A DNA stretch of 64,000 nt from Siphonodentalium dalli (lineage: Eukaryota; Mollusca; Scaphopoda; Gadilida; Siphonodentaliidae), in contig CP136067.1 in assembly GCA_032622095.1 (NCBI GenBank), positions 52,677,899-52,741,898 on the forward strand. Reading direction: 5' to 3'. Shown in pieces: positions 1 to 64,000 of the stretch. The first letter of the stretch is position 1. Each line of letters begins with the position of its first letter. The position numbers were made by a program, and so were the translations under genes. The notes below the pieces were generated by a model. The model saw only the letters and a program-made list of their open reading frames with translations, had not been told where the DNA came from and ran no database searches.

Positions 1-186
1 TTGAGTAAAAATCAATTCCTCGGCCAGGTTTTTAAGATTCAAAGTCAGTCAAAGTTGACATTTTTCGAATTTGTTTTTAATTGAATGCATTTTACTCTAT
101 ATTTTAATGATTGTATTTCCGTTCTCGTTACAGATGTGCCAGGTCAGTATTCTCGATCATCTCCAGCCCTGAAGCCATCGTGAACT

Positions 187-720
187 TCAACGTAGATCAT
201 GACATGAAACTCTACTCAGGCTAACGCCCGTATATATATAGAGATCATATTCCGCCAGTACACAACCTTTGAACTTTTTGAAGTTTTTACAGGGAACCTT
301 ATGAAGCTGAAAAAATTACGCGGGGAATATATTTCTTAGTTATTATATCTGTTCCTTAATAATGTACTCCAATGTAAGTGAAGGTCCTGACTAAATTTTT
401 CGATTTAAGTGACTATGTGAGCGATTTTGCTTCGCGTCGCTTACAATTATGTAATTTCTCTTGGTTAATTAATTCAATGTTTATTGCGATATCGGCTCAG
501 AAAAGTCACAGAAAAGCATGCAATTTCGAGTTGGGACCTTCTCCTTCGGTGAATTACATTATTAAGGAACAGACAATAACTAAGAAATATATTCCCCGCG
601 TTATTTTTTTTACTTTATAAGGTTCCCTGTAAACATTTCAAAAAGTTCCAAGGTTTTGTACTGATCTCTACAGGCTTTAGCCATAGTAGAGATTCATGGC
701 ATGATCTAACATCAACGTAG
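187..720. repeat. Long inverted repeat (fold-back element)
   Basis: The arms at about 187-365 and 553-720 are reverse complements with scattered mismatches. The shared core includes GCGGGGAATATATTTCTTAG and GTTCCTTAATAATGTA near the inner ends and CAACGTAG at the outer ends. About 190 bp of unrelated spacer separates the arms. The short open frame at 378-620 lies across the spacer and one arm and shows no protein similarity, so I do not call it a gene. The structure fits a fold-back or MITE-type DNA element; no target duplication was identified. Confidence 0.75.
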
Positions 721-3700
721 CCGTTGCTTACTTCAAGATGGCAACGAAACGGGAAAGCAGCGACAATACATTTAGATCAGTTTTGGTTTAGAATGATATT
801 CAGATGACGCTGGTTGAAATTGAATTTGTGTGACTATATATCCTGTTTGTTAAAGGGGCAATAACTGAGTGTTATACTTGTGCTCCGATTATGTTGTGAG
901 CTATTCTTTATTCCAATTATTTATGTTTAACCTATTATAAGGCAGATTATTGTAATGGCGTTCAATGTGATTAATATACCACTTGGTTCTTGACCTCATG
1001 TTACGTATGATATGCGCGCAACAAAAAGGTGTTGGTCTGTTATGAATTGATTAACTGCTCATTTATCTTTATGGCTCGTTCAATATAATTTTAATGTGAC
1101 GTAAATTATGTGCAGGAATGGAAGATAACATATCGACATTCACCAACACCCACCTTATGCGCATTGTATGATGACCAAATGTTATAAACCGACTGGACGA
1201 ACACACATGTACATGTACTGTGTATAAGCTGAAACGCACATTGTCTTTTCTTTTTTTTTTACATGTGAGCATTATGAATGCTGGTAGTTTATATTCAAAA
1301 TCCCAAAATATCTTATATGTTTTTGGTGATTGTTTGAGAGACATTAATCTTGGTGGCAATGGCTGACCTTCGAATGTCAGCATGTTCCCTTGTGCAATTT
1401 AACTACAATATGACAATGGTCGACAAAAGATTGTTTTATTTACTGTTCTGAAACCTGTGTTTTCAAGATACATGCACAATTTAGCTAATTCGTTTTGTTT
1501 TGTTTTTTCTATTGCATACTCTCGTGGATAGATGTCGCCACGGGTAAGTAAACTCGTACCACGGATCAGATTGAATGTTATACATTGTCGAATACATAGT
1601 GATCACGGTTTTGTCCAATTTCAACCTCTATCAATTTAAGGGCGTATATGGTGATAATACTTTCATATGATTAGTAGTTTATGGTTAACCTCCTCAATTT
1701 AGCATATATACAAATGACAAATATATACATGTTATATAAATATGCATGCAAATGTTATACTAATCACAATACTAATCACAATATTAATCTTACAGTGTTT
1801 ACGTCATGTCACACGCATGCGGTCGGGTTCTGACATTTTCAAGTTTCAAGTGTTAGTGAGGTCGGTGATAATCTAAAGAATTTAGAAATGGGAAGGCATA
1901 CATAGAGGTTCCCGAATACCAGTTGCCCTTTTAAAACCTGATGAGCAATATCACATGCGTGTGATCGAGCGAAATAAAATTTCCAATTAAATTATTTACT
2001 GGACATCAATGTTGAGTATTGGAACTTGAGAACGTGTGTCGTCATATTACCTTCTCGGGTGAAATTAGACAAGGGTTTCAGACATCGAATTCAGAAAGTA
2101 GCATACATCATATGTATTATAACACTGTAACACCAACATATAATAACTCGCCGACGTAGGTAATGGTTGTTTACTTTCAACTTTCAAAATACATTGTCAT
2201 TCACAAATTGCAAGGACGCATGTGCGTTTGTGAGTTATTATCGTTAAAATGGTACCCATATCACGAGTGAAACGGATCCAATGTGTCATTTACACATGTA
2301 GCAGATTGATTCATGATTTGGCGGATCACGTTTCCCACAACACCCGATCCTCATAGCATTATCAGATACACAGACACTTAAAGATAGTCTATCTCTTTTA
2401 GTTCCCTGGATATAAAATATTAGACATGAATCGAAGACCCCTGTCCGGAAATGCTTCTATCGGTTAATATTGATTATATTTCTAATATTTTCTGGTCTAA
2501 AACGTGTGGTTGTTTAGCTAACGAACAGAAGTGGTTACTGTAAACAGAGACTAGAAATGTCTTTGTGTAATTTTGTAACACATAAACGTTAATTAGACTC
2601 ATTGTCGCTTATACATATGTAATAAAACAATACAAACAATCAATCTGGGACATTTGACGTTCGGAGCATAGCTACGGGAATACCATAATGATGTCCCATT
2701 TAATCATCTCATTTTATAATAAAATATTCGAAGTAAAATCAATATTAATTGATCAAAGCGTTTCCGGACTTGGGTCTTCAATTCATATCTATTATTTTAT
2801 ACCCACGAAACTATTTCAAAATTGTTTCATGAAGAGTTAATCCATCTTTAATCGCGGATAATCTTTTACCATCAAAAGATACTTAATTATGCACCATATA
2901 CGGCCATCGATCCCACCACGTTATATGCAACTTAATAATGGTATTGCTGCGGACAGAGTATGGTAAGGGTGATAACCCAATATAGAACGTACTTTCAACG
3001 AAATAACGGATATCTCTGAAACAATTTGCAACATCACAATGATCAACTTTGGTCATATGTAAGTCAAATTCACATATTGGGTGGGTGGGCTTGTTGAGAT
3101 TTTGCGTCATTCTTCTGAAAAAAACCGCTCTTTAAATACAAAAATGAGTTCTCATCTATTTGTGTACCTTATACGCCAATCGAGCCCACCGTTACGGTCT
3201 TTAAATCTTAATACTGAAATGTCCACGGGCACAACATGATGAATATATTGACGAAATACCGGATATATTCAGAAATTAATTATAAAATAAATTAAAAAAA
3301 ACATTTTTATAAAGCGATTCTTTTAAGAACGTTTTTATCCGAAGAAATTCAAATTGATTAAATAACGGAGATATTCAGAACTGAAAATATAAAGAGCGTT
3401 TTTAAAGAGCGTTTTTTCTTCTTGAAGAAGTTATTTTAAATACCATATATTACATATAGTAATTTCCATTCCGTTTCTCTATTTCAGAATTGTCCAACAA
3501 TGGTGAGTTATATCGTTGCTATATAGACAAATACTGTGTGTTACTGACGAATTAGCAATTAGTGGAATTTTACAACTAGTCATACATATATATGGAAACT
3601 TAATAAATGTACATACGCCCTTTTCCACACATTCTATACACAGAAAACTGAAGTATGGTACAATATGGTTTATTGCCACCAGAACACATCGATGCGATTC

Positions 3701-4300
3701 GTTGGTGAATGACTCTCCAATCAGAGTGCATGCATGCAAGAATATATCAATCAGATGTATTTAATGGAAGGACAACTAACTAACCAAATCACCTCTGAAT
3801 CGTGGAATACAATGCCCGTCGGTTCCGCGCACACACCGAATACACTAATGGACCACATAACACCATGCATGCCAGTTACTGTGTTCACAGTGTAGTTCCA
3901 GCAGTACATTCTAAATATTTACGGGGTGCGCATGCAATGAGTCATGCAACGGAGGTCGGGGACGCTATTGCATGTGCTTATACGCGAAACCACACGCATG
4001 TATATGTCCATGTGGAACGTCGCGATTACCCTTTGTGTATATGTACGACTAGTCCTGGTCATCTATCCTCGTGTGGAAATGACAGACGTCGGTTTGTCGC
4101 CATCTCATTTGCACTTTAAAATCTCCCTCAGAGGATCGCGATTATACTGAATGTTGTTCATGCAAGAAATCTAGATACAAATGTAGCTCATGCATTGACC
4201 GACATTTAACTGAAGTTGCACAGAAGCCGATGCACAGGGGTCCGGGGACTTATAATTTGTTGGCAGCATTATAACACCATGACAATCTCCGTTTCAAAGC
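721..4300. other. Gene-poor AT-rich stretch
   Basis: No convincing coding exon of normal size is visible. The open frames here are short, AT-rich and overlap on both strands. Two very short segments at 1,532-1,543 and 3,488-3,502 are bounded by good splice-site consensus and are discussed as possible microexons. The stretch around 3,290-3,440 repeats an AAGAACGTTTTTATCC-like phrase. Otherwise I see nothing to name. Confidence 0.5.
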
Positions 4301-4535
4301 AATGAAAGAATTTGAGTGCCCGTCCGAAGGGCGGCACGGGGACTGTGATGGGCTCATCCGTGGATCGCCCTTACGCCCTGTCTTGATTATTCTTTTGTCG
4401 TTGTTTCCTTTCCATCAGTCAGGCCGCGGGTCGGGTGGAAAAGTCTTGAGTCTGGGCTTTGTCATCGTCGTAGGTGTCTTGCACCTTGTCTGTGCCTTGG
4501 CTCAGTCTTTGCCTTTATCTTGCCTCAGCTTTTTG

Positions 4536-4826
4536 GAAAATGCGGGACGATCCAGCGGTGTCGCTGGGTTGCGCATTTTCTCTTGGTTGTCCTGGCCCGG
4601 GACCATCCAATAGGCGCATTGGACTGCGGGTTCCTAAGAGAGTACGGGACGGTCCAGTGATTCCACTGGACTGCGTGCTCTCTTCTAGTTCAGCCCGGGA
4701 CGGTCAAATACTACTATTAGACTGTGGGATTTCTCTGTTTCAGGATACGGGACGGTCTAGCATAGCCTGCTGGACTGCGTATCCTAAACCCGGGACGGTC
4801 CAATAAGCCTATTGGACTGCGTGTAT
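4536..4826 (-). repeat. Chain of six hairpins behind a LINE fragment
   Basis: Six units about 50 bp apart each carry a core of the form GGGACGGTCCA, a short loop, then TGGACTGCG (plus-strand reading), so each folds on itself. In units 1, 3 and 5 the flanking outer stems differ in sequence but still pair: GAAAATGCG with CGCATTTTC, AGAGAGTACG with CGTGCTCTCT, AGGATACG with CGTATCCT. Inner arms also vary together, for example GTCCAGTG with CACTGGAC and GTCCAATA with TATTGGAC. The other outer stems are weaker. The chain starts directly after the reverse-transcriptase stop codon, so it is probably the LINE 3' untranslated region. Confidence 0.75.
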
Positions 4827-4828
4827 TT

Positions 4829-5390
4829 TCAGCCACGGAGAAGCTGTTTGCGTTGTAAACACTTCCTCATGATGTCACTGCCGTCCACTCTCGCAAGTGT
4901 ACTTTCCTTCAGATCGCGCAGACTCTCTCTGGTGGGTTCCATTTCAGCGATGGTATGCAGATCTACAATACGGGTGCGATACGGTGCTTGCAGTGCCACC
5001 CCAGGGTCTTGTTTTGGACCACCTGTAGCATTTGGGTCGCGTGATTTGCTGCCAGGTTGGTAGCCACAGATGCATATTCCATGATTGGTCTTACGAGCGT
5101 TTTGTAGACTCTAAGCAGTGTGGACATGCTAGCGCCTCATGAAGTTCCTCTCAGCCGTCTGAGAAGATTCACTCGTAGCATGGCCCTCGTGGCTACCTTA
5201 TTCACATGGGTTAACATAGTGAGTTTAGTGTCCATAGTGACGCCTAGGAAGGTAACCTCTTTCGAGGCAACCAAGTCTATGCCAGAGACTTTAAGTTTGA
5301 CCGCCATCTTGCGTCGTCGATTCGAGAACAGCTCAAATTTTGTTTTGTTCGCATTAAACTTAATGCGCCATTTCGAGACCAGTCTCAAAT
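4829..5390 (-). pseudogene. LINE reverse transcriptase, C-terminal fragment, broken
   Basis: This is the thumb and C-terminal part of a non-LTR retrotransposon polymerase. Read on the minus strand it begins near the RT thumb (KFNANKTKFELFSNRRRK, then KEVTFLGVTMDTKLT) and continues through RVYKTLVRPIMEYASV, the usual LVRPILEYAS-type block of Jockey/CR1-like LINEs, to a stop at 4,829-4,831. An in-frame TGA at about 5,137-5,139 and a frameshift near 5,000 break it. The catalytic palm with its DD motif is missing, so the copy is 5'-truncated, as is common for LINE insertions. The clade (Jockey/CR1 group) is inferred from motif style only. Confidence 0.8.
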
Positions 5391-6211
5391 AATAAATAAA
5401 GTGAGTAGATGGGCGCGAAGCGCCCGGGATGGTCGAAATGTTCGAGTGATCTTCCCCTTCACCCCCCCAACCCCCGTCTCAAATTAATCACAGCTTCCAT
5501 TTTATACAAATTTTACACCATGGTAGCAGTAATGCGATTGGTGCAATCAGCTACATTCGGTTTCGCATCCAATCGTATGTTCTCTTATTCTCATCGCTTG
5601 ACGGCAATTCCTTATCGGCATAATTATAATAGGTGAAGCGGAAACAATTAATTGGTTTATTTTACCTATGGTCACAAACTGACACAGCATGGTCAATGTA
5701 TGTTATTTTAATTCACCATTATTGCGATTCTGGGTTGGGTAGCCCGACTTTTTTTCTCATTTTTTTTCGCCTTGTCGTATTTTATGGACGTTAGTTTTGA
5801 AGAATAATGTCCAAGGAAGCGGTAGAGTTGTCAACGAAATAGGTAATTTGAAAAGAAATGTGTTTTTGAAGCCAGTTGCCTCAAAGTTGGCATGAATTCC
5901 TCGAAATGGGGACCTGTGACCCTTCTTGTAATAAATAATACAAAATTTAAAAAAAATGTTCCCGAACCCCTGTATGCTATATAGTGGTACGAAGTCGAAG
6001 TGTTCTGCTCAGCAGGCACGATGTGGGAGAGAGATTATCATGCTCAATGATTGTGTTAATTTTCGAGGGATGTTCAGTGAAAATAAAAGCAGATAATACA
6101 AGTGCTGAAGGATTCATATTATGGTAAATGTTCAGATAATAATGAACTTATTATCTGAATATGTCCTAAGGGAACTACTTTCCAATGCGTATTTATAACA
6201 TAAAGGATTAA
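5391..6211. other. Gene-poor stretch with a decayed coding-like repeat
   Basis: No gene is seen. Around 6,075-6,180 the plus strand matches, with gaps, the minus strand at about 33,735-33,850; the shared phrases are GATAATACAAGTGC, AAATGTTCAGATAATA and ATGAACTT.TTATCTGAA.ATGTCC. The 33.7 kb copy has a longer open frame, so this looks like a worn copy of a dispersed element. Confidence 0.45.
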
Positions 6212-7513
6212 CCGGCCAGGGGGGGGTGTGGGAAAAAAATGCCAGGCACGTATGATCATTTTAATTTTTGCCGGCCTCGGACCACCCACCCACCCAATTT
6301 CTTCCGTTTCCGGCCTTTTTTTCCAGGCAATTTTGGACACCCACCCTTTTTGTCCGTTTCAGGAATTTTTTTCCGGTCAGTTTTGGACACCCACCCCTTA
6401 AATAGTTTATTGCGCGAGATTTTAATAGAACAGTGCATAATGCAGATAATTTTAACGATACTATTTGAATTTATCATATAAGTGTCATTAATTAAGAAAT
6501 GTGTCAACATAATCACATTTCTAGGGATAGGCAGAGTGCCAAAGTTTTTATTAACATTCATTTTCATAATATATAGTGATTATTTGATATTTTTATATTT
6601 GCTATGTGATATATTGCTTGAACCAAATTTGTTATCAAAACATGTGGAAATACAACTGTTCATCCCAGTTCATCCCAGTTTGAAGAATAATGCTAATACC
6701 AAACATAACCATGATATACCCGCATGACTCTTCTTGGGGCATCTCAGAAACCAGAACTGAGGAAACATGTTATAGCGTGTAATGGCAGGCTGATAGTCAC
6801 TGCCTGAAGTATACGTAATAGGCTTCGTAATAATTGGGAATAACATATGGATGGATAGCCCAATCTCACCTCTTTTTTGCTCACGATATCAGTGACGATA
6901 AAATCTTTGTTACTGTGATTAACATTACAAGCTGATTCACATTAACTTGGAAAACAATTTGAAATTTAAACACTCTTAAAAGAGATTTGCCTTATGCGGA
7001 AGAAGAAGAAGAAATTGTTCAAGCTGGCCCGGCTGGCCTTCAATTTATATGTTAAGATTTTATGTTTTACGTTGTCAAAATTCTATTTTATTCCATTATT
7101 TATTATATCTTTATTTCCATGTCACATATGGTCAAGTGTGCGTTCATTTTATTGCTTATTTTCAGCTGAGTTCTGCATATTTATTCTTATTTTGTTGTAT
7201 CAGTAGATGGAATGCTGATTAAATTTTATTTTTCCAATAGCGCAGTTTCTTGTTCTATCATGTTGAATTTGGTTTATTGTTGGTCATTGTGCAACTGATC
7301 CAACTTCTGATAACCTCTATATATAGTATAGCATTGCTATTAACTATATATGACCTGTTTCTGTTCAAAACACAACAAAATAAGACTCAATAGCAGAAAT
7401 GGAAAAAAAAATTGGCACATGGAAAAAACTGCTTTTCGGACCCGAGAGACACCCACCCACCCCATCATACGCCTGGAAATTTTTCCGACCCCCCCCCCCC
7501 CCTGAATCGGCCA
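6212..7513. mobile_element. Element with G-rich terminal inverted repeats
   Basis: The left end reads CCGGCCAGGGGGGG followed by GGGAAAAAAATGCCAGGC and CGTATGAT. The right end, reverse-complemented, reads GGCCGATTCAGGGGGG followed by CGGAAAAATTTCCAGGC and GTATGATGGGG. The ends are therefore imperfect inverted repeats of about 50 bp around 1.3 kb of AT-rich interior without a transposase. Another copy of the same end type seems to lie at about 43,960-44,090. This is a probable non-autonomous DNA element; the class is unknown. Confidence 0.6.
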
Positions 7514-7786
7514 GAATTATTCAAACCTAGTATTGTGGCTTCAGTCATGCTCGCATACCAACTGTATGTGATTTAGACAGGCGTGGGATGCGATATAAAT
7601 GTAGCGCACCACACTTAGTCCAGCCATTCCTTGTTACACTCTGGAACCCATTAAGAATCCTTCTGAACGTGTCAGTACCAGGAGCAACCGATCTTTCATG
7701 TAGCTATCGACACGGCTCACCACGTCGTGTTTAATTGGGAGAAACCATTAAATTATTTTGTGTATTTCTATGTGGAAATGCTATAT

Positions 7787-8206
7787 GTGGACCTCGGTAG
7801 CTCAAAGGTTTAAGTTTTCTAATTGTAGTCGTTGTCAACGCGGAGATTATGAGTTCGAGCCAAAACGACGGACCGCAGAGCTTCATAACGATGGCTATGT
7901 TTTGTGTTAAGCGGAGTGTTACTATAATGTTATGCGCTGTTCAAATATGGCGCATTGTTATGACCATTTAGCAAGGTTTCTCGTATTGTGACTGCTTAGC
8001 ACCACTCACGCGTTAAGGGAGTATTCGGCTCGTGTGACGATAGATCGTGTCAGTATACTAACCTTGTTATGCGGACGAATTTGTCGCGGTTGGGGTTGCT
8101 TCATCGCTGGAAGATGGGAGTGTCAATTGTGCCACGTGTCCTACAACCGAGGTAATAATTGACGGAAAGTCCCTTGAAACTCACTGTGTAAAGTGCTATA
8201 TAAATG
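7787..8206 (+). mobile_element. tRNA-derived SINE
   Basis: The 5' part has the two internal RNA polymerase III promoter boxes of a tRNA-like head: an A-box-like TCGGTAGCTCAAAGG near 7,793 and a B-box-like GAGTTCGAGCC near 7,850. The element ends near 8,200 with AAAGTGCTATATAAATGGATC-type sequence, a common SINE tail phrase. Its head differs from the SINEs at 22.6 and 50.2 kb, so it is a different family or a strongly diverged copy. Confidence 0.65.
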
Positions 8207-9360
8207 GATCGATTCCCAGGCAAATTGCCACCTATATATTTTGAAAGACATAGCAATAGCAAAAATGCATTATAGCAATTTCTAATTAACAGCTTAATAT
8301 GAGAAACACGAGTTAGAAAAACGCAATAACATTCTACCTGTTGCTGCTTTCCCTAAAATTATGCAAAACGAGATCGTCATTGTCCTCATGTCAAGTGACG
8401 TCATGCACATAAATATATGGAAGCCTGTCGTAACGTCGGTATGTAGACAAGCAACGTAGTTATGCATGTACTCAGTCTTTCGAAAACATTTTATAAAATT
8501 ATACTCTATTTACGGGATACACTTGATTAGTGTATGAATCCACGTTTCCACGACAATTAAATCTATGGATGTCAGAAGATCTGAGTAGACACGCACCTCA
8601 CGAGGAGAGTATTATATAGTACGGTTTAACACACATAAATAAAAAAAAACATCATTGCTCAAAGAAATGGAGCATTAAAACAATGGGTTCAGCAAGGTCC
8701 GCTATGTGTAGTCCTACATGTTTATATACAATCGTCGAACGAATGAATATTGATTAATTTTATCTTATGGTTAGTGAATTTTATACGTGCATACATTTAA
8801 TTGTCCCGCAGCCAGCAAGGAGAGGATAACAACATTTTTCAGCATCATCGCAATAATCTTGAATTGTCCACGGTACCACGCGGTTAATGGTGTTAGTAGG
8901 TCAAGAGTATTAATATGTTCTTACTCATTTCTCTGTATTATTTCACTGAAAACGCCCAAATGTTGTGGTTTTTATAATCCATATATTTAGCCTATTTATG
9001 ATTTTATTTTTCAATCGGAGTTCATTGACTTTGATTGTGTCTTCGGAGTGGTTTAAAATTATGGTCTCAACAAATTACAGAAATGTTAAATAACCAAATT
9101 TTGTATAACAAAAAACAAAAACATAGTGGACACGGAATATACTGAGACCGAAGGTATAGAGACCATAATTTGTTTAGACGGACAGCAAACATATATATAT
9201 CAAATTTACGCTAAAACTGAAATTCACCGGATACCGTATATTTTCTCGCGATTGAAATTTTCTGGGTTGATAATATAGGTTTCGAAAACGAGCTTCTTGA
9301 ATTTCGTTCTCAGTTACGACTTGCCAATCTCATTCTCAGATAGTCTTATATGGGATATCG
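8207..9360. other. Gene-poor stretch
   Basis: Nothing convincing is seen. Open frames are short and AT-rich, and no splice-flanked frame stands out. Confidence 0.5.
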
Positions 9361-10215
9361 GTTCTGTGGCCAGAACCATAGTAGCCACAGGGAAATATTT
9401 TATATGCGTGTGATACCACGCAAAGGCCGTCAAAAAATGAGGGAAACCGGGCCAAATATCCGCATCCATTTTGTTTTTCGAAAATTGGGATGAAATCGTG
9501 CATGAGGGTCAAATATGGTATTCGTTGTTACCAAGCCGGCTGTGTTACCAGAACCATGTTACCAACGCCTATCAATCGATGGGGAACCAACCCATTTATA
9601 GACGCATCTAATTGTTCGAAAATTGGGCGAAAGTCGTGCATTGGGGGGGGGGGTCAAAATAGCACTTTTCATTACTAAATCGCCACTGTGACCAGAACCA
9701 TGGTAGCCACCAGGGAACACTTGAACATTCATGCGGTGATACACCATGGCTGCCAATAGATGACGACTCCGGCCCAATAGCCGCATCCAATATTTAAACA
9801 ATTGGGCTGAAGTCGTGGACGGGGGTCAAACTAGAAAATATGTAAGTATTTCTTTGGTAAATCGGTTATGTGGCCAAAACAACCGGAAATCATTGCATAT
9901 TAATGTGGTGCCACCACATGACCATCCACAAAGCACGAACCCGTCCAAATAGCCGTGAGCGTCCAATATTTTGAAAATTGGCTGAAGTGTTCGCATGGGG
10001 GGGGGGGGGTCAAAATAAGACGTTTTGTTCCTAAATCGGCTCTGTCGCCATGCAGATGTACAGTGGCCACCCGTAAATCATTGCCACCCCATGGCCGTCC
10101 ACAATTGAGGACGCATCTATTTATTTTTTCTCGAAAATTGGGCTAACGTCGTGCATGGAGGTCAAATTAATAAAGTGCACTTCGTCACTACGAAACTGGA
10201 CTGTCACCATGCACA
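9361..10215 (+). repeat. Diverged tandem repeat, about five units
   Basis: A unit of roughly 140-180 bp is repeated about five times with many changes. Each unit contains TCG(or T)GAAAATTGGGCTGAAGTCGTGCAT, a run of G, GTCAAAATA, AAATCG-CTCTGT and CCAGAACCATGGTAGCCAC. The G run varies from three to ten bases. Short open frames here follow the repeat and are not genes. Confidence 0.75.
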
Positions 10216-11436
10216 GTTGCATGAGATGAGATAAAGCTGACACCTTACGTCAACTGCAAGAACCGATTGCTGACACACATACATACAACAATATATACTA
10301 GTCTATATATCTCAACCCCAATAATATTTACTCGTGAACTAAGATCGTGTCAAAAGCAATAAGGACCAGTCAGGTTTACACCATAGCTCCCTATGGAACT
10401 AGTGGTTGCACATTAGCCCGTAATATGACCCATGGTACCAATTAATATATCGCTTCAAACTATCTATCTTATGAATAAAAAGACAATTTGTGGTTATTAA
10501 TGTCGTTTTTCAATTGGCCGTATAAGTAGTATCAACACCATTGATGAGGTTTGACATGGCATGCTGTGTATATCTGACAATTTTCCTGGTCTAGAGATAC
10601 CAGTTCATAACAAAAATACTTCCATGGTAATGAATATCATCAAAAATATTTATAAAATGATTTTATCTATATATCCCAGAATTAGATGAGGAGAAATGAT
10701 TATTTTCTATCCTGCCTTGACCTATGACCTTAAAAAAACCTCAATGTCCCAGACCTCACGTCAACAAGTTAAAATCAGCTGAAAGAAATATCTATCTTGA
10801 ACAAATTACAGGCCACATTCCGTTCACATTTTGCAACGAAGTGTGAAAAACGACCACTTTATTAACCATACCCCCAATATTTAGACACTTCTTGTTGCGG
10901 AAGGGTAGTGGCCCTTCCGCCATATCCGAGGCAGTAAACTGTGAACTCAAGCTTGCTATCATGTATTTTCTAAAGCCAGAGGTACCAAGCTTTCGAAAAA
11001 CACAATGACAATTTGCCCCCAATTTTGGTACCAACAAGCTCATATTTTCCCTGGTTACTCATAGACTAATTCTTATTCTTACATCATGCATACAAACGTG
11101 TAAGCTTTGCGAAGATCAATCCGATGCTAAAATCATACAGTGAAATCATTTTAAGTTCATTGAGGTGTATTAATCGTTGATTTCCTGGTTTGTCCAAACC
11201 ACGAAATCAGTAGCCAACGAAATAGTTGATACTATACATTAATTTTGAAGGGCATAATACCTATGCACAATGTAAAGAAATATTGAACGTTATGTATGTT
11301 TTCGATGTATGTCGTAAAATTTGTATAATATAACACGGAATTAAGGCGAGACGAAACGTAATAGTTTATAGTATTAAAGACCTGAGTAATATTTGAAGCG
11401 CAAATTTACTTAGTGTATATCGCATTTTATATTATA
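10216..11436. other. Gene-poor stretch
   Basis: No supported gene or clear repeat is visible. The 83-codon frame on the minus strand at 10,792-11,043 has no recognisable motif or convincing splice sites. Confidence 0.45.
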
Positions 11437-12216
11437 CTAGAAGGTGACCCGACTTCGTCCGGGGTTTGACCTTGAATTGTCTATTTTGAAGGCCAAGGTC
11501 AAGTGGGGTCACGATTTGACCCGTCCAAAACACTGCCCGAACAAAAGTACCCGACAAAAGTACCCGTCGAAATCAATCCGGTTTTACCCGATTTGACCTT
11601 TTAACCCGATTTGATTTCCACTCAAGTATATAAACGCGCCTCATATACACACGCTCATTAATTATCAAGTTTCAACGTAAAGATAAATTACCATCGGTGC
11701 CCGAGATATCGCCAAGACGTCTGAAACAGTCAAATGCATCGGCCGGTTAAGCGTTAACGTGATCTAACGTTATGACCTCTAACGACGTCATAGAAGTTAC
11801 GCATTGTTTTTATCCTGATGGAAGATAGTACCACTTCTTCTTGATAATTGAGGCAGATAACTAAAACGGATACATACGCATTATATATCGTTGGAAAGAG
11901 GAAACACGAAATATTCTCACAGTGTCATTGTTATGACTGGAGTTTAATTATTCGCGCTGTTTCGAATCGATTTGTAAGCACCGAACTCAAATGAAAGTCC
12001 CGTAACACAGCGTAAAAACAGATTTGACCTCGGCACGTGAAAAGTTGACCTCGGATCTAAAAATAAATATGCCTATGCCACCCGCCGGCCGAAAATACTC
12101 CCACATACCAAGTTTCATCGAAATCGGGTCGGCCGTTTTCGAGTTCATCGCGAACACACAGACCACAGACAGACCACAGACAGATACACAGACAGATCTT
12201 CCAAAATATATAATAG
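11437..12216 (+). repeat. Solo copy of the CTAGAAGGTGACCCG element
   Basis: The copy begins CTAGAAGGTGACCCGACTTC and ends ATCTTCCAAAATATATAATAG, the same ends as the array at 29.0-32.5 kb. Its interior matches the last, divergent member of that array (31.8-32.5 kb): both contain CATCGGCCGGTTAAG, GCACCGAACT.AAAT and AACAGATTTGACCTCGGCACG. The 3' part carries CATACCAAGTTTCATCGAAA and an ACAGAC-rich tail. A dispersed non-coding mobile element is likely; no coding capacity is seen. Confidence 0.8.
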
Positions 12217-12454
12217 ATAGCATTGAGAATATGACGCTTAAAACCTATATATTTGAAATTATTCGGTCGAGAGAAAAAAACAGCATGAAAAACATGTTTT
12301 AGTATGGAAATACGTGTAGCAATGTTTGTTTTCAATAGTTATGTAATTGTTTTGAGCCGGGTGTAATTCATTGACCCCTTTTGTGGTTTTCGAATCGTCG
12401 CGCAAAGAATTGCAGGCGAGCAAATGGACCCCTTTCTAACAAAGTGAGCATGCA

Positions 12455-12660
12455 ATCTATATATATATATATAAAAGAGTAGGATATGTCCGTCTGTCCG
12501 TCTCTCTGTCTGTCTGTCCGCATTTTCTCCCAGACTGTTGGTCCGATTTCAACCAAATATGGTGTGGTGACTCAGTGTACCCGGCGGAGGTTATAACGGC
12601 GTTAGTTTTTTTTTCTTCAAAATTTTAATATAAAAAAATGTAATTAAAAAATTAAAAAGA
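12455..12660 (+). repeat. Dispersed repeat with TCTGTCCG-rich head
   Basis: The copy starts TATATATATAAAAGAGTAGG, runs through (TCTG/TCCG)n, TTCTCCCAGACTG.TGGT.CGATTT, TATGGTG.GGTGACTC and GAGGTTATAACGGCGTTAG, and ends in poly-T/AT-rich sequence. A second copy at about 42,836-43,000 has the same order of phrases. No coding capacity is seen. Confidence 0.7.
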
Positions 12661-12789
12661 CATAAAAAATAAATGTTTGTTAATTTGAGCAAATAGCTCA
12701 AAATTTTTACCCCCATCCAAAGAAAAGTAATTTAGAAGCTTTAATTCGGATTATGCATCTTTTAGACTGATCATTCTTTTATATTTCAG

Positions 12790-12816
12790 TTCAGAAAGCG
12801 AGAAGTCCTTCATTCG
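12790..12816 (+). CDS. Candidate 27-nt microexon of an unknown plus-strand gene
   Basis: The segment lies between a good acceptor (TTTTATATTTCAG) and a consensus donor (GTGAGT). It is nine codons long with phase 0 at both ends and reads FRKREVLHS. Joined to the next candidate exon at 14,136 it continues in frame into LEKLAETE, which would extend a charged, leucine-spaced helical stretch. The fit of phase and sequence character is the only support; chance splice sites cannot be excluded. Confidence 0.4.
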
Positions 12817-12899
12817 GTGAGTAAAACATAGATTTACTTCTTGCTCGAACTTATTCAAATTGAACCTTAACCACCTGTCCGAGACAAAATGTTCAGCGG

Positions 12900-13900
12900 T
12901 TGGAAATTTCATGTAAGAATGACAAAACGGTTAGATTGGAAATGGGTAGAGATTACTCTGATATTTAAATTTTCCAACCATTGGGCAGGTTTAAATTGTA
13001 AAAAGGACAACTCAAACATGGGTCGCTAGTAGCAACCTGTGGTCGGCTGATTCGTGTGACGGCTAGACTTCCCCGTTTCGTAGAAATTGTTTCGATCATT
13101 CAGAGCTCATAACCAATCTTCAAACTTATAAAAAGCGTGATAACCCAAATGCATATAGTCGCTCCTCCCAATACCACGACCATAGGAATCAGAGAGCTAA
13201 ATGCGTATAGTCGCTGCTCCCAATATCATGGCCATAGGAATCAGGGAGCTAAATGTGTTCCAGAGTCTGGGAGCGAGTGCACCTTGGTAACTTAAGAATG
13301 GCCTTCACCTGATATATGTGATACATTTTAAAGGATAAACTCTTGTTTATTTGATTTGTACAATATATCTAAATAATTTTAACTGCTGAATGTGGGGGAA
13401 TTGATTTTTGTGAGTGGGAAATTTATCCAACAATAGCTGCTGTAGTTCTCGGATTTTCCAGGTAAACATTTTCTGCGGGATAGCACTGTCGCCTGCTTGG
13501 GGATTTATTTTAAAAAGTAAGCACACGATCTATGGTTTTTCTTGCATTTCCATGATCACCTGGTGTCAATCAAGCTGGGTAAACACCACCGGAGTAGCCC
13601 GCAGGCTGGAAGGAGCTCATGGTTGCTAGGAGACATGACGTCTACATAAATAATTTCATTAGTTTACAGTTCCTTATCGTATCCCCATGGCACGATTGTC
13701 ACACGAAACACCACGACATGAGTCAACAAGAAAACCATAGTCAGAAATGGTAACGCCCTCAAGATCATATTATTAGGCATATATAAAATAAAAAATATAT
13801 TGGTTTCATGAATTCACCACCTCAGAAGAATTCCGTTAAAGCAACTTATCCTTCAAATTATTGCAACTACGCTTTATCACTGAATGTTTCTCATTCACCA
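12900..13900. other. Intron-like stretch, no gene seen
   Basis: A short direct repeat (AAATGCATATAGTCGCTCCTCCCAATACC-like) occurs twice near 13,145-13,245. Near 13,455-13,472 a TTTTCCAG is followed at once by GTAAAC, the form of a zero-length or ratcheting splice point, but this may be chance. No coding exon is supported. Confidence 0.35.
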
Positions 13901-13915
13901 CACCACAGCACACCC

Positions 13916-13918
<3 letters not shown>

Positions 13919-13994
<76 letters not shown>

Positions 13995-14036
13995 CTCTCT
14001 CTTCTCTCTCTCTCCCTCCCCCTCTCTATATCTCTC
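13919..14036 (+). repeat. (TC)n microsatellite
   Basis: About 70 bp of uninterrupted TC dinucleotides is followed by imperfect TCTCCC/TATC repeats. The three overlapping serine-leucine open frames here are artefacts of the repeat. It lies just upstream of the exon at 14,136. Confidence 0.97.
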
Positions 14037-14135
14037 TATGCAAATATGTGGCTCACTTTGAAAATCTTTTCATTGATATCTTCAAAGTTTGAAATTACGA
14101 TCATTATATGAGGTTCTAATTCGTGTTTCTTTCAG

Positions 14136-14309
14136 CTAGAGAAATTAGCTGAGACAGAAAACCATAATCAGTTGTTACAGAAACGACATCGGGTGGCAGA
14201 TATATTGACACGATTACGGGGTCGTTTCTTATCGGGTATCCGTGGACACAGCGGCACGCCCATCATACAAACGCGTTTAACGCGTTATGATGTTCTACCG
14301 TCGTCACAG
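14136..14309 (+). CDS. Internal exon of an unidentified plus-strand gene
   Basis: This is the best plus-strand exon. The acceptor is TTTCTTTCAG and the donor CAG|GTGAGT. The 174-nt frame is open throughout at phase 0 and gives 58 residues, starting LEKLAETENHNQLLQKRHRV and ending TRLTRYDVLPSSQ. The first half is charged with leucines spaced as in a coiled coil; the middle is basic (RLRGRFLSGIRGHSG). I do not recognise the family. Normal codon use, lack of repeat character and both splice sites argue for a real exon. Neighbouring candidates are the microexon at 12,790 and possibly the terminal exon at 18,548. Confidence 0.6.
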
Positions 14310-14311
14310 GT

Positions 14312-15264
14312 GAGTTCCCCCTACTATTTTTCCACCAAGCACAGCCATGCATGCCAAATTAACATCATTCTCAAATAGGCGCATTGCGAGCATTTCACTA
14401 TGGGGTACTCAAGTCACAAAGTGACTAAATACGGGTTGATCCAATTGAAACAAATCCACTGATCGAACTTTAAGAAGGACACATTTTCCTTATTCGATGT
14501 GATGCATACAAAAGTATACTCAAAAATTTCATTGATGAAATATACGGTGGCTGGTTTAGAACAAGGGGATTTTTTTTTATTTGGTGGTAAAGAAATAGCT
14601 AATTTGATACCACGAAATAACTATTTTATCCCCATTCAGTCAGATGCACTTCATATAACGGCTTGTATTATCTGGTATATAGGTTATATCGAGAAGAGTG
14701 AATGCAAAAATGATCATAAAATACATCTGTACAACAGCTAAATACATGAGAAGTAAATACTGTGTAGTTCCACTAGCTAGTAGTGAGGTTATAAAAAAAT
14801 TGCCTGCAATTAGCATGCAATCTGGGGTCAATGCTATGACGAGTTTTCTTTGTAAGAATCTACAAGTGTTTGTAAGATAACAATTTCTCATTCCGCTAAT
14901 ATACTTGGTACTGTGAACCTACAATTACAAACATAAATCAAAAATATTATGCGTTCTTTGTAACTACTAACATTTCCAAATCGTCAAGGAACGTGACTGT
15001 AGAAGGTCTGCGTGTGCATGGGGTCTCATCAACTTTCAGTTTTTCACACCGTTGTCACTATATGTTTAGATAGTAACATGGGGTAAAATATATACCTATA
15101 TTGACCGCCTTGGTGGAACAACGAGAACTATACTCCCGATGTGTCTTTTGAAAAGCAAGCAGGACTATTGACCGGGATAGCAAGCAGGACTATTAATAGA
15201 CCGGGTGTCCTAGATTCAGAAAACATCATCGATGGAATATGCTTTCGTTATTCCACCCAAGTCA
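14312..15264. other. Intron-like stretch, no gene seen
   Basis: The region is AT-rich with short overlapping frames on both strands and no splice-flanked exon that I can support. A phrase GCAAGCAGGACTATT is duplicated near 15,155 and 15,180. Confidence 0.4.
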
Positions 15265-16800
15265 GTAAAGATAGATAGATATAGATAGATATATATGTAT
15301 TGCAATACACCAATTTATGGCAGTTGCACAATTGAAAATAACGAACATATATATCATAAACAACATAATAACAAACATAATATGGTTAATTTCTAATATT
15401 GATAATGACACATTTGCAATTGTCAACTAATGAGCTGTTTCCTCCGAAGAATAACCGGATCATGTTGCACACATAAGCAATTATTTTCCCATGCTTGTTT
15501 TTCATGATATATAAAAATTTGTTCGCTTCGTTCATCTTGTAAACATTCGGTTCGTTTCTTTCAATCGTTTCGAACAAATTATGTCTGAGATCCTTATAGG
15601 CATCGCATTCCATGACAAAATGTATCTCCGTTTCAATTCTATTGTTTGCATACAGGGCATATTCGCTTTTCAAATCGTGTCTTAGGTTGTTTGTGTCTCC
15701 CTTTTTTTATTTCTAGTACATGATTACTCGCGCGAAGTCTAGTAAAATATGCTCGAGCTTCTTGTGATTTCGTACATATGAGATATGGTTCAAGGATATA
15801 TTCTTCCTTGCATAACCTGTAAGTGCGTAATTTGTTTTTTCCACTCAATTTATCGTCGTCGAATATATCATGTTTAAACTGCGAGATGTGATCTCGTTTT
15901 AACTTCACGACCAACTGCCTCACATTCGTTCCTGGAAAAGTATTATCATCGTTTAGTCTAACATCCCATTTGGATAGTTGCGTGGCCCAAGATGAAAGTT
16001 TACAAGTTATTGATTCTTCAAAAGACCCGGATAAAAAATTGTCACTATTTACTTTAGAAAGTTTACTCATATATTTGAATAATTGAAGTACAGCATCGTT
16101 AGCTAGAGGAAAACGACCTAGCTCCGCCCGCGATGCGTGATTAGATGATTTCCTGTTTAAGAATAAAATATTCTTACAAAACTTCAGATGCATTTGTTCA
16201 CACGCAATCGTATCTTTGAAAGGCAAATTAAGTTCCGGCGCCCATATTTCACAACCATATAATAAGATTGGTTTAATAAGCTTATCGAACAGTTTACACT
16301 TAGTCAGTGTGGGTAATTCAACTTGCGATTTGAGCAGGTTTGTTAAGAAAAACATAGCTTTAGATCCCCTTGCACTCAAGTTCTCCTGTGCCTTTTTCAT
16401 TTTCCCATTGTAAGTGAAAATCAGACTAAGGTATTTATACTCATCCACTACTTCCAGTTGTCTTCCTTTAAAATAGAATGATTGATCCTGTTTCGTTTTC
16501 CTTGACCGGAAAACCATACATTTTGTTTTCTCTGCATTTAAATGAAGATTATTGTCAGTTGCATATTGCTCCAATTGTTTGAAGCACGATTGTAGGCCCG
16601 ACGGTGACTGTAATAACATAACATAAGTCATCAGCAAAAAGGAGATGGTTGAGAACTCTGCCATTCACATATACTGGGTCAGAAGTTTGTCCGAAATTCT
16701 TCCTTATATCATCAATGGAAATCTTAAACAATATAGGGGATAAGTTAAGCATGGCTTACCCCTTTTGTCGACAACGTTGGGGGACCAACCCCTGAAGATG
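15265..16800 (-). pseudogene. LINE reverse transcriptase, palm to C-terminus, broken
   Basis: Read on the minus strand, this fragment runs from RT block B (LSPILFKISIDDIRK) through the catalytic FADD box (HLLFADDLCYV, near 16,640) and the thumb (NLHLNAEKTKCMVF, then EYKYLSLIFTYNGKM). It continues into PILLYGCEIWAPE and a Cys-His C-terminal motif of the CPVC ... ETEIHFVMEC ... YKDLR type, and stops at 15,386. A frameshift near 16,620 follows the FADD box and another near 15,660 lies inside the Cys-His motif, so it is dead. A TATC/TAGA microsatellite at 15,265-15,297 lies beyond the stop and may be the 3' tail. It differs from the 4.8 kb LINE. A CR1/L2/Jockey-like clade is likely, but this is inference. 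Confidence 0.85.
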
Positions 16801-18300
16801 TCTTAACTGAATAATAACTCGAGCTATAAAGCGATTGTAATACATTTAAAGTATGGCCACGGATACCGATACTTCTCATTTTATCATGTAAAGATGTGTT
16901 TTATTATATATGGCAGAATTCTGACCTCGCGCCAATCACGTGACGCCACAGGCGGGCAATAGTTCGGCGACCATATATAGACCGGGCGATACTACGCTCA
17001 TACAGGGCAATGGTCAAAATTAATATGTGACAAGTGATTGCAACTTCGTCCACCCAAGACTCTATATATGTGGACTTAATATGACCATACGCTATCGTAA
17101 TTAACGAACCACAGCTAAACACACGCATAAGCTAGGATATATATGTGTCTTTTAATCCTATAAAATAACTTCATAGATGCGTATTCCCATCTAATAAGAT
17201 TAACTTAAGCCTTATTTCGCGGTGCGATTATGAGATGCACAAGGGTTCATCGACAGAGTGGGTTCTATAGCAATTTCGTGTTTAAATTAGGTCAATCATA
17301 TCATACATCAAGGGATGTGAGAAATCAGAGATTCACAATGGAAACAGACAACGAGTTCACCGACTCAGATTTATAACCTAAATAAAAAACTTTTAAAAGC
17401 CATTCCTTTTGAACAAATTATTATAGAATGTAAACTACCAACATGAAACTTAAAGTATTCAAATGTCAAGACTGTTGGTTGTTGTCTAGAGTGGAGTATC
17501 TTACTGAAATTAACCATTATATTATTGACGCTGTGTGTGCAATCCGATTGAGATGTGTACTATACGAAGAAGCTTGTCGATTTCATCATGTTCATTTCTT
17601 TCATAAAACGTCTTCATGTCGATGTCAACGAAACTCTACGAGCAACGTCACCATGTAACTTTCACCCTCAACCGAATATGCGATAACCTGAATGTATCGT
17701 CTGCTTTGTTCATAAGTATGTGTTTCTTTTCGATTCATGAAAATAGAAGGATATCTGAGGATTATCATATTCACGTATGTACTATGTTATATTAGGATAA
17801 TTTAAACGCGATATAATAACGTTTGCTTGCATCACGAATTTCGATTTCGATTCCAGTATTGTCCCCAGCCCAGCCAGAGTGATTGAGATTTCCCCATTGC
17901 ACGCGACATGTATATTTTATTAGGCCACTCCATTGCAAATATTTGACAGTCCACAATATGTATAATTATGTTCTCAATAAAATGCAAACAGCGGCTACGA
18001 ATGAACTTCACTGTGCATAATTCCGATAGTAACTCCCTCATTTTGGAACGCCGGCCATTGAAAGACGCACACGTTTATTTCAGATTACGACATTAATGCA
18101 TTAAGCCCACCGTTCTACTGTGCGACAAAGGTGCTCGCAAAAATTCAAAACAGCAGTGTCGGATTAGATAATAATTGGTGACGTCATAAAATCAGATATA
18201 GTCTATATACGACCCACAGCGTCCGGCTTTGGTTCGTTATAAGCGAGATCACTGGGTCACTGCCGTATTGGATGCATCCAGCTCCATTCCGTGGTTTCAG
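16801..18300. other. Gene-poor stretch
   Basis: No supported exon or named repeat is seen. The 71-codon plus-strand frame at 17,443 and the 69-codon minus-strand frame at 17,832 lack motifs and splice support. Confidence 0.4.
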
Positions 18301-18321
18301 AGATTCATACAGCCCCGGCTG

Positions 18322-18448
18322 CGTGGTTTTAGTGCTACAGGTCAAAGTTATGGAGTAGCATTTCCATATATGGAAGTCATGAATAATTCATGACTTCCAT
18401 ATAAGGAATACTACTCCAGAAATTTGACCGGTAGCACTAAAACCACGG
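18322..18448. repeat. Near-perfect palindrome (fold-back element)
   Basis: The left arm runs CGTGGTTTTAGTGCTAC ... GGAAGTCATGAAT and the right arm returns ATTCATGACTTCC ... GTAGCACTAAAACCACG. The centre is near 18,385 with almost no spacer and only a few mismatches. One arm of the same family recurs at 63,918-64,000, cut by the window edge, with a shorter trace near 63,420-63,475. Confidence 0.85.
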
Positions 18449-18547
18449 AATCTGGCCTGGTGGATCCAATATGATAGCGAGTTAGTGACAAGGCGACACG
18501 TATATAATAATAGGAAATATTCGATATTTTTCTCCATCTATTTTCAG

Positions 18548-18648
18548 AGATGAACACATCAAGACGTCTACTTGGCAGTTTTCAACAGTCGACGAGTAGA
18601 TCCACGCAGCGTTACCTACCTTTGCTGATTTTATTATCCGTTTGTTGA
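18548..18648 (+). CDS. Possible terminal exon of the plus-strand gene
   Basis: A strong acceptor (TCTCCATCTATTTTCAG) precedes a frame that, read from its third base, gives MNTSRRLLGSFQQ, a Ser/Thr/Arg stretch and QRYLPLLILLSVC, then a stop at 18,646-18,648. The hydrophobic end resembles a short tail anchor. It needs a phase 1 junction, whereas the exon at 14,136 ends at phase 0, so at least one exon would be missing between them. Another frame also stays open (DEHIKTSTWQFSTVDE, then stop). This is a weak call resting on the acceptor only. Confidence 0.25.
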
Positions 18649-18649
18649 T

Positions 18650-20505
18650 CTATATATATCCAGATCCGAACTATATCGTTGCTTTAGATCCCCGTGGACC
18701 TTGATCAAAGTTGACCCGTGGCTCTGTCAGACCTCCACTGGAACCCGGGGCTGACAAACTCAATGGCTCGAATTCACTAACTGTGTTTATATATAGTCCA
18801 TGTAGTTTATTCCTGGCGAGGCTCAACTCGAAGCTATCTGTTGTCGTCGACCGTGTTGACACCGCTGCGGTATAGTATTATCCAATTAGAGGGAATCGTT
18901 TTAATTATGAGCTGTATGTTCTTGAAAATATAGGGACGTGAAGGTATCCACCAGCCAATGATATCTTCAACACTCATTCCACATAAAGATTCAGTCTGAG
19001 TATCTTCCTCTATTTGCGGATTTTATCCGGTGAGTGTTCGCGATTTAGTCGTGAGGCAGTGTCGATTGGTACATGGCAAATGAGATAGCTTGGCTGGATA
19101 ATATTAATAATAGTGTGTGTGTCATAGAATGATGGACTAAGTTTTTCGGCACAGACGTTTCGTTACTTGTGTTTACGGTTCGGCACCTGGACGTTTCGGC
19201 ATCCGATTTTTCGGCACTTCGGACATTTTGGCACATGGCAATTTTTGGAACAACGAAGCTATATATCAGTGATGACTAGACATAATTTCTGTTTTCATTC
19301 TTTATTTCAATAATATGTGGTAAAACACGTAAAATGGTTTATAACACAAAACGCATGGAAAAACGACAACAAAGGCTGTGAATAGATAAATATCACGAGT
19401 CATACACGCTAAGATACGATCATCTGCGGTCCCGAAACAACCAATGGGTCGATACAACCAATGACCGAAAACCCAGGTGCCGAATCGTCCTGCACTCGTG
19501 TCGTAAACGCTATAGCGAAGATACCGTGTGCGTTCAATCGCTACCAAATAAACTATCCGGTTTATAAAATAAACCCAGTTGGTTAATTCGAGCCAATGTG
19601 TGTAATACTATTCTGCTTGCAAGCGATAGGTCAGGCCAACATGAGTTTGAGACATATCAATATTCATTTCGAACACAAAACAAGTCCACGAACATGTTTT
19701 CATGAAAAATGGGGAGTCATGAGTTCAACGCGCGAACATGACGTCACGGTTTGCCTGGTCTGTTCTGGGTTTGATCTCGGTGTTAGATCACATAGTGAGG
19801 ATCACGTGACTTTCGTTGTGCGATTTTAATCAACAACCAAGAACGAGGAACGAACACGCCCATTTGTATATTACATGCAAATAATCCGGATTTACACACT
19901 GGACAATTTAACGAAAATATTCTGAAGATCACATGGACTCCCATCGTGATTTCGTATTATGAACTTCATATCGATGATGCAAGACGAGGATCTGCTTCTT
20001 GGAGTTAAAAATCCACTTATAATTATCGATAACATTTTTGACATTTTTCCCTCTCACACAAAACTGATACACGAAAATATAGTACCAATATTTTATTGTC
20101 GACATGTTGTCAACGAAGACGAGATTCAAGACGTGAACAGCAGTCGTTATTTTGTTTATATTTACACACTAAGTGTTGTCATCACTAAATCCAGCATTCT
20201 GATTGGTCGGCGCCCACGTGGCTAGTTGCAGTTATTTCTCGGTGAATGCGTAACGCCTCATAACACCAAGCTAATAACACCATCGATACGTCATTAGGTT
20301 TGGAAAGACGAACGCGTAATGCTTTGGGCGCATTTTGACTCGCGCAGGATTGACTTAATACATCATCGGGTTTCAACATGAAGAGAAATTGTTCCTATTA
20401 ACTTTTGCCAAGGGTGCTATTGTGTATTTTGGGCTGATCTTGTCACGATACACTTTTCGATTTAAATATATTTACAAAAGCGGCTTTTTCGCTAAATGTA
20501 TATAA
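18650..20505. other. Gene-poor stretch with TTCGGCAC repeats
   Basis: At 19,145-19,240 the phrase TTTCGGCAC recurs about five times at 15-30 bp spacing. Between 19,430 and 19,505 related sequence appears in inverted form (GTGCCGAATCGTCC). No gene is supported. The open frames on both strands around 19.9-20.2 kb overlap each other and lack motifs. Confidence 0.45.
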
Positions 20506-20510
20506 ATATA

Positions 20511-20667
20511 AGGATTAACTGTCATGTGGACTATTTTTATGGAGATGTAACGGTGAGGTAAGTGGACATAACTTGTATGTAAAACCCTTCGGGTTTTACA
20601 CAAGTTATGTCCACTTACCTCACCGTTACATCTCCATAAAAACAGTCCACGTGACAGTTAATCCTTA
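20511..20667. repeat. 157-bp near-perfect palindrome
   Basis: The arms at 20,511-20,588 and 20,591-20,667 are reverse complements with few mismatches. The outer ends are AAGGATTAACTGTCA and TGACAGTTAATCCTT, and the centre is AAACCCTTCGGGTTT. The structure could extrude as a cruciform or form an RNA hairpin. A fold-back or MITE-type element is likely. Confidence 0.9.
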
Positions 20668-21150
20668 TTTTATGTACAACGCCATATCCTTGTAAGATAC
20701 GACAGGAAACACATTTATTGTCCAGCAATAACAAAATTCCTAACATGTAATTTACTAATAACAGAGCATGGTACTTCATTTCTGTGAGAAAAGTATTTTG
20801 TATTTTTGGAAGGCTTCGATGTCGGAAATTGAAAACAATTATTGGCGTTCTTAGTATTATGTTCGCCATGTCGTATGAGTATAGGAATAAGGACGTGTGT
20901 TGTGGTGATGACTCACTCCCTATTTAGTGGCGACCCACATTTAGAAACTTCGAGTATCTAAACCACGAACTTTGGAATTCTCAGACAGTGTACCAGATAT
21001 TTGTTGAAATAATTACTCATTTAATTAAAATTCTGCGAATGCAATTTCATAAAGGTGGAACTTTTGTTGGGAGTGCGGTCGAAAATTCTAATGTGGAAAG
21101 CCCTACCCAGATACCCTAGCTATTGATCCATTAGCAATGATTGTACAATA

Positions 21151-21850
21151 TAGTCGAATAACCCACTGGGAAATTGTACGACCTATAGAATACTCTTTTA
21201 GATATGTTACGCACTAAACTACACGCAGGGACGTGGCGAGAGTGGGGTGTCTACCCGCAACTTTGGTCAAAATTTGTTATAGTTCGAAAATGCATACTTC
21301 ACACGATAACTGTTGGAAATTTTACACCACATGTAGGTTGAAATTGTTCTCAGTATATTTATTTTCCGACCAATAATTAGTGGGGAATTTATTATTTTTA
21401 GACCAACAGTAGCATTGTTCTATATATAGTCCAAATTGTGCTCAGAAAATGTTATCAGTTGGAAAGTTGAACGTTTCAACCCAAGAGAGGTCCAAATGGA
21501 TTTGGATTTAGATCTGTTTCAAGGGGGCGGTTAGAAAAGGCGGACACCCCCAACATGGACACTCAAGTCGAATAACCGAATGGGAAATTATACGACCTAT
21601 ATAATACTTTTGTAGATATGATACACACTAAACTAAACACAGGGACGTGGCGAGGGTGGGGTGTCCACCCGCAACTTTGGCCTCCTATATATAGTCCAAA
21701 GTTTGGTAATAAATTGTTATCAGTTGGAAAGTTGAAAGTTCCAACCCAAGGGAGGTCCAAATGGATTTGGATTTAAATCTGTTTCAAGGGGAGGGGCACT
21801 TAGAAATTTCAATGCGGACACCCCCAACAGAAACATGCTAGCCACGTCCC
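21151..21850 (+). repeat. Two diverged tandem units of about 415 bp
   Basis: The units begin at about 21,151 and 21,566. Shared phrases in order are AGTCGAATAACC, GGGAAATT.TACGACCTATA, CAGGGACGTGGCGAG, GGGGTGT.TACCCGCAACTTTGG, AGTTGGAAAGTTGAA and AGGTCCAAATGGATTTGGAT. It lies just beyond the 3' end of the minus-strand protease gene. No coding capacity is seen. Confidence 0.75.
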
Positions 21851-21998
21851 TGACAACGTGTATAATATACGACAGATCAGTGAGTGAGAATCTGGGTTTT
21901 ACTCAAACAATTTCACATGAACATGTTCAACATGTCTAGTGAATGTCTGTGATTGTTCGGCACAAACCGTTGATTTATGGAAAACATTTATATGCCCA

Positions 21999-22257
21999 TC
22001 ATACGTTATTATATAAGGGTTGTTCCCGAAGTCGGGACCAGATGTAATCAAGGTGCGAAGATATCCGCTTCTTCTTGATTCGTTTCATTTGTCTCAGCCA
22101 GCCGCTCTGTCTAATAGAGTTATCGTTCATGGATTGCCCTTCAGCGGAGAATCCAGTCCCTTCCACGCCCCGCGAATCTGATAGGAAAATCAGTTTCATC
22201 GTCCTTTTGAGCGAAAGCACAGTCACGTTTTGCAGGCTGTCACCAGTGAATATTCCC
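21999..22257 (-). CDS. Protease gene, last exon: CUB C-terminal half and basic tail
   Basis: Read after an acceptor ending ATCCATAG (phase 2), the exon opens GIFTGDSLQNVTVLSLKR, continues LIFLSDSRGVEGTGFSA and ends with a basic tail containing RQMKRIKKKR before a stop at 21,999-22,001. The SD-x-S-x-x-x-GF-x-A pattern is the standard last strand of a CUB domain. The polypyrimidine tract is weak, but phase and domain fit the preceding exon exactly. No AATAAA was seen close downstream; only ATAAA-like sequence is present. Confidence 0.8.
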
Positions 22258-22583
22258 CTATGGATATAATATACAGGTTACATTACGTGTAGCGTGTGTT
22301 GCTATGACGTTACCATAGATATGCAATATATTATGCATCGTACGATAAACATCACATGGTTCCGTGGCGGACGACGAGACGTCGTTACCGTGTATAATTA
22401 TATAAACAATGGTCATGTGGAAATATATCGCGTCTAGTATTAATGTTGATTGTGTGACAGGAGTGTCTATTTGTTTTTTGATCAGAAATACATGCATTTA
22501 TTTTTTGCTACACACTTGCCACAGGAAACGCCCGAACACAAACATCTGAGTTCAATGCGATCGGGATGCGTAGGCAATAGTAA

Positions 22584-22893
22584 TTGATTGATTGATTGGG
22601 GTTTTATGTCGCTTTAGCCACTAAGGCCATATCACGACATTGCCAGTTTTAATGGTGGAGGAAATCCGCACACTTACGGCTAATCTAACAGTGATTTCAA
22701 TGGCTGATAAACTCGTCGACCATGTGCGGCAAACCACCGGCCATCGGCAAGTAACTGGCAACTTTCCCAGATAACGATTTCGAGTTACAAAGTCCACGAT
22801 GGAAACATGTGAATTTGAACCCTTATCGCCAGCGCTGGAAGGCGAAACGACTTGGAGTTGTACCCCTAACCGATTGAGCCACCGAGGCCCCCC
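22584..22893 (-). mobile_element. tRNA-derived SINE with target-site duplication
   Basis: On the minus strand the element starts GGGGGCCTCGGTGGCTCAATCGG (A-box TGGCTCAATCGG), has a B-box GGTTCAAATTC, then a roughly 200-bp body, and ends CATAAAACCCC followed by (AATC)n. It is flanked on both sides by TAGGCAATAGTAA (22,571-22,583 and 22,894-22,906), a perfect 13-bp target-site duplication, which fixes the element limits. It lies in the 750-bp last intron of the protease gene, same strand. A related copy is at 50,150-50,430. Confidence 0.92.
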
Positions 22894-23007
22894 TAGGCAA
22901 TAGTAACACACGTCGCATGCATGCATATGTAAATAAACCTGGTTCCATGTAACATTTGTAACACACATGTTCCTGTATATATTTAAAATATATGTATGTA
23001 AACTTAC

Positions 23008-23111
23008 GTTTCGTTTCGCCTATCGAAGTGGGTTAGACGTATTTCGAGCGTGTCTCCGTCGAGAAGATGGAATTTGGTGAAATGCAGCTTTATTTTACTA
23101 TGTCTTCTTGT
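23008..23111 (-). CDS. Protease gene, exon 11: CUB middle
   Basis: The acceptor is TTTTCGAACAG and the donor AC|GTAAGT; the exon is 104 nt, phase 0 in and 2 out. It reads TRRHSKIKLHFTKFHLLDGD then TLEIRLTHFDRRNET. The pattern I-x-L-x-F-x-x-F-x-L and D-x-LEI matches the CUB core strands, but the third and fourth CUB cysteines and the acidic Ca-binding residues around them are absent. It joins exon 10 and the last exon without a frame break. Confidence 0.88.
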
Positions 23112-23393
23112 CTGTTCGAAAATTAACAAATCATATATGTGACACATTGAGTGTTTCTTAACCACGTACAAGTGGTCCAAATTAGTAGATGTCCCAAAAC
23201 TCGACTTGAGTGAGTTGTCTTTCAAGTTAAACGACTTTCATTTCGGCGTATAATAACTTCTGGACAATTGCTATTATGTTATAATATGAATATGTGACGC
23301 ATTTGCAAAATTAACAAACGTCAAACAGGTGAAATGCACAATATATAAGTATCTGATTGCGATAGTCTGTTAACCGTTAATGTTAACATGCTA

Positions 23394-25979
23394 CACACTC
23401 ATGCATGGTTTCATTGTTTGGTTTATTTGGATGAATGCCTTTATAATCGTTTCACGATGTTATCAATGTAACTACACAGTAGAAACCACCGATCTAAATA
23501 AACAAGTGACTGGCGAACTAACCAGATACACGAACAAGATTAACACTAACCAGATACACGAATAAGATTAACACTTACTAAATACACGAATAAGATTAAC
23601 ACTTACCAGATACACGAATAATAGTAACACTTACCAGATACACGAATAAGATTAACCAGATACACGAACAAGATTAACACTTACCAAATACACGAATAAG
23701 ATTAACACTTACCAAATACACGAATAAGATTAACACTTACCAGATACATGAATAAGATTAACACTTACCAGATACACGAATAAGATTAACACTTACCAAA
23801 TACACGAATAAGATTAGCCAGATACACGAACAAGATTAACACTTACCAAATACACGAATAATATTAACACTTACCAGATACACGAATAAGATTAACACTT
23901 ACCAGATACACGAATAAGATTAACCAGATACACGAATAAGATTAACACTTACCAGATACACGAATAAGATTAACCAGATACACGAATAAGATTAACACTT
24001 ACCAGATACACGAATAAGATTAATCAGATACACGAATAAGATTAACTAGTTACACGAATAAGATTAACACTAACCAGATACACGAATAAGATTAACACCC
24101 CTTTGCGTGGATCATAAATCCGCGTATATCACGGAGAGAACCAGCTTGGCCATCGCTATATAGTTTGTAACGCTGATATTTAGAACGTCATATAGTTTGG
24201 TGTGTTTTATTGAAGGGTAGGGCCGTTGGGCACCATGATTCACACTAAATAAAAATAAAACAAACTAAAACTACATTCATTTCTTATATTTATATAGCTC
24301 TAGATCACATTTCCATGTGCATCGGTCGTCAGCGCCGGTGGTATTAACTCAGCTGAATTTATTTTTGAAATATATCTGCAGTTTGGATATTATATTATGC
24401 ACCACTGTAAGTTAGCCCAATATTCTACATATTTACTATCGATCGATTCGTCTGTGGCCGCGCACTAAAAACACGCCCAGTTATTGTATCTATACCACTG
24501 TTAGTTATCTAGGTCAATGAGATGTGACGTTGGTTCGTGTGATTGTGGGTTTTATTTGGGTTATAAAACACATGACCCAATTGACAGTTGACCAATCATC
24601 GAACATGAATTTGTGCAATACACATGTTGTGTAAATATCGAGCTATATGTGTGTCTCGCCGACTTATCCACCGAGCTTGACCGATTAACACACTCATGCA
24701 TGGTTTCATTGTTTGGTTTATTTGGATGAATGCCTTTATAATCGTTTCACGATGTTATCAATGTAACTACACAGTAGAAACCACCGATCTAAATAAACAA
24801 GTGACTGGCGAACTAACCAGATACACGAACAAGATTAACACTAACCAGATACACGAATAAGATTAACACTTACTAAATACACGAATAAGATTAACACTTA
24901 CCAGATACACGAATAATAGTAACACTTACCAGATACACGAATAAGATTAACCAGATACACGAACAAGATTAACACTTACCAAATACACGAATAAGATTAA
25001 CACTTACCAAATACACGAATAAGATTAACACTTACCAGATACATGAATAAGATTAACACTTACCAGATACACGAATAAGATTAACACTTACCAAATACAC
25101 GAATAAGATTAGCCAGATACACGAACAAGATTAACACTTACCAAATACACGAATAATATTAACACTTACCAGATACACGAATAAGATTAACACTTACCAG
25201 ATACACGAATAAGATTAACCAGATACACGAATAAGATTAACACTTACCAGATACACGAATAAGATTAACCAGATACACGAATAAGATTAACACTTACCAG
25301 ATACACGAATAAGATTAATCAGATACACGAATAAGATTAACTAGTTACACGAATAAGATTAACACTAACCAGATACACGAATAAGATTAACACCCCTTTG
25401 CGTGGATCATAAATCCGCGTATATCACGGAGAGAACCAGCTTGGCCATCGCTATATAGTTTGTAACGCTGATATTTAGAACGTCATATAGTTTGGTGTGT
25501 TTTATTGAAGGGTAGGGGCGTTGGGCACCATGATTCACACTAAATAAAAATAAAACAAACTAAAACTACATTCATTTCTTATATTTATATAGCTCTAGAT
25601 CACATTTCCATGTGCATCGGTCGTCAGCGCCGGTGGTATTAACTCAGCTGAATTTATTTTTGAAATATATCTGCAGTTTGGATATTATATTATGCACCAC
25701 TGTAAGTTAGCCCAATATTCTACATATTTACTATCGATCGATTCGTCTGTGGCCGCGCACTAAAAACACGCCCAGTTATTGTATCTATACCACTGTTAGT
25801 TATCTAGGTCAATGAGATGTGACGTTGGTTCGTGTGATTGTGGGTTTTATTTGGGTTATAAAACACATGACCCAATTGACAGTTGACCAATCATCGAACA
25901 TGAATTTGTGCAATACACATGTTGTGTAAATATCGAGCTATATGTGTGTCTCGCCGACTTATCCACCGAGCTTGACCGA
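23394..25979 (+). repeat. Nearly identical 1,295-bp tandem duplication with internal minisatellite
   Basis: Copy 1 (about 23,394-24,684) and copy 2 (about 24,689-25,979) line up at a constant offset of 1,295 bp. The only difference I noticed is GTAGGGCCG versus GTAGGGGCG. The first half of each copy (23,510-24,100 and 24,805-25,395) is a minisatellite of CAGATACACGAATAAGATTA with ACACTTAC spacers (units of about 22 or 30 bp). The second half is unique-looking sequence that recurs, diverged, at 54,230-54,620. It fills most of the intron between the exons at 26,024 and 23,111. It is either very recent or an assembly artefact. Confidence 0.95.
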
Positions 25980-26023
25980 GGCTCCAGATCTGTTGCTAAT
26001 GGTTTCAAACGCAATGTACTCAC

Positions 26024-26133
26024 CTTTAAAATATACTCGCAGTCACTGTCCGATGGGTAACCATTCTCGTCACCAGGGGAGATTATCACAGATGGGTCGT
26101 CTCTTACTCTGTATCTGCCACCGCAGTGCGTAT
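26024..26133 (-). CDS. Protease gene, exon 10: CUB N-terminal half
   Basis: The acceptor is CCAATCCAG (weak tract) and the donor AAG|GTGAGT; the exon is 110 nt, phase 1 in and 0 out. The frame reads THCGGRYRV, then VIISPGDENGYPSDSDCEY and ILK. This is the opening of a CUB domain: CGG, the I-x-SPG-x-x-x-x-YP motif and the second cysteine in the DC-x-Y position. It starts immediately after the end of the 1,295-bp duplication (45 bp of intron between). Confidence 0.9.
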
Positions 26134-26595
26134 CTGGATTGGAGTTGGAAACTTTAACCTCGAGATTTAGCCTCAAATTAGACCCAGTAATTACACTCTT
26201 CTGCCGTATTTTTGGGGATTGATGCAGGTCCATTAGCATAATTGCGATTTACTGATGTGTGAAATTCATATAGAAGCACATTCTTCAGAGATGGTATTTA
26301 TACGTGATTGAAATGTCGCATCAAAACAATGAGACTGGTATTTATTTTGTGCCGCATGCATGTAACTATAAAGGGATTTCTAGTTCTTTGCTCTATAAAG
26401 AGCGTCGTCCTCCCTTCACAGTGGATGGTTGAAAGCTGTTAATCAATCACTTCCGTATATCATTTTGAGGCATTTAATGTCAAGTGGCGAGATGTACGAA
26501 GCTTGTGTATTATACACATGTGTATCCAATGGATATACCCAAGAAAACTCGTTATTTCATTTGTAACTAGAAGACTACGGGCGCCGTTCTTCTAT

Positions 26596-28275
26596 TTATT
26601 ACCTAGTTTATGCTATCACAAAATCGAAGATATGATATCATGAAATTGTAAGCATTTAGTAATATCACATATCCGATTTTATGATATCATAAATTCATTT
26701 TGTGGTATCACTTATTCGAATTTGTGATATCATATATTAATTTTGTGATATATATAAAGTAAAATCCAAGATGGCCACCAATGTGTGATAGCTCACATCT
26801 AGTGGTCACCCAAAGATCAATATGAAGTTTGGTGATGATCGGAAGAGGGTACAGTCTCTATGGTGTGCCTGGGCTAGACGAGGTTGGCGCTGGTTCGAAC
26901 CCCGGCATGGATGAAAATCGGGACCGGTTTTCAAGCTTGATTTGGTTTGAGGAACATCTCAATGTACCATTCCGATCAACACATGGCCATTTCGATAAGA
27001 AATGAGAATTTGTTCACGCAAATATGAAGCAATGAACACTCATACTGAGTCCGTGCCTCCATAACTCTAACATATATATACATATATAAAATCCAAGATG
27101 GGCACCAATGTGTGATAGCTCACATCTAGTGGTCACCCCAAAGATCAATATGAAGTTTGGTGATGATCGGAAGAGGGGTGCAGTCTCTATGGTGTGCCAA
27201 AAGATTTTGACATAATAGTAAGATCCAAGATGGCTGCAGGTGGCCATGTTTTTAAAGGAAATTCGGGGGGGGGGGGAATGATGGGTCCCATCTAGTGGTC
27301 ACCTAAAAGATCCATATGAAGCTTTGTGACGATCGGATGATTGATGTGGTATGTAGGGTGTCACCACCGTGTGCCAAAATATTTAGGCATGCAAAGAGTA
27401 AAATCCAAGATGGCTGCCGGCGGCTATGTTTTTCATCGAAAATTGTTCGATAGCTCCCATTTAGAGGTGATGATAAACATGCCTGTACATTTTCAAAACA
27501 ATTCTCCAATAAATACGGACTGTAGTGGTGAACCGATTTTTTCAAATTTGAAATCCAAGATGGCTGTTGGCGGCCATGTTTTTTAACGAATTTCGGAAAA
27601 AACGATGGCTCCCTCATCTGGAGTTCACCCCGAAGATTGATATAGTTTGAGGACGATCGGGTGAGAGATGTGACCTGTAGGGTGTGCTGATGGAAATTGT
27701 TGACGGAGGGCGGATGTCTGATGGTCCCAACGGACGGTCGGACGACACGGCGCATAGACGGGCGGACGATGGACTCCAACCCATGGCAATAGCTCAACTT
27801 GACTAAGTTGAGGTCAAAATACTATTTATTGATATCACTAAATGCATTTAGTGATATCATAAAATATGTATTGATATCATAAAATGAATATATAATATCA
27901 CAAAATCAAAGTATTGATATAACTAAATACTTACTATTTTGTGATATCATATATTCGATTTTATGATATCTTAAATTAATTCTATGATATCACTAATTCG
28001 AATTAGTGATATCATATATTTATTTTGTGATATCAATATATACTAGTTATTTTATGATTTCACTTATCCGATTTTAAGATATCACAAATTCAAGGATTGA
28101 TTGTGCCGTTCTTCTATTTATTACCTATTTAGTGACATCAGTAATTCATTTTATGATATCACGAAATGAATATATTATATCACAAAATCGAACATATAAT
28201 GATATCATTAAATATCTTATTATATCACAAACTGATTTAAAGATATTTATAATCCCAATTTGTGATATTATACTG
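26596..28275 (+). repeat. GATATC palindrome lattice flanking an AAGATGGC repeat block
   Basis: At 26,596-26,757 and 27,825-28,275 the palindrome TGATATCA or a close variant recurs about every 25-35 bp, separated by AT-rich words such as AAAATCGAAT. The central block (26,757-27,820) holds about five diverged units built on AAAATCCAAGATGGC.GCC, CATGTTTTT, CATCTAGTGGTCACC and GATCGG, the same family as 47,330-47,560. GCCGTTCTTCTATTTATTAC occurs at both 26,583 and 28,104, perhaps marking the ends of lattice units. A tRNA-like B-box (GGTTCGAACCCCGG, 26,893-26,906) lies inside and may be a SINE scrap. Confidence 0.75.
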
Positions 28276-28523
28276 TTGCAAGTACAAGTTATAATACAGA
28301 CAGTTTCAGTTTGACTTCAACTGAAAAGTTAACCGGACCGGGGCGGACCGGAAACTACCGCTGTATGTGGATCGGTCCGAAGTGATTTAAATAGCGACGG
28401 CGGAACTCTCCGTTCCAGAACGGTCCAGTTCGCATTCCCACTATAAGACAGTTGGTACGGTTCGTCAACACGTGCACATGCACGGAGCGTTGTGGCGCTT
28501 GATAAACATTGTGTGTTACTTAC

Positions 28524-28645
28524 CAAAGTCCTTGACACAAATATACCCTGTTGTGTCGCTGTGGTCACATGTTTTGAAAATCACATCAAGGCCGTCAGAA
28601 ACAGCGCACTGTGGAAACATTTCCACGGAAACGGACAGGATCCCT
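28524..28645 (-). CDS. Protease gene, exon 9: CTLD C-terminal part
   Basis: The acceptor is strong (GGCTGTGTCTTCTTCAG) and the donor is TTTG|GTAAGT; the exon is 122 nt, phase 2 in and 1 out. It reads GILSVSVEMFPQCAVSDGLD, then VIFKTCDHSDTTGYICVKDF. The pattern CAV ... TCD ... YIC-x-K is the canonical end of a C-type-lectin-like domain. The usual W-(N)-D before the third cysteine is replaced by VIFK, so the classical calcium/sugar site is not preserved. The exon joins 33,429 on one side and 26,133 on the other in frame. Confidence 0.9.
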
Positions 28646-28728
28646 CTGAAGAAGACACAGCCGATAATTAGTTGAGTGGCCAAATAAAAAAGGGCATTAA
28701 TTGCGAATTTACATCCATATTAACTATT

Positions 28729-28876
28729 AAAAGAGTATCAAAATCTAAGGTGGCGTCCAATATGGCGGCCAATTTAAATTTTAGATACAGATGAATATCT
28801 TTAAAAGAGTATCAAAATCTAAGGTGGCGTCCAATATGGCGGCCAATTTAAATTTTAGATACAGATGAATATCTTA
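28729..28876 (+). repeat. Two tandem copies of a 74-bp AAGGTGGCGTCC repeat
   Basis: The segment AAAAGAGTATCAAAATCTAAGG ... GATGAATATCTT occurs twice head to tail with almost no change. It contains CAATATGGCGGCC, akin to the AAGATGGC family nearby. Non-coding. Confidence 0.9.
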
Positions 28877-29018
28877 CGTGGGCGTGACAGATAGTTTTAG
28901 ATTCACCAAGAATCAACATAATCACGTTTTTTTCAGTCGCTATGATGTCACGCCGTCTGTTTGAGGAACCACACTCTCGCAAAAAAATATTCAAGATAAA
29001 TGAACGCTATATATATAA

Positions 29019-32000
29019 CTAGAAGGTGACCCGACTTCGTCCGGGCTTTGGCCTTGAATTGACTATTTTGAAGGTCAAGGTCAAGTGGGGTCACGATTTC
29101 ACCAGTCCAAAAAACTGCCCGGACAAAAGTAACCGACAAACATGCCCGTCGAAATCCATCCGGTTTTACCCGATTTGACCTTAAATTGATCATTTTGAAG
29201 GTCGAGGTCAGGTCGGGGTCACGACTCTACCCGTCCAAAACACTCAGTGGACAAAAGTAACCCTATGTATCAACTTTCGTGGAAATCCCATCAAAATTCG
29301 CGATTTGACCTTGAAATGACCAGATTTCAAGGTCAAGGTCACGTTGCATGGGCAAATGAATAGGCCTATGCCACTTCCCGGCCGAAAATACCCCCACATA
29401 CCAAGTTTCATCGAAATCCCGTGATATTCGGGCGTTTGACCTTGAAATGCCCCGATTTCAAGGGCAATGTCACGTCGCACGGGCAAATTAATAGGTTTAT
29501 GCCACTCCCGGCAGAAGGTACCCCCACATACCAAGTTTCATCGAAATCCCTTGATATTCGGGGGTTTGACCTTGATATAACCCGATTTCAAGGTCAAGGT
29601 CACGTCGCACGGACAAATTAATATGCCTATGCCACCCCCGGCCGAAAATACCCCCACATACCAAGTTTCATCGAAATCGGCTTGGCCGTGTTCGAGTTCA
29701 TCGCGAACACACAGACAGACAAACACACAGACAGATCTTCCAAAATATATAATAGACTAGAAGGTGACCCGACTTCGTCCGGGCTTTGACCTTGAATTGT
29801 CCATTTTGAAGGTCAATGTCAAGTGGGGTCACGATTTGACCAGTCCAAAACACTGCCCGGACAAAAGTACCCGACAAACGTGCCCGTCGAAATCCATCCG
29901 GTTTTACCCGATTTGACCTTGAATTGATCATTTTGAAGGTCAAGGTCAGGTCGGGGGTCACGATTTGACCCATCCAAAACACTCAGTGAACAAAAGTAAC
30001 CCTATGTATAAAATTTCGTTGAAATCCCATCAAAATTGGCGATTTGACCTTGAATTGATCCGATTTCAAGGTCAAGGTCACGTCACACGGGCAAATGAAT
30101 ATGCTTATGAGACTCCCCATAGGAAAGTACCCCCACATACCAAGTTTCATCGAAATCCCGTGATATTCTGGCGTTTGACCTTGAAATGACCCGATGTCAA
30201 GGTCAAGTTCACGTTGCGCGGGCAAATTAATAGGCCTATGCCACTCCGCGGCCGAAATTTCCACCACATACCAAGTTTCATCGAAATCCCTTGATATTCG
30301 GGCGCTTGACCTTGAAATTACCCGATTTCAAGGTCACGTCGCACGGGAAAATTAATAGACCTATGCCAGTTCCCGGCCGAAAATACCCCCACATACCAAG
30401 TTTCATCGAAATCGGCTCGGCCGTTTTCGAGTCCATCACGAACACACACAGACACACAGACAGACAGATCTTCCAAAATATATAATAGACTAGAAGGTGA
30501 CCCGACTTCGTCCGGGCTTGGACCTTTAATTGTCCATTTTGAAGGTCAAGGTCAAGTGGGGTCACGATTTGACCAGTCCAAAACACTGCCCGGACAAAAG
30601 TACCCGACAAACGTGCCCGTCGAATCCATCCGGTTTTACCCGATTTGACCTTGAATTGATCATTTTGAAGGTCAAGGTCAGGTCGGGGTCACGATATGAC
30701 CCGTCCAAAACAATCAGTGGACAAAAGTAACCCCACGTATCAAATTTCGTCGAAATCCCATCAAAATTGGCGATTTGACCTTGAAGTTACCCGAGTTCAA
30801 GGTCAAGGTCACGTCGCACGGGCAAATGAATATGCTTATGAGACTCCCCATACGAAAGGACCCCCACATACCAAGTTTCATCGAAATCCCGTGATATTCA
30901 GGCGTTTGACATTGAAATGACCCGATTCAAGGTCAAGGTCACGTCGCACGGGCAAATTAATAGGCCTATGTCACTCCCCGGCCGAACGTATCCCCACATA
31001 CCAAGTTTCATCGAAATCCCGTGATATTCGGGCGTTTGACCTTGAACTGACCCGATTTCAAGGTCACGTCGCACGGACAAATTAATAGGCCCATGCCACC
31101 CCACGGCCGAAAATACCCCCACATACCAAGTTTCATCGAAATCGGGTCGGCCGTTTTCGAGTTCATCGCGAACACACACACAGACACACACACACACACA
31201 CATCTTCCAAAATATATAATAGACTAGAAGGTGACCCGACTTCGTGCGGGCTTTGACCTTGAATTGTCCATTTTGAAGGTCAAGGTCAAGTGGGGTCACG
31301 ATTTGACCAGTCCAAAACACTGCCCGGACAAAGTACCCGACAAACGTGCCCGTCGAAATCCATCCGGTTTTACCAGATTTGACCTCGAATTGATCATTTT
31401 GAAGGTCAAGGTGAGGTCGGTCTCACGATATGACCCGTCCAAAACACACAGTGGACAACAGTAACCCCATGTATCAAATTTCGTCGAAATCCCATCAAAA
31501 TTGGCGATTTGACCTTGAATTGACCCGATTTCAAGGTCAAGGTCACGTCGCACGGGCAAATGAATATGCTTATGAGACTCCCCGTACGAATGCACCCCCA
31601 CATACCAAGTTTCATCGAAATCCCGTGATATTCGGGCGTTTGACCTTGAAATTACCCGATTTCAAGGTCAATGTGACGTCGCACGGGCAAATTAATAGGC
31701 CTATGCCAGTTCCCGGCCGAAAATACACCCACATACCAAGTTTCATCGAAATCGGTTCGGCCGTTTTCGACTCCATCGCGAACACACAGACAGACAGACA
31801 CACAGACAGATCTTCCAAAATATATAATAGACTAGAAGGTGACCCGACTTCGTCCGGGCTATTCAAAAACCAAATTTCAAGTCGATAGCTCCACCCGTTT
31901 CCGAGATCTGGTCTGCGCATGCGGATAAAATTCGTATCCGGGGCAAGATACATACACATACCAAATTCCAAGTCGATAGCTCCACCCGTTTCCGAGATAT

Positions 32001-32522
32001 ATAGCACAATGTCATTTGCGGATACCTCGGCCGGTGATGAGTTAACGCGACATCGGCCGGTTAAGAGTTAACGCGATCACGTCACGATCTGTTGATGGCG
32101 TAATATATTTACGCAATGTTTTTCGATGAGCGAAGCATGGTCCTGTGTTCTTCCCGATAATTAAGGTAGAAACTTTAAACGTACACAGGCGTGTGATACA
32201 TCATTGGAAAGATGAAGCGCCACAGATTCTAACCGTGAGACTGGCAATTTATTATTCGCGCTATATCGAATCGATTTGTGAGCACCGAACTGAAATATAT
32301 TAGCGCAAAACGGCGTAAAAACAGATTTGACCTCGGCACGTGAAAAGTTGAGCTCGGATCTGAGAATTAATAGGCCTATGCCCGTTCCCGGTCGAAAATA
32401 CCACCACATACCAAGTTTCATCGAAATCGGCTCGGTCGTTTTCGAGTTCATCGCGAACACACAGACCACACACACCCTCACACACACACACACACACAGA
32501 TCTTCCAAAATATATAATAGAT
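29019..32522 (+). repeat. Head-to-tail array of five CTAGAAGGTGACCCG elements
   Basis: Elements start at 29,019, 29,757, 30,490, 31,224 and 31,832, each opening CTAGAAGGTGACCCGACTTC and closing CTTCCAAAATATATAATAGA, so successive members are 738, 733, 734, 608 and 691 bp. Each of the first four is itself built from about 130-bp subunits with TTTGACCTTGAAAT, ATTTCAAGGTCAAGGTCACG, GGGCAAAT.AATA.GCCTATGCC, CCCCCACATACCAAGTTTCA and TCGAAATCCC. The fifth has a different interior matching the solo copy at 11.4 kb. Long open frames in the array are by-products of the repeat. The array lies in the intron between the second and third CTLD exons. Confidence 0.93.
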
Positions 32523-33041
32523 AAAACACGACTTGAATTTCGGTTTGTCCGATTCGCTCACGAGGTGATTTGATGAATTGTCCCCGGCTTCAGTTCGAAC
32601 TTTGTCTCATCTATGAGGTTGGTATCCATTTCGTGACCACAACGGTCATAGACGACAGTGTCGTTTATGGATCAAAACGGTCGAGAACGACCAAAACAAA
32701 TAATGGCGCTGTATATCAGAAAATTTACATTATGAAATTTGCGGTTTCACAAAAATTCCACTATTAATTCTCAATAAGTATCGAATTAAACAACAATATT
32801 ATTTTCTCGTATTATAAATTTAAATACTAACACACCAGGCAATCCGAGAAAAAAAAATCGTATGACATAGCATTAGTTGGTGACGTCACCAAGAAAACTG
32901 CGAAGGTTATGTCAAGGTCGATGTGTCCCCGAGGTCACAAGTTTCAGAAACCTGTAAGCCACGTGGTGTTTGTTTTTTAAGATTAATATCTTGCTACTGA
33001 CACGAGGACAACATGTTTCTGCAAGAGCCCACACTTCAGTA

Positions 33042-33106
33042 ATGACTTCTCTCCGATTTATATTGAGCCAAGCGAACCGCAAATTGTCCGAAAAAGTGAT
33101 AGCAGG
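33042..33106 (+). CDS. Possible first coding exon, plus strand
   Basis: An ATG opens a 65-nt frame, MTSLRFILSQANRKLSEKVI, that runs into GCAGG|GTGAGT, a consensus donor. The basic, hydroxylated, acid-poor N-terminus resembles a mitochondrial presequence. It lies on the opposite strand inside a protease-gene intron. No second exon was found, so this is a weak candidate. Confidence 0.18.
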
Positions 33107-33428
33107 GTGAGTGTTTACGGAACAGAATGTCGTTCTGCAAGGGTTACAAATGCATCTTATCCCTTTCTATACTGAATGGATTCTCCCATTTAGTTATAAA
33201 CATTGGATTGGTCTATTATTCATTTAGTGGGGTGGTCAGGTAATAAAAGCAGATGACAGAGGGTATAATTGCGCACACGAATTTTTACTCGGTTTGTAGA
33301 CATTTTCACTTCGTTTCACTGGGAACTGTATAAAACTTCGGGCCCATGGTCCAATTTAAACTCCGTTTCTGGAACACAAACACATAATACTATGTTCATA
33401 TTGGAACTGAACATTTTGATATACATAC

Positions 33429-33568
33429 TGTCCATTGAGCTGGTGTTCACTGAATATAGAGTTATCCACCCATCGCGGAACTTCATCCGGCAGCTTTTTC
33501 AATCCAATCCAGAAGTTTTGTGAGTCGGATATTCGAGTCATCTCTTTTATTTTCTTCATCGTCCAGGC
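33429..33568 (-). CDS. Protease gene, exon 8: CTLD middle
   Basis: The acceptor is TTTGTCTTCTCAACACACACAG and the donor CA|GTATGT; the exon is 140 nt, phase 0 in and 2 out. It reads AWTMKKIKEMTRISDSQNFW, then IGLKKLPDEVPRWVDNSIF and SEHQLNG. The FWIGL ... RWVDNS pattern is the hallmark core of C-type-lectin-like domains. The EPN/QPD sugar-specificity motif is not present where it is expected (SEHQLNGQG). The leading A follows the L that ends the previous exon, giving the usual LA pair. Confidence 0.9.
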
Positions 33569-33679
33569 CTGTGTGTGTTGAGAAGACAAAGCATAAATAG
33601 TCAAAACCCAAGGTATCCAACTGCGAAGTTCAAGGTTGGATTTGTGTGCCCTATAATTTATGAAACGTCCAAATTTGGA

Positions 33680-33905
33680 TCTGAAAACAAAATCACGGAT
33701 CTTCAGTTAACCTGTTCTTTATAAAATACTCATAGTTCTCTTGGACATGTTCAGATAACAAGTTCATCAAACGACTATTGAATTTATTATCTGAACATTT
33801 CCCACCAATGATTATGAATAATTCTGCACTTGTATTATCGTTTCGTGCGTCTGTCGTCTGCTCAGAGTTGTTGAACACACGTCCAAATGAATAATAGACC
33901 ATTCC
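33680..33905 (-). other. Coding-like repeat in an intron
   Basis: The minus strand has a frame including FIIIGGKCSDNKFNSRLMN and LLSEHVQENYEYFIKNRL that reads like protein but lacks convincing splice sites. Part of it matches a decayed copy on the plus strand near 6,075-6,180. It is more likely a fragment of a dispersed element or retrocopied gene than an exon of the protease gene, whose CTLD phases close without it. Confidence 0.3.
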
Positions 33906-34004
33906 GGTATATATATTTGTATCTGGGTGGGATAATCCATTTAGTAAAGAAAGGGTTAATGAAGGTTGAGTTTAGTGACTAGGCCTTAACACGATGCTAA
34001 AGAT

Positions 34005-34425
34005 GTATAATCCGATTAAGAGCCCATCAGTTTATAATCCGATTAAGAGCCCATCAGTTACTATTTCTTTGGATTCGCGGGTAAAAAATATTTGATTCGA
34101 GTCGAGGAAGATCAGAGTTATTAGATATCGATTTTAGAAATTTATCGATTTTTCGAGACTTATTAGTGGCCCAGTAAAAAGTCGACGAGCCGACGGTCTC
34201 GACCAAACTGCGGATGAAGAATGTTAACTCTAAAATCAAGAGGCTTTGTGTTGATAATAAGGCAAAATTTTGTCGAACAATATGTTGATAAATAACACGG
34301 TTCGGGCAATTTTATACTATATTCGACAGTGGTTAGCATTATTTTTAGGCAATTAATCGATTATGATAACTAAAGCGACATTTCTAAAAATGTTGTTGTT
34401 GTTGTTGGAATCTGATTGAGTACCT
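34005..34425 (+). mobile_element. (TTG)n-tailed dispersed repeat, copy 1
   Basis: The element runs from TATAATCCGATTAAGAGCCC (a 29-bp head here duplicated in tandem) through GGGTAAAAAATATTTGATTC, GAGTCGAGGAA, CGAGCCGACGGTCTCG and GATAACTAAAGCGACATTTC to (TTG)4. Related copies are at 47,848-48,075 (3' truncated) and 61,910-62,345. A microsatellite-tailed 3' end suggests a SINE or a LINE 3' end, but no RNA polymerase III boxes were found. Confidence 0.7.
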
Positions 34426-34483
34426 TTAATAATTTTAATGATGGACGAGGAATTGCCACAGAGAAGGTATAGTACGACAAGCA

Positions 34484-34615
34484 CACGGAAACCACTAACA
34501 CTCGATACACAACGAACATACCAGATACCCGAGTTAGGTGACCATCCTTCACGGAAACCACTAACACTCGATACACAACGAACATACCAGATACCCGAGT
34601 TAGGTGACCATCCTT
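34484..34615 (+). repeat. Two perfect tandem copies of a 66-bp unit
   Basis: The unit CACGGAAACCACTAACACTC ... GTTAGGTGACCATCCTT is present twice without visible change. No function is apparent. Confidence 0.92.
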
Positions 34616-34914
34616 TTGGAAAATTTATCACTTAATTTGTTAACAAGACTGTATCAGCTCCTATGAATGAATAGCAATTTATCAAACGACGCACATGCTT
34701 ACCTATGGAAATAATGACGAGTAACTGCTAGAAAGGTGTACACCTTTGTTGTTTCAAAATAAAACAATGTAGGCCATTCAGTACGCATTCATGTTGATAT
34801 TCGTTACCGACAAGACCTATATCAGTACTTTTTACACCTGTGCATATTTACATTATCACTTTTGACCAGCTCGAAATTTATTAGTGCACATTGTTATGGT
34901 GTCAACCCTTTATT

Positions 34915-35605
34915 CCGATGGCCCGATATTATTCCGAAGGTCCAATACTGCGAAGGTCCAATAGTTCGAAGGTCCATATTACGAAGATCCAATACTCCGA
35001 AGGTCCCATATTACGAAGGTCCAATACTCCGAAGGTCCTATATTCCAAAGACCCAATACTCCGAAGGCCCGATACTCCGAAGGCCCGATACACCGAAAGC
35101 CCAATAGTCCGAAGGTCCGATACAACGAAGGTAGGATACTACGAAGTTCCGGAAAGTCAGATTATTATAAGAACTGTTAATTGATATGCGTATGATATAT
35201 TGTCGCTTGATCTGGCCTAAGACCCACTAGGGCGAAGCGGAAGCTCAGACCCCACAGTCACGACAATGCACAATGCATCGGTAGATTTATCCATAAAACG
35301 TTAATCAAAGGTCTACACGCAGTGAAACCCGTCGTTACATCAGAATGCATTCGGAGTATCGGACCTTCGGGGTATCGGACCTTCCGAGTAATCGTTCTTC
35401 GGAGTTCAAAAACTTCGGAGTATTAGACCTTCGGAGTATTGGGCTTTCTGAGTATTAGAACTTCAGACTGTTGGAACTTCGGAGTATTAATACTTCGGAA
35501 TATCGGACCTCCGGAATATTTAGCTTTCGGAATATCGGAACTTCGTTGTATTGGACCTTCGGAATATCGGACCTTCGGAGTATAGTGTCTTCGGAATAAA
35601 GGCAC
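34915..35605. repeat. Facing inverted arrays of CCGAAGGTCCAATACT
   Basis: From 34,915 to 35,155 the plus strand carries about fifteen diverged units of 14-17 bp, TCCGAAGGTCCAATAC. From about 35,345 to 35,605 it carries the reverse complement, TTCGGAGTATTGGACC, about as many times. Roughly 190 bp of unrelated sequence lies between. Frames in the arrays read as IPKVQYSEGPILRRS-type repeats and are not real proteins. The pair could fold into a long imperfect hairpin. Confidence 0.9.
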
Positions 35606-36939
35606 ATAATCATTTTATTATCATTTTTATCAAACTCGAAATATAAAAGTTTCGGTTTTCTCAATGATCCTATATTTTCGTTTTTCAATTTGGTCAAAGT
35701 CACAACACGGTGGCGAATCACGTGGTTTAAAGTTGATGACTATCACGAATTCAAAATGGCCGAGGTGATCGTAAACGCGACCAGAAACAATGAATACAAG
35801 TAACAAACTAGGATATAGAGGATCTCCGACGAGTTATCTTGGGATATAAGATTGTTTGAAACGAGTTTGATAAATTTTATTCACAAAGAGTCGTAGACGA
35901 GTTATGAATCAAATTTATCAAACGAGTTTCATAAAATCTTATATAAAACATGACGAGTTGAAGATCTTGTATATCACATGATAAAATCTAGAGCTTTGTG
36001 TTTTTTTAACAAATCAAAGTCCCAAAAAGAGGTTCCAAAATACAGATATATATATAGTCCCTCAATTTGCCTCTTTTTTGTGTGTCTATTTTCGTTAATG
36101 CAACGAAATTGGACAATAATTTACCTTTAATGAACGAAGCAATCACTTTATATTGTTTGGTGTTTGTGTGATGCGCGGCTTTTCGAAATAGTATTAATCC
36201 GTCTGAATCAACGTTATTTTTTGGCGCGATGCCAAGTCATATGTAGCACGCGCCTATTCATCACTAGTGACATATACGGAAATATGTAATGACTTTTTGT
36301 TAATGATATAATAGGGTATTCATGTGATATAATGATATATTACATAGTATTTTGGCAGCTATGAGCATATGCTATACTATTTTTCAAACAAGCTGTTACC
36401 CAATTTGAGTCCAAACTCACAGTTGTTTGCTACAAAATTCTGACCAAAGTTGTCAGTCGAAGGATTCTCCTATAGATATATGGACTGCATGGTGTATTCC
36501 ATGAATCTCCGACTGGCAACTTTGGTCAGTGTGTTATAGAAAACTACTGAGTATTTTTGAAGAAACAGGGTATCAACTCGCTTTAAAAATAAACTAGCAT
36601 ATGTAAACTTGTAACAGTCAAAATGCTATGCTTTGCGTCAGTTCCTCATATATTATGTTTTGTGTGTTTGCGCTCGCCTCGGCCATTTTAAATGCATGGT
36701 ACTCACCAACCTCGAAACCACGTGATTCCCCACCGTGGATAAATGGCGGGGGGGATTCAGAAATGGCAAAAACATTGGCCAAATGAATTTTCCGGCCACC
36801 ATGAGACCTGCTTGTCGACAGGACTACCGGGGCCAAGCCAGTGTCGTCGATTTGTTGAGAACATATTTTGATGTTCGAATGTGCGAACTTATGTAAATTT
36901 AGTATAACACACCCATTCTTCTGTGTTCTTGTAAACTAC

Positions 36940-37064
36940 CAATCTGCTATCTAAATTCGAACAACGCCTGACCGCTGTGGCAAAGTCCACCACGTCGTTA
37001 TCAAAGAATTGATAACACCTTCCTTTGGAAAAAGTCCATCCGTCTTGACATCGCCAATCAATAA
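36940..37064 (-). CDS. Protease gene, exon 7: CTLD N-terminal part
   Basis: The acceptor is AACTTGTTACAG and the donor TTG|GTAGTT (a weaker donor); the exon is 125 nt, phase 1 in and 0 out. It reads IDWRCQDGWTFSKGRCYQFF, then DNDVVDFATAVRRCSNLDSR and L. The C-x-x-GW-x-x-x-x-x-x-C-Y opening is that of a long-form CTLD, followed by the A-x-x-x-C helix. Splicing to 33,568 produces SRLAWT, the conserved LA junction. It follows the EGF exon across an 11.8 kb intron. Confidence 0.9.
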
Positions 37065-37992
37065 CTGTAACAAGTTCAATTCGTTTAATCTTATTGACCC
37101 ATTATACATAGATATTAAGATAACACATATAAATACATTTATGTACATGACTGACATAATAGATATTCAAATGATATACATTATAATATATGAACAGTAT
37201 TTACAATATAAATAATATACCTGTTTGCCATAGGTGCTGTCCACTGACGCTGTATACCATGGTGCCATATATGACTGATCCACACAAAGTGCATAGACAC
37301 CCTCAATTATGGTAATATAATTAAGAGTATGTATCCACGCTGGTTTAGTCGCTTGCACATGTTATTTCGTGTTAGGTTCGTAGGAATACAGTGTCATTTA
37401 GGCAATCTCACACGACTTCCCCGTCAAGAACATTTTGGGCTGAAATTTGTTAGATAGTTAGACATTTTGGGCTGAAGTTTGTTTGATAGTTAGATAGTTT
37501 GTTAGATAGTGCCGCCCGCCTCCCCAAAGCCCACCCACCCTACAAGTGATTTTTCCTATAGTGTTTTTGAAACGTGTCTCTTTGTGGTGTCTCTCAGGTG
37601 ATATAGTCTCTCGCATTCGAGAAGATAATGAAATTCATCTCCAATCTTTCTGGAGTTACAGAGTGGACAAAGACAATAGAGAGGTTTCGCATGTGACGTG
37701 GATAGAGTATAACGGATACAAAGTCAGGAATGGTTGTCCATGCAGTGAGTTTCCGCTTGACACGATCTATACCATGCAAATATATTTACAGCGCGAACGA
37801 TAATCTTCTCATCAATCGGCTAATCACTGGGACAATTGGGAATAATTGTCCAAAGCGTGATAAACGATGGCTGCATGATACAAATTTGACACTCTGTCCG
37901 TCGCACGGTTAGGAAATTACGGCTGTGGTTAGCTAGAAGGTGCGCATAATTTGATTACGTAGTACCCTAACCGTCGCCCAAAACGTATCCGT

Positions 37993-40900
37993 TGCTTTCC
38001 CCTAAAACGCGTTCCATCCTTCATCCCGAATATTCCCAAGAACAACAACACCCATATAGGATAGTGCGTTGCATCGTCACGCGGACCATATTTATTCTCA
38101 CCAACTACACATAATCATTCCAATATACATGCACAAAAACATTCCATCACAACCATATAAACAAACAAGGACATCCATCACAATTACATCGGCCATTTGC
38201 ATCTGGGCAGATGGCCCAACATCACTGAATGTTCTAATCACACCCGAGATAGAAAATGATATCATTGTGTACACGCTCACCTGCATCTGCGCAGATGGAG
38301 GAACATCACTGAATGTTCTAAACCTCGCACTTTGAATGACAGTGCGGCCTGATAACCTATCACGCACACTACCCGGGCCGTGCATCACGTTGCAGTGCCC
38401 CACCTCGAACTGACATGAAGTCGCATCGCATTCGCAATGCAGTTACAACGCGTCACTATAATGACAGTGTATAATTAGTCACCAATATATACGCAATTTT
38501 CCTATTCCATCGGAAATATGTACGGATATTTATGGCATCAAGTCCACTTTTACTGTAGTACTTCACAAAACAGTCCACCAAAAACCGCTTTTCATCTGTT
38601 CTAACATTTAATCATTCACAAATCTCAATGCTCAAATATCCAAATATTCCACATGCCAGTCCACTAGAAATACATAAAATGGAATAAATAGCCATCTATT
38701 AACCATTGAGAGATGACTGCATCGAATTATGCATGGAACCAAAATATCCGTTTGCGTCTGCGCAAACTCCAGAACATCACTGAACGTTCGGAAACCGTAC
38801 ACTGCAGGAGCAGTATATGGCGTCGGTCTGCATTACCTATAATTCTAATTGAATTAATATGCATATAATTCGCCAAAATTGGAAACAATACAACACACAT
38901 CATATATATATACAAATATATACGTATACATACATATATATACACATATACACACATATGTATCGATAAGCATCGAACAAGACTTTGTTTATAATACACC
39001 AATCGCCCGTCGGCCTGCACACGGTCAGAAAACCAAACATCAGTGGTTCCAACACGACACTGTACTGGCAGTGAGAATATAGTTTTGTCCAGTTGACACG
39101 ATTGTGTTTATGGACCCAAACAACGTTTACTGTAGTATTCTACAAAATAGTCCACCAAAAATCGCATTGCATCGGTTCGAACTTTTAATTATTCACAATT
39201 CTCAATGCTCAAATATCCAAATATTCCATATTTCAGTCCACTGGAAATACATAGAATAAAATAAATAGCCATATAGTATGCATTGAGAGATGACTGCATC
39301 TAATTATGGAGCCAAGCATCCGTTTGCATCGGCGCAAACTCCAGAACATCACTGAACGTTCGGACAAGCGAACACTACATGGGCAGTATAATGTCAGTCT
39401 GCATTACTTATCATTATATTTGAATTACCGGTAATATGCATATAAATTCTCCATTAATTGAAACAAATATAATATACAGCCAATACAAATATCTATCGCT
39501 CGCGATATGTATGAATAAGCATCCATACAATCCTAGAAACACTGATATCCCATCTCTCTGTGCATACGATCAAAAAACCCAACTTGATTTGTTCGAACAC
39601 GACACTGTACTGACAGTGAGCATAATATTATAGACCCGTTTACACCATTGTGAATAACCACGGTTACTCGGTTCCATCTGGAACAATTTACGAATCTCAA
39701 ATTTCCATATATCCACAAGTAAATCCAATGGTAATTCGTATTCCAATTACACACCATGCAGATAACAAGATACATCGTAAATACAGTGGATACTCTGCAC
39801 TTCAACATACACCTGATGCTATTATGATAATATATGTTGCATACAGGATCTACTTTAGAAAGACTATTCGAGTCTTAACACACTACAATATATTACTACA
39901 TGTAATACTGATTTATAAAACATAATATATCCAATATATAGATACAATCACATTATACAATCATACTGTACTGACAGTGATCATAATATATACCCGTTTA
40001 CACCATTGTGAATAACCACGGTTACTCGGTTTCATCTGGAAAAATTTACGAATCTCAAATTTCCATATATGCACAAGTAATTCCAATGGTAATTCGTATT
40101 CCAATTACACACCATGCAGATAACAAGATACACTGTAGATGCAGTGGATACTCTTCACTTCAACATACAACTGATGTTATATGAAAATATATGTTGCATA
40201 CGGCCAGTCGGATCTACTTTAGAAAGACTATTCGAGTCTTAACACACTACAATATATTACTCTACAATCTACATGTAATACTGAGTTATGAAACATAATA
40301 TTTCCAATATATATATACAATCATATTATACAATCATGGATTTCACAATAAAAAACAACATGAACCATAATGTTACTACGGTACGTGGCCGGCCAGGAAA
40401 AACCATAGATAAAAACCCGTAGGATAAAACACCTATGGAAACCTGTGACACCAAACCAATGCCAAGTAACAACTTATACCGTCCGATCTCTACCAGATCT
40501 GTCGATCGGTACCGTACCTCAGTGTCGGCTTATCACTGGCAACATTATGTCATGCACACAAACCACTCCCTACATTCTCTCTAAATCGGTGTCAACAATT
40601 GAGCTAATACATAACATGTATTTCAACATGTCCCATACAAAGACATGTATCGATTTAATTCATGAAAGAGCTATCAGATTCATTGCAATGCGGATATATA
40701 CACGTGTATATATATATATACGTATTAACGCCTCGTAGACCGTAAACATTTAGGCGGTCCACACCCTAAGACGGAATCAACGCAGATGACAATACACCTC
40801 TCGCCAACGAGAAGCGCCGCATTCGGCGATTCGTCTTTCACCGCTAGGGGAAAGTACTTTAACTCTAATTCCCTCCGGTCAAACGATTTAAAGAATATTT

Positions 40901-42557
40901 CCCCTAAAACGCGTTCCATCCTTCATCCCGAATATTCCCAAGAACAACAACACCCATATAGGATAGTGCGTTGCATCGTCACGCGGACCACAGATTGACA
41001 AAGAAAGAATGATGAATAATTCGATATCCCCAATTTCTAATAAAACTAAAGCGGCACACTGAGTACCTTATCACATTCTGATCTTCGACAATGGTGCCAT
41101 TGAATCTGTTATTGAAAATTTCAAGATTCACACATCTGTTTCGAATATACTGTTCAGTCGATTATTTACATATAATAAATATATCGTTTGATCATAATTA
41201 TGCATGTCATAAATTTATAATTTTTAACAAGAACCATCTGGAGTTCAGTTCTAAGATATACAGAACACACGAGTTCCGTTGATATATAGAATGATTTCAT
41301 AGTCCCATCAGTCTGTTACATGTAAACATATGAATTCAGCGCCATGCATTTCCAAATGAACACTTGTTCGGAGACGAATCCTCACCGATTGATGACAGCC
41401 AATCTGTGATGTCTACACCTCCGGTAAAACCAAGCTGTTCGCCATACGCCTGGAATGGAACATCGACAAAACCAGTACGCACAGTGATTCTCAACCAAAT
41501 TTTCAAAATAATTTGTGTAATTTTGAATAACCATTCCCTAATGATTTTTTTTTTTTTTTTTTGTGAATCCGCAATTTTGAAAAGTTGACAACTCTATATA
41601 TAATATATGGTATGTATATTTTAATGTTCACAATACAACCTATATTGTATGCATCCCTGCATCAGTGAGAATGCGGAGCAAACCAACTACAATATCGTTA
41701 TGCAGCCCAATAAGACGTCATGTCTAACCCGGATACAACATTGTATCACAATTTTCACGTGAGTTACACAATTTCACACATTCGGAACCATACTAAGAAT
41801 TCGAATTATTTCGTGAACAAAACGATCTTTCCAACGCAGCAGCTTACAATAATATAACTGCGTGCTGTTACACATGTATAGTAAGTGTAAAACCACAATT
41901 TAGCTCCCAATTTCGGAATTTATATACATTTGTTTCATTGACCGAGCCATGGGCCTATGTGTATATGTATTCTAATATATACATCAGTTCACAAACCCTT
42001 TGGGGCACATTGTCAATTAACAAAGAAGAATTATACTTATCTTCAATCTTATAACTCATCGCCGATTCGCCACCATAATTTCTCAATCGGACGATTCCCT
42101 TAGAAGACACAAATGTATGCCGCTATCTTGATGTACTGTATAACTTCCGAATTTGATGCACAAGAGCGCAAGGCGAACTGGTAATGTCTCACTCAATCAA
42201 GCCGGTAAACAACGATCACGTAGTCGTCACACTAATCAGCTTATCTCACAGTGACCAACGTCCGTGTCATATCACCAGCGTAACATGCCGTTCGATTTTG
42301 TTATTGAGTTAATGCATGAATCTGCTGTAAAGCGATAATGTCTTGTTGGCTTCAATATATTGTAACTCCGGCAAAGGTGCACATTCAATATGGCTGCTCA
42401 ACAAAATTTAGGCGGTCCACGCCCTAAGACGGAATCAACGCAGATGACAATACACCTCTCGCCAACGAGAAGCGCCGCATTCGGCGATTCGTCTTTCACC
42501 GCTAGGGGAAAGTACTTTAACTCTAATTCCCTCCGGTCAAACGATTTAAAGAATATT
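37993..42557 (+). mobile_element. Two non-coding elements joined head to tail
   Basis: A segment a (CCCCTAAAACGCGTTCCATC ... GTCACGCGGACCA) is at 38,000-38,091 and 40,902-40,991. A segment b (TTAGGCGGTCCACACCCTAAG ... TTTAAAGAATATTT) is at 40,750-40,905 and 42,408-42,558. This fits two elements that begin with a and end with b, about 2.9 and 1.66 kb, fused b-to-a at 40,902. TATCCGT occurs at both outer edges (37,986-37,992 and 42,558-42,564) and may be a target duplication. The first element holds internal tandem repeats at 38,545-39,420 (about 575 bp) and 39,637-40,330 (about 360 bp) and four GAACATCACTGAATGTTC-like palindromes. No coding sequence is seen. Confidence 0.7.
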
Positions 42558-42835
42558 TATCCGTGACAAGCGAAAGCTCTCTAAAGACAAGTTTCGCAAA
42601 TTCACGGTTTTCAGATACGATTACAACTAGGACACCACGTCACCAAGTTATTTGGCACCTTCTAATCGTAACCATGAAGCCCTATAACCACAATAACGGA
42701 TATAGGTTTTCAATTCCTTCGGTTTATTCCAAAAAACTTCTTTTAAATATTCAGGCACTCAGTCAACGAGGTTCGTTGTGCCATACAGCCGTCAGCTATG
42801 AAACATGCCGACAACTATCATCAATTGGCCGAATC

Positions 42836-43010
42836 TATATATATAAAAGTGTAGGATATGTCTGTCCGTCTGTCTGTCTGGATTTTTCTTCCAGACTGCT
42901 GGTACGATTTTGGTATGGTGACTCGGGGTATCCTGGCGAAGGTTATAATTGCGTTAGTTTTTCAAAAATGTTATTTAAAAAAATGTATTAAACAAACAAA
43001 AAAACGCTCA
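42836..43010 (+). repeat. Second copy of the TCTGTCCG-headed repeat
   Basis: It opens TATATATATAAAAGTGTAGG and has the same order of phrases as 12,455-12,660: a TCTG-rich run, CAGACTGCTGGTACGATTT, ATGGTGACTCGG and AAGGTTATAATTGCGTTAG. The following 200 bp holds a short open frame without motifs. Confidence 0.7.
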
Positions 43011-46000
43011 CTGTGGGCCTATTTCAGCACCAGGTGTACTCTCTTCATAAGTGCGTTTTCACTTTGGCCCGCGCCATCCAGCAGAATAACGGGGATAAGT
43101 CCACTATGGGTTTATCACTGGGGTTCATCCACAAATCGAGATTTTACCGCTTTTCCGATAAATGCTACGCCGCATTTTCGAAAATGCTTTACATAGTGGT
43201 AAGTTATTAACTTTCAGGTAATATTCCTCAAAGAAATAATTGGTACATATGATTGGCCAGTTTTAGCAATAGTGTATAAATCACGATAATTTAGACAGGT
43301 GTATGGAATGCGACGTACTAATCATTTGTCACCTCGTTTGTGGTGTTCTTTTGCAAATACTCCGCATAAAAATAATATTTGTTCTGTGAACAATGTATCT
43401 CTAAATAATGTGCAAACAGTTATATTTAATTATACATTATTAAGTTCCTCTGGTTAATAGTTGTTCCAATATATTGCGCTGTAAGTGATGGAAAATATGT
43501 TATTTAAACACCACATGAAGGCTACGTTTCCGTTTTCAAGATGGTACTTTTCTTAATACACATAAAGTGATAGGGTACAGTTTCCTTCTTCCAAATATCG
43601 CCACGAAAATTAATGCAAAATCAATTGAATTGATTCCAGATCGGTCCATATAGCGCCATAACATTGGAGACGGGATAGTTTTCTTATGATTTTGTTAGCT
43701 TTAGTTGGTTTGATTCAACTATAGCGACAGGGCTATGCCATATAGTCATTATATTTTAGTGCTGTACCAGTGTACTGTCCTGATCCAACCCCAAGCTGGT
43801 AATGCCCGGTATCGCATTCTCGAGCAACCATAAAAATTCGCCATCTTTGGTTGTTAATGTTATAGTTTATATACTGTGGTATGTTCTAGAATACGACAGA
43901 ACCCACCCCATGATATCATGTTATAAATGCGCAGTTATTGGGTAAATATTGAAATTGGGTGCCCCCCCCCCCCCCCCCAACCTTCTCTTGGAATTGGAAA
44001 AAAATTATATGGCATTGGAAAAATCTGTTAGACGCTCAGACCCACCCACCCATCGGACCTGGGGTTTTGGTGCCCCCAGATTGTATCACTATTTTATCAG
44101 TACACCATACAATTTGCTCACGAAAATTTTCCCAACTTGTCTCAAAATTGACAGTAGTTTACAATCACTTTCGTCACCTAACTTCGTCTTGAATGTCGAT
44201 CTATTGAGCGCTTTTATTAATTAGCTTTCCGTTTCCATTTGGGGTCAAAAAAAGTTTAGCCAAAACTTTAGCCAAATGAAATTTTTATTAGCCAAATTCG
44301 AAAAAGATTGGCCATTGGCTAATTTGGCTACCGACAGCGCGAACACTGTTTACATTGCAAGCTACATCGCTCGCGAATTTCGTATGCTCAGTCAGATGGT
44401 GTCTGTCAAGCCTAATGGCGTGATATCGGCGGGATTTATATACAGTAATGTAACGTTCGCTAATTTAGATTCAGCGATCGAGATAATTTACAGACGTACA
44501 ATGTAGTTTTATACATATATACATAAATAGTAATGAAAAGATCCCATAAGCCATAGTGACCAATTCAGCATAATTTTAGTAAGAGTACATGGTGGCTATA
44601 TATATTAAAGCGTTACTGCTTTTAATTTCAAACCAAAACAATCGGTTAAATTAATAGAGAATATAATCAAAATCAAGGCGGCAAAGAATATACCATTCCA
44701 ATGTATACTGTTTGAACTGTTTGAGTACAAGTAACCATTTATCAACCAAACGCCAAGATTTTGGTTTAAACATTGTTTATTTCCCATCACATTTATAATT
44801 GCATGAACAGTTTATAACATGAGTTGACAAAATAATAGAATGACGGTGCTGGAGGATTTATATATATGATGTGTATCTGACGAGAGGGAAGACGTGGCTT
44901 TTACTATGATGGATGCGTCTTCCCGCTGTGTATTTTGTGCCCTGTAAAATATTTCGAATTTTCACGTGTGATTTGTCGTTTAGATGCAGGGCTCGGCAGT
45001 AGATAGACATTAATGATCGTTTTTATCATTAGAAAAGCAGTATACTGTGCCGATTTAATACAGGGCCGACGAGACTCAGTGTATATACATGTGGCCAAAT
45101 TGAGATTTGCTTTCTTTTATAAGTTAATGCATGTTGAAAGAGTAAACAAAACAACAGAAGATATGCAAATGTAACTGTTTCATTCACTGGAAAATTAACA
45201 GTTGAAATGAAAGAGAATTATAGTTGGAAATCACCAAGAAAGAGTCCATAAAGACAAAAAAAAAAGAATAAATTTATCGGTTCAGAAACGTAACCAATTT
45301 GTCGGAAGAGGACACGATGTGTAGCATGCTTTTGGAGAACAAACGATAGCAATTCAGAGCACTTTTTAATTGTCGATTTTGGTCCGATAATTGCCTCATA
45401 TTGTAATGCAATGAATGTCCACATATAGGTCCGAAATATACCCATCTGCGACAATACAAGTTTGCTTAACCACATTACAGTATTGTCACACTCTATATGT
45501 CTAATATTTGTTGACACCGTTTTAGTGATAAATGCACACACAATGAGATGCTTTCTAGATGCGAAACAAGGTATTCACTACGATCTTCTGATGACATATT
45601 AGTTCGGGACGAATGTGGCTCATATAGGGTGTAGTTAGCTTCCAGAAACGTTACGTAATTTAAGTAATTTTCTCTGCTGTCAACTAATGGTGAAAACACA
45701 CTTTGAAAATAGGAAGTGAAACGTAGCGTCTCGATTGAGCGGCGTATAGCATTTATCGGAAAAGCGGCATTTCTCCAGTACCGGATGAGCTCCCGTGCTT
45801 ATATCTGAACCAAATATCAGTCCAATATTAACCAATATCAATATCTAGGTCCAATATGAACATATTTACCCGAGTATATATTGAAGTAGCATATATATAA
45901 AAGTAGGATATATTTGCCATCTGTGCGAAGCGCACACAGGGGACATGGCACATGCAGCCCCCCCCCCCTCCGATGTTGAATAAAGGCTCCCATGTGAAGC

Positions 46001-46045
46001 CTGTTTCAGCTAGTATAATAGTATATAGTATAGTGAACGGCATGC
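43011..46045. other. Intronic stretch, mostly unassigned
   Basis: The stretch contains a poly-C tract at 43,962-43,978 with ACCCACCCACCC and GGCATTGGAAAAATC, resembling the ends of the 6.2-7.5 kb element. The 76-codon plus-strand frame at 44,276-44,506 and the 107-codon minus-strand frame at 45,218-45,541 have no motif I recognise and no convincing splice sites. A C-rich patch with TATATATAAAAGTAGGATAT lies at 45,890-46,000. Confidence 0.4.
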
Positions 46046-46636
46046 TTAAAGGGGTACTGTACGCCAAATGTTGTTGTTGGTTTCTATAGTCTCCGAGTCT
46101 GAGAATAAGGTAACACTTTTTTCATTATTTGAAAGTCTGTTGAGTACGAAGTAGTGTTACGGATGACAAATTTACCGGAATGCAAAAATACAAATTGTCG
46201 TTGTCGAGTAATTTTTGTACAGTTTTCAACCAAATGAATCAAATAAAAGTTATATTATAGGCATACTAGTCCCATATAATCATTTAAGTTATTGTATCGT
46301 CGCTAGTCAGTGAGTGGCTTGAGTGTTCTCCCCGTATCATCATAATATTTTAAGCGATCGTGTGTGCGATCGGTTTAACAAGCCAGTATCCCTCATTTAC
46401 TTTATTTGATTACGCAAATTCGTAATTTAATTGACGCCATTTTATGGCTCCAGTCATAAATTCAATTTATATCAAATTATTAACTTTTAAATTATTAAAT
46501 TTTAAGATAGCCTATTAACCTGAGCGTTTACAGAATACATCTTCGACTCAAATTACTTATGTTTCTATATATTATCGATATTAGATCGTTGTTGTCACCG
46601 GAAATTTAATGAAAATGGCGTACAGTACCCCTTTAA
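46046..46636. mobile_element. 583-bp MITE with 17-bp terminal inverted repeats and TTAA flanks
   Basis: The ends AGGGGTACTGTACGCCA (46,050-46,066) and TGGCGTACAGTACCCCT (46,616-46,632) are exact reverse complements, and TTAA flanks both sides (46,046-46,049 and 46,633-46,636). TTAA duplication is the habit of piggyBac-type and some other DNA transposons. The interior is AT-rich and non-coding. A diverged relative is at 59,638-60,345. Confidence 0.9.
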
Positions 46637-46740
46637 TGTGTTAGATCGTGCGAAGCGATAATCTCACTGGCATATATAACTAGCCAAACGTTATCGAGTT
46701 TAACAATCCTATTTTTCGTTATTTTAAAAAAAAAAAAACG

Positions 46741-47200
46741 AATATTTTTACAGGACATAAATTTTACCAAGCCTGAGTTTAGGGTGCCTGTCATTTGCAG
46801 AATGAGGTCCCCAGAGGGTGAATTTAGTGACGTTATCTCGCATAGTGGGCTAGCATCATTGAATTAACCCTCTGGGGACCTCATTCCTCATGGCCTCATC
46901 TGCAACGGGAGACATACATGTAGATTAATATTGAAGTTGTACACCCATTGGGAACCTCGATTATGCAATGTGTCATCTGCCAATTTGGGGATATAGAGAG
47001 ACAAAACTAAAAAAGAAATCTAAGTTTCTGTATAAATTTGAAAATAGAGACTTTCCAGAGAAGATGAGGCCTAAGCAGAATGAGGTCTCCAGGGGGTGAA
47101 TTTAGTGATGATATCCCGCTATGCGTCACTAAATTCACCCTCTGTGGACCTCATTCTGCAATTGACAGGCACACAAAACTCAGGATTGAATTTTACGATG
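46741..47200. repeat. Nested fold-back element with two hairpins
   Basis: Hairpin 1 (46,801-46,886) pairs AATGAGGTCCCCAGAGGGTG with its complement AACCCTCTGGGGACCTCATT. Hairpin 2 (47,076-47,160) pairs GCAGAATGAGGTCTCCAG with CTGTGGACCTCATTCTGC plus a GAATTTAGTGA/TCACTAAATTC inner stem. Both are enclosed by outer arms near 46,775-46,800 (GAGTTTAGGGTGCCTGTCA) and 47,160-47,183 (TGACAGGCACACAAAACTC). No open frame is involved. Confidence 0.85.
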
Positions 47201-47329
47201 ACGAATAGCTATAGTCTGCTCATTGTGAGTTTGCCAAAACCTTTCTATTGTACACAATGTTAACCCTTCCATGATTAGAGCTTCTTGGAATTTTGCGAAA
47301 GCCATGTGTCAATCCATTATCATATATAT

Positions 47330-47560
47330 ATATATATGATATTCCCCATCTAGTGGTCATTCCGAAGATCCATATGAAGTTTGGTGACGGTGAGTAATGT
47401 GGTATGTAGGGTGTGCCAAATGATTTAGCCATGCACTATGTATATTCTAAGATGGCTGCCGGCGGCCATGATTTTTATCGAAAATCGTTCAAATTCAATA
47501 GCTCCCATCTATCTAGAGATGACCCTAAACGTGCCTGTAATATATTTCAAATTTGGCTTC
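47330..47560 (+). repeat. Copy of the AAGATGGC repeat family
   Basis: It contains CATCTAGTGGTCATTCCGAAG, CATATGAAGTTTGGTGACGG, GTAGGGTGTGCCAAATGATTT and AAGATGGCTGCCGGCGGCCA, in the same order as in the 27.1-27.6 kb units. AAGATGGCGGC resembles the YY1 consensus, but no function is shown by this. Confidence 0.75.
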
Positions 47561-47847
47561 TTCAAGTTGAGGTAAGGATCCAATACTCAATTCTCTCAAA
47601 CACAATGTCTAAATATAAATTGTTGTTCGTGTATGGCCGATTACCAATGGGGCGTCTCGAGAGTGCAACGACACCTTTTATATAAATTATGGATTGATAG
47701 GGTTGCGAATCACCACCAAAGAAACTTTTAGGCCAGCATGACTGTGGGACTATGGGTCACATATTTTGGGTAATCAGACAACAATAACTGGAATATCAAA
47801 ACATGATATTAAATGTGACGGAAGTTTCTATCCGACGCCATGGTTAA

Positions 47848-48075
47848 AGATGCATAATCCGATTAAGCGCCCCTCAGATACTATTTATTTGGTTTTGGGG
47901 GTAAAAAATATTTGATTCGAGTCGAGGAACCCACTATCGAGACTTATTAGTGGCCCAGTAAAAAGTCGACGAGCCGACGGTCTCGGACCAAATTGCGGAT
48001 GAAGATGGATAACTCTAAAATTAGGAGGTTTGTGTTGATAATAAGGCCAAATTTCGTCGAACTAAGATTGAATAC
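47848..48075 (+). mobile_element. (TTG)n-family repeat, truncated copy 2
   Basis: It runs from GATGCATAATCCGATTAAGC through GGGGGTAAAAAATATTTGATT, GTCGACGAGCCGACGGTCTCG and GATAATAAGGCCAAATTTCG, matching 34,030-34,275. It stops before the (TTG)n tail. Confidence 0.7.
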
Positions 48076-48118
48076 CTTTAACATAAAATGTTTCATAGAG
48101 AACGGGACAATTTGGCCA

Positions 48119-48532
48119 GATTTGTCATCTCCGGTTTAAACGAGGTTTACGGAAACCTCTATGGTTTAACCGCACTTAGACAAACTAAATCCGTAGTGTA
48201 AAACTGAGACCACAGATCTAAGTGACCCATTTAAACCCGGTTCAGCCAGACCCATTGTTTAGCAGTAGTGTCTCAACTATCGTCGAGCTAATCCTAGGTG
48301 CCTGTTGGGGACCACCATGACGGAAGTCGATAATTACGACAACGATCATATTTTGATTGGAACTGTATAAGCGATAAGCACTTATACCTGCAAATTGTGT
48401 GCGCATCAATTTTTTGTCAATTGCGATATTTTGTTTTGACTTTTATAACCTTAAACCGGAAACTAAACTCTATCATTCGACGTTCCAGTTAAACTAGGTT
48501 TAGGGAGTCCAGACCTGAGATGACAAATCCGA
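48119..48532. mobile_element. Probable MITE with GATTTGTCATCTC ends
   Basis: The left end GATTTGTCATCTCCGGTTTA and the right end, reverse-complemented GATTTGTCATCTCAGGTCTG, share 13 exact bases and partial similarity further in. The interior is non-coding. It sits in the EGF-to-CTLD intron, 320 bp from the EGF exon. The target duplication is unclear. Confidence 0.6.
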
Positions 48533-48852
48533 CTTTTCTAGACTGCGATTTAAAATTGTTAAACAGTCAGTTCAATGGGTGGAAGTGTAAATGATATAGG
48601 TTTTGCGGCGGGTCAATGCGGCGAGGATGGCGGCTTGCTGTTGTCATGTCAAAATTGATTCATTTCCACACGAGAAAAAATGCTGATCTTATAGCCAAAC
48701 AAAAACAAAACAATGATTAGTTTTGTGGCCACGATCAACAAAGAAAGAAGTAACATTGAAAAGGAACTGTGAAATACAATAGTTGTCATGTGAATTAGTA
48801 CAATTGCGCTGAATTACATATTACTGTTAGAAATTAACGATTCTGAACTCAC

Positions 48853-48975
48853 CGTGTCTAATGCCAGGCAGAGCCCGTTCACATCGGTCACCAACAAAAC
48901 CATCAACACAGACACATCGACATTCAATCCCTGCTCTGAATCCCCCATGGTCACAACCGTCATCTGGACATCTGC
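48853..48975 (-). CDS. Protease gene, exon 6: EGF-like module
   Basis: The acceptor is ATACCATTCAAG and the donor CACG|GTGAGT; the exon is 123 nt, phase 1 at both ends. It reads GRCPDDGCDHGGFRAGIECR, then CVCVDGFVGDRCERALPGIRH. Six cysteines and the C-x-C-x-x-GF-x-G-x-x-C ending define an EGF-like module. The spacing, with GGF and no cysteine after it, resembles EGF modules that follow astacin domains in nematode NAS proteins (C-x-x-GGY ... NC-x-x-C-x-CP). The symmetric phases let the module be inserted or lost without breaking the frame. Confidence 0.92.
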
Positions 48976-49457
48976 CTTGAATGGTATGAAAATCGTTTAG
49001 CGCACAATACTAATGACAGTTATACAACTGTATGTCTTCACAGAGTATATGAAATCTGCCTCTCAGTTTAATAAATATCTACATTGTATATATCAACATG
49101 TTGCGACACAAGGACACGATAATGTGGCAACATCATTTTAAAATTCAGCGTGAACATTATAGTAACTTAAAAAGAATCATTGATAATATTTTTGTTTCGC
49201 AAATTGCCAGTGAGACATCGTCTTTGGGAAGTCTGAACGATTCAATGTGTGTCCCCGCACAGTAATATATGTGAGCATGCCCGCAAACTAGAACACAACT
49301 CATATATTACTAAATGCAGGTGTGCCGGGCTCACATAACTATACATGTGTTTACGCATCTGTAATTATAATTTATTTAACAGCAACATGTTCCTCGTGTC
49401 CTGGACTATTTTACACTATACTATAGGCATAACTACTTTAACTGCTATATTATTTAC

Positions 49458-49584
49458 CCGAACACGAGTACGCTCGATACACGTAGAGAGAATCCAAAAA
49501 GCTCGGACCATCGGAGTCTCCAATGATGTTCTGGTAGGCAGGATCCAGTGCAACCATGGTGATGTTATCGTCAGCAGAGTACGC
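49458..49584 (-). CDS. Protease gene, exon 5: end of astacin domain
   Basis: The acceptor ends ACACGCAG and the donor is TCGG|GTAAAT; the exon is 127 nt, phase 0 in and 1 out. It reads AYSADDNITMVALDPAYQNI, then IGDSDGPSFLDSLYVYRAYS and CS. The DP-x-Y-x-x-x-IG-x-x-x-G-x-SFLD pattern and the final YxC cysteine are standard for the C-terminal end of the astacin catalytic domain. The donor has T at +6, otherwise GTAAA. Confidence 0.93.
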
Positions 49585-49747
49585 CTGCGTGTATAAAGAA
49601 GCACGTCAACTGAGATATGGTTACCACGGTAACGTCATTACAATACATTGACTACACTGTGCGAGAAATACTATATAACTCAAATGAAAACACCAATAGA
49701 TTTACAAAGATTGTGCTGTTAAATCATATGTATTTATTTATTGGGGA

Positions 49748-50148
49748 TTAACCCTTTACCCAACAGAAGGGCCCTGTGCCAATGCATTCTCTTATATATG
49801 CGAGTCGACCATAGGTCGCCTCGCATATATAAGAGAATGCATTGGCTTAACACATTAAAAATTATAAAATTGTTAAAGAATGTAAGAAAAAATGATAAAA
49901 AGTGTTAAAAAAAGATTTTTTTTTAGGCCAATGCATTCTCTTATATATGCGAGGCGACCTATGGTCGACTCGCATATATAAGAGAATGCATTGGCACAGG
50001 GTATAACTGTAACTATCACAATGTGGTCAAGGAGCCGATTCCAATGATATCCATATTTGTATGGTTCTATTGAGACAGACCGAAGATATTTTAGGCTGTT
50101 GAAGCTTTATTTGGCCGGTTTTGGCCGGTTTGTTGGGTAAAGGATTAA
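49748..50148. mobile_element. Element with two identical inverted 69-bp palindromes
   Basis: The outer ends TTAACCCTTTACCCAACA (49,748-49,765) and TGTTGGGTAAAGGATTAA (50,131-50,148) are inverted with one mismatch. Inside, palindrome P1 (49,778-49,846) and P2 (49,927-49,995) each run GCCAATGCATTCTC ... GAGAATGCATTGGC, and P2 is the exact reverse complement of P1, including the non-palindromic centre (GTCGACCATAGGTCG). An ACAGGG/CCCTGT pair flanks them. No coding sequence is seen. Confidence 0.92.
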
Positions 50149-50149
50149 C

Positions 50150-50430
50150 GTCGTTTTCGTCAGCCATGCAGAGCTATATCACGACGTTGCAGTTTTATTG
50201 GTTGAGGAAAAGTCCGTGCACTAAGGCAAATCTAGCAGTGATTCCATTGGCTGGAAAATTTGTGCCCGGCGAAACCAACGACCATCGGCTATAGTAACTG
50301 GCAACTCCCACAGATAGCGATATGGTATACAAAGTCAGCGATGACTCCACCGAAAATTTAACCCATATCGCCAGCGCTGGAGAGCGAGTGGGTCTGGAGC
50401 ATATACCCTTACCGACTGAGCCCCCCCCCC
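50150..50430 (-). mobile_element. tRNA-derived SINE, older copy
   Basis: On the minus strand it starts GGGGGGCTCAGTCGGTAAGGG after a G run, includes CCAGCGCTGGCGATATGGGTT and TTGCCAGTTACTATAGCCGA, and ends near GACGTTAATCC. It matches the SINE at 22,584-22,893 over most of its length with many substitutions. It abuts the inverted-palindrome element. The 18-bp C run (50,420-50,442) sits at its 5' boundary. Confidence 0.85.
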
Positions 50431-51011
50431 CCCCCCCCCCCGTGCTGTCATATATATGTAGGATGTTTTGGCCAAAGAATGTTAATTATAGAGTCACTTT
50501 AAGTCGCCTGGTATTTGCAATTTAAACTAAACTGAGGTCAATATCAGAGAGGGAGTCGATCAGGTAAACGTACCTCCGATACCAATAGCCGTGGTTGTGT
50601 TTACGGATACCATCCGGCTTGGTTCTAGTCACGTTTTTTATTTTTCGGTAATCACATTAAACAAAATCTCAACGTGTCGGTATGGTAGGTCAGTCTGACC
50701 ATTTAGACATCTGTTTTAGTTTATGTTCGGAACCAATGCATGTATAACCGAGCGCACCCGGATATGCAGAGTAGTCAGGCTGTGGTAACTATTTCGTTAT
50801 TTTGTGAGTCGACTATCCCATTTAAAATGCTGACCATTCAACCACGGAGACACCCATAACGTCTTTCGATCACTGGTATGTGACCGCATACATGTACATA
50901 CGGGTGAGTTCATGCGGTCTCCAGCATCTGAAGTTATCTTGGAAAATATCAGGGGGAAATTATAGATATTTGTAAATTAACATCTTCCTTTTACATGTAT
51001 TTGTCACTTAC

Positions 51012-51221
51012 CCTATCTCCGTAATGCATCACGCTTTTATAGTCATACGGCACACCATGCGAGTCGTAGCTGATGTTTATGTCGGTGGCTTTTTTGTACG
51101 TCCCCAGACTTCCTGTTCTCACATTATCTTTGAGCACCCGGATGTACATATCCCGGTCATCTCGATTCATCTCGTGCATAAACCCGATAGCGTGGCCCAA
51201 TTCGTGTACAATTGTCGGGAT
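51012..51221 (-). CDS. Protease gene, exon 4: astacin zinc-binding site and Met-turn
   Basis: The acceptor is TTCATTTTCTTCAG and the donor AGG|GTAAGT; the exon is 210 nt, phase 0 at both ends. It contains the full astacin signature HELGHAIGFMHEMNRDDRD, with three zinc-ligand histidines and the catalytic glutamate, and further on SVMHYG, the Met-turn with the conserved tyrosine. All active-site residues are present, so the enzyme should be a working zinc endopeptidase. The (CA)n(CT)n tract just upstream lies in the intron; the cysteine-valine stretch read through it is not protein. Confidence 0.98.
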
Positions 51222-51283
51222 CTGAAGAAAATGAATTGAAAAACATATAGTTCTGAGTCTCTGACCGAGACAATAGTAATATT

Positions 51284-51415
<132 letters not shown>

Positions 51416-51827
51416 CTCTATCTTTCTCTTTATCCCCCCTTCGCACACTCATTCAAACAAATTCACAGAAACCACACATACCATCATCCACTCCTCGTCT
51501 CGTTCACTACCGGTGACGTTATAATATATAGTGTTCTTTCTTCGGTAATTACTCAAATTGAAATCATGTGGTAATAGTGATTTTTAATTACAATATAATC
51601 TTTCATTTAATATCGAATTTCAGTGGATCGAACTGCCGGTGTAACACGACACCAAATCATGATAGTGTTGTTCTGAGATAAATACAGGTTCAATCGTGGG
51701 GGTGTATCTAACCCAATATCTTGATATCAGTTTGTCAAACAATATTTCCTGAGCGAACGACTCGTATATAGTATATAGAAAGGATTAAGGTGACGCAAGC
51801 GTTGCGTATTTCAACAGACAATACAAT

Positions 51828-52003
51828 GTTGTGTACAGCATGTGTTTTCTTGTACTCGTCCAGTATGTGTGTTTTTTATTGTACGAGTCCAGGTTGCGGT
51901 GAAAAGTCATACTGGACGAGACACGCAGCTTCGAGTCCAATGTGAGTTTTCACCACAATCTGCATGGACGAGTACAAGAAAAACACATACTGTACACAAC
52001 ATA
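51828..52003. repeat. Inverted repeat with nested inner stem
   Basis: The outer arms GTGTACAGCATGTGTTTTCT and the facing AGAAAAACACATACTGTACAC pair, followed by TGTACTCGTCCA/TGGACGAGTACA. An inner GTCCAGTATG/CATACTGGAC pair and a GGTGAAAAGT/ACTTTTCACC-like pair also occur. Intronic fold-back element. Confidence 0.7.
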
Positions 52004-52366
52004 TGTTTATCCAAATTTTCGGAATACAACTTTTGTGGTTATTTTTGGTATTTATCCGCATGATTCTCTATAAAAGCCTGTATTTGATCATCAGAAAGCA
52101 TGAATTGGAACAGTGAACACGGAAGTGAAAAAAAACTCAATGCGGAAGTGATACGTCTGCTAAATCAACAAGAATATATTGCGCGCGCATCACAATTTCA
52201 CTGATTCATTTGGCAATAGAGTCCCGATAAAAAGTCATATTGTACTCGATTTAGTCCAATATGACTCCCGTGAGTCCAATACTTTTTCTCTGATTATCTT
52301 GTGATGGCTTTTGCCCAATTAGAAATAGTGTTAGTTAAGGGATGGATAGTTAAGGGGTGTACCTAC

Positions 52367-52439
52367 CCGCAAGCATCGATATCCGATTCCCAGAAGCTGC
52401 GGCTGATATTTTCCATAACCATTCGCGCCCGAAAAACAT
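52367..52439 (-). CDS. Protease gene, exon 3: astacin disulfide loop
   Basis: The acceptor is CAATAATTCAG and the donor CGG|GTAGGT; the exon is 73 nt, phase 2 in and 0 out. It reads CFSGANGYGKYQPQLLGIGY, then RCLR. This is the astacin loop normally written C-x-S-x-x-G-x-x-G-x-Q-x-x-x-LG-x-GC, with both cysteines of the internal disulfide. It joins directly to IPTIVHELGH in the next exon. Confidence 0.93.
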
Positions 52440-52802
52440 CTGAATTATTGAAAATAGGTCTGATTTACTTGATAATATTCTTTACATATTTCATCAGCTT
52501 AGAAGGTCCGCAAGCCTATTTTCATGAGACGATTTACATGAATTCGGGGCTTTAACTATCTCCATTCCGGATCCGTTTAAGGGATGTAATGGTAGAGATC
52601 GAACAACACAATGATGACCTTCATTCAGTCAATGTGGTACATGTATTATAAGGTCGTATATCTGTCACTAGATTTGTCACATAATGGTGTTCAGAAACAA
52701 AATGCTCATCAGTCAATATATACTACCATGTGGCGTATATATACACTTCAGGATAACGTGCTACTCATCGCCTAGTTCTTTGTACATATTGTACATACAG
52801 TA

Positions 52803-52972
52803 ATGCCATAAGTAATCAACTCTTTATCTACAGCAGAATTATGGGTAACTTTGCAGGATTTAGTCGGAATAGAGCTTTCCGATGAATGGCAACAAGCCAT
52901 ATTTCCGACTAAATCCTGAAAAGTTACCCATAATTCTGCTGTAGTTAAAGAGTTGATTACTTAGGGCATGAC
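52803..52972. repeat. 170-bp inverted repeat
   Basis: The left arm ATGCCATAAGTAATCAACTC ... TTTAGTCGGAA and right arm TTCCGACTAAA ... GAGTTGATTAC are reverse complements with a few mismatches around a 30-bp centre. Intronic and non-coding; a MITE or fold-back type. Confidence 0.88.
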
Positions 52973-53925
52973 TGTACATATGTACTCTGATTGAATAGCC
53001 AGTGTTAAGTCAAGAAACTTGTTCAATTGGAAGTCGGTAGTGATTTTTTGTCCGAAATCAAATGAGATTCTTGACAGAAACTGTTCTAATATCACATATA
53101 GAGGCATTAGATTTAATAATTCGATAAAATGCATATTAACTCAATGTGTATATTGTTGACCACCAGCTTTGGATGTAACAGTCCTGTAATATTTTATGTA
53201 CTCTTTGACAACCATAAATCACAACAGCAACTTCATGCTGGGCTTGCTTGTTTAAACTTATTGCGTAGAGAGACCACCCGGACCCCTACCAGCGATATAG
53301 AGTAACCCCCCTCTGAGAGAAGCTCCTCAGCATGGGTTTGCTAAATTTACGTCCATGATCATTCTCTGGAAGTATATATGGATAAAACATTAATATAGTC
53401 TGTTCAGTTGTGAGAAGCAGTTATTCTATCTTTCAGAATTTATGCCGCCGTAATAGAATTCTTCATAGACATGATTGAAAAATCTAGTTCAATTCAAAAG
53501 GCCCTTTAAATTCTACCTGGAATGTGAACTAATAATTCCACACCTCACAATCCGCTACACCCCTTTAATCTCCACCATTCAACTTCATCAGAAGTTTAAA
53601 ACTGGCTTATATTGTCAAACATAATGCTTATACATTTTCAACATTATCAGAATAAAGAAAATCCCAAGTAAGTAATACAATTTGGACATGTGGCTTTTAC
53701 ACAAAATGTTTGAGATATACTCAATAGTTCGCTTGATAAAACGGTTCCTCTTTTGGCAGGCAACGAAATTTAATTCAATTATCTGAACATAATTATATAG
53801 GTGGTTAACTATTGAAGTTTTGTCAGAAATGTAACCGTCATCACTGCAAATCTGCATATTTCATGATGTTTAATTTTGTTTTTGTCTGACACGAAACACT
53901 ATTTATAGCTTTAATTTACACTCAC

Positions 53926-54064
53926 CTTCCTCCTTTGTAGAACATGAGGAAATGTCGGCCGCCAATCATTCCCAGAAGTTCATCGTCCCATTTCACAAAA
54001 CGTATACATGTCCTTTCCTCCCACCTCTTCATGGCCACTCGAATCAGGGCTTTTTCTCGTGCAG
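53926..54064 (-). CDS. Protease gene, exon 2: N-terminal astacin helix
   Basis: The acceptor is TTATTTCTTAG and the donor AG|GTGAGT; the exon is 139 nt, phase 1 in and 2 out. It reads AREKALIRVAMKRWEERTCI, then RFVKWDDELLGMIGGRHFL and MFYKGG. AM-x-x-WE-x-x-TC-x-RF is the classic N-terminal signature of astacin catalytic domains and holds the first disulfide cysteine. Confidence 0.95.
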
Positions 54065-54099
54065 CTAAGAAATAATTCCGTTCAGTTATCGTGTTATCA

Positions 54100-54640
54100 A
54101 ATTATTATATAGTGGGTGTGTGTTGCTGTTGATGGTGATACAACGCTGTGGTCGTTTTGTGAACACTGTGTGAACCGCGAAGCAGTTCTCACCAAATGTG
54201 CTCCCAACGACCACAGCGTATAATCCCCCAACAACACCCACTCACTGTATTCATTTCTTATTTTTATATAGCTTTTTGATGACTTATTCTCATAGAAAAG
54301 CTGAGTGTATTCTTATTAATTTTCACAAAATCTGCCGAGAAGTTGAGACTAGCCCACGCAACGCATTAAGTCAGCCCAATATAATATTTCCAAGAACTTA
54401 GCAACGATAACGTGATCGATATAAATAACTGGCTTCAGATGCAATTCGGCGGACCTTCGAAAAGCACGCCAATTTATTCTGCTAACCGCTTATAGAGATT
54501 AGGTCGGATTAGGTCAACAATTTGTGTTCGTGTTCGTGTTACGGTCTGTGTGTTATTAGGGTATGAAATGTGTGACCCAATTGGTAGTTGACCAATCACC
54601 AAACAGGATTCAGTGTAACACAGACGGGCTATGTAAATAT
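54100..54640 (+). repeat. Hairpin plus diverged copy of the 24.3-24.6 kb sequence
   Basis: ACGCTGTGGTCGTT (54,143) and AACGACCACAGCGT (54,208) form a stem around 50 bp. From 54,230 onward ATTCATTTCTTAT..TTATATAGCT, TGACCCAATTG..AGTTGACCAATCA and TATGTAAATAT recur in the same order as at 24,270-24,640, so the second half of the duplicated unit belongs to a dispersed family. Confidence 0.65.
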
Positions 54641-57600
54641 TACAGAATAACTGGAACGACTTAAACTTGGATAAGCACATATCAGCTCTACTCATTGCAC
54701 ATTTTTCACTGCCCGAAAAAGGTAACATTAGATCAACAACGGTCAGAGGTGCAAAAATACTGTCAAGTCAACACAGAACATTCTTTTCGACGATCCTACA
54801 TTAGTTGATGGTAGTGATGCTAGCCTCTTCGACATCACAAAGTCTGAACGGTTTACACCAAGATTCGATACAGATACAGATGATGCAGTTATATGGTCTA
54901 CGCGATGCAAATCTGATGTGATCGTGTTCAACAATAACATACACATGTATCACCATCAGCAGCAGTGTAAAAGTGTCGTGTCGTCGCTCTGAAACGTTTG
55001 TGGCGTATACTACATAATTTTGATTATCAAAACCTGGGACGGTGTGTTATTGATCGCAGTCAAAACGAAGAGAAATCAGAGCATGAATTAGTTTCATGTT
55101 AGGTTGACGCAATAACATAGTCGTATAAGAGCGACGTATTTTATCCCAAAGGGTTAACCAGATGCGTGAATTTAAACCAAAATTGTGTACAAACACAAAC
55201 ATGTTTGGTAGCGAGATCTTTCACTGGTATAGATCACTACATCATAACGCATGACATTTCAGATAAGTAAGTTATACACTGATGTTGCGAAGTACTTAGA
55301 CGAAATTAAAACATAATTATAAAGTACAAGTATTTTGGCAGTAATGCTATTTAGTTTGCGAATGGGAATAATTCACAGAGCAGAATCGTGGGAACTATAT
55401 TTTTTGTCGGAGGGGATGTGCGAAGTGGTTGTGTTATCTTTATTTCCAATAAATTGATCGGCGAAGACATTCGCTTATTTTGAAAACCCTCCTTCCCTCC
55501 CAGTTTTTGTTTGTTTTGGGAATACACATTTGATTGATGTCTGCCCCCATTTGGCCTACATCTATATACGGTTATTGTGCCTCAAAAAATTGTCACCCAC
55601 ATGTTTGTATTCCTTACTACTACATTTATTGTATCGGCTTCCTGTAAATAACTATGTTTTCTAAACAGGTAGCTATGACCGCATTCCAGTTGTTGTCTTT
55701 CACTCTCACCCTGTGGGGTAAATACCTTTTCTGGACATTCCGTTTCCGATTCCAGAATTCCGACCGGAAGAGCGTGTTCGACGTTGTAGTTTTGATTACT
55801 CCAATGCGTCATTCTGGGACATTATGCTCGTAGAAAGGTAGTTAATGTATTTTCGATATATTTCGATACCGGAAAATATTTAAAAGCGAATATTATTAGG
55901 TGTAATTGGAGTGCAAACCGACGAGTGGCTTTAAGCCAGGTTTAAAAATTGCCATAGACCTTTTTAGATATTTAATCAATTCTGTCGATGTCAACTATAA
56001 GGATTCTAAATATTGTCTCAAAATTAATGTTAATCGTAACAAATTAGAAGAAACTGTTCAAACACATAATATAGCATGAGGGAAATATAAGTGACAATAA
56101 GGCTGGTATTTAACTAATAGCTTATTAGTGTCGAAGACCGTGTCATTGGTGATGCAGAAGTAATTTCTTGGCCTGATTAAGAAGCAACATGGTGCTTTTG
56201 TTCAGACATATACAGATGCTCGCAGCCATAGTTTGTGCAATAAATCGATGGGTGTAATGTTGAGTGTGGCTCAAATACATTTTCAAGTACCACGGCCTTA
56301 AACTTAGATGTGACTGCAACAAGGAAAATAATTGTTCTTCGATTATGAATCTAGGATTACATTGATCAGACTCCCTTAATAGTTGTTATTTCTCCGGTGT
56401 CAGTTACCAAGTCCCTCGTCTGTTTGTACTTGAATATAATTCAGGAGCGTTCAATTAGTTCTATGGTGTGACACCTATTTGTGGATGTAGGGATAGTGAG
56501 ACTACTAGAACTTTTATAAATAGTGTGCACTGATTAAGTCTCTAAACTATCCTTGGGAACTAGATTAATATTCTGTTTGTGTTATATCGGTGGTACTGTC
56601 TATACACATATACGCTGAAGTTGTGGCGGTCGATGGCGTTGGCCTCTTTCAAATGTGTCTTGCTATGTATCGCTCTAAGTTCATCAACATCCACACTCTT
56701 TTTGTAGAGAGAAAGCACTTGACATACATGCACGTAAGTTAATATTGGGTCAATATGGCAACGCATGTTGTCGACATAGATAACACACATGTTATCTCGG
56801 AAGTAATTTGTTTGTTGTTACATTGAATTGAACATAGGCATGTCCTTGCAACCAGCTTCCCCATAGCTATGATCGTGCTAGTACATCTGATTCCAAGATT
56901 TGGTGTTTATCTAATTTCGAAACCACAATTTCTCAGCTGTCATCCATATTTTACCATCTAGTATTTTAGACACTAGAGCAGGGGGAAGGGCTGTATGATT
57001 TAATTATTCCCTCACTCGATTGTCCACAACAATGATTACATTACGCACATATGAATGAAAAGGCAAAATAGCTTTAAACAAAATGTGGGTTACAATGTAT
57101 GGAATTAGTCTAAGATGCCTGTGACCCAGCATTGACATGATGAAACACCATTTTTGAGGTGATGTAACCCATGTAAATTTATATCCATGTGCCATGTATT
57201 TCGTAACCTCTTACGTATACCAGGTTCAACACAATGTGAAGGAATTTCCAAAATCTGAATGATTAAGACAATTAACTTAATATGGTCATATGAATCTTTA
57301 GTCTCGACTCTTTGACCAACATAAGTGAAATAATGATGCGCGTAAGTGGTGATTATCCCTACTATGGTGACAGTCAGACCATTCTTATTTGCCTCGATAC
57401 ATTGGACTTCAGTACGCCTATCCACCCAGCTACCCATATCAAAGTCGTGTGTTTTAATATTAAATTACAATAATAAAACAAACAAAAGAGAGATATGCGT
57501 GATCTAAAGTAATGTATGTGACCCCTTCTATTTAATTGGTGTACTTTCATCCATGCAGTACGCAGATGTATCACATAAATAAATTCAAATTCAAATTCAA

Positions 57601-58900
57601 AAAGACTGAGAATGCAGAACTACGTCGCTTTTCTACTTGTCGACGTTACGACAGGCGTCCATACAAACTCCATGTAGCTCCCTCTAAGTTACCACTGCGA
57701 TATAGCACTGCCACAAGGATGGTACTTTGCAGACCGATATATCTATTTTTACATATCGTCGGAACTATATTTAGTCACCTATTATCTTATTTTGACCACC
57801 AAAAGTTTACAATAATGGAAATTCTTTCCGCATTATAAGAACAATATGAACTGAACCAGACATAGACAATTTTAATCCTAAAACATAAGAACTAAGAACA
57901 CGTAAGAAATCCTTACCAAATGTCCTTATGGCAGTGGTATCTCAGCGGAGCGATGGGAGATAACTCTGCCTGGAATTTGGCGTCCGTATAGTTTTGTGCA
58001 TGACGTCACGTGATCTGAATGCAATGATGTTCTCAATTCGTACACGGAAAGAAGCAGCAGGTAAAATGTGAGTGCGTTTTTCAAACTTGTGTTTTTCCTA
58101 TAATGCTGTGAATTTGAAATGGCTGTCATGCACAATTGTACATGCTATTGTTATGACTTTCAAAATATATATTTGCATGATGTGCAAGTTGTCGACATCA
58201 GCATCCCTCAATCGTTTGAAGTAAAGCAAAGTTGACGAAGGATCAGGTTATGTCCGACTTGATAGTAATCGCCCTTTAAGCTACCGAATCAGTCTCTAAT
58301 TAACAGGTATCACAGCTACCATTCGATTTCCGCCTCTCTGGCTGACAAGGGCGCTCTATGGCAAAGGCCACCTCCATGGCCAGAACGTTGCTTTTTTTTC
58401 CGTGAGGCTACGGACGTTTAAATAAATTAAAACAGAATGGACAGGTATTTATCAAGTCCAACACATTCACCCTGTACTGTGAGTATAGCCTGACCGTACA
58501 TTAAATGTGCTCACTAACAACAGAAATAGTGCACAACTCAGAATAATAGAAATTCCCAAAGCGAGTGGGTATGACTTTGTGTTTACTTAAATAATGATGG
58601 CGGTATCCCTCGCCTGAAACCGTTGTAGCAACAGAAAACAAAATATTTTGTTCCTAATATACCCATGGAACTGGAACTGGAACCGAAACTGTTCATATGT
58701 TTTAGATAATTTGAACAGTTCCTATATATGGAGAGATAATACATTTTCGATATGATAAATCGTCTGGATTGGCTCACAACCACGCCAATACTTGTTTGTG
58801 ATATGCCCTAAGTACTAGATTCTAGAAAGTTTTATATATGACTATAGTCTGTACATGTGCGTGGATCTGAAATACAATCATCAATGCTATTACTTATAGT
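54641..58900. other. Intronic stretch, mostly unassigned
   Basis: No exon is supported. The minus-strand frame at 55,582-55,812 and the one at 57,926-58,135, with a hydrophobic FYLLLLSVYEL stretch, lack phase-compatible splice sites. Near 57,575-57,600 an AAATTCAAATTCAAATTC run looks like a retroelement tail. Confidence 0.4.
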
Positions 58901-58904
58901 TATA

Positions 58905-59042
58905 CTTGTTTTAGGGGGTAGCAGGAAGACAGCCCGATAGGGCTAGGCTACCCCCGACAATACACTGCTATACTTTATTATGTATTAATGCCACTGTATC
59001 ATTCGTGTGTATTGTAAATAAACTATCCTATCCTATCCTATC
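58905..59042 (+). mobile_element. 3' end of a non-LTR retroelement, (CTATC)n tail
   Basis: The segment ends GTGTATTGTAAATAAACTAT followed by CCTATCCTATCCTATC, with a G-rich hairpin-capable GGGGGTAGC ... GGCTACCCCC upstream. An AATAAA signal followed by a short pentamer tail is typical of CR1-like LINE or SINE 3' ends. No coding part remains. Confidence 0.55.
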
Positions 59043-59637
59043 ACACACCCTGCCCAATTGAAGGTCAGAATTCGGCAATTTTCCATTGATTATAACGATC
59101 TTTATTGAAAAACAAGAGTGGTATCGCGTGTTCAGGCATTTATCTTCCACTACTATCGTCAGTGACTTGGAATATGTCAGGGGAATAAAATAAATGTGGC
59201 ATTCAAATGGACAGGGGTGTGCAAAAATCATACCCACTCGCTTTGGGAATCCTATATTTTTCTGAGTTGTACGCTAGTTCTGTTGTCGGGGAGCATATGT
59301 ATACGGTCAGTCTACAATCACAATACACAGTGAATATGTTAATGGGTATGCATAATAGTCCATTTTGTTTTAATCCATCGAATCGCCCGCAGCTAGCCTC
59401 ACCAAAAAAAAGCGTTCTGTCCATAGAGGCGGCCTTGTTTGCCTGAGAGCGGCAGTGTCAGCCAATTTAAAGAGACGGCAAATCGAATGGTAGGTGTGCG
59501 CTGACCTCGAGTTTTGATCTCGAAAATTGTTCTCCACTTATATTAGACGGCTGTATCACCTCAACGTGCGACTGTTCGATACGTCGTATGAACGGACACA
59601 CCCTCGTCTACAGCATAATGTACCAATAGTTCAACCA

Positions 59638-60345
59638 TTAAAGGGGCAGTGTCAAAGGGGAGTAAAAAAATTGTAAATAATTCCTATTTGACTTATTTAC
59701 TTTAACACATGCACCGTACCGTATCCGAGGTACAAAAATGCATGACATAATTATGAGTACGAACGTCGGAGTGTTACCTTATCGTATGTACTGGTTGTTT
59801 TTTTTGGTATTCGCACTCGCGTAAACCGCCGGCAAGCTGCATTGAAATAACGAAAGCTACAGTGAAATAACGAAATCGTATTTCACTGTAGCTTCTATAA
59901 TGAAATACGGATGGCAGCAAAACTGGAATGAATAGAACGCTCGTCGTCAAGATATTCTCGTAAAATATCAGGCAAATGTATCCAATAAAATGTTAGATAA
60001 TAATTAATATGCATACTCATCCCCGAAAAGTATTAATGTTATTGTATGGTCAGTATGTGTCTTGAGTTGATGCCCCGTATCGATATAATTTTTTACCCGA
60101 TCTGTGCCAAATGTTGTTCAATTCATATGATTGTGTTATTACATTGAAATTCGTAAATTAGTTTATGACTCCAGCCATTTATAATTTAACTAATTTATAT
60201 TAAATAATTAAATTTGATTTTCATGATAGCCTGCATGTTAACCGGAACGTTTTTGGCAGACATCTTCGACTCAAATTAATTATTTTGCATTATATTATCG
60301 TTGTTACAAGGAATGTATTGAATTTGGCATACAATCTTCATTGAA
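59638..60345. mobile_element. Diverged copy of the TTAA MITE
   Basis: The left edge is TTAA followed by AGGGGCAGTGTC. The interior matches the 46.0 kb element: GACTCCAG.CAT..AATT.AA, AAATTTGATTTTCATGATAGCCT against AATTTTAAGATAGCCT, and ACATCTTCGACTCAAATTA.TTAT. The right end (TTGGCATACAATCTTC) is decayed. A hairpin with AGCTACAGTGAAATA and TATTTCACTGTAGCT lies at 59,850-59,895. Confidence 0.65.
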
Positions 60346-61900
60346 CAGTTGTGATTAAATTCGTAAAATTATCAGTGTCATGTTGTGTGCTTATAAGTAG
60401 GTTATATCCTGGTGATGATAGTTTTCACGAAATAGCCACTGAGTCTCGTCAAAGACTCGTGGATATTTCTCGTATACGATTACCACGATGATGTTACCTA
60501 TTTACAGTCTGAAACATTTTCAATAATTCCTTTAATTAAAATCGTCAATGTTATTATCCATAGCTTTCACAACTCACCATTTAGAATAGTTTAAATTAGC
60601 CATGGCAATAATTCGTTTCCATACCGAAACGTCAATTAATATATAGTTCGATTTCCATTTCAGGACCATTGTGTTGTGTATTTCTGATATATATCCAAGT
60701 AATTACATTATGATTACATGTGGATATATTTTACACGAATTTCTGTTGTGAAACAACTCAACCCCAAGCCCATCCATTATTCAATTTACTCACTATACGT
60801 GTTCGGGATCATGTAAGGAATCGTCGCATTCGGCCAGTATCTGATGGTCCTCCTCTGTTTTGGTTTATCAACTCCATTGCTGACTCCGAAACAGCTTGCT
60901 ATCTGAATTAAATTCAATTCAATTCAATTGATTTATCTGATCATCAAATGAAGATATCACAGAGTGCAAGATAGTTACACATTCAAATAGTACAGTGTAT
61001 AATTAAAGGCACGTGAGGCCTTAGTTGTCGAAAATATTCATATTTGTTCTAATCACCGTAAACAGAAAAACAGAAAAACGCATACAGTTTCGTTCATATA
61101 TACCATGACCATCACGTAAACAGCATGTTATCATAAAGACCTACTATATTTTACCTAAGCAAGAGCCTGATTGTGTTACAGAAGACAGCACAATGCTACT
61201 GGCTAATCACACACAAATGGCATAAACGCTCTTTATTAGTTCCATATCAGGAATTCACCAACAAAGAACGCTCTTTATGTTTACCATCATAATATAAACA
61301 AACACCAGAAAAGTTACTTTTTATGCTTTTGTTTACATAACAATGGTCAAACGTTTGACAATAACATACTGTTTATGCGATATTTCTTATATGTATACGG
61401 ACAAAGTCTGTCTACATTTTGATGTTCTTTCTGTTAGTGGCGGTTTTTGACGGGTGGAAATATTTTCACAGGATACCCACCGCCAAGGCCAACCGTACCT
61501 TTAAGGGGCTGTGCAGTGCGAAATTGGAAATGTGTTATTAGTGATTTTTAGCTTATATTGTGCTACCATAGAGCTAAGCATAAACTATGGTATTGGTGTT
61601 GGGGGTCATTCTTTATAAAGGTTTTGTTACATGTGTAAACAACATGTATATTATGTCGGTATATTTTTGAAGGGAGTTTACTTGTTTGCCCGAAAATGTA
61701 GCCTCGAGAGTTTCGGATGATATCGATGACCTTTTTTATAAAGATTGAGAGATTTTTGGTAATTTTTTTGGTGCGACTATTATATTGTGCTGCTATCTTG
61801 TGACCGTTTGGTCTAAAGTAATATAGTTTGCGAAATGACTGGTGAAATTCAATAAATATTGCGGGAACTGTCGTGGAAAAATAAATAAGAGATATATACT
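60346..61900. other. Intronic stretch, mostly unassigned
   Basis: AATTCAATTCAATTCAATTG at 60,911-60,930 looks like a retroelement tail. TTTAAGGGGCTGTGCAGTGC at 61,499 resembles the left end of the TTAA MITE family. No exon is seen. Confidence 0.4.
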
Positions 61901-61909
61901 TAATAGGTC

Positions 61910-62345
61910 TTATAAGGTGCATAATCCGAATTAACGCTCCCAAATTGCTATTTATTTGGCTTCGGGGGTAAAAAATATTTGATTCGAGTCGAGGAACCCA
62001 CCTATCAACGATCAGAGTGATCAGATATCGATTATTGAAATTTGTTAATTCCCGAGATATATATTTTGTGGCGGCCTGGCAAATATTCGTCAAGCCGACG
62101 GTCTCTGACCAAATTGCGGATAAAATGGATAACTCTAAAATCAGGTGGCTTTTGGTGTTAGATATTTGACAATCCGGCCAAATTACGTTGAACAAATTGT
62201 TGATAAATAACATGTTTTGGGCAATTTTATACTATAGTTGACTGTGGTTAACATCATTTTTGGGCAATTAATCGATTATGATAACTGAAACAGCATTTCA
62301 AAAATTGTTGTTGTTGTTTTTGTTGTTGTTGTTGTTGTTGGAATC
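61910..62345 (+). mobile_element. (TTG)n-tailed dispersed repeat, copy 3
   Basis: It runs from AGGTGCATAATCCGAATTAA through GGGGGTAAAAAATATTTGATT, CGTCAAGCCGACGGTCTC and TTTTATACTATAGTTGACTG to a (TTG)n tail of about ten imperfect units. It aligns with 34,005-34,425 over its whole length. The 216-codon minus-strand frame at 61,563-62,213 crosses this repeat and is not taken as a gene. Confidence 0.75.
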
Positions 62346-62594
62346 TGATGATATGGGGACCATCGAATAGGATTGAGCATCTCTAAGCTATTTCGAAGAT
62401 AATAGACATACCTTTTACATAATTAAGCGTGCAAAATTTATAGCCCAACATATTAATTCATACGATTCGTGGCACAAGAATGTAGTCTAGCTTACATCAC
62501 AATTTTACAAAAATTCGTCCGAGTTCATATGTACCTACATTTTTAAATGAGTATGTATTTCGGACAATAAACACCTATACATGAGTGTACTTAC

Positions 62595-62676
62595 CAGTAA
62601 CGAGATAACTAATATTTCCATTTTTATATATTTTCATTTGATTGCTTATATCATGTCTTTCGCCGGTGTGTAATCC
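62595..62676 (-). CDS. Protease gene, probable exon 1 of those seen: mature N-terminus
   Basis: The donor is ACTG|GTAAGT and leaves phase 1, as exon 2 needs. The frame ends KIYKNGNISYLVT, which resembles the astacin start W-P-x-G-x-I-x-Y; after splicing the distance to the AM-x-x-WE helix is normal for astacins. The 5' limit is uncertain: AACAAG|GGATTA gives the start used here, but the frame stays open further upstream. The usual tryptophan is absent. This is a moderate call. Confidence 0.5.
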
Positions 62677-62699
62677 CTTGTTGTCGGTATATTTGTGTA

Positions 62700-63917
62700 C
62701 CATATGTGGGCACGCAGCGTGAAATAAAGGCAGTATATATATGCACTGTATACTATTCGCTTGATTTGGCCTCTTGTATTCTCACAAGTTCTATAAACAT
62801 ACGTCGGTTGCCTACTGTGAGCTCTCTCATGTCGACCATCCGAAATGACTAGATTAGTATTCAAATATGTAGCATTTGACTTCGGCATTCAATTGGCTTC
62901 TGATTAAATTTTGGATTATTTGGTGTTGTTATGTTCAGGGGCGTAGCGGCAGTAAATAAGGGGTGTTGCTCACCTGTTCCAAACCAAAATCTCAATATAT
63001 GACTTTCCAAAGCGGTCAAATCGCTAGAAAGTACACACTCCTTGTCGTAATCACATTCGTGATCAAGAACAGTCGTATGTCACCGTGTAGATGTAAAAAC
63101 TACACACAGGTAGCCATCTACCTCGCTTAAAGGGACACAATGCCTTCGAAGTGAGTTGAATCGAAATAACATAGATTCTATAAAAGTGTGTAAAACAATT
63201 TATCATCAACAAGTACATTTAAAAATAGATCGAATTTGTTCTTATTTTCGTTATTAATAACTCTCCAACAAGATTTCACTTATCAAAACCGTTGCCATGT
63301 AGCATTACTGTTATAGTGGCATCACCGATCAAAGTCCAATGGGATAGCAAAGTTATCAATAATTGACTGTAAACATTGGAAAAGGTCAAAACATTGAAAA
63401 AAACTAGTTCGTTGAAAAATTAGCATTTCCATATATGGAGCTTTTGAATATTCATGATATTCATGAATTAAATATAAGTATTTTGTCAGTTACAATTCAT
63501 CCTGGCCGATATATACAAGTTTCAAATGAATATTGACAGGTCAGTTTCTCAGAATAATGCAGAATGAATTGTAAGCTACAAAAGTCTGAAATAAATAAAT
63601 GTGACATTTCTTCATATTACGTGTAGGTGCGGATCTGTATAGGATATTGAACTCTGCATGGAGCTTGATTCGTAATATGTTGAACACAAAGAGCGTTTGT
63701 ATCACTGAGGTACGAAAATGTAAACATTGAGGAAAATTAATAGTTTCTATGGGGACATTGACTACTGTGAACCATCGTCAATACCCTATAGGAATAGGTA
63801 GTCCATATATGCAGCATGGAAAATAACAAGGCATTTCTTCTCTGCGACTCGACTTCTGCCCAAGCTCTTTGCAGAGTTCAGTCCCCTGCTAGGCAGGACT
63901 TACCACCCCCAGGCCTG
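62700..63917. other. Stretch without supported genes
   Basis: TTAAAGGGACACAATGCC at 63,128 resembles a TTAA MITE end. A trace of the 18.3 kb palindrome family (ATTTCCATATATGGAGCTTT) is at 63,425. Exons for the signal peptide or propeptide of the protease were looked for but not identified. Confidence 0.4.
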
Positions 63918-64000
63918 GTTCCGTGGGTTTAGTGCCACAGGTCAAAGTTCTGGAGTGGTATTTCAATATATGGAAATCATGAATATTCAAAAGCTCCATA
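63918..64000 (+). repeat. Arm of the 18.3 kb palindrome family, cut by window end
   Basis: CCGTGGGTTTAGTGCCACAG, GTCAAAGTTCTGGAGT and ATATATGGAAATCATGAAT match the left arm at 18,316-18,384. The facing arm would lie outside the window. Confidence 0.8.

What the first reader, a model, noticed from the sequence alone, without database searches (positions are those of the whole stretch)
21999..62676. Astacin-EGF-CTLD-CUB metalloprotease hidden in twelve small exons
The exons fall in order on the minus strand with fully compatible phases and complete catalytic motifs, giving a 509-residue frame plus stop. Known astacin architectures (meprin, BMP1/tolloid, BP10-like, nematode NAS) combine EGF, CUB, TSP1, MAM or ShK modules. 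I do not recall a described astacin with a C-type-lectin-like domain between EGF and CUB. It may be a lineage-specific protease aimed at a target by the lectin-like module.
Basis: partly seen in the sequence, partly recalled or inferred. Interest (0 to 1): 0.92.

Follow-up and report, generated by a model that had tools for sequence, protein, structure and literature searches.

The report
Astacin protease carrying lectin-like module
An animal gene spread over 13 small exons looks set to make a secreted protein-cutting enzyme with an unusual lectin-shaped part that has probably lost its sugar-binding site; it is a variant of a well-known enzyme family, not a new kind of system.

Summary
On the minus strand I rebuilt an intact gene of 13 exons (not 12) and 564 residues (not 509), stop at 21999-22001, its 12 introns GT-AG and in phase. 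Pfam finds Astacin, Lectin_C and CUB above their cut-offs in that order; a six-cysteine EGF-like exon lies between Astacin and Lectin_C. Zinc and Met-turn motifs are complete; the 19 cysteines divide as 1 signal peptide, 4 astacin, 6 EGF, 6 CTLD, 2 CUB.

C-type lectin modules in astacins are already in print: the Figure 1 legend of PMC9848320 lists CLEC. My six literature searches brought no text stating the order Astacin-EGF-CTLD-CUB. The CTLD lacks the motifs of the calcium/sugar site, so a protein-binding exosite is likelier than lectin targeting. No usual propeptide was found. The CTLD is a 414-nt, phase 1-1 cassette that could be skipped in frame. The three junctions between domains rest on phase and splice sites alone; no transcript was available. 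No second astacin with a neighbouring CTLD was seen in this genome, but that search was insensitive.

The parts
62595..62621 (-). Exon 1: start codon and first half of signal peptide (MEILVISLL)
   Evidence: GTAAGT donor, phase 0; top of the list of candidate first exons in the stretch; no homology support
60794..60902 (-). Exon 2: end of signal peptide, short basic stretch KPKQRR, start of astacin domain (RYWPNATIPY)
   Evidence: phase 0 to 1; Pfam Astacin starts at residue 32
53926..54064 (-). Exon 3: astacin N-terminal subdomain (WEERTCIRF)
   Evidence: weak Pfam Astacin match on its own, 17.4 bits
52367..52439 (-). Exon 4: astacin (CFSGANGYGKYQPQLLGIGYRC)
51012..51221 (-). Exon 5: zinc motif HELGHAIGFMHEMNRDDRD and Met-turn SVMHY
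49458..49584 (-). Exon 6: C-terminal end of astacin domain (GPSFLDSLYVYRAYSCS)
48853..48975 (-). Exon 7: EGF-like module, six cysteines, flanked by phase-1 introns (123 nt, skippable in frame)
   Evidence: cysteine pattern and phases; no Pfam EGF model over cut-off
36913..37064 (-). Exon 8: first third of CTLD (CQDGWTFSKGRCYQF)
33429..33568 (-). Exon 9: middle of CTLD (NFWIGL)
28524..28645 (-). Exon 10: end of CTLD (FPQC...FKTC...GYIC)
   Evidence: not supported by the own-genome profile alone
26024..26133 (-). Exon 11: start of CUB (HCGG...SPGDENGYPSDSDCEY)
23008..23111 (-). Exon 12: middle of CUB
21999..22257 (-). Exon 13: end of CUB, 47-residue tail with basic cluster KRIKKKR, stop TGA

Best explanation
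This is a secreted astacin-family (M12A) zinc endopeptidase with the order signal peptide, very short pro-stretch, astacin catalytic domain, EGF-like module, C-type-lectin-like domain, CUB, basic tail. Shown here: the open frame, splice phases, complete zinc and Met-turn motifs, and Pfam domains. Inferred: it cuts extracellular proteins; the EGF module is a hinge; the CTLD has lost its calcium/sugar site, so it and the CUB act as protein-binding exosites that choose substrate or place, and the basic tail may tether to polyanions. Also inferred: the CTLD entered as a phase 1-1 module in the intron between EGF and CUB (exon shuffling), and because exons 8-10 total 414 nt they could be skipped to give a plain astacin-EGF-CUB isoform.
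For: Joined frame of 564 aa with 12 phase-compatible GT-AG introns. Pfam Astacin, Lectin_C and CUB over cut-off in order. PDB sequence search: residues 31-232 to meprin beta, 26-191 to TLL1/BMP1, 274-360 to CD209-type CTLDs, 418-517 to cubilin. Motifs HELGHAIGFMHEMNRDDRD and SVMHY; 19 cysteines assigned to the expected sets; five N-glycosylation sequons. The gene appears single-copy in its genome: the 564-aa query gave 69 stretches, 12 of them this gene's exons 2-13, the rest mainly astacin pieces (best C1:231873984 at 33% over residues 19-262; highest identity 51% over exon 5) and weak CTLD or CUB matches with E 0.226 and above. No other Pfam domain in three frames of either strand of 37065-46800, i.e. 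9.7 of the 11.8 kb of the EGF-CTLD intron.
Against: No transcript tested. Phase 1 is common at borders of extracellular modules (recalled), so matching phase at the three inter-domain junctions is weak evidence. The donor after exon 8 (GTGTGT) is not the consensus. Exon 1 has no homology support. The Lectin_C score is only 6 bits over its cut-off, and exon 10 gets no support from the own-genome CTLD profile. The CUB keeps two of the usual four cysteines.
Confidence: 0.8

Rival explanations
1. Two neighbouring genes: an astacin-EGF protease (exons 1-7) and a separate CTLD-CUB gene (exons 8-13) that happen to lie in a row and in phase.
For: The EGF-CTLD intron is the longest, 11,788 bp; reading through the exon-7 donor meets a stop after 8 more residues; phase 1-1 compatibility is common for such modules.
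Against: I recognised no terminal exon for a short astacin and no start or signal exon for a CTLD-CUB gene (no gene-finder was run); strong GTGAGT donor after exon 7; no other Pfam domain in 9.7 of 11.8 kb of the intron, both strands.
Confidence: 0.13
2. The CTLD exons 8-10 are an alternative cassette, included only in some tissues; the main product is a classical astacin-EGF-CUB protease.
For: Exons 8-10 total 414 nt, flanked by phase-1 introns, so skipping keeps the frame; exon 8 has a weak donor.
Against: The CTLD has kept six cysteines and the WIGL motif, which suggests selection on an included exon; no splice data.
Confidence: 0.25
3. The gene is a decaying copy (pseudogene).
For: No FXGDI propeptide found in 60.9-64.0 kb or the next 29.6 kb upstream; second CUB disulfide missing.
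Against: No stop or frameshift in 564 codons, splice sites of all 12 introns intact, full catalytic motifs.
Confidence: 0.05

Closest known systems
Astacin-EGF-CUB proteases (sea urchin BP10/SpAN type, nematode NAS proteases with EGF and CUB; recalled, not compared here)
   Same: Astacin domain followed by EGF then one CUB; the EGF cysteine spacing looks like the NAS type (recalled)
   Different: A CTLD of three exons lies between EGF and CUB; no recognisable propeptide
BMP1/tolloid
   Same: Astacin catalytic domain aligns to PDB BMP1 and TLL1 over residues 26-191; EGF and CUB modules occur in both
   Different: Tolloids have several CUBs before and after EGF (recalled); a separate locus with astacin and CUB matches lies in this genome at C5:181.13-181.18 Mb
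Meprins
   Same: Best PDB match of the catalytic domain
   Different: No MAM or TRAF match in the joined protein
Astacins with a C-type lectin module (CLEC in the Figure 1 legend of PMC9848320; Astacin and CTLD both named in the Figure 2 legend on Elysia receptors, PMC7663992)
   Same: Astacin plus CTLD named together
   Different: Exact order and species could not be seen, and for PMC7663992 not even that both sit in one protein; figures are not held

Membership tests
Astacin peptidases (M12A) | Pfam Astacin profile over its cut-off | tested here: met
   158.6 bits against 22.5, profile 2-189 of 189
Astacin peptidases (M12A) | HEXXHXXGXXHEXXRXDRD zinc motif | tested here: met
   HELGHAIGFMHEMNRDDRD at residue 122 (motif definition)
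Astacin peptidases (M12A) | Met-turn with zinc tyrosine (SIMHY type) | tested here: met
   SVMHY at residue 179
Astacin peptidases (M12A) | Two conserved disulfides of the catalytic domain | tested here: met
   four cysteines at 65, 93, 114, 227, placed by eye against the meprin alignment; pairing itself not testable
Astacin peptidases (M12A) | Propeptide of 34 or more residues with FXGDI | tested here: inconclusive
   not found in the window upstream of exon 2 or in 29.6 kb beyond, but the first exon is not proven, and the same motif scan gave only chance-looking matches on the paralogue loci, so it has no positive control
C-type-lectin-like domain | Lectin_C profile, WIGL motif, six long-form cysteines | tested here: met
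   28.7 bits against 22.6; WIGL at 340; Cys 275, 286, 304, 380, 393, 403
Sugar-binding C-type lectin | EPN or QPD motif and WND motif of the calcium site (recalled) | tested here: not met
   QGI at the EPN/QPD place and VIFK at the WND place, read by eye from the joined sequence
CUB domain | CUB profile over its cut-off | tested here: met
   42.8 bits against 21.4
CUB domain | Four cysteines in two disulfides (usual, not universal; recalled) | tested here: not met
   only Cys 411 and 439
Tolloid/BMP1 subfamily | CUB-CUB-EGF-CUB type array (recalled) | tested here: not met
   one CUB match, after EGF and CTLD
Meprin subfamily | MAM and TRAF after the catalytic domain | tested here: not met
   no such Pfam match

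The most novel reading that the evidence does not exclude
A lineage-specific astacin with the otherwise undescribed order Astacin-EGF-CTLD-CUB and with no latency propeptide, so that signal-peptide removal (or cutting at KQRR) yields an enzyme active at once, whose specificity is set by a non-sugar-binding CTLD that splicing can include or leave out.
Probability: 0.12. Interest if true: 0.55.

Novelty: new variant of a known kind. Interest (0 to 1): 0.3.

Why it matters
It shows how one protease family gains new targeting parts by inserting a phase-matched module into an intron. If the propeptide is truly absent, it would be a natural exception to the aspartate-switch latency described for animal astacins, and testable with one expression construct. 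As it stands it is a sound gene model of a modest domain-shuffling variant.

Tried and rejected
Propeptide search: no exon with an F-x-G-D-[hydrophobic] type motif in a usable setting in 60.9-64.0 kb (whose scan covered 54-64 kb) or in 29.6 kb further upstream (one FDGDM and other matches without exon context). The same motif scan on the loci held then (L001-L042) gave only chance-looking matches, so it has no positive control; the long-frame astacin L012 has none in its 922-residue held part either.

Search for sister genes: family searches of the same genome gave 62 astacin stretches (150 of 162 candidates scored), Lectin_C 150 matches (150 of 1097 candidates scored), CUB 150 matches (150 of 296 scored), ShK 47 matches (150 of 154 scored). 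I grouped the 62 astacin stretches into 46 loci, this gene included: 7 of 46 have a ShK match within 60 kb downstream on the same strand (8 within 100 kb), 0 of 46 have a Lectin_C match downstream within 100 kb. This zero is weak: the window's own three-exon CTLD is not among the 150 scored matches either. The query of the CTLD-CUB half alone did not complete and not repeated; the whole-protein search covered it.

Two other astacin loci of 45 were looked at, for 10 kb each: C3:9.91 Mb shows an EGF-like cysteine cluster and a CBM_14 match below its cut-off (19.4 against 22.1 bits); C5:229.12 Mb shows the astacin end (21.5 bits, below cut-off) and other families that have no stretch significant on its own.

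First CTLD control used 10 of 30 loci because my script read only the plus strand of each locus; one search repeats it with the right strands and 23 of 30 loci (7 dropped: short or with a stop). One search gave 17.9 bits against at most 5.8 for shuffles; the report cites.

Scan of other stretches: 53926-63900, minus strand, gave one weak Astacin match (17.4 bits, exon 3); 21999-31900, minus strand, gave none. The plus strand was scanned only over 37065-46800.

Species: not named. A molluscan haemocyanin model (PF14830) gave no match, but rang nowhere in the controls either, so it says nothing. Searches looked for a matching genome in print and settled nothing.

Structure prediction was not used: the spliced protein is not a letter-for-letter translation of contiguous window DNA, which that tool requires.

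Papers: PMC9848320, passages and all of its section 5. PMC11788884, PMC7179942, PMC11452194, PMC7663992, PMC12005716, PMC9382459, PMC3390340: passages only. Others: search listing only. BP10, NAS, exon-phase and lectin-motif statements are recalled.
Full report
What was checked. The finding claims a 12-exon astacin-EGF-CTLD-CUB gene on the minus strand between 21999 and 62676. I rebuilt it from open frames, motifs, splice sites and phases. The result is 13 exons, 1695 coding bases, 564 residues and a TGA stop at 22001-21999. The 12 introns are GT-AG, with phases 0,1,2,0,0,1,1,0,2,1,0,2 and no internal stop. The window is part of contig C7 of a 2.23-Gb, nine-contig genome whose species is not given.

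Domains. Pfam matches the joined protein to Astacin at 32-228 (158.6 bits, profile 2-189 of 189), Lectin_C at 297-404 (28.7 bits, cut-off 22.6) and CUB at 411-517 (42.8 bits, cut-off 21.4). Between Astacin and Lectin_C, exon 7 holds six cysteines (231, 236, 247, 249, 251, 260) in an EGF-like arrangement, though no Pfam EGF model passes its cut-off. Against the sequences of solved structures, the catalytic part matches meprin beta best (2.1e-29) and TLL1 (1e-28) and BMP1 (1.2e-27) next; the CTLD part matches CD209-type lectins (best 6.5e-5); the CUB part matches cubilin (5.4e-13).

More than chance. The Pfam matches run across the junctions inside each domain, which tests the splicing there. 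A CTLD profile built from 23 of 30 fetched CTLD loci of this genome (7 dropped: short or with a stop) gives the joined CTLD 21.0 bits; 200 shuffles reach at most 7.8 and three wrong exon orders 6.1, 9.7 and 10.1; the frames of exons 8 and 9 rank first (8.4 bits) and second (7.0) of 2209 window frames of 20 residues or more, the next being 6.4. The match covers exons 8-9 only; exon 10 alone scores -1.3. An earlier run with 10 of 30 loci, strands misread, gave 17.9 bits against 5.8. Pfam does not detect exons 10-13 singly. The 19 cysteines fall into sets: 1 in the signal peptide, 4 astacin, 6 EGF, 6 CTLD, 2 CUB. The three junctions between domains (exons 6-7, 7-8, 10-11) are supported only by phase 1 on both sides and by splice consensus; phase 1 is common at such borders, so this is weak.

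Catalysis. HELGHAIGFMHEMNRDDRD and SVMHY are complete, matching the zinc motif, family glutamate, XXRXDRD and Met-turn described in PMC9848320. An active protease is therefore expected (inference).

Propeptide. The same review states that animal astacin propeptides span 34-486 residues and share FXGDI. In the model only about eight residues ending in KPKQRR separate a plausible signal peptide (judged by eye) from the catalytic domain, and no FXGDI-type exon was found in the upstream 3 kb of the window or in 29.6 kb beyond it. Exon 1 has no homology support and the scan has no positive control, so this may mean a missed exon rather than a missing propeptide.

CTLD. It has the WIGL motif and the six cysteines of the long form. 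At the place of the EPN/QPD motif the sequence reads QGI, and at the place of WND it reads VIFK (read by eye; motif names recalled). Calcium-dependent sugar binding is therefore unlikely and the wording 'lectin-like' should not be taken as sugar targeting. The three exons total 414 nt between two phase-1 introns, so the cassette can be gained or skipped without breaking the frame.

Genome context. The whole-protein search of the genome found 69 stretches: 12 are exons 2-13 of this gene; the rest are mainly astacin pieces, the best by E-value C1:231873984-231874715 at 33% over residues 19-262, the highest identity 51% over exon 5 at C4:46739176; CTLD and CUB matches elsewhere have E of 0.226 and above. 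No second copy of the CTLD-CUB half is visible. Of 46 astacin loci (62 stretches grouped, this gene included), 7 have ShK within 60 kb downstream on the same strand and 0 have a scored Lectin_C match downstream within 100 kb, but only 150 of 1097 Lectin_C candidates were scored and the window's own CTLD was not among them. Among the 150 of 296 CUB candidates scored, CUB on the same strand next to astacin was seen by eye only at C5:181.13-181.18 Mb, a tolloid-like locus. One paralogue, C3:9.90-9.92 Mb, carries an EGF-like cluster and a sub-threshold chitin-binding CBM_14 match.

Literature. The Figure 1 legend of PMC9848320 lists CLEC among modules found in astacins, and the Figure 2 legend of PMC7663992 names Astacin and CTLD among domains drawn for sea-slug receptors. 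Searches for astacin with C-type lectin, Lectin_C, CTLD, CLECT and lectin domain brought, in the listings and in the passages opened, no text that states the order Astacin-EGF-CTLD-CUB; only open-licence PubMed Central papers are covered, figures are not held, and most listed papers were not opened.

Verdict. A real, probably functional gene; a new variant of a known protease family, most simply explained by insertion of a module. Interest 0.3. The open points that would raise it are the missing propeptide and proof of the transcript.

Noticed in passing
23517-24098 and 24812-25393: The same 28-base tandem array appears twice, 1295 bases apart, apparently part of a tandem duplication inside intron 11 that stops short of exon 11.
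   Followed up: no
28900-32600: Intron 9 is filled with diverged ~130-base repeats, with G+C 0.44 for 28001-32000 against 0.38-0.39 on either side.
   Followed up: no
15639-16664, minus strand: A 341-aa open frame that looks like a piece of a LINE-type reverse transcriptase (name recalled, not searched).
   Followed up: no
L012 (G000:C1:231873984-231874715): An astacin domain inside an uninterrupted 1108-residue frame (922 residues in the held piece), unlike the split exons of the other astacins listed.
   Followed up: partly
L078 (G000:C3:9911300-9921299): A paralogous astacin followed by an EGF-like cysteine cluster and a weak chitin-binding CBM_14 match, suggesting further module swapping.
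   Followed up: partly
22002-22142, minus strand: The 47-residue tail after the CUB holds a basic cluster KRIKKKR that could bind polyanions.
   Followed up: no
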